Source: Salegentibacter sp. 24 (GTDB lineage: Bacteria > Bacteroidota > Bacteroidia > Flavobacteriales > Flavobacteriaceae). From it: a DNA stretch of 64,000 bases. Positions 1 through 64,000 of the stretch are shown in pieces. A program made the position numbers and the translations under genes. Positions within the stretch are counted from its first letter, which is position 1. Each line of letters starts with the position of its first letter. Below the pieces are notes generated by a model. The model had not been told where the DNA came from, made no database searches, and saw only the letters and a program-made list of their open reading frames with translations. The DNA lies in NCBI RefSeq assembly GCF_004362395.1, contig NZ_SNWE01000005.1, positions 62,001-126,000 on the forward strand, read 5' to 3'.

Positions 1-580
1 TGTTTGATGACACCGAAGTTATATCCTGTCCCAAATTATAGGCTTCCTCATAACTCGGTTTGGTACGTTGAAAACCTACCATAGACTTTGATTGGGGAGT
101 TAAAAAACTCTTGGCTGATTGTGGAAAATCAAATCCCGTAAATTCCTGTGTAACAATATGGGCCACAGTATCACTATATTTATGAATATGATATTTAAAG
201 GCAATATCATTGTTGCTTACCCGGAATACTACATCTATTTTTTGTCCCTTTTCATTGGAAAAAGTACTGATTAACTCCTCTGCCTTATAACTTATCTTCG
301 AATTTTTAAGCTTATTAGATTCGTAGGTCTTTTCAATATTGTTAGTTTCACTACCTTCGAAACTTAAGTTCTCGGAATAATCGGTTATATTGGTTTTTAG
401 ACCTAAACGGGATTTTTCCAGTACTACCTCATTATTATATAGCACAGAATACAAGGGCCTTCCTGATTCCAAATAAATTTCCAGTTTAACAGACTGGTTG
501 GGGCTTTTTACCACAGCTTCCTGTGCAAACCCGCAATTTAATCCGGATAATAATCCTATAAGCAAAACGATATTTTTCAT
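1..580 (-). CDS. GH97 family glycoside hydrolase, N-terminal part (runs off the window)
   Basis: The reading frame opens at an ATG at 578-580 and stays open for 193 codons to base 1, so the C-terminal part, with the catalytic barrel, lies outside the window. A signal peptide ending in GFAQ is followed by a beta-sandwich typical of the GH97 N-terminal domain: it starts with VKSPNQSVKLEIYLESGRPL and later has MVGFQRTKPSYEE, as in SusB-like alpha-glucosidases and GH97 alpha-galactosidases. Only 24 bp separate it from the GH10 gene upstream, so it is probably the last or a late gene of the xylan operon. In that setting it may remove alpha-linked side groups from xylan fragments. Retaining or inverting type cannot be told because the catalytic residues are not visible. 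Confidence 0.8.
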   Translation of the reverse strand, partial: MKNIVLLIGLLSGLNCGFAQEAVVKSPNQSVKLEIYLESGRPLYSVLYNNEVVLEKSRLGLKTNITDYSENLSFEGSETNNIEKTYESNKLKNSKISYKAEELISTFSNEKGQKIDVVFRVSNNDIAFKYHIHKYSDTVAHIVTQEFTGFDFPQSAKSFLTPQSKSMVGFQRTKPSYEEAYNLGQDITSVSSN

Positions 581-604
581 TATTAAATCAAAGTTTTCTG
601 TCGT

Positions 605-1759
605 TTATTTCCTTGAAGCCAGTTCAATTATTTCCTTTACCACGGGCTTAGCTTTGTTATTACGGTCGAACAACAAGGGATAATCGGTCCTTCCACGAAC
701 TGGCCAGTTATTCTTCCATGAATTGCCATCGTTGATACCCCAAAGGGCTACTCGTGAAATATTATCCTGATGCTTGAGAAAAAGCTCAAAAAATGCTAAA
801 TACCTTTTTGTGAATTGTTGCTGAACTTCTTCTGGCAAAGCATCTGGGAAGGGGTTCATTTTGTCTTCGTATTGATAATTATCTGATATTTCAGCTCCTG
901 CATCACCCCATGGAGAGGGTAAAACACTAAGGTCCAATTCAGTTATCATCACTTCTCCAAGTTTCCCGTATGCTTCCAGGCTATTTTCAAATTCATGAAT
1001 ATCAGGGTTGCCAAGTCCTATATGCCCCTGCATTCCAATTCCATGAATCGGAACGCCCTCTTTATGAAGATTTTTTACCATGTTAACTACACCATTACGC
1101 TTTCTGGGGTTTGACATGGAATAATCATTATAATAGAGTCTGGCATCAGGATCCGCCTTATGGGCGAACTCAAAAGCCAACTTTATAAAATCTTCACCGA
1201 TTATTTTATAGAATTTACTATCCCTATAACTCCCATCGTCTTCAATTGCTTCATTGACCACATCCCAGGAATGAATCCTACCCTTATAACGACCAACTAC
1301 CGCTTGAATATGATCTTTCATTCGCTCAATCAGCACTTCTTTTGATACAGGGTTTCCATTCTGGTCTACAAAAAACCAATCCGGAGTTTGAGAATGCCAT
1401 ATAAGGGTATGACCGTGAATATGCATATTGTTCGCTTCTCCAAATTCCACAAACTTATCAGCCAGTGAGAAATCGAATTCACCCTGTTCGGGCTGAATTC
1501 TTTCACTTTTCATGATATTTTCTGAAACAATGGAATTAAAATGTTTTTTTACGATCTCCATTTCTTCTGGTCGCCTACCCATAATTTGCCATGCATTTAG
1601 TGTGGTGCCAATATGAAATTTTCCCTTAAGGGCTTCCTTTAAAGATTTTTCATTCGGATTTATGTTAATTGATGGATTTTCACTTTTATTATAACTATAA
1701 AATGTAAAAATAACACTTAAAAATAAAATTAAAAAAGGGATATTTTTTCTTTTTAACAT
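605..1759 (-). CDS. GH10 endo-beta-1,4-xylanase, single domain
   Basis: A 384-aa GH10 enzyme that cleaves internal beta-1,4-xylosyl bonds. An N-terminal hydrophobic segment (about residues 8-22) suggests export. It has no clear lipobox, so it may be periplasmic or anchored by this segment. The barrel starts near residue 40. The acid/base is Glu170 in WDVVNEA and the nucleophile is Glu274 in ITELDLS; the HGHTLIWH and NDYS substrate-site motifs are also present. There is no extra binding module, unlike its neighbour at 2072-4207, which fits a role on shorter, already imported xylo-oligosaccharides. It follows that neighbour after a 312-bp gap containing an inverted-repeat element, so it may be weakly coupled to the upstream operon. 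Confidence 0.95.
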   Translation of the reverse strand: MLKRKNIPFLILFLSVIFTFYSYNKSENPSININPNEKSLKEALKGKFHIGTTLNAWQIMGRRPEEMEIVKKHFNSIVSENIMKSERIQPEQGEFDFSLADKFVEFGEANNMHIHGHTLIWHSQTPDWFFVDQNGNPVSKEVLIERMKDHIQAVVGRYKGRIHSWDVVNEAIEDDGSYRDSKFYKIIGEDFIKLAFEFAHKADPDARLYYNDYSMSNPRKRNGVVNMVKNLHKEGVPIHGIGMQGHIGLGNPDIHEFENSLEAYGKLGEVMITELDLSVLPSPWGDAGAEISDNYQYEDKMNPFPDALPEEVQQQFTKRYLAFFELFLKHQDNISRVALWGINDGNSWKNNWPVRGRTDYPLLFDRNNKAKPVVKEIIELASRK

Positions 1760-1927
1760 AGCAATTATTTTAAATAAGATTTACCTAAACAGGTGTGATT
1801 TAACCATAGTAATTTAAAATTTTCTATGATTTATTCTTAAACTTCCTACCCACCTTTTTGGTAAGAATAAAATGAAAAAGTTCTCCCAACTTCCATAGGA
1901 CCTTTCTTTTAACACCAGCAATTCTTA

Positions 1928-2026
1928 AGCGTTACAAATTCAACCGGCATAAAGGCTACATGGGTTTAGGAGAACTATTCAGTAAAAATTACACAAAGCT
2001 TAATTCAACTTTGAATTTGTAACGCT
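1928..2026. repeat. 99-bp element with perfect 16-bp inverted ends
   Basis: AGCGTTACAAATTCAA at 1928-1943 is an exact inverted copy of 2011-2026, with 67 bp between. The right arm also takes part in a smaller local dyad (AATTCAA-CT-TTGAATT, 2002-2017). The match stops on both sides after 16 bp. There is no ORF inside, no T-run that would make it a terminator, and no evident target-site duplication. It fills most of the only long gap (1760-2071) inside the xylan operon. It may be a MITE-like insertion or a large intercistronic RNA hairpin. No second copy was noticed in this window. Confidence 0.7.
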
Positions 2027-2071
2027 ATAAAATAAATGTTCAAACTTTCGATTAGTTTGGTAACTTAACAA

Positions 2072-4207
2072 TTATAAACTTTTTAGAGCTTCAGCAAAAC
2101 TCTTATAAGCGGGTTTCCTATTTAAATTTACATCCCATAAGCCCTGAAACTCTCCAGGTAGCCAATTTGCATCTTCCAGACTATCGCTTACTCCCCAAAC
2201 AGTAATTCCATATCTTTGAGCCACCGGGACATTTGCTTCATAAGCTTCAACGACAAAACTATACATATCTGCCTGTTGTTGTAATATTTCATCAGTAGGT
2301 TCAGAAACATCTGTTCTTATATCCAATTCTGAAACTTTTACTAGTTTACCGGTTTCAGCAAGTAGTTGAAACATCTCAACTATTTTATCCTTATCTGAAT
2401 CCAAACTTATGTGCATTTGAGTACCGATTCCATCTACCCTTGCACCCTGACTTTCGATGTATTCAACATACTTAATAAGACCACGGGTTTTATCCAGATT
2501 GTATTCTAAATTATAATCATTTATAAATAAAAGGTCGTCCGGTTGCGCAAATTGTCTGGCAAGGTTAAATGCCTTTACTGCATAGTCTTTTCCCAGGTAA
2601 TCCTGCCAGTAAAATTCATCACTCGTAATATCGGTATCGTTAGCCCCGCTTTTTAATTCATAGGGATTTCCATCATCCATAGGTTCATTTACTACATCCC
2701 AGGCTTGAACATAACCTGTAGCTGTCATTATCCCCGATATCCAATTTTCCAGTGCTGATTCTATAATCATTTCTTTCTCTTCATCAGTCTTGTTCACTAT
2801 AGTGGTCTCCCCTCCGGAGGAGGATGAAGTATTTTTTAGTACAACATTATCTATATATACAGTACCTGCAAATTCTCCATAGCTTAAAATCAGCCTCTCA
2901 CGATCTTCAGCCGTTGCTGTAGTAGAAAGTTCTATTCTTTGCCATTCGGGAGAAACATAAACCTGTCCGAAACCATCAGAGGAATAATTAGGGCTTTGGA
3001 GTTCAGGGCGAATAATGCCATCAGTAGTTCCTTTTACCCAAAAGCTTAATTCATAAGTTTCTCCCATTTCAAGAGGTTCCTGAAATCCATACACTGTTTG
3101 GACTTCCCAAAATCCACCGGTTAAACTGGGATTTGTTACAAAGAATGCTTTACCTTCGTTACCAAATCCCATTCCGTCCTCCGTAATTCCCCGAGTAGAG
3201 TTATTTCCCCAGCCACCCCAGCCAGTTCCTGTTTCAAAATCACCATTGGCAACAATATTATTAACTATTGGATCTCCTTCGGTATTATAAATATAAAAAT
3301 TACCTATATCAACCAAATAGTTCACATTAGGGGCATACCCAAAGTTCAAATGAACATTTATAGAATCTGCCTGGAAATCATTTATTCTAAATCTTATTTC
3401 CTTCCATGACCTACCGGTTGTAAAAGTAGAATCTACCGTACCATCACTATCATAATCCAGCAAAGGAGTATTATTCTCCAATCCTTCAAAAGCAACACTT
3501 CCTTCACCAGGTATATCAGATTTAACATAGAATACAACCTCATATTCGTTATCCTGAACTACCGATATTGCAGGAGAAGTAAATTGAAGATCTTCAGGTG
3601 AATAAACACTTGTTCCCGCCTCAAGCCTAATGGCTCCAGCCATTTCACCCATACCTTCACCCTGCGCAAGTGAAACTTGCATGGGCTCATATATCCATCC
3701 GGTAAATGATCCATCCTGAAGATTCTGAGAATCTATTTCATTTGGAAATGCGGGAGTAGTTACAGCTATGGGTGCAATAAGCCCATTTAAATACCCTGCA
3801 TTTTGATTAGCATGCCAAGTTAGCGTATGTCCAAAAACAGATATACCTGCTGCTTCAGTCATGGTCAGGAATGTGTTTACACCCGCTAAATTTAATGTCC
3901 CATCAGCTCTTACTACTGCTCCATGTTTCATTCCATATCCAGGAGTTACCTCCTGAAAATTGGAATTGATCAGGCGGTACATTACCTCCTTTGAGTTATA
4001 TTCTGGGATGCTCACTGCTGCACCCAGTTTAAAGGCTGATGCATCTTCTTCCAAATATGTTTTTAAAGTCTGGTAGCTGTTCAATTCTTCCTGCAATGCT
4101 ACACTCTCCGGCTTTTCGACATGAAAATCAAGTGGTTCATAATCCGTGCAAGAGGTTGCCATAGATAATACTGCCACCCAAAGCCCTAATTTATATAAAC
4201 TTTTCAT
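2072..4207 (-). CDS. xyn10A: Surface GH10 endo-xylanase interrupted by two carbohydrate-binding modules
   Basis: A 711-aa lipoprotein (lipobox ending MATSC, Cys20), probably at the cell surface, that makes the first cuts in xylan. The GH10 barrel starts near residue 45 and is interrupted after FGHTLTWHANQNAGYL (about residue 140). Two beta-sandwich modules of the CBM4/CBM22-like type follow (about 160-310 and 315-460), then a short SSSSGG linker, and the barrel resumes near 470. Glu508 in WDVVNEP is the acid/base and Glu627 in VSELDIR the nucleophile, so the enzyme should be active. The same interrupted layout is known from the Xyn10A enzymes of Bacteroides xylan loci. It follows xusE by 27 bp. 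The gene symbol is assigned from architecture and gene order. Confidence 0.95.
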   Translation of the reverse strand: MKSLYKLGLWVAVLSMATSCTDYEPLDFHVEKPESVALQEELNSYQTLKTYLEEDASAFKLGAAVSIPEYNSKEVMYRLINSNFQEVTPGYGMKHGAVVRADGTLNLAGVNTFLTMTEAAGISVFGHTLTWHANQNAGYLNGLIAPIAVTTPAFPNEIDSQNLQDGSFTGWIYEPMQVSLAQGEGMGEMAGAIRLEAGTSVYSPEDLQFTSPAISVVQDNEYEVVFYVKSDIPGEGSVAFEGLENNTPLLDYDSDGTVDSTFTTGRSWKEIRFRINDFQADSINVHLNFGYAPNVNYLVDIGNFYIYNTEGDPIVNNIVANGDFETGTGWGGWGNNSTRGITEDGMGFGNEGKAFFVTNPSLTGGFWEVQTVYGFQEPLEMGETYELSFWVKGTTDGIIRPELQSPNYSSDGFGQVYVSPEWQRIELSTTATAEDRERLILSYGEFAGTVYIDNVVLKNTSSSSGGETTIVNKTDEEKEMIIESALENWISGIMTATGYVQAWDVVNEPMDDGNPYELKSGANDTDITSDEFYWQDYLGKDYAVKAFNLARQFAQPDDLLFINDYNLEYNLDKTRGLIKYVEYIESQGARVDGIGTQMHISLDSDKDKIVEMFQLLAETGKLVKVSELDIRTDVSEPTDEILQQQADMYSFVVEAYEANVPVAQRYGITVWGVSDSLEDANWLPGEFQGLWDVNLNRKPAYKSFAEALKSL

Positions 4208-4234
4208 ACAATTTTTATCTTACTTATTATACAA

Positions 4235-5266
4235 TTATTCGAGCACAGGAGTAAAGAGTTCCATCTCTACACCACGATTCCTGATTACTAAAGTGTCGGT
4301 AGAGGAAACATGAAAATTTTCCAGTTCTACCTCATAATTAAGATAGATAGCATCACGGTCTTGGTTACCCCAACTATTTATTTCTCCATCTTTTACAAAT
4401 TCTCCGCTGCCAGTAACGGTATAATCATCAGAACTAGTTCCTACTGTAATGTTTCCTTCCTCATCAAACTTAAGGATCAAGGGTACATCTATATTGCTTT
4501 CATCGCTAGCTTTGAAAGTTATTGGAAATAAGACTTCATCAATAGACTGAGTAGTTAATAAGACCACTTCATCATTTTCGACAAATTCTTCACCTCTGAC
4601 AATTGTTTGATCAAGTTCAGAATTTCCATTTTTTCCTACAATAATGTCCTCACCCCTGCGTAGATAATAACCATGCAAAGGGTTAATATACTTTACAGCA
4701 TATAAGACAAAGTCTTTAGGCTGGACAGCCCAATCACTCGCTACGGTTCTTCTCCCATCTATAGCAATCGGTTCCCCCACCAGAATAGAATCTGCCTGCT
4801 GAACATTTGTCATTCTAACTGGTATTACATAATTCCGCTGTATTGACAGTGGATCTGCAAAAAATGCCTCCGTAAGTTGAACCTCAACACCACCTGTAAC
4901 TCTTCCTTTAGGAATCACAATATTATCCAATGCCAGATTATAATAATTGCTAGGCATTGTCAAAATATCTCCACCATTTGCAAAAGCTAAATCATCAACC
5001 AAAGTATTATCTACGGTTATGTCTATAATAATGTCTTGTTCATTTTCATAGATCCCTCCAGTGGTGGCCATGATCTCAAATTTCCATTCATTATCCAAGG
5101 ATGTATCAAAAATATCCTCGCCCAACGTAATTGTTCTAACAGGATATTGATGGGCAAAGTATACTGTCTGGTACTCAAAATCAGGGAATTCCCAATCCTC
5201 ATTTTCGCATGAAGCAAATAATACAGATAAGAATAAGAGTAAAAATAAATAAGTTATATTTTTCAT
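4235..5266 (-). CDS. xusE: Xylan-locus surface lipoprotein, DUF1735/DUF5627-like (XusE position)
   Basis: A 343-aa lipoprotein with lipobox VLFASC. The N-terminal part, with a TVYFAHQYPVRTITLG segment followed by beta-rich sequence, resembles the DUF1735 (BT_3987-like) domain; the C-terminal half resembles DUF5627. In the conserved xylan utilization core, the gene between the second SusD and Xyn10A encodes such a protein, and it is thought to be a surface xylan-binding protein. It lies 58 bp after the second SusD gene and 27 bp before xyn10A. No catalytic motif is visible. The binding role is inferred from synteny; the domain names come from the general sequence pattern. Confidence 0.75.
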   Translation of the reverse strand: MKNITYLFLLLFLSVLFASCENEDWEFPDFEYQTVYFAHQYPVRTITLGEDIFDTSLDNEWKFEIMATTGGIYENEQDIIIDITVDNTLVDDLAFANGGDILTMPSNYYNLALDNIVIPKGRVTGGVEVQLTEAFFADPLSIQRNYVIPVRMTNVQQADSILVGEPIAIDGRRTVASDWAVQPKDFVLYAVKYINPLHGYYLRRGEDIIVGKNGNSELDQTIVRGEEFVENDEVVLLTTQSIDEVLFPITFKASDESNIDVPLILKFDEEGNITVGTSSDDYTVTGSGEFVKDGEINSWGNQDRDAIYLNYEVELENFHVSSTDTLVIRNRGVEMELFTPVLE

Positions 5267-5324
5267 GTTTTTTCCAGTTATTTTATTTAATATAAATATC
5301 CTCTACTACCGATTTAATCGGTGA

Positions 5325-7076
5325 TTACCATCCCATATTTTGTGTAAAGCCAAATTTCAATATCTCGCTATACGGGACGGGGCCGTAAATCATATAGTCG
5401 GAATAAAGCCGAGGTTCAACAGAAATTATTGTATGATTCCCATTTTCAATCCTATCTCCCATTGCAGTTTCCGAGAGTTCTTCATTCCACCTGCGCAAAT
5501 CCCAGAAACGGAAACCTTCAAAGCTAAGTTCCAGTCTCCGCTCGTTCCGAATTAGTTCCCGCATAGCATCCTGATCACCCTTGATAGATTCAAGGTAAGT
5601 ATCATTACCCGCTTCACTTAGTCCTGCCCGCTCACGGATTGCCTTAATCACATCATAGGCGGAAAAAGCATTGCCCCCGGTATCCATAGGACCCCAGGCT
5701 TCGTTGGCAGCCTCTGCATAACTCAGGTAGATTTCGGTATAGCGAATAAGCGGAATAATGTGTCTCTGCTGATTCACGCTCTGAGGATTAAGATTAACAT
5801 CTTCCCTAAGCAGCTTGCGAAGGTAATAGCCTGTTCGGGTAGAAGATTCCACAATGTTTAACCCATCATTTGTACCACCATCAACTGCTGTAAAGATTGT
5901 TTCATTAAAAGGTCCTAATTGGCTTTCGTTCACCACAATAAATTCAAGCAGTCGTGGATCACGATTGGAATATGGATCCGTAGGATCGTAACCACTTTCC
6001 GGATGAGTAATTGGAAAGCCATTGGCCATTGGAAAAGCATTAACCAAATTCTGTGTTGGATTCACCAGCCCATCTCCGAAAAGGGAAGGCGGATAGAGTT
6101 GCTCTTCAAGAGCGCTGCTTGGCCCCGGCATATTCATTCGCCAAAGAATTTCAGGCGGATTAAGGCCCGCAGCAAGATTATCAATCACTTCTCTATTATC
6201 ATACCAGGTCACTCCATTTGGGGCAAGGCCCGCATTCATATCAATCACATCAGCCGCATAGTTAGCCGCATCAGCCCAGGTAGTGGTAGTCCCTTGAGTA
6301 AAAGCAGGGCTGGCCGCAAGCAAGGCAGCTCTTGCACGAATTGCCAGAGCAACGCGTTCAGTCATACGCAGACGATTAATACTTCCTAAAACCCGATTAT
6401 AATCGTTCACACTAGCATCCATGTTAAGATATTTGTCCGGAATATCAGCTTCGCTACCAATGTCTTCGTAGTCCAGAGGGAGCAAGTCAATGGCATTCTC
6501 TATATCACTATATATTTGCTGCATGCCAGCCTCAAAGGTAGCCCGTTGCAGACTTGAAAAATCGGTAGAGGCATCTTGTGGTTCAAGATTGATCGGAACT
6601 CCCAATAGCTGCCCCCCAGCCATGCCACCATGGGCTTGCAGAAGCTGGTGCATAAAAAAGGCACGCAATCCATATACCTCCCCTTTAGTACGATCCATAA
6701 ACATCTGGTTGACCGCCGGATTTTCAGCATAGGTAACCGTATCCGCTTTAGAAAGCATCAGGTTCAAATACTGGATTGCTGCATAGGAATTTTGCCACTG
6801 CCCTACCGGATTGAAATTTGCAGCCCATTGCCCTGTGGCCATATTAGAATAGGCGTTATTCTCGGCACTACTTACAGCATCAGCTGTGGCCATTTCATTG
6901 AATGAGAACCCGCCTGGTAGCCTAGTGTATCCGTTATATAGCAGTCCAAGTGCAAAACTTGGCTCATCCTGATTGCTCAGGTCCCGATTGTTTTCAATTG
7001 CTGGTTCAAGAAAATCCTTCTCGCAAGCGGACAGTGCCAGCACAACCAAAACGAAAAACAGTATTTTGTTATTCAT
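5325..7076 (-). CDS. xusD: SusD/RagB family xylan-binding lipoprotein (second pair)
   Basis: A 583-aa outer-membrane lipoprotein (lipobox LALSAC) with the SusD pattern: alpha-helical TPR-like regions, an RAFFMHQLLQ segment and the C-terminal RNERRLELSFEGFRFWDLRRW signature of RagB/SusD proteins. It should cap the SusC-type transporter encoded directly upstream at 7103-10117 (26-bp gap) and capture xylan fragments. The symbol follows the order of the xylan core cluster, not any sequence feature specific for xylan. Confidence 0.92.
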   Translation of the reverse strand: MNNKILFFVLVVLALSACEKDFLEPAIENNRDLSNQDEPSFALGLLYNGYTRLPGGFSFNEMATADAVSSAENNAYSNMATGQWAANFNPVGQWQNSYAAIQYLNLMLSKADTVTYAENPAVNQMFMDRTKGEVYGLRAFFMHQLLQAHGGMAGGQLLGVPINLEPQDASTDFSSLQRATFEAGMQQIYSDIENAIDLLPLDYEDIGSEADIPDKYLNMDASVNDYNRVLGSINRLRMTERVALAIRARAALLAASPAFTQGTTTTWADAANYAADVIDMNAGLAPNGVTWYDNREVIDNLAAGLNPPEILWRMNMPGPSSALEEQLYPPSLFGDGLVNPTQNLVNAFPMANGFPITHPESGYDPTDPYSNRDPRLLEFIVVNESQLGPFNETIFTAVDGGTNDGLNIVESSTRTGYYLRKLLREDVNLNPQSVNQQRHIIPLIRYTEIYLSYAEAANEAWGPMDTGGNAFSAYDVIKAIRERAGLSEAGNDTYLESIKGDQDAMRELIRNERRLELSFEGFRFWDLRRWNEELSETAMGDRIENGNHTIISVEPRLYSDYMIYGPVPYSEILKFGFTQNMGW

Positions 7077-7102
7077 AATCTATCAGTTTTTTAAAAATTC
7101 CA

Positions 7103-10100
7103 TTAAAATAATGCCTTAACACCAATATTGAAAAAGCGTGTCTGAGGAGCACTTACTGTATTTAATTCCAAAATCTCCCTATTGGACGCTATCGTGAATA
7201 AATTAGCTCCGTTCACATACACCCCGAATTCCTCAACCAGATCGCCTCCAATCAAGTTCTCCGGAAACGTATAAGAAACCTGAACACGGGCTAGATCAAA
7301 ACGGTCTGTACTATATTGCCAAAAATCCGAATTACGAAAGTTATTATTACCCCCAGAGGTGGTCAGGCGCGGGTATGTGGCTGTACCCATAGTTTCTTCC
7401 GTCCAACGATTCCTAACGATTTCTGAATATTTATCCTGACCATTTACCCAAAAATAGTCACTGTTCTTTATACCTATTGCACCTGCACGACCAACTCCTA
7501 GTGCAAAGAAGGTGAAGTTCTTCCATTTTGCCGTCAGGTTAATACCGACGGTATAAGGAGATCCATTCCAACCGCCCCTTCCAAGATATATCTCGTCCTG
7601 CGCATTGATTATACCATCGGAGTTTTGATCTTTATACTTTATATCGCCAGGTTGCACTTCACCAAAAGCCTGTTCTGGTGAATTAGCAATTTCTTCAATA
7701 TTTTCAAAGAAGCCTTCGCTCTCCAGACCCCAAATGGCATCCAACGGTTTATTCTGTCTGTTCTGGTAATCATTTTCAAAGAATTCTGCTCGCTTGGAAG
7801 CTTCGGTTGTGACATAAGTCCCCACCAATCCCACCGACCAGTCTACCTGTCCGATTCGTTTGTTTAGATTCAGACTAAAATCAAAACCCGAGCGTAGATC
7901 ATTGTTATAATTTACATATGGGATAAAAGATGAATTCGGCCAACCCGTTTCAAAATAATTGGGATATAAAATGGAAAGTTGATTCACAAGACCTGTCATC
8001 TTGCTCATAAAGACATTCCCATTAAAGACCAATAGGCTGTTGAAGAATGAAGCATCTAGCCCCAAGCTTATTTCCTCCCGCTTAGGCAAAGTCAGATCCG
8101 GATTCGCACCTCGGCGCGAATCGGTGCTTCGTGCAGGCGCAGATAAATCTGCCCATCCGTACCAAGCTCCATCTGTTTGTGTATAGATAGCTTCATAGAG
8201 GAAGTAATCTGGAATATCCAAATCCGTATGTAATATACCCGCCGAGACAGAGAGCTTCAAGTTGTCCACAACAGATGAGGATGCTAAAAAGTCTTCTTCG
8301 CTTATTCTCCAGCCTAACGAAAGTGTAGGAGAAAATCCAGTCCTGTTGTCTTCAGGCACTCTGGTGGAGTATATCATGGCACCATTAAATTGTGCATAGT
8401 ACTTATTTTTAAAGTCATAACCCAAATGTAATCCGAGGTTCGCATTCGTGATTCCCTGGTAGACCCCGGATTGAGACCGTTGAAAACCCCCGGCAATTAA
8501 CATAGCAGAGATATCATGATCATTATCAAGCAAAGTTTCATAGTTCAATTGTCCCGAAAAAGCCAAAGTCTGTCGGTACGAACTATTGCTTACTGTTAGT
8601 TCACCAGAGCTCGCATCCTGGCCATACCGTGTCAGGGAACTTATCATATCTGTTCCTGCATAGTTCGTCCAGGTTGGTTCAAACACGGCATATTCATTAT
8701 TATAGGATTGATTATAGGAAGTGGCATAGTCTAACCCAAACATAGAACTGAATGATAATCCCTTCAGGATATTTTGTAAGTCAGCATCCACACCTGTATT
8801 AAATTGAAATTGACGGCTAGTATAGGTATTGGAACCACCAGCATAGACATCCGCGATAGGATTGGTTTGGTCCAGTTGCGTTCCTCCAAGCAGGTATTGT
8901 CCATCTATCAAGTTGTTGGTGTTTTCCACCAGATTCATTGAAGCCTCATCATTCTCTTCGATTAAATCGATTGGAATAAGTGGTGTAAACCGGTGAGGCC
9001 TTATGGAAGCGGCACCTCCCCAATAGTTAGCGTTAACACCTACATTATTGGAAAATATAGCACCTAAGTCTACAGTGGCAGAGATATAATCAGTCAATTT
9101 CATATCTACGTTTCCGCGGACATTGAACCGTTGATTCTTATTGTTCTCAGCCTCCCCAAAATCCAGTAGGGAACCTTCTGTAAAAAAACCTATATTGGTA
9201 TAGTAACGGGCCTTTTGATTTCCACCAGATATTTCCATCGTCCCATCATAGCGGCTATAAACCTTTTGCAGGTACTCGTCTGAATAATAGTCGACATTAG
9301 GGTAGCGATAAGGATTGGTTCCCGAGAAATGATGATAGATTTCTTCTTCAGAATATAAGGCTTCCAGACCGTCATTTACCCGTGCTTCATTATACAGGGT
9401 CATATACTCCGCAGAACCGAGGTATTTGGGAAAGCTCTTCGGAATAGAAAGACCTGCATTGACCCGAACATCAACCGTCTGCTCACCTATATGTCCCCTT
9501 TTTGTGGTGATAAGAATTGCACCTTTGGCAGCACGGCTGCCATATAATGCTACAGCGGAGACTCCTTTCAGAAAACTAATTTGAGTAATCGCAGTGGGCT
9601 GGACACTACCTACATCACGAGGTACGCCATCTACAAGCACCAAATACTCGTCCATTCCCCAAATATTACCATTAAAACCAGGTACAAGGGCTTGCATATT
9701 ATCTAAAGGAGAGGTTATATAGTTTTTTTCAAGTAATTCAGGAATATCGACATAGGATATACCTCCCATTAGATCCTTCTTTTCTTCCTCGCGATAGGCG
9801 ACCTGAACCAACCTATCAGATCCAAGCACAATCTCTTGCAGGTCTGCCGTTGCGGCACTAAATTTAGTTTCATAGCCAACTCTATAAACGGACAGGATTG
9901 CATTAGGTGAGACTTCTAAGGAAAAAACTCCAAGACTATCTGTAATTGTTGAAACATCATCCTGCTCACTTCTTACAACAGCCCCCTCAACTGGCAATCC
10001 TTCGTCTGTTCGCACCACTGCCTCTATGTCTATCTTTGTGGTCGTTTGTGCGGAAAGAATTACAGGAAGTAGAATTATACTAGCGCACAAAGCAATTTTT

Positions 10101-10117
10101 AGTGTTATATATTTCAT
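7103..10117 (-). CDS. xusC: SusC/RagA family TonB-dependent transporter (second pair)
   Basis: A 1004-aa outer-membrane receptor with a signal peptide, an N-terminal carboxypeptidase-regulatory-like domain (about 27-95), a plug ending in VALYGSRAAKGAILITTKRG, and a long beta-barrel finishing on an aromatic residue (IGVKALF). The usual VVVGYGTQ plug start is absent; here the segment reads VLGSDRLVQVAYREE, so it is a divergent member compared with the other SusC at 12090-15260. It should import xylo-oligosaccharides with its SusD partner. It starts 61 bp after the first SusD gene in the same operon. Confidence 0.93.
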   Translation of the reverse strand: MKYITLKIALCASIILLPVILSAQTTTKIDIEAVVRTDEGLPVEGAVVRSEQDDVSTITDSLGVFSLEVSPNAILSVYRVGYETKFSAATADLQEIVLGSDRLVQVAYREEEKKDLMGGISYVDIPELLEKNYITSPLDNMQALVPGFNGNIWGMDEYLVLVDGVPRDVGSVQPTAITQISFLKGVSAVALYGSRAAKGAILITTKRGHIGEQTVDVRVNAGLSIPKSFPKYLGSAEYMTLYNEARVNDGLEALYSEEEIYHHFSGTNPYRYPNVDYYSDEYLQKVYSRYDGTMEISGGNQKARYYTNIGFFTEGSLLDFGEAENNKNQRFNVRGNVDMKLTDYISATVDLGAIFSNNVGVNANYWGGAASIRPHRFTPLIPIDLIEENDEASMNLVENTNNLIDGQYLLGGTQLDQTNPIADVYAGGSNTYTSRQFQFNTGVDADLQNILKGLSFSSMFGLDYATSYNQSYNNEYAVFEPTWTNYAGTDMISSLTRYGQDASSGELTVSNSSYRQTLAFSGQLNYETLLDNDHDISAMLIAGGFQRSQSGVYQGITNANLGLHLGYDFKNKYYAQFNGAMIYSTRVPEDNRTGFSPTLSLGWRISEEDFLASSSVVDNLKLSVSAGILHTDLDIPDYFLYEAIYTQTDGAWYGWADLSAPARSTDSRRGANPDLTLPKREEISLGLDASFFNSLLVFNGNVFMSKMTGLVNQLSILYPNYFETGWPNSSFIPYVNYNNDLRSGFDFSLNLNKRIGQVDWSVGLVGTYVTTEASKRAEFFENDYQNRQNKPLDAIWGLESEGFFENIEEIANSPEQAFGEVQPGDIKYKDQNSDGIINAQDEIYLGRGGWNGSPYTVGINLTAKWKNFTFFALGVGRAGAIGIKNSDYFWVNGQDKYSEIVRNRWTEETMGTATYPRLTTSGGNNNFRNSDFWQYSTDRFDLARVQVSYTFPENLIGGDLVEEFGVYVNGANLFTIASNREILELNTVSAPQTRFFNIGVKALF

Positions 10118-10178
10118 TAGTTAGTGTTTCGTCGTTAAGATCTTTTAATACTTAAAAAATAAACTGTTTCATTACCCG

Positions 10179-12077
10179 CTACCAGCCCGGATTTTGGTAG
10201 AACTCAGGACATAAACTTACATCTGATACTTTTAAAGGTAACCAGTAATGCTTCTCGCTGAAATTACGTTCCAGAATAACTTCTTCCCTGAGGTTCAATA
10301 CACGGTTTTCTCTCGGGTTTGCAGGATCAAAGGATGCTGCCCGGTCAAATTCATGGGACGTTTTAATGGTATAAGGATATTCAATTAACAACAACCAACG
10401 GCGCAGGTCATTAAAGCGGTGTCTTTCAAAGGCGAGTTCCACGGCACGTTCACGTCTAAGCTCCGGCAAGAAAGCCTGAACAGAACCAGTGAAATTACTA
10501 TGTACAGGATCTACACCAGCTCTGGCGCGAATAAAATTCACCGCTTCCAAGGCTGTTTTATTGAAATTTGGTGCACTACTTTGAGGTGAGCCGTAGCCCA
10601 TCAGAGCAGCCTCCGCGTACATCAGGTATATATCAGCCAAACGCATATATGGCACCATAAGGTGAAGTGCATAACCATAATCATACTTTCGGTCAAATTG
10701 ATTGGCTGTTAGAGGAATAAATTTCTGGTTGACGTAACCTGTACGACTTCCGAAGTTAACATCACGGTAACTTCCTCCAGTGTACAAATTGGCATAACGG
10801 ACCTCCTCTTCGTTTACGTTAGGAGGTAGGGCACCTTCAACTACTTGCACCCCGTCATAAAGAATATCGTGATAAAAACGCGGATCACGTCCTTTCCAGG
10901 GGTATTCAGGATCATATCCAGACTCAGGGTCGGCTTGTGTAATATCATCCGGCAAAGGCAATCCATTAGCCATGCCGTAGAAATTAACATAATTGGCAGT
11001 AGGAACAAATTTAAGATCCCCACCTCCCACTACAGAAGGCAGATATTGCTTACTAATACCCCAGTTTGAATCATTAGCAGCAATATAAGGAGCTCGGAAA
11101 ATCGCCTCCGTACCACCTGGAATGGCCCAATTCTGACCCGTAGTAAAAAAATTCTGGCTGTAGTCCTCAAAAGGAAGTAGTGCATATTGAGTTTCCCCAT
11201 TTTCGACCAGAGACAATAATTCCCCAAATGCAACTGCCGCCCGTTGGGAAAATTCCTGATTATAAGTCCGGCTTCCAGTAGATTCATAGTTCATTAAGGG
11301 GCTCCCAGCCCAAAGTAGATTTTTACCTAAATAGCCCAAGGCCATAATCTTGTTGATGCGCAAATCGTTTTTCCCAAGCGTACGCGTACCTACTGTAGTA
11401 TTATCCCAATTAATAGGCAAAAGGTCAGCCGCTTTTCTTAAGTCTTTTGCCACTAATTCAGCACTCTCATGATAGCTTAGGCGGGGCTCACACAGTGCTT
11501 CATCAGAAGGTAGCACTCTATCGATATAAGGAAGGCCACCGAAATACTGTATCAACTGAAAATGAAACCAGCCCCTGAAAAATAGCAGTTGCCCTTCAAT
11601 CAAATTTCTTTCTTCCTGCGTAGCATTTGTCATAAGGTCCAGGTTTTCCAACCCAATATTTGCCTTTCTAATTCCATACCAGGCAAGCGGCCACAGGCCT
11701 TTATCAAATCTTCCACCATTAACATTGGTATTGGCATTGCTCTGGTCCATCCAGCCGGCACCCCAGCCATCATGTTCGGCTTGCCAGCCCCAGAAGTTTC
11801 CATTTTCGATTTTGACGCCAAAGTGAAAGTTGTTGGCAGCAGATTGAATCTCATCATCTCCCCAGTTAAACGAAGTAGTCCAATAACTGGTGGTAAAGTT
11901 TGGAATAGCCATGTAAAGCTCTTCTACAAATCCCTGAAAATTTTGAAAATTTTGAAAGGCAGTTTCTTCTGATATAACCGATTCTGGTGTTCTTTCCAGG
12001 TAGTCTTCACAGGAAACCATCATGAGCAATGCGATAAAAAAGCTGCTCTTAACAATAGTTCTTATATATACTTTCAT
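10179..12077 (-). CDS. xusB: SusD/RagB family lipoprotein (first pair)
   Basis: A 632-aa lipoprotein (lipobox LMMVSC). It has the SusD N-terminal ending EDYLERTPESVISEETAF, typical of this family, and the C-terminal LRRERAVELAFERHRFNDLRRW signature. It is the partner of the SusC encoded just upstream (12-bp gap), and the two probably form a lidded import complex for larger xylan fragments. It shares only family-level similarity with the second SusD (5325-7076), so the two pairs are not a recent duplication and probably prefer different chain lengths or decorations. Confidence 0.93.
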   Translation of the reverse strand: MKVYIRTIVKSSFFIALLMMVSCEDYLERTPESVISEETAFQNFQNFQGFVEELYMAIPNFTTSYWTTSFNWGDDEIQSAANNFHFGVKIENGNFWGWQAEHDGWGAGWMDQSNANTNVNGGRFDKGLWPLAWYGIRKANIGLENLDLMTNATQEERNLIEGQLLFFRGWFHFQLIQYFGGLPYIDRVLPSDEALCEPRLSYHESAELVAKDLRKAADLLPINWDNTTVGTRTLGKNDLRINKIMALGYLGKNLLWAGSPLMNYESTGSRTYNQEFSQRAAVAFGELLSLVENGETQYALLPFEDYSQNFFTTGQNWAIPGGTEAIFRAPYIAANDSNWGISKQYLPSVVGGGDLKFVPTANYVNFYGMANGLPLPDDITQADPESGYDPEYPWKGRDPRFYHDILYDGVQVVEGALPPNVNEEEVRYANLYTGGSYRDVNFGSRTGYVNQKFIPLTANQFDRKYDYGYALHLMVPYMRLADIYLMYAEAALMGYGSPQSSAPNFNKTALEAVNFIRARAGVDPVHSNFTGSVQAFLPELRRERAVELAFERHRFNDLRRWLLLIEYPYTIKTSHEFDRAASFDPANPRENRVLNLREEVILERNFSEKHYWLPLKVSDVSLCPEFYQNPGW

Positions 12078-12089
12078 AATAAAATGGAG

Positions 12090-15000
12090 TTAAAATGTAA
12101 TATTTAAACCTAGGTTAAACCTTTTAACCGTAGGGTAAGCTCCTTGAGAAGCCCAACCCGTTCCTGCAAAGTTTGATTCCCGATCATCAGGCATTTCACT
12201 CCACAACAATAGATTGTTACCATTTACATATACGCGCAGGTTTTGAAAACCAAACCTCTGTACCATTTCCGAGTCAAAACGATAAGCTATTTCTGCATTC
12301 TTCAGGCGGAGGTAGGAACCATCGTAGAAATACCGGTTCCCCATGTTATAAGAAGGCGCATCCGAATTCCAGCGGGGCATAGGTGTATCGGCATTCGGAA
12401 CCCCCTTAGACCAGTAGGTACCCTGCTCATAAACCCGGTTTGATTGGCCCCCAAGACTATTAAATACTACCTGCCGGGTAACATTATTAACACCGTAGAA
12501 TTGGATAAATAGACTGAGTCCTCCCCAATCAACTCCAAAATTAGTGCTAAAGGTATTCTGCGGCACACCGGAATACCCAAAAGGGACGCTATCAAAACTA
12601 TCGACTACCCCATCACCATTGTAGTCAAGGATCTGGTAATTACCGGGAATCTTATTGAGGTTATTTGAATTATGGGGGGTGCTCGCATATAGTTCGTCCC
12701 AGGTATTGTAGTACCCACTACCTATATGGGTACGCGCCTGGCCCAGTGAATAACCCGCATCCTTTAGATAATCAGGTAACAATTGGGGATCGTCACGTTC
12801 CAGCACCTTATCTTCTGCATGGGTCATGGCAAAGTCGGCCCATACGCTTATTCCATTTCCAAAGGTGTGGTTCATGCCTAAAACGATCTCATAGCCCTGT
12901 GTCCGAACACGGCCAAGGTTGGCTGCAGGAGCATCTGCACCAAAATATGAGGGCACTGCCCTGCCATCTGACATCAGGATATCCTTTCGGTCATCCCTGA
13001 AGACGTCTATAGAGCCATCTATGAAACCCTTCATTAAACCAAAATCCATACCTAGGTTGGTCTTGTATACCGTTTCCCAACGAACGAAAGGGTTACCCAC
13101 CTGATCCTGTGAATACCATGTATAAGGGCTCAACTCACCACCCTGACCAACTAGGCCAAGTTGACTATTTCCTCCGTATGCCCACTCATCCATGTACAGA
13201 AAGCGAGCACCTATATTGTCATCTCCCACTTCCCCATAAGAGGCTCGCAGTTTCAACATATCCAGAAAAGAAACAGATTGCATAAAATTTTCTTCTGATA
13301 CCATCCATCCAAGTCCTCCTGAAGAGAAGAATGCAAAACGAAATTCAGGAGCGAATTTTTCTGATCCATTATAGGCGCCGTTATACTCCAGCATATATTT
13401 GCCTTTATAATTATAGGTGGTCCGAAATACCCAGTCTTCGCGATATTCAGGAATTCCATTGCCCCTGGCATCTTTCTGGCGGTTCATAAGTCCCATCAGG
13501 CTGAAGTTGTGATCCTCTGCAATGGTGGTGTTATAATCCAGCTTTAATTGATAGAATATCTTACGCCAGGCCGCACCAACACTTCCGCTTGCTGAAGACC
13601 ATTGTGGCCCCGGATTATAAAAATCAAGGCCTGTGGTTGAACTGATACCTTCTGTAAGGGTTACCTGACCGGTTTCCGGATCAATCCACTTTTGTTGAGC
13701 GTCATTGTACAAGTCGTTAACTCCTCTATCATTTTCTATAAAGGTATTATCAACAGCTAGAGTTCCATTAAAACTCAATCCTTCCAATACCATATCCAAA
13801 TCCTGGTCAAGCACAAAGGTAGTTGAGATGCGCGCAGTAGTCTCTTTTTCTACCCCACTAAGGGAAAGGATACGCACGGAGTTCAGCCCTTTTTGCGCAT
13901 TAGGAGCATAGTACCCATAATTACCATCCGAATATCGCGGGAGAAAGAGAGTTGGTATACCGTTATAGGCAGCATCCCAGAATGGGTATTCATTACCGCC
14001 TCCCCAAGGACTCCTACGTACACCATAGGTGCCACCCAAGTCGGTTCGGAGCTTAGTAGTGGGTGTAATTTGAAAATCTAAATTACTACGAAAATTAAGA
14101 CGGTTATATTCATATCCAGGGTCATAGCCCCTATTATTTTCGAAATCCCGGAACAAGTCGCCTTCATTCTGAAAATCGAGGGTTGCAAAATACTTGACGA
14201 ATTCGGTCCCTCCTCTAATGTTCAAATTGGCATTATAAGACATAGCATATTCCTTAAATAAGGTTTTTTGCCAGTCCACATCAGGATAGCGCTCTGCTTC
14301 CTGCAGATTTGCAGGATTACGGTACTTGTCTCTGATGTCTTGCGGAATTATTTGGCCCCAACTGGCGGGATTTGTAGAAAGTTCGTATTCGATTGCTCTG
14401 TTTCTAACACCTATGGCATCATATGCATTATAGGTGCCGGGTAATTGAGAAACCACCTTCACGGTAGAATTAAAATTGGCCGTGATCTCGGCCCTACCGG
14501 AACGTCCTCTTTTAGTTGTTACAAGGATTACACCGTTGGCGCCTCTGGAACCAAATACCGCGGTAGCCGATGCATCTTTCAAGACAGATATAGACTCTAT
14601 CGAGCTAATAGCCATGTTATTAAAAAATTCGGGGCGCTCTACTCCATCCACCAAAATTAATGGGGAATTACCATTCCAACTATTCTGGCCCCTGATCACA
14701 ATTTGGGGACTTTCCCCACCGGGCAAACCAGTGCTTGAAGACGTTATTAATCCCGGCAAAGCTCCTGTTAGGGCCGAACCTACATTGGAAACACCGCCCG
14801 TGCGTTCCAACACTTCGCTAGTTGTTTGAGTAACTGCCCCCACAACAGTTTCCTTCCTCTGTGTCCCATATCCAATAATAACAACTTCTTCAAGAGCACT
14901 TTGATCGGTATCCATAGTAACATTTATCTCAGAGCTAGAGCCAATTTCCCTTTCCACAGTTTCATAACCTATAAAACTGAAAGTTAAGATGGTAGCTGAT

Positions 15001-15260
15001 TCAGGTACATTGATTTCGTAAAACCCTTGCATATTAGTTACAGTTCCTATGGATGTTCCCTTTACGATCACATTGACTCCTGGGATACCCAAATTATCTT
15101 CAGAGGAAATAACTGTACCACTAATAGTTTGTTGTTGCTCATCTACTAATCTAAGCTTGTTTTCATTAGCATAAATTGTAGAAGTAAGCAGAAGTTCAAC
15201 TAATAATCCGATAACTGTCAATTTAGACAGATATGGAAATTTTAGAAATCCTATTCTCAT
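12090..15260 (-). CDS. xusA: SusC/RagA family TonB-dependent transporter (first pair)
   Basis: A 1056-aa outer-membrane transporter and the first gene of the xylan operon. After the signal peptide comes a carboxypeptidase-regulatory-like domain (about residues 44-120, starting ISGTVISSEDNLGIPGVNV), the SusC hallmark EEVVIIGYGTQRKETVVGAV and the plug end AVFGSRGANGVILVTTKRG. The barrel ends GLNITF. It works with XusB in TonB-driven uptake of xylo-oligosaccharides. The leader upstream of its ATG is long if the promoter candidate at 15612-15640 is used (about 345 nt). Confidence 0.95.
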   Translation of the reverse strand: MRIGFLKFPYLSKLTVIGLLVELLLTSTIYANENKLRLVDEQQQTISGTVISSEDNLGIPGVNVIVKGTSIGTVTNMQGFYEINVPESATILTFSFIGYETVEREIGSSSEINVTMDTDQSALEEVVIIGYGTQRKETVVGAVTQTTSEVLERTGGVSNVGSALTGALPGLITSSSTGLPGGESPQIVIRGQNSWNGNSPLILVDGVERPEFFNNMAISSIESISVLKDASATAVFGSRGANGVILVTTKRGRSGRAEITANFNSTVKVVSQLPGTYNAYDAIGVRNRAIEYELSTNPASWGQIIPQDIRDKYRNPANLQEAERYPDVDWQKTLFKEYAMSYNANLNIRGGTEFVKYFATLDFQNEGDLFRDFENNRGYDPGYEYNRLNFRSNLDFQITPTTKLRTDLGGTYGVRRSPWGGGNEYPFWDAAYNGIPTLFLPRYSDGNYGYYAPNAQKGLNSVRILSLSGVEKETTARISTTFVLDQDLDMVLEGLSFNGTLAVDNTFIENDRGVNDLYNDAQQKWIDPETGQVTLTEGISSTTGLDFYNPGPQWSSASGSVGAAWRKIFYQLKLDYNTTIAEDHNFSLMGLMNRQKDARGNGIPEYREDWVFRTTYNYKGKYMLEYNGAYNGSEKFAPEFRFAFFSSGGLGWMVSEENFMQSVSFLDMLKLRASYGEVGDDNIGARFLYMDEWAYGGNSQLGLVGQGGELSPYTWYSQDQVGNPFVRWETVYKTNLGMDFGLMKGFIDGSIDVFRDDRKDILMSDGRAVPSYFGADAPAANLGRVRTQGYEIVLGMNHTFGNGISVWADFAMTHAEDKVLERDDPQLLPDYLKDAGYSLGQARTHIGSGYYNTWDELYASTPHNSNNLNKIPGNYQILDYNGDGVVDSFDSVPFGYSGVPQNTFSTNFGVDWGGLSLFIQFYGVNNVTRQVVFNSLGGQSNRVYEQGTYWSKGVPNADTPMPRWNSDAPSYNMGNRYFYDGSYLRLKNAEIAYRFDSEMVQRFGFQNLRVYVNGNNLLLWSEMPDDRESNFAGTGWASQGAYPTVKRFNLGLNITF

Positions 15261-15566
15261 ATTATAAAATATTTTAAAACTTGATTAAAATGACACCAGA
15301 TCACTACAATTGGTATGATATTCATATTCACTAAGGGTTTAGTAATTAGAAATGAAAGAAAATTTCCAGCACCTATGAACTGGATAAACTTCTTGAAGCA
15401 TTTTTATTAGGTAATATTTCACCATTTGAATTTTATTTAATTGGTTAAAAAATCTACGATTTACAGATGGTTTATGAGATTTTATGCTTTAATAAAAATT
15501 TAAGATTTTAAAATGCATTCTGTTAAACTTAATTTAAAAAATGCGGCATTTTAAGGATTATATAAT

Positions 15567-15590
15567 TTTCACAATAGAACAAATGTGAAA
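15567..15590. promoter_or_regulatory. Inverted repeat TTTCACA-N10-TGTGAAA near the predicted start site
   Basis: Perfect 7-bp arms at 15567-15573 and 15584-15590 lie 15-38 bp downstream of the predicted xusA start site. The position would suit a roadblock operator, or the dyad may be chance in AT-rich DNA. It resembles CRP-type half-sites (TGTGA/TCACA), but the 10-bp spacer is longer than the usual 6 bp. Confidence 0.25.
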
Positions 15591-15611
15591 TTTTCTTTAA
15601 AATGCTGAAAT

Positions 15612-15640
15612 CAAATATATCTGTTAATTCAAATTTTCAA
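15612..15640 (-). promoter_or_regulatory. Promoter candidate for the xylan operon
   Basis: On the minus strand, TTG (15640-15638) and TATATTTG (15619-15612) are 18 bp apart, close to the Bacteroidetes TTG-N19-21-TAnnTTTG consensus. Transcription would start near 15605 and give a leader of about 345 nt before xusA. No better match was seen nearer the gene. AT-rich DNA gives chance matches; the support comes from the combination with the upstream repeats. Confidence 0.45.
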
Positions 15641-15698
15641 TAATTGTAATGTTACAATTACTTTACGGTATGTTACATGGCTGTGAAAAAATGGTAAA
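15641..15698 (-). promoter_or_regulatory. Activator-site candidate: palindrome and helix-phased repeats
   Basis: A dyad with 9-bp arms (TAATTGTAA-TG-TTACAATTA, 15641-15660) directly abuts the -33 element. ATGTTACA occurs at 15649-15656 and again at 15670-15677, exactly 21 bp (two helical turns) apart, and a 6/8 match, ATGGTAAA, lies 21 bp further at 15691-15698. This placement upstream of a promoter is what an activator binding as tandem dimers would use. No regulator for it is encoded in the window. Confidence 0.4.
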
Positions 15699-15940
15699 AT
15701 CAATGTAAATTCAGTTAAAATAATACAAGAATAGCAGAGAAAAAAGGCTTAAAAGCCTTGTAAACAGTAGGTTCTCAATTAAAGTACAATGAATATATTA
15801 GTATTTTTATAAAAATGTTAAATTTACACTTATAAGGCAGACGCAGTGCTAAATAAAGATTCAATTGCTATAAAATCATCCAATAAAAATGTATTTCATT
15901 CAATTTTATAACATAATTTTCTTCCAATCTTACCTTTTAA

Positions 15941-16789
<849 letters not shown>

Positions 16790-16820
16790 ACAAAAATAAT
16801 TCCTGAGAATCGCGCACTAA

Positions 16821-16855
16821 AAAAAGCCAATGAAAAATTGTTTCATTGGCTTTTT
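16821..16855. terminator. Bidirectional terminator between convergent genes
   Basis: A 15-bp perfect stem (16821-16835 with 16841-16855) has loop AATTG, the core AGCCAATGAAA/TTTCATTGGCT, and A- and T-runs on both sides. It lies between the stops of the esterase (16789, plus) and the transketolase subunit (16873, minus) and would stop both transcripts. Confidence 0.9.
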
Positions 16856-16872
16856 TTATAAAATCAGAAAAA

Positions 16873-17826
16873 TTATTTCCTTTTTAATACGCGTTGAGCT
16901 GCTTTTAAGATAGCATCAGCATTTAAACCATACTTTTCGAATAATTGTTCAGGCGTTCCGCTTTCCCCGAAAGTATCCTGTGTGGCCACAAATTCCTGCG
17001 GTGCTGGATGATTCTCTGCCAGGGTACGGGCAACACTCTCCCCAAGTCCGCCAAGGAAATTATGTTCTTCTGCAGTTACCACGCATCCGGTCTTCTTCAC
17101 CGAATTAATAATGGCCTGCTCATCTAAAGGTTTAATAGTGTGAATATTGATCACATCGGCACTAATACCCTTTTCGGAGAGTTTCTGTGCTGCCTGGATC
17201 GCCTCCCATACCAAATGGCCGGTAGCGATAATGGTTACATCTTCCCCTTCATATAATCTAACCGCTTTACCGATCTCGAATTTCTGATCCTCTGCAGTGA
17301 AATTGGCCACTTTGGGTCTTCCAAAACGAAGATAGACCGGGCCATCGTGCTCGGCAATGGCCAAAGTAGCTGCTTTGGTCTGGTTGTAATCACAGGTGTT
17401 GATGACAGTCATTCCAGGTAGCATTTTCATAAGGCCAATGTCCTCCAGGATCTGGTGGGTGGCCCCATCTTCTCCTAAGGTAACTCCCGAGTGAGAGGCA
17501 CAAATCTTTACGTTCTTTCCAGAGTAGGCGATGGATTGACGAATCTGATCGTAAACCCTGCCTGTTGCAAAATTGGCGAAAGTCCCTGCAAAAGGAATTT
17601 TCCCGCCAATGGTTAAACCGGCGGCCATTCCCATCATATTGGCTTCAGCAATTCCCACCTGGAAGAAACGATCCGGGTGCTCATCTATGAAATCCTGCAT
17701 TTTAAGCGAACCTACAAGGTCGGCACATAATGCTACTACGTTAGGATTGGTCCTGCCAAGCTCGGTGAGTCCTGCACCAAAACCAGAGCGGGTATCTTTC
17801 TTTCCTGTATCTGTATATGTTTTCAT
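16873..17826 (-). CDS. Transketolase, C-terminal subunit
   Basis: A 317-aa protein with the pyrimidine-binding (Pyr) domain and C-terminal domain of transketolase. Visible family segments include [30 protein letters not shown] (with the Glu that activates thiamine diphosphate), [14 protein letters not shown] and the C-terminal [12 protein letters not shown] and VVTAEEHN segments. It pairs with the N-terminal half encoded 51 bp upstream to make a two-subunit transketolase, as in many flavobacteria and archaea. It moves two-carbon units between xylulose-5-phosphate and ribose-5-phosphate or erythrose-4-phosphate, which fits the neighbouring xylose genes. Last gene of the minus-strand operon. 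Confidence 0.95.
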
Positions 17827-17844
17827 TCTTTGTCTTCTTTGTCA

Positions 17845-17862
17845 TTTCTGCTTTCGCAGAAA
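17845..17862 (-). other. Intercistronic hairpin with GAAA loop between transketolase subunits
   Basis: On the minus strand TTTCTGC-GAAA-GCAGAAA forms a perfect 7-bp stem with a GNRA tetraloop, in the 51-bp gap between the two transketolase genes. No long T-run follows, so it is more likely an RNA-stability or processing element or a dispersed palindromic repeat than a terminator. Confidence 0.55.
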
Positions 17863-17877
17863 CCTATTTATTTTACC

Positions 17878-18723
17878 TTAATAGTCTCCTAAAGTTTCCG
17901 GGTTTTGCTCAAGGGCTTTCTCCAGTTGTTCATCGTTTGGTGCCTTTCCGTGCCAGGCGTGGGTATGCATCATAAAATCAACCCCGTTGCCCATCACGGT
18001 GGTCATAAGCACACAAACCGGTTTTCCTTTCCCGGTAAGGGACTTTGCCTGCTTTAAACCATCGAGTACCTGTTGCATATCATTTCCGTCTTCGATCTCC
18101 ATTACCTCCCAGCCAAAAGCCTCGAATTTAGCTTTTATATTGCCCATAGGAAGAACCGTTTCGGTACTTCCGTCTATTTGCTGGCCATTGAGGTCTACCG
18201 TAGCAATGAGGTTATCCACCTTGTTCCCTGCAGCATACATAATGGCTTCCCAGTTCTGGCCTTCCTGAAGCTCTCCATCCCCGTGAAGGGTATAAACCAG
18301 GTGCTTATCCTTGTTCAGCTTTTTAGCCTGCGCGGCGCCAAGGGCTACCGACATTCCCTGGCCAAGTGAACCTGAAGCTACGCGAATCCCCGGCAGGCCT
18401 TCGTGGGTGGTAGGGTGTCCCTGCAACCTGGAATCGATAAGGCGAAAAGTATTGAGTTCTTCTACCGGGAAATAACCGCTACGGGCTAAAACACTATAGA
18501 AAACCGGTGAGATATGGCCATTAGAGAGGAAGAAAAGATCTTCATCTTTTCCATCCATATTAAACTCGGGCTTGTGCTCCATAATCCCGCCCTGGTACAA
18601 AGCGGTAAAAAACTCTGTACAGCCCAGAGAACCTCCAGGGTGACCCGAATTCACTTTGTGAACCTGCCTTAAAATGTCCCGGCGAACCTGGGTGGCAAAA
18701 TCTTCTAATTCTTTGATTTCCAT
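17878..18723 (-). CDS. Transketolase, N-terminal (thiamine diphosphate-binding) subunit
   Basis: A 281-aa protein equal to the N-terminal PP domain of transketolase. It has VNSGHPGGSLGCTEFF, the RLQGHPT segment and the thiamine diphosphate/metal motif GDGELQEGQNWEA...DLNGQQ (GDG to N). It needs the C-terminal subunit encoded at 16873-17826 for activity. It follows the transaldolase gene with a 3-bp gap. The split form is complete in its own right, with no sign of a broken single gene: each half has its own start and stop and is separated by 51 bp. Confidence 0.95.
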   Translation of the reverse strand: MEIKELEDFATQVRRDILRQVHKVNSGHPGGSLGCTEFFTALYQGGIMEHKPEFNMDGKDEDLFFLSNGHISPVFYSVLARSGYFPVEELNTFRLIDSRLQGHPTTHEGLPGIRVASGSLGQGMSVALGAAQAKKLNKDKHLVYTLHGDGELQEGQNWEAIMYAAGNKVDNLIATVDLNGQQIDGSTETVLPMGNIKAKFEAFGWEVMEIEDGNDMQQVLDGLKQAKSLTGKGKPVCVLMTTVMGNGVDFMMHTHAWHGKAPNDEQLEKALEQNPETLGDY

Positions 18724-18726
18724 AAA

Positions 18727-19383
18727 TTATACATTAAAGGATTTAGCATCTTCTAGAAATTTGGCAAGCCCGCTATCAGTAAGTGGATGTTTCAGTAGAC
18801 CATCTATTGAAGATAAGGGTCCGGTCATCACATCGGCACCTAATTTAGCACAGTTAATAACGTGCATAGTATGACGAATAGAAGCTGCAAGAATTTCAGT
18901 TTCAAAACCATAATTATCATAAATTAGTCTTATATCTGCTATAAGATCTAAACCATCTGTAGAGATATCATCCAATCTCCCCAGAAAAGGAGAAACGTAA
19001 GTTGCTCCAGCTTTTGCAGCCAATAAGGCCTGTCCAGCAGAGAAAACAAGCGTACAGTTTGTTTTTATTCCTTTATCTGAGAAATATTTAATGGCTTTCA
19101 CGCCTTCCTTTATCATTGGAACTTTTACTATAATTTGCTTATGCAATTTTGCGAGCTCCTCACCTTCCCTTACTATACCATCAAAATCGGTGGCTACTAC
19201 TTCAGCGGAAACATCACCATCTACTATTTCACAAATATCCAGGTAATGCTGTAGAATATTATCCTTGCCAGTAATCCCCTCTTTGGCCATTAAAGACGGA
19301 TTCGTTGTTACTCCATCTAAAACGCCCAAATCCTGTGCTTCTTTAATCTGATCTAAATTTGCAGTATCAATAAAAAATTTCAT
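18727..19383 (-). CDS. tal: Transaldolase (small TalC/MipB-type)
   Basis: A 218-aa single-barrel protein of the short transaldolase/fructose-6-phosphate aldolase family. The Schiff-base lysine is Lys87 in IIVKVPM. Two positions that separate the activities look transaldolase-like: Glu61 (in DVSAEVVAT, where E. coli FSA has Gln59) and Phe133 (in YVSPFLGR, where FSA has Tyr131). It should therefore transfer dihydroxyacetone units from sedoheptulose-7-phosphate to glyceraldehyde-3-phosphate. It sits between the acetylesterase and transketolase genes in one operon and completes the non-oxidative pentose phosphate route for xylose. The residue comparison is from memory of E. coli FSA. Confidence 0.93.
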
Positions 19384-19395
19384 GTCAATCTAATT

Positions 19396-21348
19396 TTAGT
19401 TATCTTCTTTCGTTAATTTCAATTCAAATGTCCCGGCTGGTAAATTTTGATTATTGTAAAGATTTGCATTCCCGGGATTATTTGCCCAGGCATATCTTAC
19501 TATCTTGGGATTTTCTATTTCTTTATTAAAAATTTTCAGGGAATTATCATCCACTACTTCAGCTTTTGCTTCAACAAAGGTCTTCCCATCTCCTGAAATT
19601 GTAAAACCAGTCGGTTTCTCTCCATCTTTAAAATTCCAGCCATTTGGAACATTATCAAAGCTTATAATTACAGCTTCATTTTCAGTTCTCCATTCCCTGG
19701 GTATAGGGCCGGAACTAACCAGATCATCATTATAAATAAGTTCTCTGGCTTGAAGTGCCAATCTATGACCTACATCTTTTTTATTTAAAGGGTGAATGTC
19801 ATTCCATTCCCCTAGGTCTATGGTAACGGCCAATCCGGTATTTGGAACATTGAGACTAGTTTTGCGTTGAACTTCCCTCATCTCCGCCCAATTACTTTCT
19901 TGCACGCCCGTTGTTTCTTCCATAAAATTTGGTAGTTGTACGATAAGAAAAGGAAGATCTGGATTATCCAAAAGTTCTCTCCAAGCCTCAATCATTTCAG
20001 GAAAGGTTTCTGCATACAATTTTGGATTATCAGCATCAGATTCACCCTGATACCAAATAACACCTTTAATTTCAAATTTCTTTAAAGGCGCTATCATAGC
20101 ATTATACAGCCCACCTGGTTTCCACCGGATAAAAGTTTGAGCCGGTGTATTTGGCATAGAAGCCGCCTGTTTAAACTTCCAGCTCCCGGTAAGATCTAAT
20201 GTATCTCTGTCTAAAATCAATTGGTAGTCCTTATCTTTTACAAATCCAGTCACCCCACCATTGTTTACTAACCGAACCACTATTTCATTTTCACCTTTAT
20301 TTAAAACATTTGCATCAAATTCATATTTTCTGGGTGGATACTGATAGCCAGTATGACCTACCTGTTTCCCATTCACATAGGCAAAATCCATATCTATCAA
20401 CCTACCTAAATGTAATTTCACTTTCTCTGATTCTGGCAGCTTTGAAATATTCACTTTTTTTGAAAACCATGCCACACCTGCGCTATCATTCCTATCTTCT
20501 TCAGAAATAAATCCTGGAACCTCAATTACTTTCCAGGAATTCTTGTCTACCTGGGTTTTAAACCACTCTTCCTCCAGGCCGATATCCTTTTTATCTAATT
20601 GAGCATACCAATTATCAATTGCCTGACGTTCGACTGTGGAAACCGAATCGATAAAGGCTTGGTCTGCCCATTTTAAATGTTCCTTATATAACACGGGGAA
20701 TTTTTTTAACGCATCCGCGTCCATCCAAGCAGAAACTGGAGAACCACCTAAAGCAGAGTTTATAATACCGATAGGAATTCCTTTCTCTTCATAAAGCTCC
20801 TTTGCAAAAAAATATGCAACACCAGAAAATTCAAAAATATTTTCTCTATTGACCTCCTTCCATGTTCCTGAAGAAAAATCTTCATTTTCTTTAGAAAACT
20901 CATATTCATCTGGAACTTGAAACTGGCGAATATTAATATTACCAGCATTTCTTATCTCTTCAGCGTAAGTATCCGCCAGGCGCCTCATAGGTAACTCCAT
21001 ATTCGATTGTCCAGAAGCAAGATAAACATCACCAAAGAGGATGTTATTAACCTCTACGACATTTGAGGCTTTAAAAGTCATCTTGTAAGGACCACCTGCT
21101 TTTTGTGGTGGAAGCTGCAACTCCCAGGAGCCGTCGGCAGTTGCAGTGGTGGTAAATTCTTCACCGCGAAAAATTAAGCTGACTTTTTCATTTTCATCTG
21201 CCCATCCCCATATTTTCAGATCTGTACCTCTTTGGAGGATTACATTATCACTTATTAATTTAGGGAGTTTTACCTGTGCAAATGTATTTACTACACTTGT
21301 TAAAAATAAAACTAATAATATTTTCTTTTTTAACTTTAGAATTTTCAT
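19396..21348 (-). CDS. Sialate O-acetylesterase-like (SASA) carbohydrate acetylesterase with jelly-roll insert
   Basis: A 650-aa exported protein (signal peptide ending NTFAQ). The SGNH/SASA catalytic part has Ser115 in ASGQSNMELPM and, near the end, the Asp/His block GEWNDIHPLNKKDVG. A beta-jelly-roll insert of the GH2 N-terminal type (about residues 265-385, with HLGRLIDMDFAYVNGKQVGHTG) splits the catalytic domain. KGVIWYQGESDADNP is the second family block. In xylan and xyloglucan loci, such enzymes remove acetyl groups from the glycan, and that is the likely role here, in an operon with pentose-phosphate genes. It follows the regulator gene by 36 bp and precedes the transaldolase gene by 12 bp. 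Confidence 0.88.
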   Translation of the reverse strand: MKILKLKKKILLVLFLTSVVNTFAQVKLPKLISDNVILQRGTDLKIWGWADENEKVSLIFRGEEFTTTATADGSWELQLPPQKAGGPYKMTFKASNVVEVNNILFGDVYLASGQSNMELPMRRLADTYAEEIRNAGNINIRQFQVPDEYEFSKENEDFSSGTWKEVNRENIFEFSGVAYFFAKELYEEKGIPIGIINSALGGSPVSAWMDADALKKFPVLYKEHLKWADQAFIDSVSTVERQAIDNWYAQLDKKDIGLEEEWFKTQVDKNSWKVIEVPGFISEEDRNDSAGVAWFSKKVNISKLPESEKVKLHLGRLIDMDFAYVNGKQVGHTGYQYPPRKYEFDANVLNKGENEIVVRLVNNGGVTGFVKDKDYQLILDRDTLDLTGSWKFKQAASMPNTPAQTFIRWKPGGLYNAMIAPLKKFEIKGVIWYQGESDADNPKLYAETFPEMIEAWRELLDNPDLPFLIVQLPNFMEETTGVQESNWAEMREVQRKTSLNVPNTGLAVTIDLGEWNDIHPLNKKDVGHRLALQARELIYNDDLVSSGPIPREWRTENEAVIISFDNVPNGWNFKDGEKPTGFTISGDGKTFVEAKAEVVDDNSLKIFNKEIENPKIVRYAWANNPGNANLYNNQNLPAGTFELKLTKEDN

Positions 21349-21384
21349 AATTATATTTTAAATTAAGGGAATGAAATTTTACAG

Positions 21385-22104
21385 TTAAAATTCAAAATTA
21401 AAGCCTTTACGGGTAAGATTTTTGTAAATTTCTTCATCAAATCTATATAATTTAGCTGCTCTGTGAGACACTCCTTGTTGTTTGTCACCTACATCCTGAA
21501 GCAGCTTCATTTTTAGGAATTTTCTTCGGAAATTGCTCTTGTCCATCTCTACATCCAGGATCTCAGTATATAACTGCATCAATTGAAGTAGTGTAAATTT
21601 TTCGGGTAATAAATTGAAGCCAATAGGTGCCCGTTTCACTTTACCCCGTAGTCGGTTTAAGCTGGCTTGTAAAATCTCATTATGATCGTAAATGAGCTCG
21701 GGAATATCTCTAACCCTGTACCATCTCGCTTCTGAAGCTGTAAAGCCGGCTTTTACATTGGAGTCTTCCCTATTAATCAGCGCATAATAGCCCACCGTAA
21801 TTACACGACCTAAGGGAAATCTTTCAGGCTTACCAAAAGCTCTAACTTGCTCTAAATAAATATTTTTAAGTCCCGTTAGCTCAGATAACAGCCTATCTGC
21901 TGCTATATCTATATCTTCTTCCTTTTTTATCCAACCACCAGGCAGCCCCCACTTACCTTTACTAATCCCTTCCCCGTGCTGGACCAATAAAACTTCAAGA
22001 TTCCCTTTTTCGAAACTAAATACACAGCAGTCAATAGTTATAGAACTCATCACTTCTGATTCGGTAAGATCATTGGTTGGAAGAAATGGTAACGGATTTT
22101 TCAT
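21385..22104 (-). CDS. NUDIX-domain transcriptional regulator of the xylose genes (NrtR/AraR type)
   Basis: A 239-aa protein with an N-terminal NUDIX fold (about residues 20-140) and a C-terminal winged-helix DNA-binding part (about 155-235). The NUDIX box at residues 57-79 is degenerate: the expected REUXEE is RLLSEL, so two of the three key glutamates are Leu72 and Leu76. It should bind a ligand rather than hydrolyse nucleotides. In Bacteroides the L-arabinose regulator AraR has this build. Here the gene is divergent to xylE-xylB-xylA and heads the operon with acetylesterase, transaldolase and transketolase, so it probably senses a xylose-derived ligand and represses both sides. That role is inferred from position. 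Confidence 0.88.
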   Translation of the reverse strand: MKNPLPFLPTNDLTESEVMSSITIDCCVFSFEKGNLEVLLVQHGEGISKGKWGLPGGWIKKEEDIDIAADRLLSELTGLKNIYLEQVRAFGKPERFPLGRVITVGYYALINREDSNVKAGFTASEARWYRVRDIPELIYDHNEILQASLNRLRGKVKRAPIGFNLLPEKFTLLQLMQLYTEILDVEMDKSNFRRKFLKMKLLQDVGDKQQGVSHRAAKLYRFDEEIYKNLTRKGFNFEF

Positions 22105-22190
22105 AAGTATATATAATAGGTACCTTTATAAAGATATACACAAGCTTTAGTCTTATTTTTTACCACACTAGTTTAAATAAGCCTTGGAAA

Positions 22191-22225
22191 TTGCTAATAT
22201 AAAAAAAAATAACTATACTTGTAGT
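22191..22225 (+). promoter_or_regulatory. Promoter and overlapping operator candidate of the xylose operon
   Basis: TTG (22191-22193), a 20-bp spacer and TATACTTG (22214-22221; one mismatch to TAnnTTTG) fit the Bacteroidetes promoter, with a start near 22228 and a leader of about 23 nt. An imperfect dyad, ACTATACTTGTAGT (22212-22225, outer arms ACTA/TAGT), covers the -7 box, where a repressor such as the divergent NUDIX protein would act. A small perfect palindrome, AGGTACCT (22118-22125), lies near the regulator start on the other side. Confidence 0.45.
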
Positions 22226-22250
22226 CAAATAAACCATAAGATACTCATAA

Positions 22251-23855
22251 ATGTCAAAAATAAATAAAAGCGGTATTGTTTTAATTACCATCGTTGCCAG
22301 CCTTGGAGGATTATTATTCGGATATGATACCGCTGTAATTTCAGGAGCAGTCGGTGCTTTAGAAAATTATTTTGTCGGTGCCCTGGAAACAGACCAGGAA
22401 TTGGCTTCAGCCGCTATTTTTCAGTTTAAAGTTATTATTAGTATCTGTGTTATCGCCTTAGTCATCTTATTTAGTTCTTTCCTCCTAAAATTCTTTAACA
22501 AATCCAAGGCCTATACCATAATAGGACTATTTGTTTTAATCGGGGGAGCTATTTATTATTTCCAATTTTTAAGCCTGCCAGGGGTATTGACTGAAAATCT
22601 AAAAAATTCGATCCTGGGCTTTATGGTAAGCAGTGCCCTGGTCGGATGTATCATTGGAGCTTCTTTAGGTGATAATGTGGCCAATTCATTAGGTAGACGT
22701 AACGGGCTACTAATAGCTGCCACTTTATTTGTCCTTTCCGCTATCGGATCGGCTTACCCGGATTCGATGAATATCTTTTTTGGGGATTCTCTTTCCGCAT
22801 TTATAGTTTATAGAATTATCGGAGGAATGGGAGTTGGTCTTGCCAGTATGCTTGCACCATTATATATTGCTGAAATGGCTCCGCCAAAAATACGAGGAAA
22901 ACTGGTTAGTTTTTATCAGCTGGCCATTGTCAGTGGAATGATGGTGGTGTATTTTGTTAATTATTTTATCGTACAGGGCCAGGCAGAAAGCTGGATTAAC
23001 ACCACGGGTTGGCGGTATATGTTTCTCTCAGAAGCAATACCCGCTGCTATTTTCTTTCTTGCTTTACTTTTAGTTCCTAAAACCCCTAGGTTCCAGGTGA
23101 TGAAAGGGAACGAAGAAAATGCCCTTAAAGTCCTTACAAATCTGAATGGACCTGAAAAGGCTCCCGGGGTTTTAGCAGAAATAAAAAAATCCTTCGCAAG
23201 GAAAAAAGCCCATTGGTTATATTTTGGAGGAACCGTAGTTATAATAGGCTTGATGCTTTCCATATTTCAACAATTCGTGGGGATTAACGTGGTATTATAT
23301 TACGCTCCGGAAATTTTCAGGGGTATGGGTATGGAAACCGATGCTTCCATGTTACAAACCATTATTGTAGGGGCCATTAATATGATCTTCACCGTTGTAG
23401 CCATTTCTACAGTAGATAAATTTGGCCGTAAAAAACTAATGATGATTGGTAGCGCAGTTATGGCTATTAGTATGATAGGTCTAGGTTTCGCGCTTTACCT
23501 GGAAACAACCGGAATTACCGCTTTAGTCTTTATGCTATTTTATATCGCTGCCTTTGCCATGTCATGGGGGCCTGTGGTTTGGGTATTACTCTCCGAAATT
23601 TTTCCAAACTCAATTAAAGGGGTTATGGCCGTGGCAGTGGCAGTACAATGGCTTGCGAATTTACTTGTATCGTGGACCTTCCCTATGATGAATAATAATT
23701 CTGAACTGGTTGCGATGTTCAATAATGGTTTTCCTTACTGGATTTACGGAATAATGGCCATCCTTTCCGGCTTGTTTATATGGAAATTTGTGCCTGAAAC
23801 CAAAGAAAAAACCCTAGAAGAAATGGAGAATATTTGGACGGCCAAGAAACTTTAA
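22251..23855 (+). CDS. xylE: D-xylose/proton symporter, MFS sugar porter with extra membrane segments
   Basis: A 534-aa inner-membrane sugar porter. The first helix LGGLLFGYDTAVISGA is almost that of E. coli XylE. SLGRRNG, VPKTPRF (a PESPR variant), VDKFGRKK and VPETKEKTLEEM are sugar-porter signatures. Between helix 1 and helix 2 there is an insert of about 65 residues (roughly residues 60-125) with two hydrophobic stretches (VIISICVIALVILFSSFL and TIIGLFVLIGGAIYYF), so the protein probably has 14 rather than 12 helices. It is the first gene of the xylose operon, 15 bp before xylB. Xylose specificity is inferred from the operon. Confidence 0.92.
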   Translation: MSKINKSGIVLITIVASLGGLLFGYDTAVISGAVGALENYFVGALETDQELASAAIFQFKVIISICVIALVILFSSFLLKFFNKSKAYTIIGLFVLIGGAIYYFQFLSLPGVLTENLKNSILGFMVSSALVGCIIGASLGDNVANSLGRRNGLLIAATLFVLSAIGSAYPDSMNIFFGDSLSAFIVYRIIGGMGVGLASMLAPLYIAEMAPPKIRGKLVSFYQLAIVSGMMVVYFVNYFIVQGQAESWINTTGWRYMFLSEAIPAAIFFLALLLVPKTPRFQVMKGNEENALKVLTNLNGPEKAPGVLAEIKKSFARKKAHWLYFGGTVVIIGLMLSIFQQFVGINVVLYYAPEIFRGMGMETDASMLQTIIVGAINMIFTVVAISTVDKFGRKKLMMIGSAVMAISMIGLGFALYLETTGITALVFMLFYIAAFAMSWGPVVWVLLSEIFPNSIKGVMAVAVAVQWLANLLVSWTFPMMNNNSELVAMFNNGFPYWIYGIMAILSGLFIWKFVPETKEKTLEEMENIWTAKKL

Positions 23856-23870
23856 AAAAGTAGTAAGCAT

Positions 23871-25364
23871 ATGTATTTTTTAGGAATAGATTTAGGCAGC
23901 TCTTCAATTAAATTATCGGTTTTAGATGCTGACAAAGGAACGACCATAGCCTCGGCTAAAGTTCCCGAATTTGAAATGGAGATTTCTGCACCACAATTCG
24001 GCTGGGCCGAACAAAACCCCGAGGATTGGTGGGAAAATGTAAAGAAAGGGTTTGGCATACTTAGGAATAAAAAAGGAATAGATCTTAAAAAAATCAGAGG
24101 GATTGGTATTGCCTACCAAATGCATGGCCTGGTTTTAACCGACGAAAAACTTAATCCTGTAAGGCCTTCCATTATATGGTGTGACAGCCGTGCGGTGGAA
24201 ATAGGAGACAAAGCTTACAAGGCAATTGGAAAGGAAATTAGTCAGAATCAAATCCTGGGCAGCCCGGGTAATTTTACCGCATCAAAATTAAAATGGGTTA
24301 AGGAGAACGAACCTGAAAATTTCAAAAAGGCATCTGTTATGATGTTGCCTGGAGATTACATTGCCGCTAAACTTTCTGGAGTACCCCAAATAAGTACCTC
24401 AGGATTATCAGAAGCGGCCTTATGGGATTTCTCCAAGGGAAAATTAGCCAGTGAAGTCTTAAACAAAATGGAACTTTCAGAGGATCTTATCCCGGAAATC
24501 GTTCCTAGTTTTGGAGAGCAGGCTATAGTAAGCACAGAAATAGCAAAGGAGTTAGGTCTTTCTCCTGAAACAAAAATCAATTACAGGGCCGGCGACCAAC
24601 CCAATAATGCGTTCTCACTAAATGCATTGAAACCAGGAGACATTGCCACCACGGCTGGAACTTCGGCTGTAATGTACGCAGTGAGTTCTGAAAATACTTT
24701 TGATCCTGAAAGCAGGGTAAACACATTTTTACATGTTAATAATACCGAAAAGGCTAAACACAATGGTGTGCTTTTATGCATTAATGGTTCAGGCATTCTT
24801 TACCAATGGTTGCGTAAAATAATATCGGTAGGTAGAGACGAACTAATCCCCTATGAGAAATTAAATGAGGAGGCTGCCAAGGTAGCACCGGGAAGTAAAG
24901 GCCTTCGGTTCTATCCTTTCGGCAATGGAGTAGAGCGAATTTTCAGCAATAAAGAGGTGAATTCTGGTATAGAAAACCTCAACTATAATATTCACCAACC
25001 TGCACATCTTATAAGATCGGCATGCGAAGGGATTGTTTTTGCTATGAACTATGGGTTCGAGGTCATGCAATCTATTGGTATTGAAGGCAAAGTGGTAAGA
25101 GCTGGCAAAGACAATCTTTTTTTAAGTCCGGTTTTTAGGGAAATATTTACCAATACCACGCAAACCGCCTTAGAGCTTTATAACACCTCTGGTGCGGAAG
25201 GTGCTGCTCGAGGGGCTGCAGTCGGATATGGTTTTTATAAGGAATTTGATGAAGCTTTCAGTAGCCTGAAGTGTCTGGAAAGAATGGAACCTGAAAAGGA
25301 ATTAAGCAAGCAATACCAGGAGATTTATCAGCAATGGAAACAAAATATTAAAATTAAAGAATAA
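23871..25364 (+). CDS. xylB: Xylulokinase
   Basis: A 497-aa FGGY-family sugar kinase that phosphorylates D-xylulose to xylulose-5-phosphate with ATP. It has the N-terminal phosphate loop [15 protein letters not shown], a GIGYQMHG-like segment ([11 protein letters not shown]) typical of XylB, the likely catalytic Asp in [12 protein letters not shown], and the second ATP-binding region with [11 protein letters not shown] and [12 protein letters not shown]. It lies between the symporter (15-bp gap) and xylose isomerase (5-bp gap). Its product feeds the transketolase and transaldolase encoded on the other side of the regulator. Confidence 0.97.
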
Positions 25365-25369
25365 CAATT

Positions 25370-26683
25370 ATGAGCAACACATTTTTTAAAGGAATAGACA
25401 AAATCAAGTTTGAAGGCAGGGAAAGTTCAAATCCATTAGCCTACAAATGGTACGACGAAAACAAAAAAGTAGCCGGTAAAACGCTTAAAGAGCATTTAAG
25501 GTTTGCCGTTGCTTACTGGCATACCTTCAATAATAAAGGTGGGGATCCTTTTGGGGCTCCTACAGAGACTTTTCAATGGGACAAAAAGGAAAACGTAATA
25601 GATCGAGCCAAAGATAAAATGGACGCGGCCTTTGAGTTTATTGAAAAACTTGGAATACCCTATTATTGTTTTCACGATATAGACGTAGTTGACGACTGTT
25701 CTTCACTTTCGGAATTTGAAAAGCGTATGGAAACTATGGTTGACTATGCCAAACAAAAACAACAAGAGACCGGTATAAAGTTGCTTTGGGGAACTTCTAA
25801 CCTGTTCAGCGATCCGCGTTATATGAATGGCGCCTCTACAAACCCTGACTTTAATGTTGTGGCAAGAGCCAGTGCACAAGCCAAGATCGCGATGGATGCA
25901 ACTATTGCTCTTGATGGTGAAAATTATGTATTCTGGGGAGGTCGTGAAGGATATATGAGCCTTTTAAATACCGATATGAAGCGGGAGCAGGACCATTTGG
26001 CTCAGTTTTTAATTAATTGTCGCGACTACGCAAGAAAGCAAGGATTTAAAGGAAACTTCTTGATAGAACCTAAACCCATGGAGCCTACCAAGCACCAGTA
26101 TGATTATGACACTGCTACTTCAATCGGATTCTTAAAGAATTACGGACTGGAAAAAGACTTTAAAATCAACATTGAAGTAAACCATGCCACCCTTGCAGGA
26201 CATACCTTTCAGCACGAATTACAAACCGCAGTAGATGCCGGGATGCTTGGAAGTATTGATGCCAACCGAGGGGATTATCAAAATGGTTGGGATACCGATC
26301 AATTTCCAATAGATGTTTATGAAATCACCGAAGCCATGTTGGTCATCCTTGAAGGAGGAGGAATCCAGGGCGGAGGTATCAATTTTGACGCTAAAGTAAG
26401 AAGGAATTCTACAGATCTTGATGATAAATTTATCGCCCATATTGCTGGAATGGATGCCTTTGCACGCGGACTTATTGCTGCAGACCACGTTCTGCAAAAC
26501 ACAGAATACAAAAAACTACGTAAAGATCGTTATGCGTCTTTTGATACCGGTAATGGGGCTAAATTCGAAAAAGGAGATCTTTCCCTTGAAGAGATCAGCA
26601 AAATAGCCAGAGACCTTGGAGAACCAAAACAAATTAGCGGGAAACAAGAACTATACGAGCAGATTATCGCTAATTCCTATTAA
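25370..26683 (+). CDS. xylA: Xylose isomerase
   Basis: A 437-aa class II xylose isomerase that converts D-xylose to D-xylulose with two divalent metal ions. The catalytic histidine segment [15 protein letters not shown], the metal and substrate blocks [39 protein letters not shown] and SIDANRGD are all present, so an active enzyme is expected. The length fits the class II family (about 440 aa). It is the last gene of the xylEBA operon and is followed by a strong hairpin. Confidence 0.98.
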
Positions 26684-26716
26684 TTGGATTTCAGCTCAGG
26701 TAAAAATGATCATATT

Positions 26717-26760
26717 CTACAATTCCTCTGGGTTTATTCTCAGGGGAATTGTAGTTTTAT
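26717..26760 (+). terminator. Terminator of the xylose operon
   Basis: CTACAATTCCTCTG (26717-26730) pairs with CAGGGGAATTGTAG (26741-26754) with a single G-U pair, followed by TTTTAT, 34 bp after the xylA stop. Confidence 0.85.
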
Positions 26761-26879
26761 AATATATTGATATTGGGCATCCCGGATAGGATCTTTTATC
26801 TTGACTATTACCCAGGAAGGATAAATATGCAAAAAATTCTCAGTAAGACAGTATCTGCTAAAAAAGTAAAATTTAGTTT

Positions 26880-27137
26880 ATGAAATACAATGAAAATGAC
26901 TCCATGTGGATAAGAAGCCAGGACAAAAAAGAATTGGCAAAATGTACGGCCTTCTCAATAAAAAGAAATATTGGTGGCAAGAAAAAAAGTGCTATAATGG
27001 GCACCATTTCTAATGGTTTCTGGGGAAGAACAGAAATTATACTCGGATTATACGACACAAAGGAAGTAGCTAAAAATGAATTAACAAGACTTCAAAAGGA
27101 GTTAGTTACCAATGCTGACATTTATGAAATGAATTAG
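26880..27137 (+). CDS. Small conserved-looking protein with WIRSQ motif
   Basis: An 85-aa soluble protein without signal peptide or membrane segment. It reads as a real protein: MWIRSQDKKELAKC, then a lysine-rich turn, GFWGRTEIILGLYDTKEVAKNEL and an amphipathic C-terminal helix. Short proteins with a WIRSQ start and a G-x-Y-x-t-xEEA-like end are common hypotheticals in Firmicutes and also occur elsewhere; function unknown. It stands alone after the xylA terminator. The overlapping antisense frame (26873-27058) is less protein-like and is left out. Confidence 0.65.
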   Translation: MKYNENDSMWIRSQDKKELAKCTAFSIKRNIGGKKKSAIMGTISNGFWGRTEIILGLYDTKEVAKNELTRLQKELVTNADIYEMN

Positions 27138-27335
27138 GCTATCCTGTTAATATACCAATGTATTTCAATAAGCATTTTTCAAGGAAAAATAGGGTTAGTA
27201 AAAAAGGTTTTGTGAGATTAGGAAATTTTGAAGCGAATTTAAAATATTTTAGTTGTAAAATGTGTAGCCCCAGAGGCAGAAAGCAATAAAAAATCAGAAC
27301 TTAAACATCCATCTTTAAACTTCTTTGAATAAGTT

Positions 27336-27370
27336 AAAAGACCCTCTTATTCACTATAGCCATCGGGTCT
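27336..27370 (-). terminator. Terminator of the TonB-receptor-like gene
   Basis: On the minus strand AGACCC (27370-27365) and GGGTCT (27344-27339) can pair, and TTTAAC follows. It lies 13 bp past the stop at 27383. The loop is long (20 nt), so strength is uncertain. Confidence 0.5.
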
Positions 27371-27382
27371 CTTACCCCCAAA

Positions 27383-30076
27383 CTAGCTAACCTTATAAGT
27401 AAAACTCAACATAGCATAACGGGTAAGTATCAGTCTGCTAGTGTCCTGAATAAAATCATCGCCTATGGTACGCCTTGTATCCACGTTTTGATCCAGTGCG
27501 TCATACACCTTCACTTTCAGTGTAGCATCATCACCTAGAAACTGGTATCCCAGGCTCATATTCCAGAACAGTGCAGTATTATCAAACCCTGGCGCTACAT
27601 TCCCGAAGTAGTTATAAGAAATGTCATTTCCGAAAATGACATTTTCAGGCCACCTTGTAGTAACCTCCAGACCAATGCTGTGATTTATGAAGTCTTCACT
27701 TCTGTCTGGATTAATGTTGTAGGTAGTACTGTTATAGTCCGGGTCATAGTCAAGATTAATATCAAACAGCTCATCTATGGCATAGGTCAGGCGAACACCA
27801 GGGCGAACAGAATAGCGTTTGGCGGTGTACTTTTCTTCATTGGTAAATCCCACATTTTTAATATAGCTGCTACGCAAACCTAATCGATATCTGAATTCTC
27901 TCGCTCCATCTTCAAATCGTTTACTGTAGAAGCCTCCCAGATTGGCATCCATCGCCCCATCAACATTCGTAAAGCTGGTGGTCCTTACTAGGTTCTCATC
28001 CACAACAGTAACGGGGACGATATTTCTATCAGTGAAACTAAGGTTAAACCAACTAAAAATACCGCTCCGGCTGGCGAAGTCGAAATTACGGTAATCAATA
28101 TCTATACTTTGCCTGTAGGTTGGCTCTAATTCCGGATTTCCTACCACGATATTTAAAGGATTGGTTCTATCTACCACAGGTTGCAGCTGCCTGATTGAGG
28201 GCATCTCCACATCTGTTTCATATTCTACTGAAAAACTTTTGGAACGCTCTATTTCATATTCTACCTCAGCTTCTATATAGAGATTTCTATAGGTGTTGTC
28301 AAAGGCACCATCCTGCAGGTAGTTCCTATTTTCAAGCTCTGTAAAGATAACGCCAACTTCGGAATCAATTTCCCAGTTATCCCGTTCATAGTTTAAGCCG
28401 ATATTCGGCGTGTGCTGTCTGCTAAGTGCTTCGAAGTCGCTGCTGAGCAGCTCATTGAGCTCGTCATATTCTTCTTCCGAAGCTTCTGCCTGGTAAACAT
28501 ATCTTTTATTTGTGGAATTGGCGTAATTGAATTGGTAGGCGAGATCGAGGAAGAATTCCTCGCCTAAAACACTTCGCTGTCTTGCCTGAAAAGAATAAGA
28601 GTTTCGCGTTTCATCTTCGTCTATATATTGATCTTGTATCTCAACCACTTCTTCTCCATCCTCTACAAAAAAGCTTTCAGAGTAGTAAAAATTGTCATTT
28701 ACTTGCTCGTTGAGATCATTGGAAAATTCCAGGTCAAGAAAGGCTCCTCTGCTGCCAAAACGCTTGGTGAAATCAATTTCACTACTGAAGTCCTCACTTT
28801 CCATCTGTTCAATGTCCGAACTTTCAATATTGTTGATCAACTCACGATCTTCATCCAGAGATTCTGCTACTCTCCAACTACGGGAATTACCAATATTTTT
28901 ATTGTAAGAGGTTTCCACTGACAATCTAGTAAGAGTATCAATTTCTACTTCAAATTCTGCATTGGCACGATGGCTGTCATTCAGGACGTTGCTTTCTTCT
29001 TCAGAATTTGTAAAATATCTTGAATCTGGAAGTATATATTCTCTGGCCACGAGCGATCTTCTCTCCGTATCATTCCTTCCAAAGAAATAATCGGCACTCA
29101 CTTCAGTTTCATGAAAACCAAACAATTCTTCCCATTGGTTTACAAAATTAAGTCCGGCTGTTTCAGCTTTGGTAATTCCTCCTCCACCACCGCCAAAGAC
29201 ACTCCTACCCACACTTCTTCCCATCATCCCGAAAACCTCGTCATAACTGAATCCGGAACTATTAATGTTATTGGAACTGGCCAGGACACTTACGCGAAGA
29301 TCATCTTTAAAGTAATTGCCAATCGTACTGAGTTCGTAGCGCTCATCTGTTCCTCCTCCAGCAGTAGCACGGGCAAAAAAACCTGTATTTTTATCTTCCT
29401 GGATAGTAATGTTGACTGTTTTGTTATCATTATCTCCTGCTTCCCCAGTGAATTCCTGGTTTTCGGTTTTAGTATTGGTTATTTGAATTTTATCTATAAT
29501 GTCCTTAGGCAGGTTCTTTGTAGCAACCAGGGGATCATCTCCAAAAAACTCTTCCCCATTTACGAGGATTCGCGAAACAGGTTTCCCATTGACCGTGATA
29601 TTACCCTCACTATCTACTTCTACTCCTGGTAGTTTTTCCATCAATTCTTCAAGATTGGCATCTGGCCTAGTATCGAAAGAACCTGCATTAAATTCAAGTG
29701 TATCCTTCTTTATTGTAATAGGAGCCCTTGTTGCAGTTACAATTACTTCATCAAGTTCATTATTGCTTTGCATCGTGATTGGTTCCAGATTTATCTGCTC
29801 CGTAATCTGTAAGGTGCGCTTATATGGCTTGAAACCAGCATAAGAAACATACAGTTCAACTTCCGGTGCATCGGTTTCTCCCGAGAGTTGGAAAGATCCG
29901 TCTACATCAGTAACGGTATAGGTAATTAGGCTACTGTCCACTGCTTTCTCGATATAAACAGTCGCCGATGACAATGGCGCTCCATCGGGATTTACTATTT
30001 TTCCATTTATTTCAAACTGCTGGGAGAAAGAAAATTGGGAAAGAAAAAGAAAAATAAAGGAGAAATAACGAGTCAT
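27383..30076 (-). CDS. TonB-receptor-like outer-membrane beta-barrel protein (OMP_b-brl_3 type)
   Basis: An outer-membrane protein of 897 aa from the start chosen here. The frame also has an ATG at 30115, but the downstream ATG at 30074-30076 places the signal peptide MTRYFSFIFLFLSQFSFSQQ at the very N-terminus. The parts are a carboxypeptidase-regulatory-like domain (about 20-105), a plug-like segment (KLPGVEVDSEGNITVNGKPVSRILVNGEEFFGDD is the family hallmark stretch, read here in part) and a barrel with LQPVVDRTNPLNIVVGNPELEP. This family is separate from SusC and has no SusD partner here. The substrate is unknown. It stands alone and ends at its own hairpin. Confidence 0.88.
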   Translation of the reverse strand: MTRYFSFIFLFLSQFSFSQQFEINGKIVNPDGAPLSSATVYIEKAVDSSLITYTVTDVDGSFQLSGETDAPEVELYVSYAGFKPYKRTLQITEQINLEPITMQSNNELDEVIVTATRAPITIKKDTLEFNAGSFDTRPDANLEELMEKLPGVEVDSEGNITVNGKPVSRILVNGEEFFGDDPLVATKNLPKDIIDKIQITNTKTENQEFTGEAGDNDNKTVNITIQEDKNTGFFARATAGGGTDERYELSTIGNYFKDDLRVSVLASSNNINSSGFSYDEVFGMMGRSVGRSVFGGGGGGITKAETAGLNFVNQWEELFGFHETEVSADYFFGRNDTERRSLVAREYILPDSRYFTNSEEESNVLNDSHRANAEFEVEIDTLTRLSVETSYNKNIGNSRSWRVAESLDEDRELINNIESSDIEQMESEDFSSEIDFTKRFGSRGAFLDLEFSNDLNEQVNDNFYYSESFFVEDGEEVVEIQDQYIDEDETRNSYSFQARQRSVLGEEFFLDLAYQFNYANSTNKRYVYQAEASEEEYDELNELLSSDFEALSRQHTPNIGLNYERDNWEIDSEVGVIFTELENRNYLQDGAFDNTYRNLYIEAEVEYEIERSKSFSVEYETDVEMPSIRQLQPVVDRTNPLNIVVGNPELEPTYRQSIDIDYRNFDFASRSGIFSWFNLSFTDRNIVPVTVVDENLVRTTSFTNVDGAMDANLGGFYSKRFEDGAREFRYRLGLRSSYIKNVGFTNEEKYTAKRYSVRPGVRLTYAIDELFDINLDYDPDYNSTTYNINPDRSEDFINHSIGLEVTTRWPENVIFGNDISYNYFGNVAPGFDNTALFWNMSLGYQFLGDDATLKVKVYDALDQNVDTRRTIGDDFIQDTSRLILTRYAMLSFTYKVS

Positions 30077-30554
30077 ATAATTGGTTGATAGGTAAAGAAA
30101 GTCTTCAACTTCCATACTCGTTTGACTGGAAATTTTCTAAAAGGTTTAAAATTCACATAATAAAATGATAAAAGAAGGTGGAATTGTCTGTTTCTGAGCA
30201 TTGATAATAAGATTTCTCAAGCAAGGGGCATTATAGAGAAAAATCTGTTTGATGTTTTAATAATTTAATCGATAACAAAGGCTCTATATTTATATAATGC
30301 TTCGCAATTAGACTCCATAGGGAAAAATTTGGAGAAAATATCTGTGTTCAATAACTTTATCTATTTGACTGGCGGATTTCAAGGTCAATATCCGGAGTTG
30401 TGGAAAAATTCATATCCTCAACTCTTGACACTTAAATTAATAAGCAAACTTGTATGCTAATCTCTTCGGATAGACCTACATCGCAGCCTTTAGAATTTAT
30501 TAAATTATAACAAAAAACAATATTGAAAGCGGTATTTTTAATTGAAATTGAGAT
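30077..30554. other. Intergenic region without a gene
   Basis: No coding frame is convincing. An imperfect hairpin is visible at 30384-30429 (GTCAA, 6-nt bulge, GAGTTG pairing with CAACTC and TTGAC). It has no T-run and an unclear role. No consensus promoter for the following MNT gene was found. Confidence 0.5.
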
Positions 30555-30854
30555 ATGAATATTTTAGAAAATCATATTGCAACTTTAAATAGACTATGTG
30601 AAAAACATAATGTGGATAAGATGTATCTTTTTGGATCTGCTTTAAAAGAAAATTTTTCTGAAAAAAGCGATATTGATTTTCTAGTTCGATTTAAACCTAT
30701 TGAGTTAGCCGATTATTTCGAAAATTATATGAGTTTCAAAGAAGATTTAAAAATGCTACTTGGGAGAGAAATAGATCTTGTAGAAGAACTAACTTTAAAA
30801 AATCCGGTTTTGATAAAATCTATAAACCAATCAAAAGAATTGGTTTATGGATGA
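30555..30854 (+). CDS. MNT-type nucleotidyltransferase antitoxin (MntA-like)
   Basis: A 99-aa minimal nucleotidyltransferase. The active-site pattern GS-x10-DxD is complete (GSALKENFSEKSDID, about residues 27-41), and a third acidic residue follows in REIDLVEE. Such proteins pair with HEPN RNases; in the characterised MntA-HepT systems the MNT protein transfers AMP to a tyrosine of the HEPN toxin and silences it. The next gene starts inside the last codons of this one (ATG at 30847) and is a HEPN gene, but frameshifted. The antitoxin itself looks intact. Confidence 0.88.
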   Translation: MNILENHIATLNRLCEKHNVDKMYLFGSALKENFSEKSDIDFLVRFKPIELADYFENYMSFKEDLKMLLGREIDLVEELTLKNPVLIKSINQSKELVYG

Positions 30855-31204
30855 CAGAATCTTAAAGTGGGTATTTGATATTAAACTAGCCATAGAAGAA
30901 ATGACAGTTATTTTGAAAGTTCGAAAATGACTTTTTTGCATATAAGAACAACCTAATACTCAAAAGAGCAGTTGAAAGTGATTTGGAAATAATTGGAGAA
31001 ACTATTAATAGAATAATAAACCGAGATCCAAGTTTTGAAGTTAAAATTACAAATGCAAACGCAATTATTGGATTAAGAAATCAAGTAATTCACGCGTATG
31101 ATAATATCTCTGATGAAAATATCTGGCCGATTTTGATAAATCATCTTCCCAAATTAAAAAGTGAAATTGCCTTACTCAAACCTAAAAAATCATATCGCCG
31201 TTAA
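30847..31204 (+). pseudogene. HEPN (HepT-like) toxin gene broken by two single-base frameshifts
   Basis: The frame starts at ATG 30847, overlapping the antitoxin stop, and reads MDDRILKWVFDIKLAIEE before shifting. Restoring one base near 30902 gives DSYFESSK, and restoring one base in the A-run near 30928 gives NDFFAYKNN followed by the intact rest to 31204. The span is 358 bp, so two missing bases give exactly 120 codons, the usual HepT length. The catalytic RX4HXY motif (RNQVIHAY) is intact in the last part. As read, the toxin cannot be made except by frameshifting or by restart at 30983 (73 aa). A sequencing error remains possible, mainly at the A-run. Confidence 0.8.
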
Positions 31205-31754
31205 GTTGAATGAAATATTTCTTTTTGGAAGGGGAAGGTTAAACATACCTGTAAAGCTTTATTACATATTATGTAATCCTTTTGATATTAAAAATGATAA
31301 CTATTATCATCTTTGATTAATAAACCTGCCAGGGTTTTATTAACCCAAATTTATCTTATCTACAGTTTAAATCAAAAAGACAATAGGTAGTTCCAATTAA
31401 GGACTGGAACTTATATTTTCATATAAAAAATCGCAACATTTTGATCCACATATTTTTGCGGTAAATTTAATGTATAAATGATAAACCTAACGGTACAAAA
31501 CTCGAACCATTTATTAGATGATTTAAAGCTTCTGGCTAATATGTTTGCTGCGAAATCACTAATGATCTATTAAAATTACTAAAATTAAGGTTTTAGCCAG
31601 AATAGGTAATCTAAACTCTTTGTCGATTGTATCACCTCTTTATTGCTCCCTTGATTTTCATTATTAAGATTTTGCCCTAATCCCTTTTATATTGGAAAAT
31701 ATTGAGTACATCGTAATGGATCTGTTTAGAGCGATTCACTTTTATAGCTTTTGT
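31205..31754. other. 550-bp intergenic stretch with palindromes and a possible gene relic
   Basis: No full gene is visible. Two 17-bp dyads of equal geometry (7-3-7) lie at 31261-31277 (ATTACAT-ATT-ATGTAAT) and 31294-31310, and AGTTCCA/TGGAACT arms occur at 31389-31411. A -7-like TATTTTTG at 31451-31458 precedes a 31-codon frame (31478-31573) starting MINLTVQNSNHLLDDLKLL. This resembles the start of a gene that has lost its remainder, though it is too short to assign. Confidence 0.4.
31294..31310. promoter_or_regulatory. Fur-box-like palindrome without a matching gene
   Basis: TGATAACTATTATCA (31295-31309) matches the 7-1-7 Fur consensus TGATAATnATTATCA in 13 of the 14 defined positions. No metal-uptake gene is near: the flanking genes are a broken HEPN toxin (ending 31204) and the 3' end of a minus-strand gene (31755). 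It may be left from a lost gene or be a chance palindrome. Confidence 0.35.
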
Positions 31755-31943
31755 CTAACTATTTCTAATATATGGTGCTGTGGGAAGCATTTCTTCCGGA
31801 GCTATTTCCAGAATCTTTCCATTCCTAGCGATAATTAAGGGACTTTTTTTATAGCGTTTAAATTCCACTAATTTTTGATAAGTTTTTTCAAGCCCGTCGA
31901 CTATTTTCTTTCGCCTATCTTTTAGTTCTGACTTATTTTCCAT
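31755..31943 (-). CDS. 62-aa putative partner of the zeta-like kinase
   Basis: A small charged protein: a helical, lysine-rich first half (KSELKDRRKKIVDGLEKTYQKL) and a second half with the strand pattern SPLIIARNGKILEIAPEEML. It overlaps the zeta-like gene by 11 bp (31933-31943), so the two are translationally coupled. Similar small genes often accompany COG4185-type ATPases and are suspected antitoxins, although in classical zeta systems the antitoxin epsilon is encoded upstream and is unrelated in sequence. Function inferred from context only. Confidence 0.65.
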   Translation of the reverse strand: MENKSELKDRRKKIVDGLEKTYQKLVEFKRYKKSPLIIARNGKILEIAPEEMLPTAPYIRNS

Positions 31944-32508
31944 AATTCTCCTTGTTTAATTTATTCCAAATTTCCGAATTGTTAATTTCTTCATCCTCTC
32001 CGGCGCCCTCTGCAATAACTTGATATGGTTCCCCGGAATTATCAATAAACATCCAATCGTCAACTACTTCTTTAAAAATGCTGAAAAAATTCTTTAGTCC
32101 GTTTTTATATCTTCTTCTAATTACATTTTCTGGAATATTATGACCACCTTCTCTAACTCTGGTTTCTACGCGTTTTATTGCCAAATCTTCCGAGCTAAGC
32201 CAGAAAAAAAGTAGTGTTACTGAAAATCCTCTTTTTTGAGCATCAATAACAAAATTCTTATAGCTTCTTGTTGCCAAGGTTGTCTCAAAAGCGAAGTCTT
32301 GTTCTGAATTTATTAAGTATTTGATCCTTTGCAACATTAATCTTCCCGCTTGAATTCCCGCTTTCTCCGGCTTAAATGGAGATAATCCCCTGGCAATTTC
32401 ATCGGCGTTAACAAATTCTTCACATTGTAAAATATCGGGAAGTATTGTATAAGAAACCGTTGTCTTTCCTGCTCCATTACAACCTGCTATAATATAGAGT
32501 TTTTTCAT
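31933..32508 (-). CDS. Zeta-toxin-like P-loop kinase (COG4185 type)
   Basis: A 191-aa protein with Walker A at the N-terminus (IIAGCNGAGKTT, about residues 5-16), the FVNADEIARGLSPF segment typical of zeta-like kinases, a conserved FAFETTLATRSY stretch (substrate site) and VETRVREGGHNIPENVIRRRY, which carries the arginines of the nucleotide lid. Zeta toxins phosphorylate UDP-N-acetylglucosamine; for the COG4185 branch the substrate is not established. With the overlapping 62-aa gene it forms a likely two-gene toxin-antitoxin-like unit next to the broken MNT-HEPN pair. Confidence 0.8.
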   Translation of the reverse strand: MKKLYIIAGCNGAGKTTVSYTILPDILQCEEFVNADEIARGLSPFKPEKAGIQAGRLMLQRIKYLINSEQDFAFETTLATRSYKNFVIDAQKRGFSVTLLFFWLSSEDLAIKRVETRVREGGHNIPENVIRRRYKNGLKNFFSIFKEVVDDWMFIDNSGEPYQVIAEGAGEDEEINNSEIWNKLNKENYGK

Positions 32509-32619
32509 CCTATGAAATTCATAACAAATATAATCTAAAATAATCTTTTTAATATTGCTTTACATTTTCGTTTGCTTAGCATTTTTTTTTCCTCCAGAAG
32601 CAAGGTTTATGATTTTCAT

Positions 32620-32848
32620 TCGATATATCCGTATTTCACCCTGATCTCCGTATAGCTTTAGGATTTTGCTGTGTAGTGCAAGCGATCAGATATGCCTTAT
32701 ATAATGTTCGTGTTCCTCGGACTGGAACTTTTGTCGCCGGCTTCCTTCAGGTTATACTCGCGGTGGACCTTACCATTAACTAATGATAGGTAACTACAAA
32801 CTCTCATAACGGACTTGTACAGACAGTGATACGACCTTGCGAAGCGGC
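32620..32848 (-). mobile_element. Probable relic of a group II intron (5' RNA domain only)
   Basis: Read on the minus strand, 32848-32620 holds, in order, CAAGTCCGTTATGAGAGTT, GGTAAGGTCCACCGCGAG, GAAGGAAGCCGGCGACAAA, GTCCGAGGAACACGAAC and ATATAAGGC. These resemble the domain I blocks that precede the reverse transcriptase gene in bacterial group II introns, as I remember them. No reverse transcriptase frame and no domain V/VI follow, so it would be a dead 5' fragment. It begins only a few bases after the tRNA-Arg terminator hairpin; class C introns are known to insert behind terminators, but the class here cannot be set. Boundaries are approximate. Confidence 0.5.
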
Positions 32849-32851
32849 ATT

Positions 32852-32889
32852 AAAAAAAACCACGCCAATCCTAAGATTTGCGTGGTTTT
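32852..32889 (-). terminator. Terminator of tRNA-Arg
   Basis: On the minus strand AAAACCACGC (32889-32880) pairs with GCGTGGTTTT (32865-32856), followed by more T residues to 32852. It lies 24 bp after the tRNA 3' end. Confidence 0.85.
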
Positions 32890-32913
32890 GGTTGGATTTA
32901 TAATCCTTAAAAG

Positions 32914-32987
32914 TGACCCCGGCAGGATTCAAACCTGCAACCCTCAGAGCCGAAATCTGATGCGCTATTCAGTTGCGCCACGGGGCC
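32914..32987 (-). tRNA. tRNA-Arg (anticodon UCG)
   Basis: A 74-nt cloverleaf: acceptor GGCCCCG with CGGGGTC (one G-U pair) and discriminator A; D stem GCGC/GCGC; anticodon stem TCAGA/TCTGA with loop TTTCGGC, giving anticodon TCG; T-loop GTTTGAATC. CCA is not encoded. It should read CGN arginine codons. A terminator follows. Confidence 0.95.
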
Positions 32988-33036
32988 GTTTATTTTACCA
33001 AATATTATAGGTTTATAAACCCACCTGGTCTATATC

Positions 33037-33489
33037 TTATTTACTCAATTTACTTTTAACAATACTGGAAATAGTCTTACCATCAGCCCTACCAGCCAAT
33101 TCCTGGCTTGCCATCCCCATTACTTTACCCATATCCTGCATTCCGCTAGCTCCGGTTTTAGCTAAAATCTCGTCTACTTTAGCTTCAATTTCAGCTTCGC
33201 TTAATTGTTCTGGTAAAAAAGATTCTATTACAGTAGCCTGTTTTTCTTCCGGTTCAGCTAGATCTGCCCTATTTTGTTCCCTGTAAATCGCTGCACTTTC
33301 TTTACGTTGTTTTACCAGTTTTTGCAAAATCTTAAGCTCTTCATCTTCCGTTAAACCATCTTTTGCAGAACTTTCAGTATTGGCCAATAAAATTGCACTT
33401 TTAACCGATCGCAAAGCTTCTAACTTTTCGCTGTCCTTGGCTTTCATAGCGGCCTTCATTTCTACCATTACTTTGTCCTGTAAACTCAT
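33037..33489 (-). CDS. GatB/YqeY domain protein
   Basis: A 150-aa soluble helical protein of the YqeY family, which resembles the tail domain of GatB, the amidotransferase subunit that makes Gln-tRNA. It has the family pattern from MSLQDKVMVEMKAAMKAKDSEKLEALRSVKSAI through LVKQRKESAAIYREQNRADLAEPEEKQ (given in part) to the C-terminal MGKVMGMASQELAGRADGK segment. Family length is normal (about 148-152 aa). The cellular role of stand-alone YqeY proteins is not settled. It is monocistronic here, divergent from the esterase gene at 33621. Confidence 0.95.
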   Translation of the reverse strand: MSLQDKVMVEMKAAMKAKDSEKLEALRSVKSAILLANTESSAKDGLTEDEELKILQKLVKQRKESAAIYREQNRADLAEPEEKQATVIESFLPEQLSEAEIEAKVDEILAKTGASGMQDMGKVMGMASQELAGRADGKTISSIVKSKLSK

Positions 33490-33620
33490 AGCTTCTTAAG
33501 ATTGTTTCCGTATCAACAGAAATTCAATTTCAGCAGCGAAGATAAAATATTAAAATTAAAATCCCCACTTATTCTCCCTTCAAAATTAAGTATCTTGAGG
33601 CTAAATTAAATCATCACAAT

Positions 33621-34520
33621 ATGAAGAATTGGATTTCAATCGGTTTGTTCTTGCTAAGCTTTTCTATTTCAGCTCAGGAGCGTTTCATAGACGATTCTTT
33701 TGAAATAGAAGACGTAGAGACCAGAATCTATGCTACTAAAAACGGTGAGCCTTTAAAGCTGGATATCTATGAGCCAAAAAATGATACCATGCAGCAACGC
33801 CCATTGATTATTTTTATGCACGGTGGCGGATTTTCCGGTGGTACCAGAACCAACCCGGCTGAAGTTAAATTCGCACAATCCGCAGCCAAAAAAGGATATG
33901 TTGCTGTTCAAATTTCTTACAGGTTAACTCGAAAAGACCAGTCTTTTGGATGCGACTACCAGGCTTCTGGAAAAATAGAAACCTTTAAACTTGCAGCTGA
34001 AGATTTTATGGATGCCGTTAATTTTATGGTGAAAAACAAGGAAGATTATGGAATAGATCCTTCTAAAATAGTTGTTGGCGGAAGTAGTGCTGGTGCTGAA
34101 GCTGTATTAAATGCTGTGTATAACAAGCGACTTATGTTTGAAGATCTATCCAATTACGATAACTTCGATTTCGCAGGTGTCTTCTCACTTGCAGGTGCCA
34201 TAGTAGATGCACGATATATTACTGAAGAAAATGCAATTCCCGGGGTATTTTTCCACGGAACCGAAGATAATTTAGTGCCTTATGCCACGGGGCCACATCA
34301 CTGGTGTGACAGGGAAAAACCGGGGTATATAATCCTGGATGGTTCCAAAACGATAACTGAAAAACTTGATCAATTAAAAACCTCTTATATGCTGTATAGT
34401 TTTGAAGGTGGAAAACACGAACATTCTGGTATGCCTTTTACCTATTTCCCTGAAATTTTCGATTATTTTAATTCGGTTTTCTTAAAGGGAAAACATAAAC
34501 AAATTGAAGTATGGAAATAG
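33621..34520 (+). CDS. Secreted alpha/beta hydrolase, carbohydrate esterase-like
   Basis: A 299-aa exported protein (signal peptide ending FSISAQE). It is an alpha/beta hydrolase of the BD-FAE/hormone-sensitive-lipase type: oxyanion motif IFMHGGGFSGG, nucleophile in VVGGSSAGAEAV, probable acid in FFHGTEDNLVPY, and probable base in GGKHEHSG. It lies 33 bp before a GH2 gene on the same strand, so both are likely co-transcribed and the esterase may remove acyl groups from a glycan. It faces the ten-gene glucan locus across 37154-37256. The substrate is unknown. Confidence 0.85.
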   Translation: MKNWISIGLFLLSFSISAQERFIDDSFEIEDVETRIYATKNGEPLKLDIYEPKNDTMQQRPLIIFMHGGGFSGGTRTNPAEVKFAQSAAKKGYVAVQISYRLTRKDQSFGCDYQASGKIETFKLAAEDFMDAVNFMVKNKEDYGIDPSKIVVGGSSAGAEAVLNAVYNKRLMFEDLSNYDNFDFAGVFSLAGAIVDARYITEENAIPGVFFHGTEDNLVPYATGPHHWCDREKPGYIILDGSKTITEKLDQLKTSYMLYSFEGGKHEHSGMPFTYFPEIFDYFNSVFLKGKHKQIEVWK

Positions 34521-34553
34521 AATTATTAGATCTCACCTACTGAAAAAATTCTC

Positions 34554-37154
34554 ATGAAATTCTCTTCTCTTTTTTTTATAGCCTTATTTTTAACCTGGAG
34601 CTTTAATCTTTCTGCCCAACGTAATATTCAGACCATAAATTCTGCCTGGGAATTTTCTTCGAAAAAAAATGATGCAACAAAAATCGTTAATATTCCACAT
34701 ACCTGGAACGCTGAAGATGCCTTTGAAGATGGAAAAGACTATTTCCGTGGAAAAGGAACTTATAAAAAAACATTTTTTGTTCCGGAAGAATGGCAAGAGA
34801 AACGCGCATTTTTAAAATTTGAAGGCAGCAATCAGATCACTACTGTCTTTGTGAATGATCTGAAAGTTGGTGAGCATCGAGGCGGTTACACAGGTTTTGT
34901 TTTTGATATATCTGAAGCTTTAAAATTTGGAAAGGAAAACAAGATAAGGATAGAAGTAAACAATGCCCATAATTCCAATATTCCCCCATTAGATGCCGAT
35001 TTCAATTTTTACGGCGGAATTTATCGTGATCTACACCTTATACTTACCAATAAAATTCATTTCGAGCTAGAAAACGAAGCAACCGGCAATATGCTGATAA
35101 AAACTCCAGAAGTAAATTCGGAGAATGCACAGGTAGTTTTTGAAACCAAAATCGTTAATCATTCTCAGAAAGCAAAAAATCTACAGGTGCGTGTGGAGAT
35201 ATTTAATCCTGAAAAACAAAAATTCGAAACTTTATCCAAACAAATTCGACTTTCACAAGGGGAGACCAAATCGGTTAATTTCAGCAAAGAGATCAATAAT
35301 CCGGAATTATGGTCCCCCGATTCTCCAAGTTTATATACTGCAGTGGCCCAGATTTCTCATGAAAATTCCAGCGAAATTTTGGATGAAATAGATTCCAGAT
35401 TCGGACTTCGCTGGTTCGAAGTAAGCACCGAAAAAGGATTTGTTTTAAATGGGGAGCCTATAAAGCTTATTGGCGCCAACCGGCATCAGGATTATAAAGA
35501 CCTGGGAAATGCCTTACCCAACAAAATTCATAGATCAGATTATAAAACTATTAAAAAAATGGGGGCTAATGTAATTCGTACGGCTCATTATCCCCAAGAT
35601 CCCGAGGTATATAAAATTTGTGATGAACTTGGTTTATTGGTTTGGACCGAAGTTCCGGTAATTAATGATGTCACCGATACTGAAGCTTATCACGATGTTT
35701 CACTAAAAATGCAACGCGAACAGATTCTACAGTTTTTCAATCATCCCTCTATCGTGATGTGGGGGTATATGAATGAGATTTTTATAAGACTGGTTTTTAA
35801 TAATGAGATCACTGAAGCGGAAAAAGAAGCCAAGATAAAAACTTCGGTAGAGCTGGCTAAAAAACTGGAAAAAGAAACCAAGAGACTGGATCCTCATCGT
35901 TTAAGCGTGATGGCTTTGCACGAAAATCAATTATATAACGAGTCTGGGATTGCCGATATTCCAGATGTGATTGGCTGGAACCTTTATTTTGGGTGGTATT
36001 CTCCAGGACTGGAAAGTTTTGGCGAGTTTTTAGATAGACAACATACCCGATATCCCAATCGTCCTTTATTCATTTCGGAATATGGTCCCGGTGCTGATTC
36101 CCGCCTTCAGACCGATGAGCCAAAACCCTGGGATTATTCAGAAGCTTATCAGCTGAAACTTCACAGGAGTTATCTAAACCAGGTCCAGGCGCGGGATTAT
36201 GTATTTGGAATGACCGCCTGGAATTTTGCCGATTTTGGTTCATCCTTTCGGCAGGATTCACGCCCTTATATCAACCAGAAAGGTTTGGTAAATATAGATC
36301 GCAGCAAAAAGGACATTTACCATTATTACCAGGCCAGGTTGCTGGATGAACCCTTTATCTACATCGCTGGTAAAAATTATGAAAAACGATATCCAATTGA
36401 TGAAAATGACAGTATAGAAATCACCGTTTTTTCTAATGCAGACAAAGTAAAATTGAATATTGGTAATGCTGAATTTACTTCGGAGGTTGAAGATGCAATA
36501 GCTATTTTTAAACTTTCCCTTCCCACAGGGAAACATCAGCTAATGGCTACCGATGGTAAAGTTTCACATTCCCGGGAAATTGAGGTGAAATACAGAAAAA
36601 AGCTTGTTTTGGATATTGCAAAGAGCAATATCCTGGTAAACGTAGGTACGCAAGTGAATTTCACCGACGAAACTACAGGTGAAACCTGGATCAGCGATCA
36701 GGAATATAAAGAGGGAGGTTTTGGATATGTAGGCGGTAATGTTTACCAGAAAAATGAACATAAATTCCAGGGAACTGCTTCAGATATTCTGGGCACGGAA
36801 AACGATCCCCTTTTTCAAACCATGCGTGAAGGCATAGAAGCTTATAAATTTGATGTAAAAGAAGGAAAATATCGCCTAACGCTGCTTTTCGCCGAACCAG
36901 ACTATAAGGCTTCAGAAGAAAATATTTATAATCTGAATGAATCACAAAAAGAAAAGCTTACTGGCTTAAGGAGTTTTGATGTAAGGATCAATGGAGAAAC
37001 ATTTTCTAAGAACCTCAATCTGGCAAGGGATTACGGCAATATTAGAGCGGTTAAGATTTCCTATGTGGTAAAAACTCAAAATGGAATTTCTGTTGAATTT
37101 GAAGAGAATTCCGGGAAAGCACTTTTGTCCGGCATTAAACTGGAAAAATTGTAA
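34554..37154 (+). CDS. GH2 family beta-glycosidase with C-terminal malectin-like domain
   Basis: An 866-aa exported enzyme (signal peptide ending NLSAQR). In order: sugar-binding domain (about 25-165), immunoglobulin-like domain (170-285), TIM barrel (285-590), a DUF4982-like beta domain (about 610-690) and a malectin-like domain (about 690-866, including YRLTLLFAEPDY and FDVRINGE). The catalytic acid/base is Glu408 in MWGYMNE and the nucleophile Glu509 in FISEYG. GH2 covers beta-galactosidases, mannosidases and glucuronidases; the activity is not fixed by sequence alone. Malectin binds diglucosides in eukaryotes, so the end domain may bind a glucan product. Confidence 0.92.
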   Translation: MKFSSLFFIALFLTWSFNLSAQRNIQTINSAWEFSSKKNDATKIVNIPHTWNAEDAFEDGKDYFRGKGTYKKTFFVPEEWQEKRAFLKFEGSNQITTVFVNDLKVGEHRGGYTGFVFDISEALKFGKENKIRIEVNNAHNSNIPPLDADFNFYGGIYRDLHLILTNKIHFELENEATGNMLIKTPEVNSENAQVVFETKIVNHSQKAKNLQVRVEIFNPEKQKFETLSKQIRLSQGETKSVNFSKEINNPELWSPDSPSLYTAVAQISHENSSEILDEIDSRFGLRWFEVSTEKGFVLNGEPIKLIGANRHQDYKDLGNALPNKIHRSDYKTIKKMGANVIRTAHYPQDPEVYKICDELGLLVWTEVPVINDVTDTEAYHDVSLKMQREQILQFFNHPSIVMWGYMNEIFIRLVFNNEITEAEKEAKIKTSVELAKKLEKETKRLDPHRLSVMALHENQLYNESGIADIPDVIGWNLYFGWYSPGLESFGEFLDRQHTRYPNRPLFISEYGPGADSRLQTDEPKPWDYSEAYQLKLHRSYLNQVQARDYVFGMTAWNFADFGSSFRQDSRPYINQKGLVNIDRSKKDIYHYYQARLLDEPFIYIAGKNYEKRYPIDENDSIEITVFSNADKVKLNIGNAEFTSEVEDAIAIFKLSLPTGKHQLMATDGKVSHSREIEVKYRKKLVLDIAKSNILVNVGTQVNFTDETTGETWISDQEYKEGGFGYVGGNVYQKNEHKFQGTASDILGTENDPLFQTMREGIEAYKFDVKEGKYRLTLLFAEPDYKASEENIYNLNESQKEKLTGLRSFDVRINGETFSKNLNLARDYGNIRAVKISYVVKTQNGISVEFEENSGKALLSGIKLEKL

Positions 37155-37186
37155 CGAAAACTATTTCCTATTTGACCTAACAGAAA

Positions 37187-37204
37187 ATCCCGCCGAAGCG
37201 GGAT
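37187..37204 (-). terminator. Terminator candidate between convergent GH2 and GH3 genes
   Basis: ATCCCGC and GCGGGAT form a perfect 7-bp stem with a short loop. On the minus strand TTTTC follows the stem, serving the GH3 gene that ends at 37256; on the plus strand it may help to stop GH2 transcripts. A second, weaker hairpin lies at 37215-37237. Confidence 0.55.
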
Positions 37205-37255
37205 AAAAAAGCCCCGAGATAGTAGGGCATCTCAGGACTAGGCATTAATGAAAAA

Positions 37256-39529
37256 TTACTCCACTACAGTAAAAGTTCCTGTGAACTGATGATCTGAACT
37301 TCCCGCAACGAAAAATTCAAATTCACCGGGTTCAACCACAAATTCAAGGTTCGCATTATAGAATTTCAGGTCTTCAGCAGATATTTCAAAACTTACTTTT
37401 TTAGATTCTCCTTTTTCTAATAAGATCTTTTTAAAGGCCTTCAACTCCTTTTTTGGAGGTGTAATGCTCCGCACTTTATCGTGCGTATAAAGTTGGACTA
37501 CCTCTGCTCCATCATATGCTCCTGTATTGGTTACAGTTGTGGTAATGGTGATGGTGCCACCTTTGCTTAATTTATTGTCACTAATTTTAGTTTCCCCATA
37601 TTCAAAATTAGTATAGCTCAATCCGTAACCAAAAGGCAATAGAGGAGAATTAGGTGAATCCAGGTAATTGCTTTTAAATTTCTGAAACTCTCCGCTTTCA
37701 GGAGCTGGTCTGCCAGTAGTTTTCATTCGATAATAGATTGGAATTTGTCCAACATTTCTTGGCCAGGTTGCTGTTAGTTTTCCTGAAGGATTATAATCTC
37801 CGAAAATCACATCAGCTATTGCATTACCAGCTTCTACACCAGGATGCCAAACCTGAAGAATACTTACGGGCATTTGCATTTCTTCTTCTATCACAAGGGG
37901 TCGGCCGCTCATAAGCACTAAGACTACAGGTTTTCCCGTTTTTACAAGCGCTCTAATTAGCTTCTTCTGACTTTCAGGGATACTTAAACTGGTACGACTT
38001 GCCGCTTCCCCGCTCATTTCAGTAGCCTCACCTACGGCTGCAACAATAACATCAGCGCCTCTAGAAACTTCCAAAGCCTCTTCAATCATAGCTTCAGGTG
38101 ATTTTTCTGAAATCTCAATACGTGGACCAAACACGTTCACTTTGTCTGCGAAAACACTATCATTGCTAATATTAGCACCTTTTGCGTAAGTGATTTCTGC
38201 CTGGGGAGCCACATTTCTTAAACCTTCCAAAATCGGAACTGAAAGTTCCGGATTGCCTGTTGGCGCCCAGGTTCCTAACATATTGTTCTTGTTATTGGCC
38301 ATTGGTCCTACCAATGCAATTTTAGCATCTTTAGACAAAGGAAGGGTGTTTTTATGCTTTTTTAATAACACGAAAGAACGTCTTGCTGCTTTTCGAGCTA
38401 TGGAGCGATTTTCTTCAGTTAGAATATCTTTTTCAGGTCTGCTTTCATCAGAATACAAATAAGGATTATCTAGAAGTCCTAATTTATGTTTGGCTTCCAG
38501 GATTCGACGTACAGCTTTAGTAATTTGTTCTTCAGACACCTTTCCTTCTTCAACAGATTTCTTAAGCGTAGTTAAGAATCCTTCTCCAACCATATCCATA
38601 TCAAGTCCGGCATTTATTGCCAAAGCAGAAACATCCTGAAGATCTCCCATACCGTGTGCGATCATTTCGTTAACCGAAGTATAATCTGAAACCACAAAAC
38701 CGTCAAAACCCCAACGTTCCCGGAGTAAATCGGTAATTAACCATTTGTTTCCAGAAGCGGGTACCCCGTGAATGTCGTTAAAGGATGTCATCGCGCTGGC
38801 AACTCCAGCGTCTACCGCAGCTTTATATGGCGGTAAATATTCATTGAACATTTTTATCTTACTCATATCTACCGAATTGTAATCACGGCCGGCCTCAACT
38901 GCTCCATAAAGTGCCAGGTGCTTTACTGTCGCCAACATCGTATTAGGTGCCGAAAAATCCTCACCCTGATAACCTTCTACCATTGCCCTGGCAACTTGAG
39001 AACCCAAATAAGGATCTTCTCCTGCTCCTTCAGCAATTCGACCCCAACGCGGGTCACGGGCGATATCTACCATAGGTGAGAAATTCCAGTTTATACCATC
39101 AGCCGTGGCTTCTTTTGCGGCTATTTGAGCGGTTTCTTTAATCAAATCCATATCCCAACTGGAAGAAAGTCCAAGAGGAATAGGAAAGGTGGTTTTATAA
39201 CCATGGATAACATCAGATCCGATTAAAAGGGGAATGCCTAAACGAGAATTCTCTACGGCAAGTTTTTGTGCCTGTCTGACTTTTTCTGGACTGGAAACTC
39301 CAAAAATACCTCCAACATTTCCCTCTTTTATTTTAGCCTCTACATCTTCACTAACTACCGATCCAGTGGCTACACCTCCGCCGGGAGTTACTAAATTTAA
39401 TTGACCTATTTTCTCTTCAAGAGTCATTTTACTGAGTAATTCCTCTACTTCGGGAATCTGTGCTTGTGCTTGCAGAACCGATGCTGCTGTACATATTGTC
39501 AAGCCAAGTATTAGATAAATTCTTCTCAT
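37256..39529 (-). CDS. GH3 family beta-glucosidase (BglX-like)
   Basis: A 757-aa exported enzyme (signal peptide ending LQAQAQ). It has the three-part GH3 build of BglX: TIM barrel (about 25-360) with SDVIHGYKTTFPIP, WNFSPMVDIARDPRWGR and the nucleophile Asp282 in VVSDYTSV; alpha/beta sandwich (about 385-600) with AAVGEATEMSGEAASR; and a C-terminal fibronectin-III-like domain (about 660-755). It would release glucose from beta-gluco-oligosaccharides; B. thetaiotaomicron uses a GH3 enzyme on beta-1,2-gluco-oligosaccharides next to a GH144 enzyme. It is the last gene of the minus-strand glucan run, 28 bp after the GH43-like gene. Confidence 0.95.
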   Translation of the reverse strand: MRRIYLILGLTICTAASVLQAQAQIPEVEELLSKMTLEEKIGQLNLVTPGGGVATGSVVSEDVEAKIKEGNVGGIFGVSSPEKVRQAQKLAVENSRLGIPLLIGSDVIHGYKTTFPIPLGLSSSWDMDLIKETAQIAAKEATADGINWNFSPMVDIARDPRWGRIAEGAGEDPYLGSQVARAMVEGYQGEDFSAPNTMLATVKHLALYGAVEAGRDYNSVDMSKIKMFNEYLPPYKAAVDAGVASAMTSFNDIHGVPASGNKWLITDLLRERWGFDGFVVSDYTSVNEMIAHGMGDLQDVSALAINAGLDMDMVGEGFLTTLKKSVEEGKVSEEQITKAVRRILEAKHKLGLLDNPYLYSDESRPEKDILTEENRSIARKAARRSFVLLKKHKNTLPLSKDAKIALVGPMANNKNNMLGTWAPTGNPELSVPILEGLRNVAPQAEITYAKGANISNDSVFADKVNVFGPRIEISEKSPEAMIEEALEVSRGADVIVAAVGEATEMSGEAASRTSLSIPESQKKLIRALVKTGKPVVLVLMSGRPLVIEEEMQMPVSILQVWHPGVEAGNAIADVIFGDYNPSGKLTATWPRNVGQIPIYYRMKTTGRPAPESGEFQKFKSNYLDSPNSPLLPFGYGLSYTNFEYGETKISDNKLSKGGTITITTTVTNTGAYDGAEVVQLYTHDKVRSITPPKKELKAFKKILLEKGESKKVSFEISAEDLKFYNANLEFVVEPGEFEFFVAGSSDHQFTGTFTVVE

Positions 39530-39557
39530 TTTATTTAGTTTATATTATCAACATTTT

Positions 39558-41363
39558 TTATTCTACTTGTAATACCGGAGATCTTTCTGAAATGCCATTT
39601 TCATTGAATGCCTCAATACTAAAATAATACTGTGTATCACGATCCAGGCTACGCATAAAATGCTCATTCCTATCATAAATTAACCAGGATTGATATAATT
39701 TATCTGGCGCGATACCCCATCGGATATTGTAGCCCTGAGCTCCTTCCACCGGGTTCCATTTCAGGGAGGCATTTCTTCTGTCCTTTTCTCTTGATACGGT
39801 GAATCCTTTCACCGTTGCTGGCTTCTCTCCTAAACCCTTACCAAATACTCTTATTTCGGACAATGCCAGGTTTTTTCCAGGAACTTCCACATTTTTATAT
39901 CTTACATATTTTGCTTTTACAGGCTGACTTAGGGTAATGTAGGCATTGGGGGCATCTTCATAGCTTTCACTTCGGTCTACTACTGTCTCCCAGTCTGTGC
40001 CATTTTCAGAGACCTCAAGTATAAACCGGTGTCTCAAGCCTTCCGTACGGGTATATATGCCTGCGTCCTGATCATGAAAATTCAGTTGAAAAGCATATAT
40101 ATTTCCAGGTGAGAGCATTTCGATCTCAACCCATTGCTCATCATTATTGGCCTTAGCAACCCAAAAAGATTTCGGGCTTTCGTCGGTTAACAACTTGGAA
40201 ATAATTTCACCCTCACTGTTTCTTTCTAGAGGCATTTCCTTAATGTCATAATCCCCATCGGTAGCAGTACTTTTTCTCACCTGCATTTCTGAGGAAGAAA
40301 CTGTTGCATTTCCCTTGTAAGAAAGCAACATCCAACCACTGTGTTGTCCTGCCATTGTTGGATGATCGGGACCGAACAACGGGTAATCGCCATAACTTGT
40401 ATTGGTGTACATTAATCCTTCTTGATCAAAATAGGTAGGGAACATGCTTAGACGACGTTCCCAATGGGAGTTCGAAGCCAGGGCCATGGTTGCAAAATGC
40501 CAATATTGGCCATTGGTTTGTTTCATCGTAATTCCGTGGCCCGCCCCGTTAGCAAAACCACCTGGTTTGAAACTCATGGGATTATTTTTCATGTAAGTAA
40601 ATGGCCCAAGTGGGGTTTCTCCAATGTAAGCGGCATCGGCGTATACATTAAATTGTGTTCCAGGAGCCGCATATTGTAGATAATATTTACCATCATGTTT
40701 TGTCATCGAGGCTCCTTCCATGTAACCTTCCTTTATGGTTGGATGGTAATTATTTTGACCAAAACGCTCCCAACCGTGTTCTTCTTCAACCAGGTTGATA
40801 AGCTCTTTTTCAACTCCGGTTTCAAGAAAACGATCATTTTTATCTAGCATTTTCACACGAAGAGGATGGACATTCGAGGAGCCCCAATACAAATAGGTTT
40901 TCCCATCATCGTCGATAAATAATTCCGAATCCTGAATATTATTACTAATGGAGGCGGTGGGGGTCCAATTACCACTTTTCGGGTCATCCGTGTAAAGAAT
41001 ACTCCCATAACCCGCAGGATCACCAGCAAAATATACTAGCGAATCCTTATAATTGAAAGCCGTTGGCGCATTGGACCCCTCGAAAAACCATTGTTTCGGT
41101 TTAATAAATTCCCAGTTAATCAAATCGGTGCTATGCCAATAACCAAAAGAACGGGTAACAAACATATAATACTCGCCTTGAAATTCAATTACCGCAGGAT
41201 CAGCACCGGAACGATATGAAATATTATCACTTGAATTATAAACCATATAAGAATAGTCAATATCCAAAGGATTAATATAAGTTTCTGGTACCACTTCCTG
41301 TGCAAACATTAATGCGCCAAATAATAAGGCCGCTGTAGTAAGAATATTTTTAAAACTTTTCAT
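39558..41363 (-). CDS. GH43-like glycosidase with discoidin and fibronectin domains
   Basis: A 601-aa exported protein (signal peptide ending LMFAQE). Residues about 45-385 form a five-bladed propeller of the GH43/GH117 superfamily with the expected acidic residues Asp55 (SGADPAV), Asp145 (IQDSELF) and Glu216 (GYMEGASM). Next is an F5/8 type C (CBM32-like) domain (about 390-510, with LRHRFILEVSENGTDWETV) and a fibronectin-III domain (about 515-601). Neighbours are a GH3 gene (28 bp downstream) and an esterase (29 bp upstream). Alpha-L-arabinofuranosidase or beta-xylosidase are the common GH43 activities, but neither fits a plain glucan, so the activity is left open. Confidence 0.85.
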   Translation of the reverse strand: MKSFKNILTTAALLFGALMFAQEVVPETYINPLDIDYSYMVYNSSDNISYRSGADPAVIEFQGEYYMFVTRSFGYWHSTDLINWEFIKPKQWFFEGSNAPTAFNYKDSLVYFAGDPAGYGSILYTDDPKSGNWTPTASISNNIQDSELFIDDDGKTYLYWGSSNVHPLRVKMLDKNDRFLETGVEKELINLVEEEHGWERFGQNNYHPTIKEGYMEGASMTKHDGKYYLQYAAPGTQFNVYADAAYIGETPLGPFTYMKNNPMSFKPGGFANGAGHGITMKQTNGQYWHFATMALASNSHWERRLSMFPTYFDQEGLMYTNTSYGDYPLFGPDHPTMAGQHSGWMLLSYKGNATVSSSEMQVRKSTATDGDYDIKEMPLERNSEGEIISKLLTDESPKSFWVAKANNDEQWVEIEMLSPGNIYAFQLNFHDQDAGIYTRTEGLRHRFILEVSENGTDWETVVDRSESYEDAPNAYITLSQPVKAKYVRYKNVEVPGKNLALSEIRVFGKGLGEKPATVKGFTVSREKDRRNASLKWNPVEGAQGYNIRWGIAPDKLYQSWLIYDRNEHFMRSLDRDTQYYFSIEAFNENGISERSPVLQVE

Positions 41364-41392
41364 CTTTGCGTCTTAAACTGGTTAATAACTGC

Positions 41393-42208
41393 CTAATTTT
41401 TTAGTTGTTTTCTTTTAGTTAGTTTATGTGAAAATAGCCAGGGTAATAAATTTGGTTCAGCAAATGCCGAATCCCAGCTGTTGTGATTATCGTCCGGGTA
41501 AAGGGAAAGTTTAGCATTTCCCCCATAGTGATTAATGGCACGAGCCATTGCCTCGGAATACTTTGGTAATACTACATCGTCCTTTTTTCCATGAAATAGC
41601 CAAATATTGAACCCTTGTGGATATTCTTTAGCTATTTCGGGATTTGCACCGCCACAAATTGCAAAGGCTGCAGCGAACATTCCAGGTCTTTTATAAATGA
41701 GTTCGAAGGTGCCCATTCCACCCATGGAGAGTCCACCAAGATAAATTCGGTCTTCATTCACATATGGCTTAGAAATCATTTTTTCCATTAAATCCATCAC
41801 AAGTTGCAAAGATTTCGTAGCAGGCTTATCATTCATAAAATCAAACTGAAAAGGAATGGTATCACGATTCACTTCAACCTTGGCCCAGTAATCATCTTTT
41901 GGCGCCTGCGGAAAAATAACTATAGCAGGGAAATCCTCCTGATTCTTCAGAAATAATTCACTCCCGTGAGTTAATTGGGACTGATTATCGTTTCCTCTTT
42001 CTCCCGCCCCATGCAGAAATAAAACCACGGGATATTTTTTAGCCTGAGAAAAATCCTTCGGAAATAGAATACGGTAATTTAAGGTATCACCATCTTTAAT
42101 AAATTGCTCCTTTTTATAGGCCTGTTGTTCCTGTGCCGCTACTGTTATCGGGATTAACAACATAATTAGGATAAATAATGTTACTAGGTATAAAAATCTT
42201 TTTTTCAT
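41393..42208 (-). CDS. Secreted prolyl-oligopeptidase/PHB-depolymerase-like esterase
   Basis: A 271-aa exported alpha/beta hydrolase (hydrophobic leader, cleavage near TVAAQEQ). Motifs: FLHGAGERGND oxyanion region, nucleophile in LGGLSMGGMGTFE, acid in HGKKDDVVLP and base in PDDNHNSWDSAF. This is the pattern of the COG4099-type esterases (putative phospholipase/carbohydrate esterase) found in many glycan loci. It would remove ester groups such as acetyl or succinyl from the glycan. Gaps to its operon neighbours are 29 and 35 bp. Confidence 0.85.
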   Translation of the reverse strand: MKKRFLYLVTLFILIMLLIPITVAAQEQQAYKKEQFIKDGDTLNYRILFPKDFSQAKKYPVVLFLHGAGERGNDNQSQLTHGSELFLKNQEDFPAIVIFPQAPKDDYWAKVEVNRDTIPFQFDFMNDKPATKSLQLVMDLMEKMISKPYVNEDRIYLGGLSMGGMGTFELIYKRPGMFAAAFAICGGANPEIAKEYPQGFNIWLFHGKKDDVVLPKYSEAMARAINHYGGNAKLSLYPDDNHNSWDSAFAEPNLLPWLFSHKLTKRKQLKN

Positions 42209-42243
42209 TTTTTGATATATAAAACCTTTGTGGTTTAGTGCTA

Positions 42244-43242
42244 CTATTTTAAATGAGTGTTTTCAAATGTGAAGTCATGATCCTGTTCTTTTTTAAATTC
42301 ATCTAGCCAGGGAGAATATGTTTTTACATCAATTTTTTGATTTTCAGGATCAACTTTAATAATTCTTAGAAAACCATTGCCTCCTTTTTTTGTGCCTTCA
42401 ACTCCTTTTTGGTAATTGGCGAGCATTTGGTATACTTTATTCCCCTTTTCTCCCTCACTAACTAAAGTTCCGACTCCAGATTTAAGAATATGGCCAGAAA
42501 AAACCATTTTGATATTTTCGTGTTTCTTAATCAATTTCTCCCAAAGTTGCCGGCCATTATTTGGAGCTTCCTTACCAATATCCTTTCCAATACCATAATT
42601 TTCGGGGAGCCACCAGTCTTCCCCATCGTGAAGTGACCCGTCCTCGTAGAGGTAAGCATGGGTGACCACTATAAAATTATGATCAGGATATTTTGAAATC
42701 ATGTCGTTAGCCCATGCAATAGTTTTATTACGCGGGCCAAACTCTAGGGAAAGCACCATCCATTTTTGTTCTCCAATCTTAAATTCGCTCAGTAGATTAT
42801 CTATTTTACCCTTCGGAAAAGATGCAACAAGATTGGAGATATCATTAGACGGAAAAAAAGCATTGGCTAAAGAAGTATTTCTTGTATCGGCAAATTTCCC
42901 GATTTTACTGCCCATATCATGATTTCCAAGTGCAAAAGAATAAGGTACTTTTCCCTGCAGGATATTGAAGCCTTTTTTAGCTATATCCCACTCCTTCCCA
43001 CTATTATTTTGGGTAATATCACCGACATGCAAGGCAAAGGAAAATCTTTCCTGATTGTTGGCCAACCATTGCATTTGGTGTAAATAAATTTCAGGATATT
43101 CTTCAACATACGTTTGGGTATCTGGAAGCACCACAAATTCAAAAGCTTGCTGCTGTGCTGAAGTAGTTTTTGAAACTGCAAATACCACAAGCACTAGCTG
43201 TAGGCTCCAATTTTTACGGAAGTATATAAAGAATTCAATCAT
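42244..43242 (-). CDS. Secreted calcineurin-like metallophosphoesterase
   Basis: A 332-aa protein exported through a leader ending TTSAQQ. The two-metal phosphoesterase motifs are in order: VLPDTQTY, HVGDITQNN, ALGNHDMG, VVTHAYLYEDG and FSGHILKSG. It should cleave phosphomono- or phosphodiesters outside the cytoplasm. Its place inside a glycan operon, 5 bp after a GH144-like gene, suggests that the glycan carries phosphate groups; phosphoglycerol on periplasmic beta-1,2-glucans would be an example. This substrate is inferred. Confidence 0.88.
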   Translation of the reverse strand: MIEFFIYFRKNWSLQLVLVVFAVSKTTSAQQQAFEFVVLPDTQTYVEEYPEIYLHQMQWLANNQERFSFALHVGDITQNNSGKEWDIAKKGFNILQGKVPYSFALGNHDMGSKIGKFADTRNTSLANAFFPSNDISNLVASFPKGKIDNLLSEFKIGEQKWMVLSLEFGPRNKTIAWANDMISKYPDHNFIVVTHAYLYEDGSLHDGEDWWLPENYGIGKDIGKEAPNNGRQLWEKLIKKHENIKMVFSGHILKSGVGTLVSEGEKGNKVYQMLANYQKGVEGTKKGGNGFLRIIKVDPENQKIDVKTYSPWLDEFKKEQDHDFTFENTHLK

Positions 43243-43247
43243 ATAAA

Positions 43248-44618
43248 TTAATTAGAAATATTGAATCCCAATTTGTCTAATCCCTTCTGCACCTCAGGTG
43301 CTCCCATAAATAAATCCCAAATAAGGCCACTTCTATAATTTTCTATCATTACAACTTGAGGCCCCTGATCTATTGCCAGGTATTTTGGAGCTACCCAATC
43401 TTCACCTTCAAGACTAAAAGCATCGTAAAAACCTGCAGGTCCCCATAGCAAGTCATTCTGCTCTTCAAAGAAATATCGCATAGCAGCTAATGAAATCTCA
43501 GGGGTATACGGAATAGAACTAATCGCGCCAGTTGGAGAAACCACACCGCGATCTGAATCCGGGGAATGTGCCGCATAGCCAATACCGTCATCTTCATTAC
43601 GGGTATAACTGGCGGTTAAGCCCCAGGAATTCTCAGTATAGGTTTCAAAATCATTGGGATTTTCCTGAGCGTATTGATAATTTATTTTAGTGTGATTCAC
43701 GTTCAAATCCCAGTAATTTGCATATATATCTACGAGTCCCTTAGGATTCAAGCCTAAATAAGAATAGTGCGCCCAAAAAAGTGGGCCTGCTTTATCCCCG
43801 GAGGTATTATGTTTTAAGATCAGAGGTATTCCGTAGGCTTCTTTATCGCTCACAATATTTCCGCTCCTAGCCCAGCCATCATGGTAGGCATCAGCTTCAA
43901 TTGCGTGATCTGGAGAAGAAGCGGCCATAATATAAGTAATCAAACATTCATTATAACCTTCGATCATAAAATCCATTTCCCACTGGTAATCCGGTGACCA
44001 GTGCCAGTAAAGTCCGTCTTTATTATTGGTGTACCATTCCCACTCGATACCTTTCCATAATTTATCATATTTTGCCGCCACTTCTTTTTCTCTTTCGTTT
44101 CCATTTTTCAAATATTCACGGACTACGAGAAAGCCCTGGGCTAGAAAGGAAGTTTCAACAAGATCTCCGCCATTATCTTTATCACTAAAAGCCTGAACAT
44201 CTCCGGTTTCGCCGTTTAGCCAATGTGGCCAAACCCCGTGAAATCTAGGAGCCTTATCTAAGAAATTGGCAATCTTATCTAAACGAGCTATCGCTGAATC
44301 CCTGGGAATAAACTCACGTTCCATCCCCGCTACAATGGCCATTAATCCAAAACCAGTACCTCCAGTGGTGACCACGTGCGCATCATCCTTTGGATATACC
44401 CCATCTGGATGATAACGCTCCCGGGCCATTCCTGAATTAGGTTCGGCATATTCCCAAAAATATTTTAGTGTTTGCTTCTGAACAGTATCTAGCAGGGCTT
44501 CTTTGGAAAGGGCTTGGGTTCCTTTCGTTTCTTTGTTAGCTTCACTTTTATCTTCATTTTTACAACCTATGCAAAACAGCAAAGCGAGTAAGAGGATGGT
44601 TGATTTAAAGTGTGTCAT
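43248..44618 (-). CDS. GH144-like enzyme (PF10091), lipoprotein, copy 1
   Basis: A 456-aa lipoprotein (lipobox LLFCIGC). It is an (alpha/alpha)6-type enzyme of the glycoamylase-like family PF10091, from which GH144 endo-beta-1,2-glucanases come. Asp148 and Asp152 in SDKDNGGDLVET and Glu224 in GYNEC keep the 4- and 72-residue spacing that I recall for the key residues Asp135, Asp139 and Glu211 of the Chitinophaga enzyme. It should act on beta-1,2-glucan or a related beta-glucan. It is the third of three paralogues in a row, 44 bp after the 720-aa copy. Confidence 0.85.
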   Translation of the reverse strand: MTHFKSTILLLALLFCIGCKNEDKSEANKETKGTQALSKEALLDTVQKQTLKYFWEYAEPNSGMARERYHPDGVYPKDDAHVVTTGGTGFGLMAIVAGMEREFIPRDSAIARLDKIANFLDKAPRFHGVWPHWLNGETGDVQAFSDKDNGGDLVETSFLAQGFLVVREYLKNGNEREKEVAAKYDKLWKGIEWEWYTNNKDGLYWHWSPDYQWEMDFMIEGYNECLITYIMAASSPDHAIEADAYHDGWARSGNIVSDKEAYGIPLILKHNTSGDKAGPLFWAHYSYLGLNPKGLVDIYANYWDLNVNHTKINYQYAQENPNDFETYTENSWGLTASYTRNEDDGIGYAAHSPDSDRGVVSPTGAISSIPYTPEISLAAMRYFFEEQNDLLWGPAGFYDAFSLEGEDWVAPKYLAIDQGPQVVMIENYRSGLIWDLFMGAPEVQKGLDKLGFNISN

Positions 44619-44662
44619 TGAATATATAATTTAGTTTTCGGTTTAATTATAATAGTAAAAGA

Positions 44663-46825
44663 CTAATTTTCTACTTTTCTTATTGCCCTAAGTGCTTCAT
44701 GGACATTTTCATTCTTCATAAACAGATCCCATATGAGACCGCTTCTATAATTTTCTATCATCACTACCATTGGAGCCTGATTTAATCCCATAAAAATATC
44801 GGCAGTCCAGTCTTCTGATAAATTAAATGCATCCCTAAAACCATATTCCCCCCAAAGAAAAGAACCATATTCACGGTAAAAGTGTTTTAAAGCTTGCATT
44901 GATTTGTCCGGGGTATAGGGAAATGAAGCTATAGCACCAGTGGGTGCGATGGTACCATCGTCCATTTCAGCTTTTGCTTCTCGAGCTTTATAACCCCAGG
45001 GGCCGTCACTTGCGGTTAGACCCCAGCTTTCCTTACCATAACCTTCAAAATCTCCGGGATTCTCACAGCAATACCTGTAATTGATGGAAACAATAGCCTT
45101 GTTATTTTCGAAATAGTTGGTGTATTTATCTTCCATTTTTTTTGGATTGAGCCCAAGAAAAGAGTAATGGGTAAAAAACAGAGGACCTCCCACACCTACA
45201 CCTATCTCCAATGGGATTCCAAAATAACTTGTATTATTGGTATACATAGAACCTTCTGCTGTTTGCCCCCAATTAGCGCGGTAACTTTTTGCGATACTAT
45301 CCTGACTTGCCCAACCACTGTAATACATTTCAGGTGAAATACCATGAGTCGGAGAGGCTATTGCGAGGATATAAGTTATCATAGTTTCATTCCACCCAAT
45401 AAGCTTATGATTTATATGCCATTTATATTCTGGAGACCAATGCCAGAATAGGTATGGACTATCTTGCTTCTTTTTAAACCAATCCCATTCTACATCTTTC
45501 CAAATAGCAGAAATTCTATCTCTTAGGTTTCTTTCTTCCGGATTATTTTTTGACAGATATTGTTCGGCTGCTAAAAGCCCCTGAATGAAAAAAGAGGTTT
45601 CAACCAAATCAGCTCCATCATCATATTTCCCGAAAAATGCTTCCACTCTGCCAGTTGGTCCATCCATAAAATGTGGTAATGCGCCATGAAATCGATCTCC
45701 ATTTTCAACAAAACGAACTATTTTTTCCATTCGCGTAATAAATTCTTCTTTAGATATAAAGCCTCTTTCTGTTCCTACGATCAAAGCCATAATCCCAAAA
45801 CCTGAAGCTCCTGTAGCAATCATATTCTTTCTTCCAGGTATATTTTCAAGGGCTAAACCACTATTAGGTTCTGCACCCTCCCAGTAGTAACGAAAACTAG
45901 CTTTCTGAACCATATCCAGCAGCTCCTTATCACTCATTTCCCTGGTGGTCACTTTGACGGATTCGGTCAGTGAAGTTTCAACATAATCATAACTAAGGCT
46001 GCTTAGCTTATAGAAGTAGGTTTTTCCAGGAACCCCTGTATAATCGGCATATCGAGAGAATTCATCTGGACTTTGAACCCCAACACCGACGAAGTTCTTG
46101 TTGTCCTCAGAACGGTAAATTTTAACATAACGTACTTCGTCAATACTCTCAAGAGACCAATTTATATCTACATGTCTTTCATAAGCTTCTGCACTTTTTA
46201 TTTCCGGAGATGGTATTTTTCTAGTGGAAATTGTTTCATTAATTATTTCCACCTGGTCTATTAAAATTTCATGTTTACCAATATCGAAAGGTGATTGTTT
46301 GAGTGACACAATCCTGATACCATTACTATTGGTAAACCCCTTAAATCTTTCCAGGGGAACTTTTACCTGTATCCATTTTTTTTCTGCATAACCTGTGATA
46401 TACTCACCTAGGGGAATATAATTTGAGATAAGCTCCGGGCCCCTTCCAATGGCTATTTCAGGGAGTTTTTCTTTGGAGATTGATTGAGGAAAATATAACC
46501 AGAGACTTAATAGGTTGCCTTTTTTTAAAAAATCCTTCCCACGCCATTCCGGATATATAAGGTTTACTTTCCAGCTGCCTTTAGGGGCTGAACTATAATT
46601 TAACTGAAGACTATTGCCTGGTGTAAAAGCCAGTTCAGAGGCTATTGGAAGCCTACCTTGAATGTTTAGAATATAAGAGGGGGAAGTATAAGAAGTTTCC
46701 CCATAAAACCAACTTTTTTCCATTAAACTATTATCGAAAAAAACGTGGTTGTATTGAGTTTCCTGGGCATATTGCATCAATGGGAAAAATAGACAAAACC
46801 AAAAAACACCACTTATCTTCATCAC
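44663..46825 (-). CDS. GH144-like enzyme with N-terminal beta-sandwich and fibronectin domains, copy 2
   Basis: A 720-aa exported enzyme (signal peptide ending MQYAQE). About 300 residues precede the catalytic part: a beta-sandwich that looks like a carbohydrate-binding or CIA30-like domain (about 22-195) and a fibronectin-III domain (about 205-300). The PF10091 catalytic domain follows from about residue 305, with conserved FGKYDDGADLVETSF and IGWNETMITY. It may be an exo-acting or product-specific form (the B. thetaiotaomicron locus has a GH144 that releases sophorose), but this cannot be decided. It lies 10 bp after copy 3. Confidence 0.85.
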   Translation of the reverse strand: MMKISGVFWFCLFFPLMQYAQETQYNHVFFDNSLMEKSWFYGETSYTSPSYILNIQGRLPIASELAFTPGNSLQLNYSSAPKGSWKVNLIYPEWRGKDFLKKGNLLSLWLYFPQSISKEKLPEIAIGRGPELISNYIPLGEYITGYAEKKWIQVKVPLERFKGFTNSNGIRIVSLKQSPFDIGKHEILIDQVEIINETISTRKIPSPEIKSAEAYERHVDINWSLESIDEVRYVKIYRSEDNKNFVGVGVQSPDEFSRYADYTGVPGKTYFYKLSSLSYDYVETSLTESVKVTTREMSDKELLDMVQKASFRYYWEGAEPNSGLALENIPGRKNMIATGASGFGIMALIVGTERGFISKEEFITRMEKIVRFVENGDRFHGALPHFMDGPTGRVEAFFGKYDDGADLVETSFFIQGLLAAEQYLSKNNPEERNLRDRISAIWKDVEWDWFKKKQDSPYLFWHWSPEYKWHINHKLIGWNETMITYILAIASPTHGISPEMYYSGWASQDSIAKSYRANWGQTAEGSMYTNNTSYFGIPLEIGVGVGGPLFFTHYSFLGLNPKKMEDKYTNYFENNKAIVSINYRYCCENPGDFEGYGKESWGLTASDGPWGYKAREAKAEMDDGTIAPTGAIASFPYTPDKSMQALKHFYREYGSFLWGEYGFRDAFNLSEDWTADIFMGLNQAPMVVMIENYRSGLIWDLFMKNENVHEALRAIRKVEN

Positions 46826-46835
46826 CCTAGTTCAA

Positions 46836-48167
46836 TTAATATTTAAATCCAAGTTTATCTAGCCCGGCTTGTATTTCTTCATCTTGCATAAAAAGATCCC
46901 AAACTAAACCAGTTCTATGATTTTCTATCATAGAAATAATTGGTCCCTGGTCTATGGCCAGGTATCCATCGGCTACCCAGTTCTCTTCTTCAGAAAAAGC
47001 ATCATAGAAACCATAAGGTCCCCAAAGTTTATCTCCAATTTCTTCATAGAAATAACGAAGGGCCTTCATAGATTCCTCAGGTGTATATGGGAAAGAGGAT
47101 AATGCTGCAGTAGGTGTAATCACTCCAAGATCATTCGCGGGACTGTGAGCCGCATAACCTTCATAGCTATCACTTGCCGTAAAACCCCAGCTGTGCTCAC
47201 CATAACCTTCAAAATTCTTGGGATTATCTATGGCATAATTATAATGAATAAGACTATGAGCCGTATTTTGTTGCCAGTAATTAGCATATTGATCACTTAG
47301 ATTTCGGGGATCCAGACCTATAAATGAATAATGTGCAAAAAACAATGGTCCTCCATATGCAGGTCCCAGAGGTAAATCTAAGCCATAATGCTGACGATTA
47401 TTCACCATATTACCATTGGATGCCCAACCCTGGTGATAGACTTCGGGCTCAATAGGATAGGTAGGCGATGCCGAAGCAAGTACATACACCATAAGAGATT
47501 CATTCCAGCCTTGAATTTTCAGGTTTTTTTCAAAATTATAAGTTGGTGACCAGTGCCAGTACAAAACGTTTTCTTCCTGTGTATACCAGTCCCACTCAAC
47601 AGCCTCCCACAGTTGCGTAATTCGCGCTGTTATATTTGTTTGCTCAGAAAAATACTGTCGATTAATCAGTAATCCCTGCATTAGGAAAGCAGTTTCTACC
47701 AGGTCTCCCCCATCATCCATATTGCCGAAAGGACGAGTTTGAGCCACATCATCTAGATACCAGTGCGAAAAAGCACCGTGATAGGTTGGTACTTCTTCTA
47801 AGAAATCAAGGATTTTATCCAACCTTGCTACAGCATCTGATCTACTTATCCAACCGCGCTCAACTGCAACTGGAAAAGCAGCAAGACCAAAACCGGAACC
47901 TCCTATTGCTACAATATTTCTTCCCTGCCCCCCGTAAGCATCTGCTTGGGACCGCTCAAGTGCTAAGCCTGAATTAGGCGCAGCAAAATCCCAGAAATAC
48001 TTAAAGGTTTGCTGCTGTACTTTTTCCAGTAGTTCTTGGTCAGTTAATTTTTCTTCCTCTTCGATTTCTGAATCAGGATCATATGGTTCCTGGTATCCCG
48101 GCCCCTCATCACTGGAACAGGATGAGAAAACCATCATTAACCCTATAAAATACAAGTATCTAATCAT
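46836..48167 (-). CDS. GH144-like enzyme (PF10091), lipoprotein, copy 3
   Basis: A 443-aa lipoprotein (lipobox VFSSC). The catalytic domain has GNMDDGGDLVETAFLMQG and GWNESLMVYVLA, plus the C-terminal FPYTPEESMKALRYF and DGYLAIDQGPIISMIENHRTGLVWDLFM blocks (given in part) shared by all three paralogues. It is the first enzyme gene after the SusC-SusD-lipoprotein set and is separated from it by a terminator-like hairpin at 48260-48292. A surface endo-glucanase role is likely. Confidence 0.85.
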   Translation of the reverse strand: MIRYLYFIGLMMVFSSCSSDEGPGYQEPYDPDSEIEEEEKLTDQELLEKVQQQTFKYFWDFAAPNSGLALERSQADAYGGQGRNIVAIGGSGFGLAAFPVAVERGWISRSDAVARLDKILDFLEEVPTYHGAFSHWYLDDVAQTRPFGNMDDGGDLVETAFLMQGLLINRQYFSEQTNITARITQLWEAVEWDWYTQEENVLYWHWSPTYNFEKNLKIQGWNESLMVYVLASASPTYPIEPEVYHQGWASNGNMVNNRQHYGLDLPLGPAYGGPLFFAHYSFIGLDPRNLSDQYANYWQQNTAHSLIHYNYAIDNPKNFEGYGEHSWGFTASDSYEGYAAHSPANDLGVITPTAALSSFPYTPEESMKALRYFYEEIGDKLWGPYGFYDAFSEEENWVADGYLAIDQGPIISMIENHRTGLVWDLFMQDEEIQAGLDKLGFKY

Positions 48168-48234
48168 TATGATTTCGTTATTGGGGAGAATTAAATTGTC
48201 ATTTCCTAATTTTTATTAGAAAATTAAAAGCTAT

Positions 48235-48257
48235 CTCGCTTAAATTATATTAGCGAG
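48235..48257 (-). other. Second hairpin after the internal terminator
   Basis: CTCGCT (48235-48240) and AGCGAG (48252-48257) can pair around an 11-nt AT-rich loop, directly downstream (minus strand) of the terminator at 48260-48292. With that hairpin it could protect the 3' end of the SusCD transcript or the 5' end of the enzyme transcript. Confidence 0.45.
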
Positions 48258-48259
48258 GC

Positions 48260-48292
48260 AAAAAAGATTCCGGCCCCTTTAAGGCCGGAATT
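48260..48292 (-). terminator. Internal terminator/attenuator inside the glucan operon
   Basis: On the minus strand ATTCCGGCC and GGCCGGAAT (9-bp GC-rich perfect stem, loop TTAAAGG) are followed by C and six T residues. It lies 13 bp after the stop of the LamG lipoprotein and 93 bp before the first GH144 gene. No consensus promoter was found in between, so the enzyme genes probably depend on read-through. Confidence 0.85.
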
Positions 48293-48304
48293 ATTTTAAG
48301 AAAT

Positions 48305-50020
48305 CTATTGGGCCATTGCAGCCTGTATCTCTTCCTGAGTTAGTGCCTTATTGTAGAAACGAAGCTTGTCTAAATAACTTTGATCGGCCAAATGACCCCA
48401 TTCGGTAAACCTCGGTGCACCAGACATTATGGAAACTATATCGGTTCCTGTCCAGTCAATACCTCCAGAAATAGTTCCAGTGTTTACAGGTTCGCCATCA
48501 AAATAGATCACGGTCTCAGAATCAGAAATAGTAAAGGCAACGTGAACCCATTCCCCTGCAGTTGCGTCTAAAACACCACCGTCATTCCAGCTATCAGAAG
48601 TTCCATTCCCTACGTTCAATTTAATGGTTTGTGCATCGGCACTTCCCTCTCTAAAGAGACGGAAACCACTTGTTCTATTATTTTGAGCATCAGGACTGTC
48701 TTCATCCAGGGGACCAACAACTATAATTCCTGCACGATCTGGAGAAGCATTTACGTTGTACCAGAAAGTAGCACTGAATTCTTCGCTTAGAAGTCCGTCA
48801 GATGGTAATAGTAGGTAAGAATTTTCAGCACCTGCATAGGCATTGGTTCCTTCTACACTTTCCCCTGCAAACCCTGGAGATCCTACTACAGTAACTTCGC
48901 GATTGGAAACCATATCTTTATAAGCTCCATCAAATGGCATATCAAGTGTAATTGAAGAGGCATCGATCAATTCCTGAATTTCCTCCTGGCTAAGAGCAGT
49001 ATTAAAGAGCCTAAGTTCATCTATATTACTACCTATATCTGAATTATGATTCCAGTAACTAAAAGTTTCTCCACCAGCACCTACGGTAAGTTGTTCCACT
49101 CCTGTCCAATCAATGGCACCAGCCATTACACCGGTATTAACAGGCATTCCGTTGAAATAAAGTACTGTTTCTGTTGGAGTTATACTAAACGCAATATGAA
49201 CCCATTCCCCTTCGGTAACATCAATTACTCCACCGTCGTTCCAGCTTTCTGCTGTTCCAGTGCCGACATTTAATTTTAGCCTTTGCTCCTCGGCTGATCC
49301 TTCCCTGAACAATCGAAAACCTTGTTGACGTTCCTCATTTGCACCGGCCACTAAGATTCCTGCACGGTCTGCCTCTGCACTTACCTTATACCAGAAAGCA
49401 CCGGTGAATTCATCTCCAAGATTTTCCTGGTCAAGTGGTACATCTATATAAGATTCAGCTACACCTTCATAACTTCCAGTCCCTAAATAGGAATCACTAG
49501 AAATTATCGGGCTTCCGGTTACCTCTGCCATATAAATGTTTACCAGTTCGGTAAAATCTGCATCCATGGGCATAAAAAAGAATTCCCCTGCGTATTTTGG
49601 AGTATAGGGAGGTTCTTTACTGAAATTTACAGTTTTAGTAGTAACGTTCCCTGCAATATCTGTAGCTTTAATAGTAAGGGTGTGTTCACCATTGGTCACA
49701 TTATCAAAACTAACCTCCTCATTTACTATTCGATAGTCAAGAAATTCATTAAACGTGGCAATCTGGTTCCCGTTTACCAAAACTTCAATCATATCGACCT
49801 CTATATCATCGACTACCTTAAACCGGATATCAATTGAAGCCACGGCTTCAGGAACTTGGATAGCCGTACCTTCATTAGGATAGTTAATTGTTACTTCTGG
49901 ACTACCCGCATCGGCACCCGGATCTACCTTTGTAAGTGGATCTATGCCTTCATATTCACATGCGGTTAATAGTAGAATAAATGAAAACAGACCCACAAAA
50001 TATTTATTAATTTTTTTCAT
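48305..50020 (-). CDS. Surface glycan-binding lipoprotein with two LamG-like domains
   Basis: A 571-aa lipoprotein (lipobox LLTAC, then EYEGIDPLTKVDPG). It has an Ig-like domain (about 45-135) and two concanavalin-type (LamG) domains (about 145-355 and 360-571) that are close copies: each has FRLFREGSA, LKLNVGxGT, SWNDGGV, EGEWVH or AGEWVH, YFxGxPVNTG and IDWTG. No catalytic residues are seen. In the SusE/F position, third in the operon after SusC and SusD, it should hold glycan at the cell surface. It is 6 bp from the SusD gene. Confidence 0.88.
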   Translation of the reverse strand: MKKINKYFVGLFSFILLLTACEYEGIDPLTKVDPGADAGSPEVTINYPNEGTAIQVPEAVASIDIRFKVVDDIEVDMIEVLVNGNQIATFNEFLDYRIVNEEVSFDNVTNGEHTLTIKATDIAGNVTTKTVNFSKEPPYTPKYAGEFFFMPMDADFTELVNIYMAEVTGSPIISSDSYLGTGSYEGVAESYIDVPLDQENLGDEFTGAFWYKVSAEADRAGILVAGANEERQQGFRLFREGSAEEQRLKLNVGTGTAESWNDGGVIDVTEGEWVHIAFSITPTETVLYFNGMPVNTGVMAGAIDWTGVEQLTVGAGGETFSYWNHNSDIGSNIDELRLFNTALSQEEIQELIDASSITLDMPFDGAYKDMVSNREVTVVGSPGFAGESVEGTNAYAGAENSYLLLPSDGLLSEEFSATFWYNVNASPDRAGIIVVGPLDEDSPDAQNNRTSGFRLFREGSADAQTIKLNVGNGTSDSWNDGGVLDATAGEWVHVAFTISDSETVIYFDGEPVNTGTISGGIDWTGTDIVSIMSGAPRFTEWGHLADQSYLDKLRFYNKALTQEEIQAAMAQ

Positions 50021-50026
50021 TATTTT

Positions 50027-51604
50027 TTAGTTTAATTGTCGCAAAATCTCGTTTGTTGGAGTATCTCTATCTACCGCAGTTGCCTCAATAGGTAATGCAT
50101 CTAATTGTGCCTGTGGATAGGGCAGGTATTCATCATCGGCTGAGAATTCTCTACCGTCATAACTTAATTCCCCGTATTTATCGTGACGAATCATATCATA
50201 ATATCTAATCCCCAATTCCATAGATAATTCAGCGAATTTCTCGTCCAAAACCTGTTGATGCGTCACACCGCTTAATGGCTGCATATCGGCACGGTCTCTT
50301 ACTATATTTACAGCTTCATCTGCTGAAATGCTTGGTGCGCTAGCACCCAGGGTAATAGCCTCGGCATACATCAGAAGAATTTCAGCATATCGGATAACAA
50401 TCAGGTTCTTTCCTGCACTGTAGTCATTTCTTCCATCGGTAAGCTGGATGGAGGGCAGGTAATGTTTACCGCTTGCGAATCTTGCACGGGCATAATCATT
50501 AATAATATCGCCAGAAGGGGTCACATTTGACACAAATGCTGGTAAATCTGTATATCCATCTGCCTGGAGGTCGGCAATACCCCTGTCGGTAAATAGTACA
50601 CTTGTCACCAATCTGGTTTCCTCATCACGGTCTAACATAAATTTTATGAATTTTTCACTAGGTTCATAGAATCCCCAACCACTTTGCGCATTTTCACGAA
50701 CGGGTGTCCAGTTTTGCGGACCAAAAGGAGCGTATAGATGATACAATTCATCTCCTGCTTCCGTACCATAATCAGAATACTGGATTTCCAGTAAGCTCTC
50801 GTTACTTAGTTCTCCTGGTTTTTTAAACAACTGATAAAAATCCGGATAAAGGGAAAATTTACCTGAACTTATAATTGCCCCTGCCGCATCTGCTACTTCC
50901 TGGTAATTTTCCAGCTCCTGATGAGCCAGAGCCTTAAGCGCGTAGGCTGTATACTTTGTCACTCCACCACGAATATCAGTACGTTCGTTTGGACGCATAT
51001 CTGGCAGGTTTTCAATTGCCATATCCATTTCATCGGAAATAAACTGCATAACATCCGCTTTAGATGACACACCTAGCTCAAGCTCTTCTTCTGGCTGATT
51101 GGAAGTTATTATAAAAACATCTTCCCAAACTCTTGCCAGATTAAAATGCAGATAAGCTCGCAATACTTTAATTTCAGCGATATATTGATCCGCTCTTGCT
51201 ATACCCTCTTCATCTGCATACTCTTTAAAGTTTTCAAGTTGCAGAATTGCTGTGTTCATATTAATAATATCATTGTAATGCACATTCCAAAGAGAATTAT
51301 ACATCCAATAATTCTTTTCATAATCATACCTATCGGTATCGGCAAATGGTTGTTGATCTCCCAATCCACCTGCATTTACATCATCACCTCTTACACCAAG
51401 TAAAAGTGGTTCCTCCCATCCTCTGGTGGCAAATTCGTAATAAGCACCAATTAGGGGTTGTATCATATTACTGGCATCGGTATAATCAAGATCACCGGTA
51501 TTTAACTGGCCCTCCCGCACATCTAGTTTCTCACTACACGAGCTTACTCCAAAGCCAAAAACAAGGCACAAAAGAAGAAATTTTATTAAACTATATTTTT
51601 TCAT
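50027..51604 (-). CDS. SusD/RagB family lipoprotein of the glucan locus
   Basis: A 525-aa lipoprotein (lipobox FGVSSC). It has SusD features: LDVREGQLNTGDL near the start, RAYLHFNLARVWEDV in the helical part, YAEILLMYAEAI and a C-terminal block with the FAELSMELGIRYYDMIRHDKY signature (given in part). It is the partner of the SusC encoded 10 bp upstream. The glycan preference is inferred from the neighbouring GH144-like and GH3 enzymes. Confidence 0.93.
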   Translation of the reverse strand: MKKYSLIKFLLLCLVFGFGVSSCSEKLDVREGQLNTGDLDYTDASNMIQPLIGAYYEFATRGWEEPLLLGVRGDDVNAGGLGDQQPFADTDRYDYEKNYWMYNSLWNVHYNDIINMNTAILQLENFKEYADEEGIARADQYIAEIKVLRAYLHFNLARVWEDVFIITSNQPEEELELGVSSKADVMQFISDEMDMAIENLPDMRPNERTDIRGGVTKYTAYALKALAHQELENYQEVADAAGAIISSGKFSLYPDFYQLFKKPGELSNESLLEIQYSDYGTEAGDELYHLYAPFGPQNWTPVRENAQSGWGFYEPSEKFIKFMLDRDEETRLVTSVLFTDRGIADLQADGYTDLPAFVSNVTPSGDIINDYARARFASGKHYLPSIQLTDGRNDYSAGKNLIVIRYAEILLMYAEAITLGASAPSISADEAVNIVRDRADMQPLSGVTHQQVLDEKFAELSMELGIRYYDMIRHDKYGELSYDGREFSADDEYLPYPQAQLDALPIEATAVDRDTPTNEILRQLN

Positions 51605-51614
51605 AATAACAATT

Positions 51615-54600
51615 TTAGAATTTTATATTAACACCCATGGTGTAAATTGCAGGAACAGGATATGTTTGTCTATCCACGCCATCTGCTACTTCAGGATTGA
51701 AACCATTGTAGTCAAAAAATGAAAATGGTTTCTCAGCAGTGAGATAAATTCGTGTATTTGGAATTCCTTTGGCTTCTAAATTATAAGCTACTTGAATATT
51801 CTGAATTCGGAAAAAATCTCCATCTTCTACCCAGAAATTACTCAATCTCTGGTTCCAGGCTTTACGCAATCCTGCTGAAGAAGGGTAAGTATTACTAGTA
51901 CCCTCGCCATGCCATCTATTTATAGCAAGATCAGCATCCATATTGGTGTCCTGGGTAAAAATAATTTCTCCTCTTTTTCTATTTAAGATCTTGTTACCAG
52001 CCTGACCGTAAAAGTCCAGTGAGAAATCAAAAGCTTTATAGGAGAATCCAATATTCCCACCAAAAGTATATTTAGGAAGGAAAGATCCCAGAATCACCCT
52101 ATCGGCATCATCTATTACTCCATCCCCGTTCTGGTCCCGGTAAATTAAATCTCCAGGAACAAGGCCATTGGCCACTGCAACCGGATCAGCTTCAATCTGT
52201 TCCTGATTTTGATAAACTCCAATTCTTTCATATCCGAAAAATCCTAGAAGCGGACCTCCAATGGTTGTTCGCTGTCTAAATTCAGCTGAGCCGGAATCAA
52301 TGTATCCACGTTCATCTTCAATTTCAAGAGTTTCGTTTTTAAGTGTAGTAAAGTTTGCTCCTATCCTAAATGTAAAATCTTCAGAAATTTGCTGACTCCA
52401 ATTGGCAACAAGTTCCAGACCTTCATTTCTAATTACTCCGGAGTTTCTGTCTACACTGCGGTTAACGATGGGTATATATACTGGTAGAATTGCATCATGG
52501 GTGTCACGAATATAATAGTCGGCATCCACAGACAATCTATTATCAAATGCTTCAATATTTAGACCAAAGTTATACTCTTCTATAACTTCCCAAGTGTTAT
52601 TAGAAAATACACTAGTAGAAGTTAAACCTGTACGAGGCTCGTCACCTATTGGGGTAGTGACAACCTCTATGGTATTAGAACCGGCACTTGCTGCAACATT
52701 ATCATTACCTAGTTTACCCCAGCTGGCTCTTAGCTTAAAGAAATCCAGGACTTCATTATCTCTCAGGAATTCTTCTTCAGAAACCACCCATCCTAAACCA
52801 AGAGAAGGAAAATACCCCCAAGGATCTAGAGTAAATTTAGAAGATCCATCAGCTCTGAACGTACCATATAGCAAATATTTATCTTTAAAATTGTAAGCTA
52901 CTCTACCAAAATATGATAAGCCGTAAAACCTTCTACCAACTTCGCTTACATTACTATTAAAGGAATCTGGATCTGCAAAATCAAGATACCAACTTGTTTC
53001 AAGGCCAATACCGGTAATATCAAATCCAGTGGCAGAAAAAGTGTTACTAGCTTCATCCCTAAAAGAAGTACCCGCCATTAAAGTCAGGTCATGATCGCCA
53101 AAATTATCGTTATAGGTAAGAACGTTATCCCAATACTGGTTGGAATAATTATTATTTGCTCTTCTTATACTGGATCTGCGTTCAAAGTTATTGCCTAAAG
53201 TATAAGGAAGATTTACATTCCTTTCCTCTAAAGCAGTAAAATTATGGCTATAAGTAGTTTTAATATCCAATTTATCCTCTATAATATCAAACTGAAGGAA
53301 CATAGAAGTCAGCAATTTTCTAATTTTAATCCTATTCTCATTATAAGAAAGATCCTGAAACGGATTTTGTGTACCTCTGTACCCAAGAAGCTGAGCATTG
53401 GAATATCTTATTGGTGAAGCCTCGGTATTGAGCTCATCAAATACCGGCATTGTAGGAACGGCAAAATAAGCTCTAAACCAGGCTCCGTTTTCAGGAGCAT
53501 ATTTAATAGCATTACTAAATATAGAATTGACGCCCATTTTTAAACGATCGGAAATATCAACATCGACCTTAGAACGAATATTGAAACGCTCATAGCTATT
53601 CTCCATATCTAATATCCCCTCCTGACCGGTATAGTTTGCTCCCAAGGCATAAACTACACTTTCGCCACCACCTGAAACCGATAAACTATGGTTTTGGATG
53701 ATACCTTGTCTAAGTATCTCTTTATACCAATCAGTATTAACTGCCGGCACATTTGGATTTATTCGGCTACGCCCATAACGCTGGATAGCATTCTCAATAA
53801 ATTGTATCTCTGCAGCAGAACCAGACTCTCTGGCCATAGTAGCAAACTGTTCTGTATTAGCCAGTTTAACTACATTCTGTGCTCTTTGAAAACCAGTATA
53901 TCCATCATACTCAAATTGAGGTTTTTGATTTTTTCTACCTGATTTAGTTTCAATAATCACAACCCCATTAGCCGCTCTAACACCATAAATAGCGGAAGAT
54001 GATGCATCCTTTAATACATTTATGGACGCTATATCCTTTGAATTCAGGAAATCAATATTATCATAAAGAGTACCGTCTACTACATATAAGACACTAGTGG
54101 CATCTCCATAGGTGCCAAGTCCTCTAATTCTAACGGTAGGAGAATCTCCTGGAGAACCGGAATTGACAATCTGCACCCCTGAAACTTTACCCTGAAGTGA
54201 CTGCATAACATTTGATGATGGTGTTTTTTCAATTTCTTCGGAATCTATAACACTAATGGCTCCGGTTAAATCTCTTTTCTTCTGGGTACCATAACCTACC
54301 ACGACAACCTCATCCAATTGATCGGCGTCCTCTTCCAATGCAATAGAATATTCATTAGTTTGAGTGACTGTAAATTCTTGAGGTACAAATCCCAAATAAG
54401 TCACTCTTACGGCATCACCAGTTTCAACACCTTCTAAGGTGAAGTTTCCGTCAAAATCGGTAACATCGAAAATCTCTTTGCCAATTACCTTAACCTCGGC
54501 TCCAGGTAAAGGCATTGCATTTTGATCCGTTATTATCCCTGAAACTGTTTTGGTTTCCTGAGCGAACCCAAAACCGGATAATAGGACCATACAAATGAAT

Positions 54601-54617
54601 AATAATTTTAATTTCAT
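51615..54617 (-). CDS. SusC/RagA family TonB-dependent transporter of the glucan locus
   Basis: A 1000-aa outer-membrane transporter and the first gene of the ten-gene run. It has a signal peptide ending GFAQE, a carboxypeptidase-regulatory-like domain (about 22-100), the hallmark LDEVVVVGYGTQKKRDLTGA, the plug end IYGVRAANGVVIIETKSG and a barrel ending VNIKF. It should import gluco-oligosaccharides in a TonB-dependent way together with the SusD encoded at 50027-51604. Confidence 0.95.
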   Translation of the reverse strand: MKLKLLFICMVLLSGFGFAQETKTVSGIITDQNAMPLPGAEVKVIGKEIFDVTDFDGNFTLEGVETGDAVRVTYLGFVPQEFTVTQTNEYSIALEEDADQLDEVVVVGYGTQKKRDLTGAISVIDSEEIEKTPSSNVMQSLQGKVSGVQIVNSGSPGDSPTVRIRGLGTYGDATSVLYVVDGTLYDNIDFLNSKDIASINVLKDASSSAIYGVRAANGVVIIETKSGRKNQKPQFEYDGYTGFQRAQNVVKLANTEQFATMARESGSAAEIQFIENAIQRYGRSRINPNVPAVNTDWYKEILRQGIIQNHSLSVSGGGESVVYALGANYTGQEGILDMENSYERFNIRSKVDVDISDRLKMGVNSIFSNAIKYAPENGAWFRAYFAVPTMPVFDELNTEASPIRYSNAQLLGYRGTQNPFQDLSYNENRIKIRKLLTSMFLQFDIIEDKLDIKTTYSHNFTALEERNVNLPYTLGNNFERRSSIRRANNNYSNQYWDNVLTYNDNFGDHDLTLMAGTSFRDEASNTFSATGFDITGIGLETSWYLDFADPDSFNSNVSEVGRRFYGLSYFGRVAYNFKDKYLLYGTFRADGSSKFTLDPWGYFPSLGLGWVVSEEEFLRDNEVLDFFKLRASWGKLGNDNVAASAGSNTIEVVTTPIGDEPRTGLTSTSVFSNNTWEVIEEYNFGLNIEAFDNRLSVDADYYIRDTHDAILPVYIPIVNRSVDRNSGVIRNEGLELVANWSQQISEDFTFRIGANFTTLKNETLEIEDERGYIDSGSAEFRQRTTIGGPLLGFFGYERIGVYQNQEQIEADPVAVANGLVPGDLIYRDQNGDGVIDDADRVILGSFLPKYTFGGNIGFSYKAFDFSLDFYGQAGNKILNRKRGEIIFTQDTNMDADLAINRWHGEGTSNTYPSSAGLRKAWNQRLSNFWVEDGDFFRIQNIQVAYNLEAKGIPNTRIYLTAEKPFSFFDYNGFNPEVADGVDRQTYPVPAIYTMGVNIKF

Positions 54618-54645
54618 ACGGTTGAATTTTTACTGAATTTTAACA

Positions 54646-54678
54646 GAAAGATACAACCATGGCGCTGTTTTACGCAAA
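54646..54678 (-). promoter_or_regulatory. Promoter candidate of the glucan operon
   Basis: On the minus strand TTTG (54678-54675), 21 bp, TATCTTTC (54653-54646; one mismatch to TAnnTTTG) matches the Bacteroidetes consensus. The start would be near 54639, giving a leader of about 22 nt before the SusC gene. Confidence 0.5.
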
Positions 54679-54697
54679 CGATATAGTACACTACTGC

Positions 54698-54803
54698 TAC
54701 ATCATTTAAAATAAGGTTTTATATATTTGTTTATCAGGTGTTTAAAACATTTTTGAAGTAAATATTTAACACGGATTTAATTCTATGACGTAGTAATGAT
54801 GTA
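54698..54803. promoter_or_regulatory. Inverted octamers upstream of the glucan promoter
   Basis: TACATCAT (54698-54705) and ATGATGTA (54796-54803) are exact inverted copies 90 bp apart, with related GTAGTA/TACTAC-like sequence next to each. The proximal copy lies about 60 bp upstream of the predicted start site. They are candidates for binding sites of the adjacent LuxR-type regulator. Confidence 0.3.
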
Positions 54804-54842
54804 TTAGTTTTTTGTTAAATTTAGCCACCTATAATTGATAAC

Positions 54843-57593
54843 CTAGAAATTTTTAATTAAAAAATTTGTCAAATTATCTTTCTTGTCCAGATCCATTTTC
54901 TTCCTTAATCGGTACCGATGCACCTCCACCCCGCGTACCGAAATTCCCATCAATGGAGCAATTTCTTTTGAAGTCAGGTTCATTTTCAGGTAGGAACAAA
55001 GCTTTAAATCTTTACTGGTAAGTTTTGGGTAACTCTCTAAGATATCCTTAAAAAAATCTTCGTGTAGCTCATTGAAGTTAGTTTCAAAAACCTTCCATTC
55101 ATCCTTATTTTTGATGGCTCTGTTAATCTTGTTTAAAATATGTTTCATTCTGAATTGATTGGAGAAATTATTTTTGTCCTTATTCAATTCGTGTTGAATC
55201 TCCATTAGCATTTCATTTTTTTTCGCAGCTACCATCGTGGTATTTGCCAATTCCTTTCGTTTTAAATTAATTTGATTCATCAAACGCTCTTTTTCAAGAT
55301 TATTAAGTCTTTCTTGATGCTCCTTTTCAAACTTCTCTTCCAGCAATAATTGATGTTTTTTTAATTTTAATTGATTAAACCAATAAACCAAAACAATAAG
55401 TGAAAGAATAATTAGGATATATACCAACTTCATTAAGCTTGATAAATACCAGGGTGGTCTAATCGTAAAATCAAAGTTGCTCTTCTGGGCAATCTGGGCC
55501 TGTGGACCGATGGCAAGCAGTTCTAATTCATATTCTCCGTGATTAAGATTTTGAAGGTTAATTACCCCATTTTTAACCTCTCCACTCAAGGTGTCTTCTC
55601 CTTTAAGACGATAACGTAGTTCCATTGCTTCCGAAACCGGAAACGATGTATAAATATTTAAATCTCTGGAACTCTTATAGGGTATTACCGGTGTCCTGCT
55701 TAAATCATACCGTCTTTCCATATCTGAAAATCCTTTTACCCTAGGTTTACTCACATAAACCTGGTCAATATTTTTTATAAACTTATTAAGGTTTATTCTC
55801 GCAAAACCATCATTAAGGGCCACATAATATAGCGAGTCCCGATTTTTTACAATTTTCTCATAGTTCTTTACCAATCTATTATTCAAAGAACCGGGTGCTA
55901 CTATGATATTTTTACTATCAAAATCGGTGTATTTAAGGGAGTTATTGCTTGTATTACTAAACCAATAGGAGTTGCCATCTTTGAGTAACATTTTATGTTT
56001 CCGAAAAGGTTTCAATTCCTCGAATACCTGCAAAGAATCTTTAAAAGAATTGTACTTAAACCAATGGTCTCCATTGAAAATAGCCAATTGATTATTGATT
56101 TTAAAGATATCGGTATTTATACTATTGCCGCCATCTGGTATATCAATCTTTTCTACAAAGGTGCTTTCCTTAAATTTATCCTTGAATCCAGCCCTGAAAA
56201 GGCCTTCATAAGGATGTGCTGCCCAAAGCGTACTTTCATTTTCAAAAACAATATTTTTAACAGGAAAGTTTAAACTATCCAACTCATAAATGCTATCTCT
56301 ATTTGGACTATAATTTCTAATACCTGTATAACTGCTAATCAGGTACTGATGACTAACCGAAGGGATCTCACTGATTTTAAAACTCCCGGTGGTGGTTTCT
56401 ACTGGTTCCAATTGATCTGCTTTTACAAAATACGTCCCCTTATTATGGTTTACATACAAAGTATCATTTAAAATCTCCAGGTTCCAGGTATGTCCTTCAG
56501 CACCATCAATAATTTCCAGACGATTATCCTTAAAAGTATAAACTCCGGTATTACTGGCCAGAAACATCTTATTTTTATAAAAAGCAAGGTCGTATACCGC
56601 GCCCAATTCCCCGGTATCATCCGTATAGAATTTAATTGGCGAATCCAGCTCTATACGATCTATCCCATTATCCAGGCTTAACCAAATGTTTCCATATTTC
56701 TCCACAAATCCTAAAACGGTATTGTTCTGAAGTCCATTATTTCTATTAAATATGGTGTAGTTATTATTCCTTCTGTCATAATTAATCACTCCATTTTTCA
56801 CAGTTCCCAATAATAACCTCTTATGATCTAATGCCATTATATGATTAAGCTCCGATCGTTTTAACTCCTCCAGTAATTGAGAATCATTATTTAAAACACT
56901 TAATTCATCATTATACTTAAAAAGCTGCTCCCTGGTACCAATCAATAAATCCTCCCCCTGTATTGCCATATCAATAATTATTTTTCCATTCAAAGCATTC
57001 TGGTTTGGCAACTTTTGCAATTCGTTGTTCTCATCTAAGAAATGTAAGCCTTCCTTTCTCACGGCTAGTAACAACCTGTCCTTATAGACCATCATTTTAT
57101 TACTTACCACATTTTGAACGGGCTGGATTACCTTATGATCATATTTATAAATAGCTCCAAAAGACCTGAAATAAATGTCACCTTTAAATGACAGAATCTC
57201 CCAGAATTCTTCACTCTGCATCGCATGTTTACCTAGCTTAGGTATTAGGGAAGTATATACTAACTCTCCTGTTACATCTCTTTTCCAAAAACCAAATTCT
57301 TTGTATGAACCCGTATATATTCTATCTCCCTCCACAAAAACTGAACGTATAATGCTACCGTTTGGTAAGGGAAATAATTCCCAGGATTGACCGTCAAAAA
57401 CCAGTAGCCCCTGATTGTTTGCGGCATAAATAACCCCTTCATTATCTACATCAATATCCCAGTTCTGACTCGCGGCATTATAAGTTGTAGAAGAATAATT
57501 ATGAATGGGTGGGTTAAGTTGTTGTGATCTCAAGCCATTAACCTGAAAAACAAAGAGAAGGATAGCAATAATTTTTATTTTTGGAAACTCCAT
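54843..57593 (-). CDS. Membrane-spanning propeller/YYY/LuxR-type HTH regulator
   Basis: A 916-aa one-component sensor. A signal peptide (ending GLRSQQ) leads into a two-component-regulator propeller (about 30-620) and a Y_Y_Y domain (about 635-715), both outside the cytoplasm. A membrane helix follows (about 726-748, LVYILIILSLIVLVYWF), then a charged coiled coil (about 750-840) and a LuxR/GerE-type helix-turn-helix at the end (about 858-916, LTSKEIAPLMGISVRGVEVHRYRLRKKM, given in part). There is no histidine kinase or receiver domain. It is the likely sensor of the incoming glycan and activator of the SusC operon directly downstream in the same orientation, 226 bp away. Confidence 0.92.
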   Translation of the reverse strand: MEFPKIKIIAILLFVFQVNGLRSQQLNPPIHNYSSTTYNAASQNWDIDVDNEGVIYAANNQGLLVFDGQSWELFPLPNGSIIRSVFVEGDRIYTGSYKEFGFWKRDVTGELVYTSLIPKLGKHAMQSEEFWEILSFKGDIYFRSFGAIYKYDHKVIQPVQNVVSNKMMVYKDRLLLAVRKEGLHFLDENNELQKLPNQNALNGKIIIDMAIQGEDLLIGTREQLFKYNDELSVLNNDSQLLEELKRSELNHIMALDHKRLLLGTVKNGVINYDRRNNNYTIFNRNNGLQNNTVLGFVEKYGNIWLSLDNGIDRIELDSPIKFYTDDTGELGAVYDLAFYKNKMFLASNTGVYTFKDNRLEIIDGAEGHTWNLEILNDTLYVNHNKGTYFVKADQLEPVETTTGSFKISEIPSVSHQYLISSYTGIRNYSPNRDSIYELDSLNFPVKNIVFENESTLWAAHPYEGLFRAGFKDKFKESTFVEKIDIPDGGNSINTDIFKINNQLAIFNGDHWFKYNSFKDSLQVFEELKPFRKHKMLLKDGNSYWFSNTSNNSLKYTDFDSKNIIVAPGSLNNRLVKNYEKIVKNRDSLYYVALNDGFARINLNKFIKNIDQVYVSKPRVKGFSDMERRYDLSRTPVIPYKSSRDLNIYTSFPVSEAMELRYRLKGEDTLSGEVKNGVINLQNLNHGEYELELLAIGPQAQIAQKSNFDFTIRPPWYLSSLMKLVYILIILSLIVLVYWFNQLKLKKHQLLLEEKFEKEHQERLNNLEKERLMNQINLKRKELANTTMVAAKKNEMLMEIQHELNKDKNNFSNQFRMKHILNKINRAIKNKDEWKVFETNFNELHEDFFKDILESYPKLTSKDLKLCSYLKMNLTSKEIAPLMGISVRGVEVHRYRLRKKMDLDKKDNLTNFLIKNF

Positions 57594-57634
57594 AAATTAC
57601 ATTTGAGCAGTTTTTGTATAGGTATAATTTAATA

Positions 57635-57642
57635 CAAAAATA
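57635..57642 (-). promoter_or_regulatory. -7 box candidate for the regulator gene
   Basis: TATTTTTG on the minus strand fits TAnnTTTG and would start transcription about 35 nt before the regulator ATG. The nearest TTG (57670-57668) is 25 bp away, longer than usual, so the call is weak. Confidence 0.3.
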
Positions 57643-57688
57643 CATAATTTTTGTACTTTGCCTTTCTCAATTACTAAACCAAACCCTT

Positions 57689-59371
57689 ATGATTTCTGAA
57701 AAACCACTTCTTATTATCCTGACCTTGATTTTTGGGATTTTTAACCTAGCATCCTGTGGAGATAAGGAAAATGTCAAAAAAGAAAATCTAGATCAACATA
57801 AAAGTCCCAATATTATTTTCATTATGACTGATGATCATGCGGCGCAGGCCATTAGCGCCTATGGCCACCCAGTGAGTATGCTGGCTCCTACTCCTAATAT
57901 TGATCGGATCGCAAAAAATGGTGTGAAATTCAATAATAATTTCTGCACCAATTCTATTTGCGGTCCCAGCCGGGCAGTAATTTTAACAGGTAAACACAGC
58001 CACATAAATGGCTTTAGAATGAATGGTGAAACCTTCGACGGGTCTCAACCTACCTTACCAAAATATCTTAAGAAGGTAGGATACCAAACGGCTTTGATTG
58101 GAAAATGGCACTTGCATGGAACACCAAAAGGATTTGACTACTGGCATATTTTGGAAGACCAGGGGAATTATTATAATCCAGATTTCATCAATGGTAAGGA
58201 TACTACAAGAATTGAAGGTTATGCTACAGATATAATTACAGAAATGGGATTAGACTGGCTCAAAAACAAAAGATCCACAGAAAAACCTTTTATGCTTATG
58301 GTGCAACATAAAGCACCACACAGAAATTGGATGCCGGCACTTAGACACATTAATAAATATGATTCCATTAAATTTCCCTTACCCGATAGCTATTTCTCAG
58401 ATCATAAAGGGCAAATAGCTGCACAACAGCAATTGCAAACTATTTATGAAGATATGTATGAAGGTCACGACTTAAAAATGACGGTAGCTAAAGGCAGTGA
58501 TTCTCTAAGGCATAATCCGTGGAAAAATGATTTTAGAAGAATGACCAAAGAACAGCGCGAGGCCTGGGACAAAGCCTACCGGCCTAAAAATGATGCTTTT
58601 CATGAGGCTGATTTATCTGGCAGAGCACTGGCAGAGTGGAAAGGTCAGCGGTATTTGAGGGATTATCTTGCCACTGTGGCCTCAGTAGATGAAGGAGTAG
58701 GTAAAATATTAGATTATCTGGAAGAAACTGGATTAGATGAAAACACTTTAATTGTTTATACCACAGATCAGGGGTTCTATCTGGGTGAAAAAGGTTTTTT
58801 TGATAAGCGCTTTATGTATGAAGAATCCTTAGCCATGCCATTGCTTATGCAATTTCCTGGTGAAATAGAAGCAGGGAGCCAAATTAATGCGCTTACTCAA
58901 AACCTAGATTTCGCACCAACCTTTCTTGATTTTGCAGGAGCTAATATTCCAGAAGATATGCAGGGGAAATCTTTAAGACCCTTGATTAATAACTCCATTT
59001 CAGATGATGATTTCAGAAATGCTATTTATTATCATTATTATGATTTTCCAGCCTTCCATATGGTAAAACGTCATTATGGAATTAGGACCGACCGTTTTAA
59101 ATTAATTCACTTTTATGATGACATAGATGTTTGGGAAATGTATGACCTGAAAAAAGATCCTAAGGAAATGACCAACATTTACAACCATCCAGAATATGCC
59201 GGGGTGAGAAAGCAACTGCATGCCAGTCTGGATTCATTACAGCAAAAATATAATGTTACTAAGGCAGAATTCAACACTACTCCTGAAGCCCAAGTTGAGC
59301 AGGCTTATCGAAATTTTGCGAGACTAGCCGGGGAAGATCCTGCTCATTACCCCCATTTTAGGGAAGAATAA
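57689..59371 (+). CDS. Formylglycine-dependent sulfatase, S1 family (lipoprotein)
   Basis: From the start chosen here this is a 560-aa lipoprotein; an in-frame ATG at 57614 would add 25 residues, but the start at 57689 puts the lipoprotein signal (LIFGIFNLASC) at the N-terminus. The sulfatase signature CGPSRAVILTG has Cys91, the residue converted to formylglycine. NIIFIMTDDH carries metal-binding aspartates, GKWHLHG is the second signature and TTDQGFYLGEKGFFDKR the C-terminal metal site. It should cleave a sulfate ester from a glycan. It is divergent from the regulator, and no other gene here asks for a sulfated substrate. An anaerobic or aerobic maturase is not in the window. Confidence 0.92.
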   Translation: MISEKPLLIILTLIFGIFNLASCGDKENVKKENLDQHKSPNIIFIMTDDHAAQAISAYGHPVSMLAPTPNIDRIAKNGVKFNNNFCTNSICGPSRAVILTGKHSHINGFRMNGETFDGSQPTLPKYLKKVGYQTALIGKWHLHGTPKGFDYWHILEDQGNYYNPDFINGKDTTRIEGYATDIITEMGLDWLKNKRSTEKPFMLMVQHKAPHRNWMPALRHINKYDSIKFPLPDSYFSDHKGQIAAQQQLQTIYEDMYEGHDLKMTVAKGSDSLRHNPWKNDFRRMTKEQREAWDKAYRPKNDAFHEADLSGRALAEWKGQRYLRDYLATVASVDEGVGKILDYLEETGLDENTLIVYTTDQGFYLGEKGFFDKRFMYEESLAMPLLMQFPGEIEAGSQINALTQNLDFAPTFLDFAGANIPEDMQGKSLRPLINNSISDDDFRNAIYYHYYDFPAFHMVKRHYGIRTDRFKLIHFYDDIDVWEMYDLKKDPKEMTNIYNHPEYAGVRKQLHASLDSLQQKYNVTKAEFNTTPEAQVEQAYRNFARLAGEDPAHYPHFREE

Positions 59372-59488
59372 AAAATATTGGAATATCTCCCAACATATTT
59401 TACGCAGGTCCGATAATTATAATTTACTCTCTTGTAATATTTCCTATTAATTGGATTTTTTCCTATTTTTGATCCAAACCTCCAAACT

Positions 59489-60748
59489 ATGATGTTTGAT
59501 CGAATTAAGGAAAAACTTGAAATTCTCGCTGATGCGGCAAAATATGATGTCTCCTGTTCCAGTAGCGGTAGTAAACGCTCTAATAAAAATAAGGGCCTGG
59601 GAAATTCTGATGGTATGGGAATCTGCCATTCTTACACGGAGGATGGCCGTTGTGTTTCTTTACTGAAAATTCTACTTACCAATCATTGTATATTCGATTG
59701 TGCCTATTGTGTAACCCGACGCAGCAATGATATTCAACGAGCTGCTTTTAAAGTTCAGGAAGTTGTAGATCTTACAATCAATTTTTATCGAAGAAATTAC
59801 ATTGAAGGCTTATTCTTAAGTTCGGGCATTTTTAAAGATCCCGATTTCACAATGGAACGTCTTATCCAAGTCGCTAAGAAACTACGCCTGGAGGAGAATT
59901 TTAACGGTTATATCCATTTGAAATCCATACCTGGGACAAGTGATGAGCTGATGCGCGAAGCGGGACTTTATGCAGATAGATTAAGCGTAAATATTGAAAT
60001 CCCCACCATTTCCGGCCTAAAGAAATTGGCTCCAGAAAAAGATCATTCCGATTTTATAAAACCCATGGAGAAAGTAAAAAATGAAATCATACAATATAAG
60101 TCTGAAAAAAAAATAATTAAAAGCACTCCAATTTACGCTCCAGCAGGTCAAAGCACACAAATGATAGTAGGTGCAACAGGAGAAAGTGACCGGGAGGTAA
60201 TGTTATCCGCAAACCATTATTATAAAAATTATAATATGAAGCGTGTTTATTATTCAGGCTATGTCCCGATACGCAGTGACCCGCGTCTGCCTTCTATGGG
60301 CTCTCAAGTTCCTTTGTTAAGAGAAAACCGACTTTACCAAACAGATTGGCTGATGCGCTTTTATGGATTTAAAGTGGAAGAATTATTAAACCAGGAGTTT
60401 CCAAACCTCGATATTGAAGTAGATCCAAAATTAAGCTGGGCATTGAGAAATCCGCAGCATTTTCCGATAGATATTAATCGCGCTGAAAAAGAAATATTAA
60501 TGAGAATCCCCGGAGTTGGACTAAAATCGGTAAGTAAGATTTTAGATGCAAGAAAGTACAGAAAATTAAATTATGGTCATCTAAAAGCAATTGGTGTAGC
60601 ATTTAACCGCGCCCGATATTTTATAATCTGTGATTCCCGCGGTTGGGAATCATCAGACCTGGACTCGGGGAAAATAAAATCTTTAATTCTTCGGAATTCA
60701 GTTGGTAAGTTCAGAAAAGAGTATACCAGCCAATTAAGCCTCTTTTAG
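59489..60748 (+). CDS. Putative DNA modification/repair radical SAM protein
   Basis: A 419-aa radical-SAM enzyme; Cys67, Cys71 and Cys74 (CIFDCAYC) should bind the 4Fe-4S cluster. Further cysteines near the N-terminus (Cys23, Cys46 and Cys55) may bind a second cluster. The C-terminal part (about 325-385) has a helix-hairpin-helix segment, INRAEKEILMRIPGVGLKSVSKIL, given in part, as in DNA-binding proteins. The family (TIGR03916) is almost always followed by a TIGR03915 protein, as here with directly abutting genes. A role in repair or modification of DNA has been proposed from this link; the substrate is not known to me. Confidence 0.92.
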   Translation: MMFDRIKEKLEILADAAKYDVSCSSSGSKRSNKNKGLGNSDGMGICHSYTEDGRCVSLLKILLTNHCIFDCAYCVTRRSNDIQRAAFKVQEVVDLTINFYRRNYIEGLFLSSGIFKDPDFTMERLIQVAKKLRLEENFNGYIHLKSIPGTSDELMREAGLYADRLSVNIEIPTISGLKKLAPEKDHSDFIKPMEKVKNEIIQYKSEKKIIKSTPIYAPAGQSTQMIVGATGESDREVMLSANHYYKNYNMKRVYYSGYVPIRSDPRLPSMGSQVPLLRENRLYQTDWLMRFYGFKVEELLNQEFPNLDIEVDPKLSWALRNPQHFPIDINRAEKEILMRIPGVGLKSVSKILDARKYRKLNYGHLKAIGVAFNRARYFIICDSRGWESSDLDSGKIKSLILRNSVGKFRKEYTSQLSLF

Positions 60749-61531
60749 ATGCTCCCTACCACTTCCCTAAACTACGACGGTACCTTTAATGGCTTACTCA
60801 CATGCATCTTCACAAACTATGAGGAGAAATTAAAGATTACATCCATAAATCCTCCAGATATAAAAAATGGAGATTTATTTAGCGAAAGCCGGGAAGTAAT
60901 AACCGATACATCAAAAGCACAAAGAGTTTGGAAAGCTTTTAAAAGGTATGTTTCCAATAAAAGCTTAAAGGCTGTTTATTATGCCTATTTAAGTGAAAAT
61001 CCAGGAATTGAATTAGAGATTTTAAAATATTTTCAGCATACTTTCCAACATAAAAAATGCATCCATGGAGATTTTGCTAATTTGAATGTTTTACAAATTT
61101 CTCAGACTGCCAAAAAAGTAGGTCGAGAAAAACACAGAATGGAGGCCTTTGTTAGATTTCAACTCACAAAAGATAACATCTATTTCGCTACGATAGAACC
61201 GGATTTTAATGTACTCCCTCTTATAAAAAAACATTTTACTTCCCGGTATAGTGATCAACAATGGATAATCTATGATACCAGAAGAAAATTTGGGCTATAT
61301 TACGATTTACAAAAAACGAAGGTTATTTGTATTGATTTTTCTGAAAAGAAGGATGTGCCAGCTGAAAACAAGAATTTTTTTGGTAATACTGAATTAGAAT
61401 ATCAGAAATTATGGCAGAATTATTTTAAAGCTACAACAATTAAATCCCGCATAAACACTAGGCTTCACAACCAACATGTGCCTAAAAGATATTGGAAATA
61501 TTTGATTGAAAAGAATTCCTTGTCTAATTAA
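60749..61531 (+). CDS. TIGR03915-family DNA metabolism protein (DUF4130)
   Basis: A 260-aa soluble protein whose ATG directly follows the stop of the radical-SAM gene, so translation is coupled. The N-terminal YDGTFNGLLTCIFTNYEEK and the C-terminal RLHNQHVPKRYWKYL blocks are family hallmarks. In other bacteria relatives are fused to a uracil-DNA-glycosylase-like domain, which supports a DNA-repair role; that domain is absent here. Family members are short and variable in the middle. Promoter sequence for the next gene overlaps its 3' end (61520-61531). Confidence 0.9.
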   Translation: MLPTTSLNYDGTFNGLLTCIFTNYEEKLKITSINPPDIKNGDLFSESREVITDTSKAQRVWKAFKRYVSNKSLKAVYYAYLSENPGIELEILKYFQHTFQHKKCIHGDFANLNVLQISQTAKKVGREKHRMEAFVRFQLTKDNIYFATIEPDFNVLPLIKKHFTSRYSDQQWIIYDTRRKFGLYYDLQKTKVICIDFSEKKDVPAENKNFFGNTELEYQKLWQNYFKATTIKSRINTRLHNQHVPKRYWKYLIEKNSLSN

Positions 61532-61548
61532 AAAATAGTTTAAATTTG
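61520..61548 (+). promoter_or_regulatory. Promoter of the first small lipoprotein gene
   Basis: TTG (61520-61522), 18 bp, TAAATTTG (61541-61548) is a perfect match to TAnnTTTG. The start would be near 61555, about 23 nt before the ATG at 61578. The -33 element lies within the preceding gene. Confidence 0.6.
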
Positions 61549-61577
61549 CTGCTTCAACTAATTAAACAAATTCTAAA

Positions 61578-61814
61578 ATGAAAAAATTATTTTTACTTTT
61601 TGCTGTTGCAACAATGTCCCTTTCAATCTACTCATGTAGAGAAACTACTGAAGAAAAAACAGAAGACGCAATCGAGTCTGCTGGTGAAGATGTAGAAAAT
61701 GCTGCTGAAGAAGCAGGAAATGAAATTGAAGAAGTTGGAAATGAAATAGAGGCTGGAGCTGAAGAAGTAGAGCAAGAAATGGAAGAGGAAGTAAACGAAG
61801 ACGAAAATATCTAA
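61578..61814 (+). CDS. Small acidic lipoprotein, copy 1
   Basis: A 78-aa lipoprotein: leader MKKLFLLFAVATMSLSIYSC with the lipid Cys at residue 20, then about 58 residues that are almost only Glu, Ala, Gly, Asn and Val in short helical repeats (EEAGNEIEEVGNEIEAGAEE). It starts RETTEEKTEDA after the Cys, nearly as in copy 2 at 61894. It should sit in a membrane as a very acidic helix. Function unknown; resemblance to stress-protective, repeat-helix proteins is only by composition. Confidence 0.85.
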   Translation: MKKLFLLFAVATMSLSIYSCRETTEEKTEDAIESAGEDVENAAEEAGNEIEEVGNEIEAGAEEVEQEMEEEVNEDENI

Positions 61815-61838
61815 TCGTTTACTTTTTAGAAATTTAAG

Positions 61839-61870
61839 AGCCGCTTTCGTCACCGAAAGTGGCTTTTTTT
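61839..61870 (+). terminator. Terminator between the two small lipoprotein genes
   Basis: GCCGCTTTCG (61840-61849) pairs with CGAAAGTGGC (61854-61863; one G-U), loop TCAC, followed by seven T residues. No promoter of consensus type is seen between it and the second lipoprotein gene. Confidence 0.9.
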
Positions 61871-61893
61871 AGTTTAACATAAATCAAATTACC

Positions 61894-62124
61894 ATGAGAA
61901 AATTAGTATTTATTTCAGTTGCTGTTTTTACATTGAGTTTATATTCATGCCGGGAGACTACCCAGGAAAAAACAGAGGATGCTGTAGAGGCCATTGGTGA
62001 AGATATCGAAGATGGTGTAAATAAGGCCGGGGAAAAAGTAAAAGAGGGCGCCAGAAAAATTGAAGAAGGTGCAGAAAAAATAGAAGATGAAATTGATGAG
62101 GAAATTCACAATAACGACATCTAA
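61894..62124 (+). CDS. Small lipoprotein, copy 2 (acidic/lysine-rich helix)
   Basis: A 76-aa paralogue of the preceding gene: leader ending LSLYSC, then RETTQEKTEDAVEAIGEDIEDG and 11-residue-like helical repeats (KAGEKVKEGARKIEEGAEKIEDEIDEE, given in part). It is less acidic than copy 1 because of many lysines. The gene is 79 bp downstream of copy 1, behind a strong terminator, so it is made either by read-through or from a promoter not recognised. Role unknown. Confidence 0.85.
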   Translation: MRKLVFISVAVFTLSLYSCRETTQEKTEDAVEAIGEDIEDGVNKAGEKVKEGARKIEEGAEKIEDEIDEEIHNNDI

Positions 62125-62236
62125 TTCATCTCTTTTCTTATAAAATATATAAGGCTTTTTTGTGAATTATTTTAAAAGTCAATTTTCTACTTAAAAGGGT
62201 ATTAAGTTGTTGTATAAATGAACCATTAAATGAGCC

Positions 62237-63214
62237 TTATTTTTTTCGTTCAATAACATAGTTTACCATAAGTTCAAGGGACTCCCGATAAGACGAAGCC
62301 GGATAATCTTCTAGGATCAACATAGCTTCCTGCTGAAATTCTTCCATGCGTTTTATCGCATAATCAAGTCCTCCTTTTTTCTTCACAAAACTAATCACCT
62401 CCTTTACCCGCTTTTTATCTTTATTATGATTCTTGACAGAATTAATTACCCAGTTCTTTTCTTTTTCGGACGAATTATTTAAAGCGTAGATAAGGGGCAA
62501 AGTCATCTTTTGCTCTTTAATATCAATACCTGTTGGTTTTCCTATTTGTTCATCTCCATAATCAAAAAGATCATCTTTAATCTGAAATGCCATCCCTATT
62601 AATTCACCAAATCGGCGCATTTTTGGAATAGCATCCGAATCTGGTCTCACCGAAGCAGCGCCCAGGCTACAGCATGCCGCGATTAGTGTAGCGGTTTTTT
62701 GCCGGATTATATCGTAATAAACGGCTTCTGTAATATCTAAACGCCTGGCCTTTTCAATTTGTAACAGTTCTCCTTCACTCATTTCCCTGACGGCTACTGA
62801 AATTATTTTAAGCAGATCAAAATCATTATTGTCAATTGAAAGCAGTAAACCTTTGGAAAGTAAATAATCGCCTACCAGAACCGCTATTTTGTTCTTCCAT
62901 AAAGCATTTATGGAGAAAAACCCGCGACGGCGATTAGAATCGTCGACCACATCATCATGAACCAGGGTAGCCGTATGAATAAGCTCTATAACGGAAGCCC
63001 CTCGATAAGTACGCTCGTTTACACTTCCTTCTGAAACCATCTTAGCCACCAGGAAAACGAACATAGGTCGCATCTGCTTTCCTTTACGATTTACTATATA
63101 ATGGGTGATCCTATTGAGTAGGGCAACTTTTGAAGACATGGCCTCAAGGAACTTTTTTTCAAAAAGCTCCATTTCTTTCTCAACCGGAAGTTTTATTTGG
63201 GAAATTACTTTCAT
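62237..63214 (-). CDS. Polyprenyl diphosphate synthase (quinone side chain)
   Basis: A 325-aa all-helical trans-prenyltransferase. The first Asp-rich motif is in VHDDVVDDSNRRRG and the second in FQIKDDLFDYGD; GKQMRPMFVFL is the substrate block before them. It condenses isopentenyl diphosphate onto an allylic starter to make the chain for menaquinone. Chain length (for example hexaprenyl or octaprenyl) cannot be read safely. It is on the same strand as rlmN, 140 bp downstream of it. Confidence 0.93.
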   Translation of the reverse strand: MKVISQIKLPVEKEMELFEKKFLEAMSSKVALLNRITHYIVNRKGKQMRPMFVFLVAKMVSEGSVNERTYRGASVIELIHTATLVHDDVVDDSNRRRGFFSINALWKNKIAVLVGDYLLSKGLLLSIDNNDFDLLKIISVAVREMSEGELLQIEKARRLDITEAVYYDIIRQKTATLIAACCSLGAASVRPDSDAIPKMRRFGELIGMAFQIKDDLFDYGDEQIGKPTGIDIKEQKMTLPLIYALNNSSEKEKNWVINSVKNHNKDKKRVKEVISFVKKKGGLDYAIKRMEEFQQEAMLILEDYPASSYRESLELMVNYVIERKK

Positions 63215-63354
63215 TAAGCCACCAAAGATAATTATTTATAAACAATATTAAGCGGTGGTTTTCTTTCAAAATAAAGAATCCAGAGACCTTTCTCCAAGGC
63301 GGATAAACGGCCGATAATTAAAGGCATACCAAGGTGAATACACTTAACGACAGA

Positions 63355-64000
63355 TTAGGCGGATTTATTAGCCAACTGTCCACAGGCTGCATCGATATCT
63401 TTTCCACGAGAACGTCTTACGGTAACTGTAATACCGTTTCGCTCCAAAATTTGCTGGTACATATCTGTAGCCTTAGAAGAAGCTTGTTGGAAATTGCCAT
63501 CATCTATAGGATTATATTCTATTAAATTAACTTTACACGGCACATAATTGCAAAAACGCACCAGAGCTTCAGCATCTTTTCGGGTGTCATTAATATCCTT
63601 CCAAACGATATATTCATATGTGATCCGGCTTTTCGTTTTAGAATACCAATACTCCAAAGCTTCACGAAGATCAGCTAACGTAAAAGTTTCGTTAAAAGGC
63701 ATTATCTGTGTGCGGATCTCATCGGTTGCGGCGTGGAGTGAAACAGCGAGTTTTATCTTGGTTTGGTCATCGGCTAGTTTCTTGATCATTTTTGGCACCC
63801 CGGAAGTAGAAATAGTAATTCGTTTTGGAGACATTCCTAAACCTTCGGGTGATGTTATCTTTTCTACCGCTTTCATGACATTGTTATAATTCATAAGCGG
63901 CTCTCCCATACCCATAAAAACAATATTGCTTAGCGGTCTGTCAAAATACAGTCTGCTTTCATTATCTATGGCAACTACCTGATCGTAGATTTCATCAGGA
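63355..64000 (-). CDS. rlmN: 23S rRNA/tRNA adenine-C2 methyltransferase RlmN, C-terminal part (runs off the window)
   Basis: The frame is open from base 64000 down to the stop at 63355, about 215 codons, and the N-terminal part including the radical-SAM CxxxCxxC is outside the window. Visible are the RlmN blocks IVFMGMGEPLMNY, SPKRITISTSGVP, LAVSLHAA, PFNETFTLADL, YEYIVWKDIND and the C-terminal RRSRGKDIDAACGQLA with the methyl-carrying catalytic Cys. It methylates C2 of A2503 in 23S rRNA and A37 in some tRNAs. An ATG at 63913-63915 is internal to the gene and not its start. Confidence 0.95.
   Translation of the reverse strand, partial: PDEIYDQVVAIDNESRLYFDRPLSNIVFMGMGEPLMNYNNVMKAVEKITSPEGLGMSPKRITISTSGVPKMIKKLADDQTKIKLAVSLHAATDEIRTQIMPFNETFTLADLREALEYWYSKTKSRITYEYIVWKDINDTRKDAEALVRFCNYVPCKVNLIEYNPIDDGNFQQASSKATDMYQQILERNGITVTVRRSRGKDIDAACGQLANKSA

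Follow-up and report, generated by a model that had tools for sequence, protein, structure and literature searches.

A GH144 locus of Salegentibacter sp. 24 that probably consumes beta-1,2-glucan bearing ester-linked groups

The window, the 64,000-nucleotide stretch of Salegentibacter sp. 24 DNA analysed here, carries three consecutive GH144 genes in the company of a predicted esterase, phosphoesterase and sulfatase, which raises the question of what form of glucan the encoded system consumes. According to the open reading frame list of the window, positions 37256-54617 are occupied by ten co-directional open genes, all on the minus strand, with intergenic spacings of 5-44 bp apart from the 137 bp that separate GH144c from the LamG gene. 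Pfam searches identified GH3, GH43 with F5/8C and fn3, alpha/beta-hydrolase esterase, three PF10091 (GH144), Laminin_G_3, SusD and SusC proteins, with a metallophosphoesterase (MPE) completing the set. The ten-gene run described in an earlier note holds, but that description omitted the GH43 and LamG proteins, and its interval ended before linked neighbours on both sides, thereby missing the S1 sulfatase, the strongest partner. An adjacent susC/susD pair, CAZymes and a regulator, which together mark a Bacteroidota utilization locus (PUL), are all present:

33621..34520, plus strand, second esterase (BD-FAE; PF20434, E 4.1e-24), recurring accessory gene of GH144 loci
34554..37154, plus strand, GH2 with malectin domain (PF02836, PF11721; 5uj6, E 1e-183), recurring accessory gene of GH144 loci
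37256..39529, minus strand, GH3 BglX-type beta-glucosidase (NF011678 BglX, E 7.6e-265)
39558..41363, minus strand, GH43 with F5/8C and fn3 (PF04616, E 1.1e-23)
41393..42208, minus strand, alpha/beta-hydrolase esterase, predicted secreted, GH144-linked (PF02230, E 4.6e-14; PDB 3doh, E 7.6e-34)
42244..43242, minus strand, calcineurin-like MPE, predicted secreted, of a GH144-dedicated subfamily (AlphaFold model, structural alignment, linkage)
43248..44618, minus strand, GH144a, predicted CpSGL-like endo-beta-1,2-glucanase (5gzk, E 8.5e-169; 56.4% identity to CpSGL)
44663..46825, minus strand, GH144b, 720 aa, extended at the N-terminus and probably an exo enzyme that releases sophorose (5z06 BDI_3064)
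46836..48167, minus strand, GH144c, probable surface lipoprotein and probable endo-beta-1,2-glucanase (PF10091; lipobox-like pattern)
48305..50020, minus strand, LamG (Laminin_G_3) lipoprotein that probably binds glycan at the cell surface (PF13385, E 1.7e-43; lipobox-like pattern)
50027..51604, minus strand, SusD-type glycan-binding lipoprotein (PF07980/PF14322; lipobox-like pattern)
51615..54617, minus strand, SusC-type TonB-dependent importer (TIGR04056, E 4.9e-240)
54843..57593, minus strand, sensor/regulator with LuxR-type HTH (GerE, E 2.2e-05)
57614..59371, plus strand, S1 sulfatase, probable lipoprotein, GH144-dedicated (PF00884 and SGSH_C, PF16347; 9s03, E 3.3e-262)

Cell location, i.e. 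lipoprotein or not, was read from a crude lipobox-like pattern, which also flags two of seven MPE relatives and 27 of 68 GH3 relatives. We consider it probable (about 0.7) that this is a Bacteroidota PUL for beta-1,2-glucan bearing ester-linked groups, in which the esterase, MPE and sulfatase strip acyl, phosphate and sulfate groups before sophorose and glucose are released. In the scheme of activities, locations, step order and group chemistry that we infer, the glucan would be captured by the SusD and LamG surface lipoproteins, cut by the surface GH144 endo-glucanases and taken up as fragments through SusC. Within the outer membrane the esterase, MPE and neighbouring sulfatase would then take off acyl, phosphate and sulfate groups, respectively, and this removal would allow the exo-acting GH144b to free sophorose and GH3 to make glucose.

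The backbone specificity is the most secure part of this reading. The three GH144 proteins score 263.2, 244.1 and 266.5 bits with PF10091 against a curated cut-off of 27, and the genome search returned three matches to this family, all in this locus. The residues D135, D139, E142, E211, F268 and Y330 (CpSGL numbering) are kept in all three proteins, as well as in all 127 neighbourhood homologues that are 430 aa or longer; the row of three GH144-like genes seen in the earlier note is thereby borne out. Among these residues, E211 occupies the general acid position and E142 is the general-base candidate according to passages of PMC12102758. GH144b aligns over residues 22-718, and hence over nearly its full length with the N-terminal extension included, to the Parabacteroides distasonis exo-GH144 BDI_3064 (5z06; E 1.4e-254, with 62.5% identity in the catalytic part). 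Both share an N at CpSGL position 400 and group together, a likeness by sequence that fits the description, in a passage of PMC8861115, of a GH144 homologue that has an additional N-terminal region as exolytic and sophorose-releasing. The nearest solved chain of GH144c is 4gl3 (55.8% identity), with the key residues retained.

The GH3 protein matches 5xxl, "Periplasmic beta-glucosidase" (E 1.9e-267, the fifth-ranked match), which we take to be a Bacteroides thetaiotaomicron enzyme; the beta-1,2-glucan cluster of that organism likewise pairs GH144 with a beta-glucosidase of this GH3 type. To our knowledge, that cluster has no esterase, sulfatase or phosphoesterase. This GH144 and GH3 cluster is mentioned in PMC8861115, in the part of the text available. 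The beta-1,2-glucan backbone proposed earlier is well supported by the matches to CpSGL and BDI_3064, the key residues and the GH3 match, and the locus very probably digests a beta-1,2-linked glucose chain. GH43, GH2 and, elsewhere, GH97, which also recur as neighbours at GH144 loci, count against this reading in that they do not suit a plain beta-1,2-glucan. The GH43 protein has two PDB matches, both weak, and GH97 and GH2 were set aside as pointers to particular side chains since specificity is not readable from these families. Among 74 fetched GH144 neighbourhoods, homologues of the regulator are present in 49, of the LamG protein in 41, of the BD-FAE esterase in 25 and of GH2 in 14.

The linkage of the candidate decoration-removing enzymes to GH144 was assessed against 75 genomes with PF10091 above the cut-off among 299 sampled, the window's own genome included, at E thresholds of 1e-20 (MPE), 1e-30 (esterase) and 1e-150 (sulfatase). 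Distant homologues are undercounted because at most four sulfatase and eight esterase candidates were scored per genome, and the counts refer to places in related genomes, including that of the window, rather than to independent events. For sulfatases of at least 63% identity, 47 of 49 places are no more than 20 kb from GH144, as against 1 of 83 for those at 56% or below. Esterases of at least 52% identity have GH144 no further than 15 kb away at 37 of 39 places, a proportion that drops to 4 of 12 at 49-51% and 2 of 40 below 49%. MPEs of at least 59% identity lie within 5 kb of GH144 at 8 of 8 places and those at 34-40% at 0 of 10 (genomes of the family, with that of the window). These patterns suggest that all three enzymes look dedicated to removing decorations from the glucan chain.

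The sulfatase is the commonest dedicated extra partner of GH144 loci. Its gene is divergent from that of the regulator, and its translation contains C-G-P-S-R; C-x-P-S-R is the formylglycine signature of S1 sulfatases. An AlphaFold model from the single sequence reached a pLDDT of 35 and was left unused. Its prevalence makes it a serious contender, if with slightly less than even odds, that the target is a sulfated, perhaps branched beta-1,2-glucan instead of a bacterial periplasmic glucan, with the MPE as an occasional accessory. Orthologues of the sulfatase occur near GH144 in 47 of the 75 GH144 genomes, whereas the MPE was found in 8; in a genome of the same genus (G257) the operon is present without the MPE and GH144b, and phosphate removal is therefore not a core step. 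A sulfate-decorated form of the terrestrial glucan has been suggested for marine GH144 loci (Lapebie et al. 2019, PMC6499787, in part), and a passage of PMC8072126 describes sulfatase genes beside GH3, two GH144 and susCD genes in Maribacter, with GH144 genes in all Maribacter and Zobellia compared. The next solved relatives after 9s03 ("Putative sulfatase") are named mucin-desulfating sulfatase and N-acetylglucosamine-6-sulfatase. On the other hand, 28 of the 75 genomes lack such a sulfatase in the 20 kb to either side of GH144, and our literature search, which covered titles and abstract openings, returned no description of a sulfated beta-1,2-glucan. Psychroflexus curvus (G174), which has a compact GH144 locus with MPE and esterase, is not one of the 96 genomes in which the sulfatase search found a match, implying that the two modules are separable.

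For the MPE, Pfam yielded nothing up to E 10 and the PDB sequences nothing up to E 1. Its AlphaFold model (pLDDT 85.4) aligns with metallophosphoesterases at Z 20-23 in VIA-align over 230-255 residues, namely 22.7 to 2xmo, 20.7 to GpdQ and 20.0 to purple acid phosphatase; an Alteromonas relative 55% identical to it carries a Metallophos match. The predicted fold and this relative together confirm its identity as a metallophosphoesterase. The usual metal ligands of such enzymes lie in the motifs D-x-H, GD, GNHD, H and GHxH. The MPE shares the GD, GNHD, H and GH motifs with GpdQ and related phosphodiesterases and keeps D41, D75, N107, H108, H195 and H251. It differs from them in its ~15% identity and, relative to the usual motifs, in DxQ (Q43) for DxH and the missing final His of GHxH. 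The absence of these two ligand histidines, which recurs in its seven close relatives, weighs against the favoured reading.

The likeness to the glycerophosphodiesterase GpdQ bears on a more specific proposal, that the diet consists of osmoregulated periplasmic glucans or cyclic glucans made by other bacteria, from which the MPE would remove phosphoglycerol or phosphoethanolamine and the esterase succinyl or acetyl groups. Such glucans carry succinate, phosphoglycerol and phosphoethanolamine, while succinyl and acetyl groups occur on the cyclic kind (PMC11842490, in part), and the close relatives of both enzymes are bound to GH144 loci. Nevertheless, we regard this proposal as rather unlikely. 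The GpdQ score is within about 1 Z of that of purple acid phosphatase and below that of 2xmo, and the fold therefore does not single out a substrate class. What the sulfatase, GH43 and GH2 would do on such glucans is not apparent, nor is a use for the recurring GH97 on the substituents given in the passage of PMC11842490, and no paper combining "periplasmic glucan" and "SusD" was found in the literature searched. Homologues at 33-36% identity in alphaproteobacteria, several of them in genera that make cyclic glucans, were weighed as a possible connection to the substrate makers and dropped, because they are parts of open frames of ~1600-3100 aa and their loci hold no other frame matching a window protein at E 1e-8.

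The earlier note had also placed a secreted MPE and a secreted esterase in the operon; the predicted fold of the former and the predicted secretion of the latter agree with this, and chance-passenger status was rejected for both on the linkage counts near GH144. In all 17 named Flavobacteriaceae loci, seven of which are also among the eight sampled places, the MPE gene comes immediately after a GH144 gene, and it is itself succeeded immediately by the esterase gene in 16 of the 17. The sole close MPE outside this family, making the tally beside GH144 17 of 18 named loci, is that of Alteromonas ponticola, amid GH31, sulfatase, MFS and TonB-receptor genes in a 21-kb locus where nothing matches the GH144 proteins of the window. 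Hence, scavenging of phosphate from unrelated organophosphates by an MPE riding in the operon by chance is very improbable, despite the Alteromonas copy and the location elsewhere in genomes of relatives at 34-40%, given the constancy of these placements and a conserved insertion after H195 that sets the close group apart from distant homologues.

A PF03372 (Exo_endo_phos) gene is present in 13 of the 74 fetched GH144 neighbourhoods, and 21 of its best 63 matches (down to ~290 bits) lie within 15 kb of GH144. As a second phosphoesterase clue at GH144 loci it is suggestive only, because it occurs in 122 of the 299 genomes and 42 of those best 63 matches lie elsewhere.

Returning to the favoured reading of a PUL for ester-decorated beta-1,2-glucan, the published marine loci (PMC6499787, PMC8072126) share with the present one GH144, GH3, SusCD and sulfatase; the available passages of these papers name no phosphoesterase, and the differences here are the GH144-dedicated MPE, the GH144-linked esterase and a third GH144 of the BDI_3064 type. 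The earlier note offered a pathway for decorated periplasmic glucans as new; a beta-1,2-glucan decorated with sulfate has already been suggested in print (PMC6499787, in part), so that novelty can hold for the phosphoesterase part only. The new element is the MPE subfamily that linkage ties to GH144 loci.

A passage of PMC6499787 counts beta-1,2-glucan (GH144) loci as abundant ones in Bacteroidota and calls the natural marine form of their substrate unknown. The MPE, esterase and sulfatase, with close relatives almost only beside GH144 in the sampled genomes, provide three chemical clues to this substrate and three testable enzymes. If the MPE acts on phosphoglycerol, it would be a tool for analysing periplasmic glucans, given that a passage of PMC11842490 describes their substituent positions as unidentified. 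Such an activity would also suggest that bacterial periplasmic glucans are turned over in nature, and it is conceivable, if doubtful, that the secreted MPE subfamily at GH144 loci strips phosphodiester groups (phosphoglycerol or phosphoethanolamine) and that certain Flavobacteriaceae may feed on the osmoprotectant periplasmic beta-1,2-glucans of their neighbours.

The locus at 37256-54617, a real sugar locus, lies on a 221,649-base contig of a 4.15-Mb genome (61 contigs). As the earlier note had described, its ten genes are co-directional, which is seen in the window from open reading frames and domain matches; they encode SusC, SusD, a LamG lipoprotein, three PF10091 (GH144) proteins, a metallophosphoesterase (MPE), an esterase, a GH43 and a GH3, with intergenic gaps of 5-44 bp and a single exception of 137 bp. 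A LuxR-type sensor/regulator lies upstream of the run, and a sulfatase is divergent from the regulator. The genes discussed below are:

34554-37154, GH2 with a malectin domain
39558-41363, GH43
41393-42208 (-), esterase, alpha/beta-hydrolase type
42244-43242 (-), MPE, predicted secreted, calcineurin-like
43248-44618, GH144a; matches 5gzk (CpSGL) at E 8.5e-169, 56.4% identity
44663-46825, GH144b; matches 5z06 (BDI_3064) over residues 22-718 at E 1.4e-254, catalytic part 62.5% identity
46836-48167, GH144c; nearest chain 4gl3, 55.8% identity
57614-59371 (+), S1 sulfatase; nearest solved structure 9s03, E 3.3e-262

The GH2 contains N-x-K (INQKGL), a motif known from beta-glucuronidases. Elsewhere in the window, two GH10, two SusD and large TonB-receptor-sized genes at 605-15260 look like a neighbouring xylan utilization locus. 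At 59489-61531 a radical SAM/HhH protein precedes a DUF4130 protein; the pair is probably unrelated to the sugar locus.

The proposal of beta-1,2-glucan as the substrate backbone is sound, given the GH144 matches and the conservation of catalytic residues. When the three proteins are aligned with 127 neighbourhood homologues, each 430 aa or longer, all rows keep D135, D139, E142, E211, F268 and Y330. According to PMC12102758, E211 is the general-acid position and E142 the likeliest general base, and mutation of D135, D139 or E142 removes most of the activity. In that paper CpSGL is superposed by way of E211, F268 and Y330, which, going by a figure legend, correspond to the clan-defining residues. 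A profile search of the whole genome found no further PF10091 genes. In the tree GH144b clusters with BDI_3064 and one more sequence (support 1.0; pair support 0.778), and we take BDI_3064 to be the N-terminally extended homologue known to release sophorose. PMC8861115, citing a Parabacteroides distasonis paper, has the extended homologue releasing sophorose from non-reducing ends.

The linkage counts come from one sample of 299 genomes of the family, screened for PF10091, MPE, esterase, sulfatase and a PF03372 protein; PF10091 occurs in 77 of these, over the cut-off in 75. Counted as places in related genomes, which are not independent events, and with the window's own genome included, MPEs of at least 59% identity lie within 5 kb of PF10091 at 8/8 places, against 0/10 for control homologues of 34-40% identity. 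With few candidates scored per genome, esterases of at least 52% identity lie within 15 kb at 37 of 39 places (4/12 near PF10091 at 49-51% identity, 2/40 below 49%), and sulfatases of at least 63% identity at 46 of 49 places within 15 kb and 47 within 20 kb (control homologues of at most 56% identity, 1/83). The S1 sulfatase is the most frequent dedicated GH144 partner in the present data. The earlier suggestion that the MPE and esterase remove decorations gains from the GH144 linkage of their close relatives, and it needs widening to the sulfatase, which lay outside the interval given earlier.

Among 84 fetched neighbourhoods, 74 contain GH144 and 10 a distant MPE alone. With genes labelled by best match to window proteins, and edge genes undercounted because the stretches span at most 20 kb, the GH144 neighbourhoods contain SusC (64/74), GH3 (61), at least two GH144 (52), the regulator (49), the esterase (45), LamG (41), the sulfatase (35), GH43 (28), a second esterase (25), GH2 (14), PF03372 (13) and the MPE (7). 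The repeated order is regulator-SusC-SusD-LamG-GH144-GH144-(MPE)-esterase-GH3, with the remaining genes in variable sets. In a genome of the same genus (G257) the operon lacks MPE and GH144b. The compact locus of Psychroflexus curvus (G174) includes both MPE and esterase, and this genome falls outside the 96 with a sulfatase match; the MPE and the sulfatase can therefore be regarded as modules that separate from each other. The PF03372 phosphoesterase-type gene (L070:18089-18934 and 12 more GH144 neighbourhoods) is frequent elsewhere too. The GH43 shows 76-80% identity in four more distant GH144 neighbourhoods (L086, L113, L114, L115) where GH144 itself shows 54-56%, a hint that the GH43 was transferred separately or changes more slowly.

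For the MPE, neither Pfam (up to E 10) nor a PDB sequence search (up to E 1) gives a match. Its structure, predicted from the window protein together with 36 relatives (mean pLDDT 85.4), was compared by VIA-align with the 1000 top-ranked Foldseek chains: the best is 2xmo (Z 22.7, 3.6 A, 255 residues), then the GpdQ glycerophosphodiesterase (3d03; Z 20.7, 3.1 A, 230 residues), human purple acid phosphatase (2bq8; Z 20.0), Rv0805 and SMPDL3A. D41, D75, N107, H108, H195 and H251 are among the residues invariant in the 37-row alignment, in which an insertion after H195 sets the GH144-linked group apart from 33-37% homologues. The usual ligand set of metallophosphoesterases includes DxH and GHxH; here DxQ replaces DxH and the final His of GHxH is missing.

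A search of the named collection with the MPE gave 46 loci. Eighteen reach 55% identity or more, and the record titles place 17 of them in the Flavobacteriaceae (Salegentibacter, Psychroflexus, Galbibacter, Flavobacterium, Flaviramulus, Winogradskyella, Subsaxibacter and others). In each of these 17 a GH144 gene immediately precedes the MPE, and in 16 the esterase comes after the MPE; seven of the 17 are also part of the 299-genome sample. In the eighteenth, from the gammaproteobacterium Alteromonas ponticola, nothing in the 21-kb locus matches the window's GH144; its MPE (55% identity) lies amid GH31, sulfatase, LacI, MFS and TonB receptor genes (L152, 6520-20675), which suggests gene transfer and possibly a common decoration. 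In alphaproteobacteria (Bosea, Agrobacterium, Ensifer and others; L154-L160, L162-L169, L180), homologues of 33-36% identity lie within open frames of about 1600-3100 aa.

Lapebie 2019 (PMC6499787) notes an additional sulfatase in the GH144 loci of marine organisms, inferring a sulfate-decorated form of the terrestrial polysaccharide. Linear periplasmic glucans are described in PMC11842490 as carrying succinate, phosphoglycerol and phosphoethanolamine. In open-licence literature, which makes this weak evidence, no paper joining periplasmic glucan with SusD was found; among 12 listed titles of 128 papers that combine two of metallophosphoesterase, polysaccharide utilization locus and phosphodiester, none is on this subject, and other listed titles include none on the enzymatic release of phosphoglycerol from such glucans. 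We give the hypothesis that the locus degrades phosphoglycerol- or succinyl-decorated periplasmic glucan about one chance in four.

Lipobox-like N termini were matched in SusD, LamG, GH144c and the sulfatase and went unmatched in GH3, GH43, the esterase, the MPE and GH144b, while GH144a has a Cys at a similar place yet no match; the pattern is crude, also matching 2/7 MPE relatives and 27/68 GH3 relatives. It suggests that the glycan may be captured and cut at the surface, imported by SusC and trimmed in the periplasm. What the analysis shows directly is which genes are present, that the catalytic residues are conserved, the fold as predicted, and the linkage; location and step order are inferred. 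Most simply, the decoration-removing enzymes would serve to clear ester groups that would otherwise block the exo-acting GH144b and GH3.
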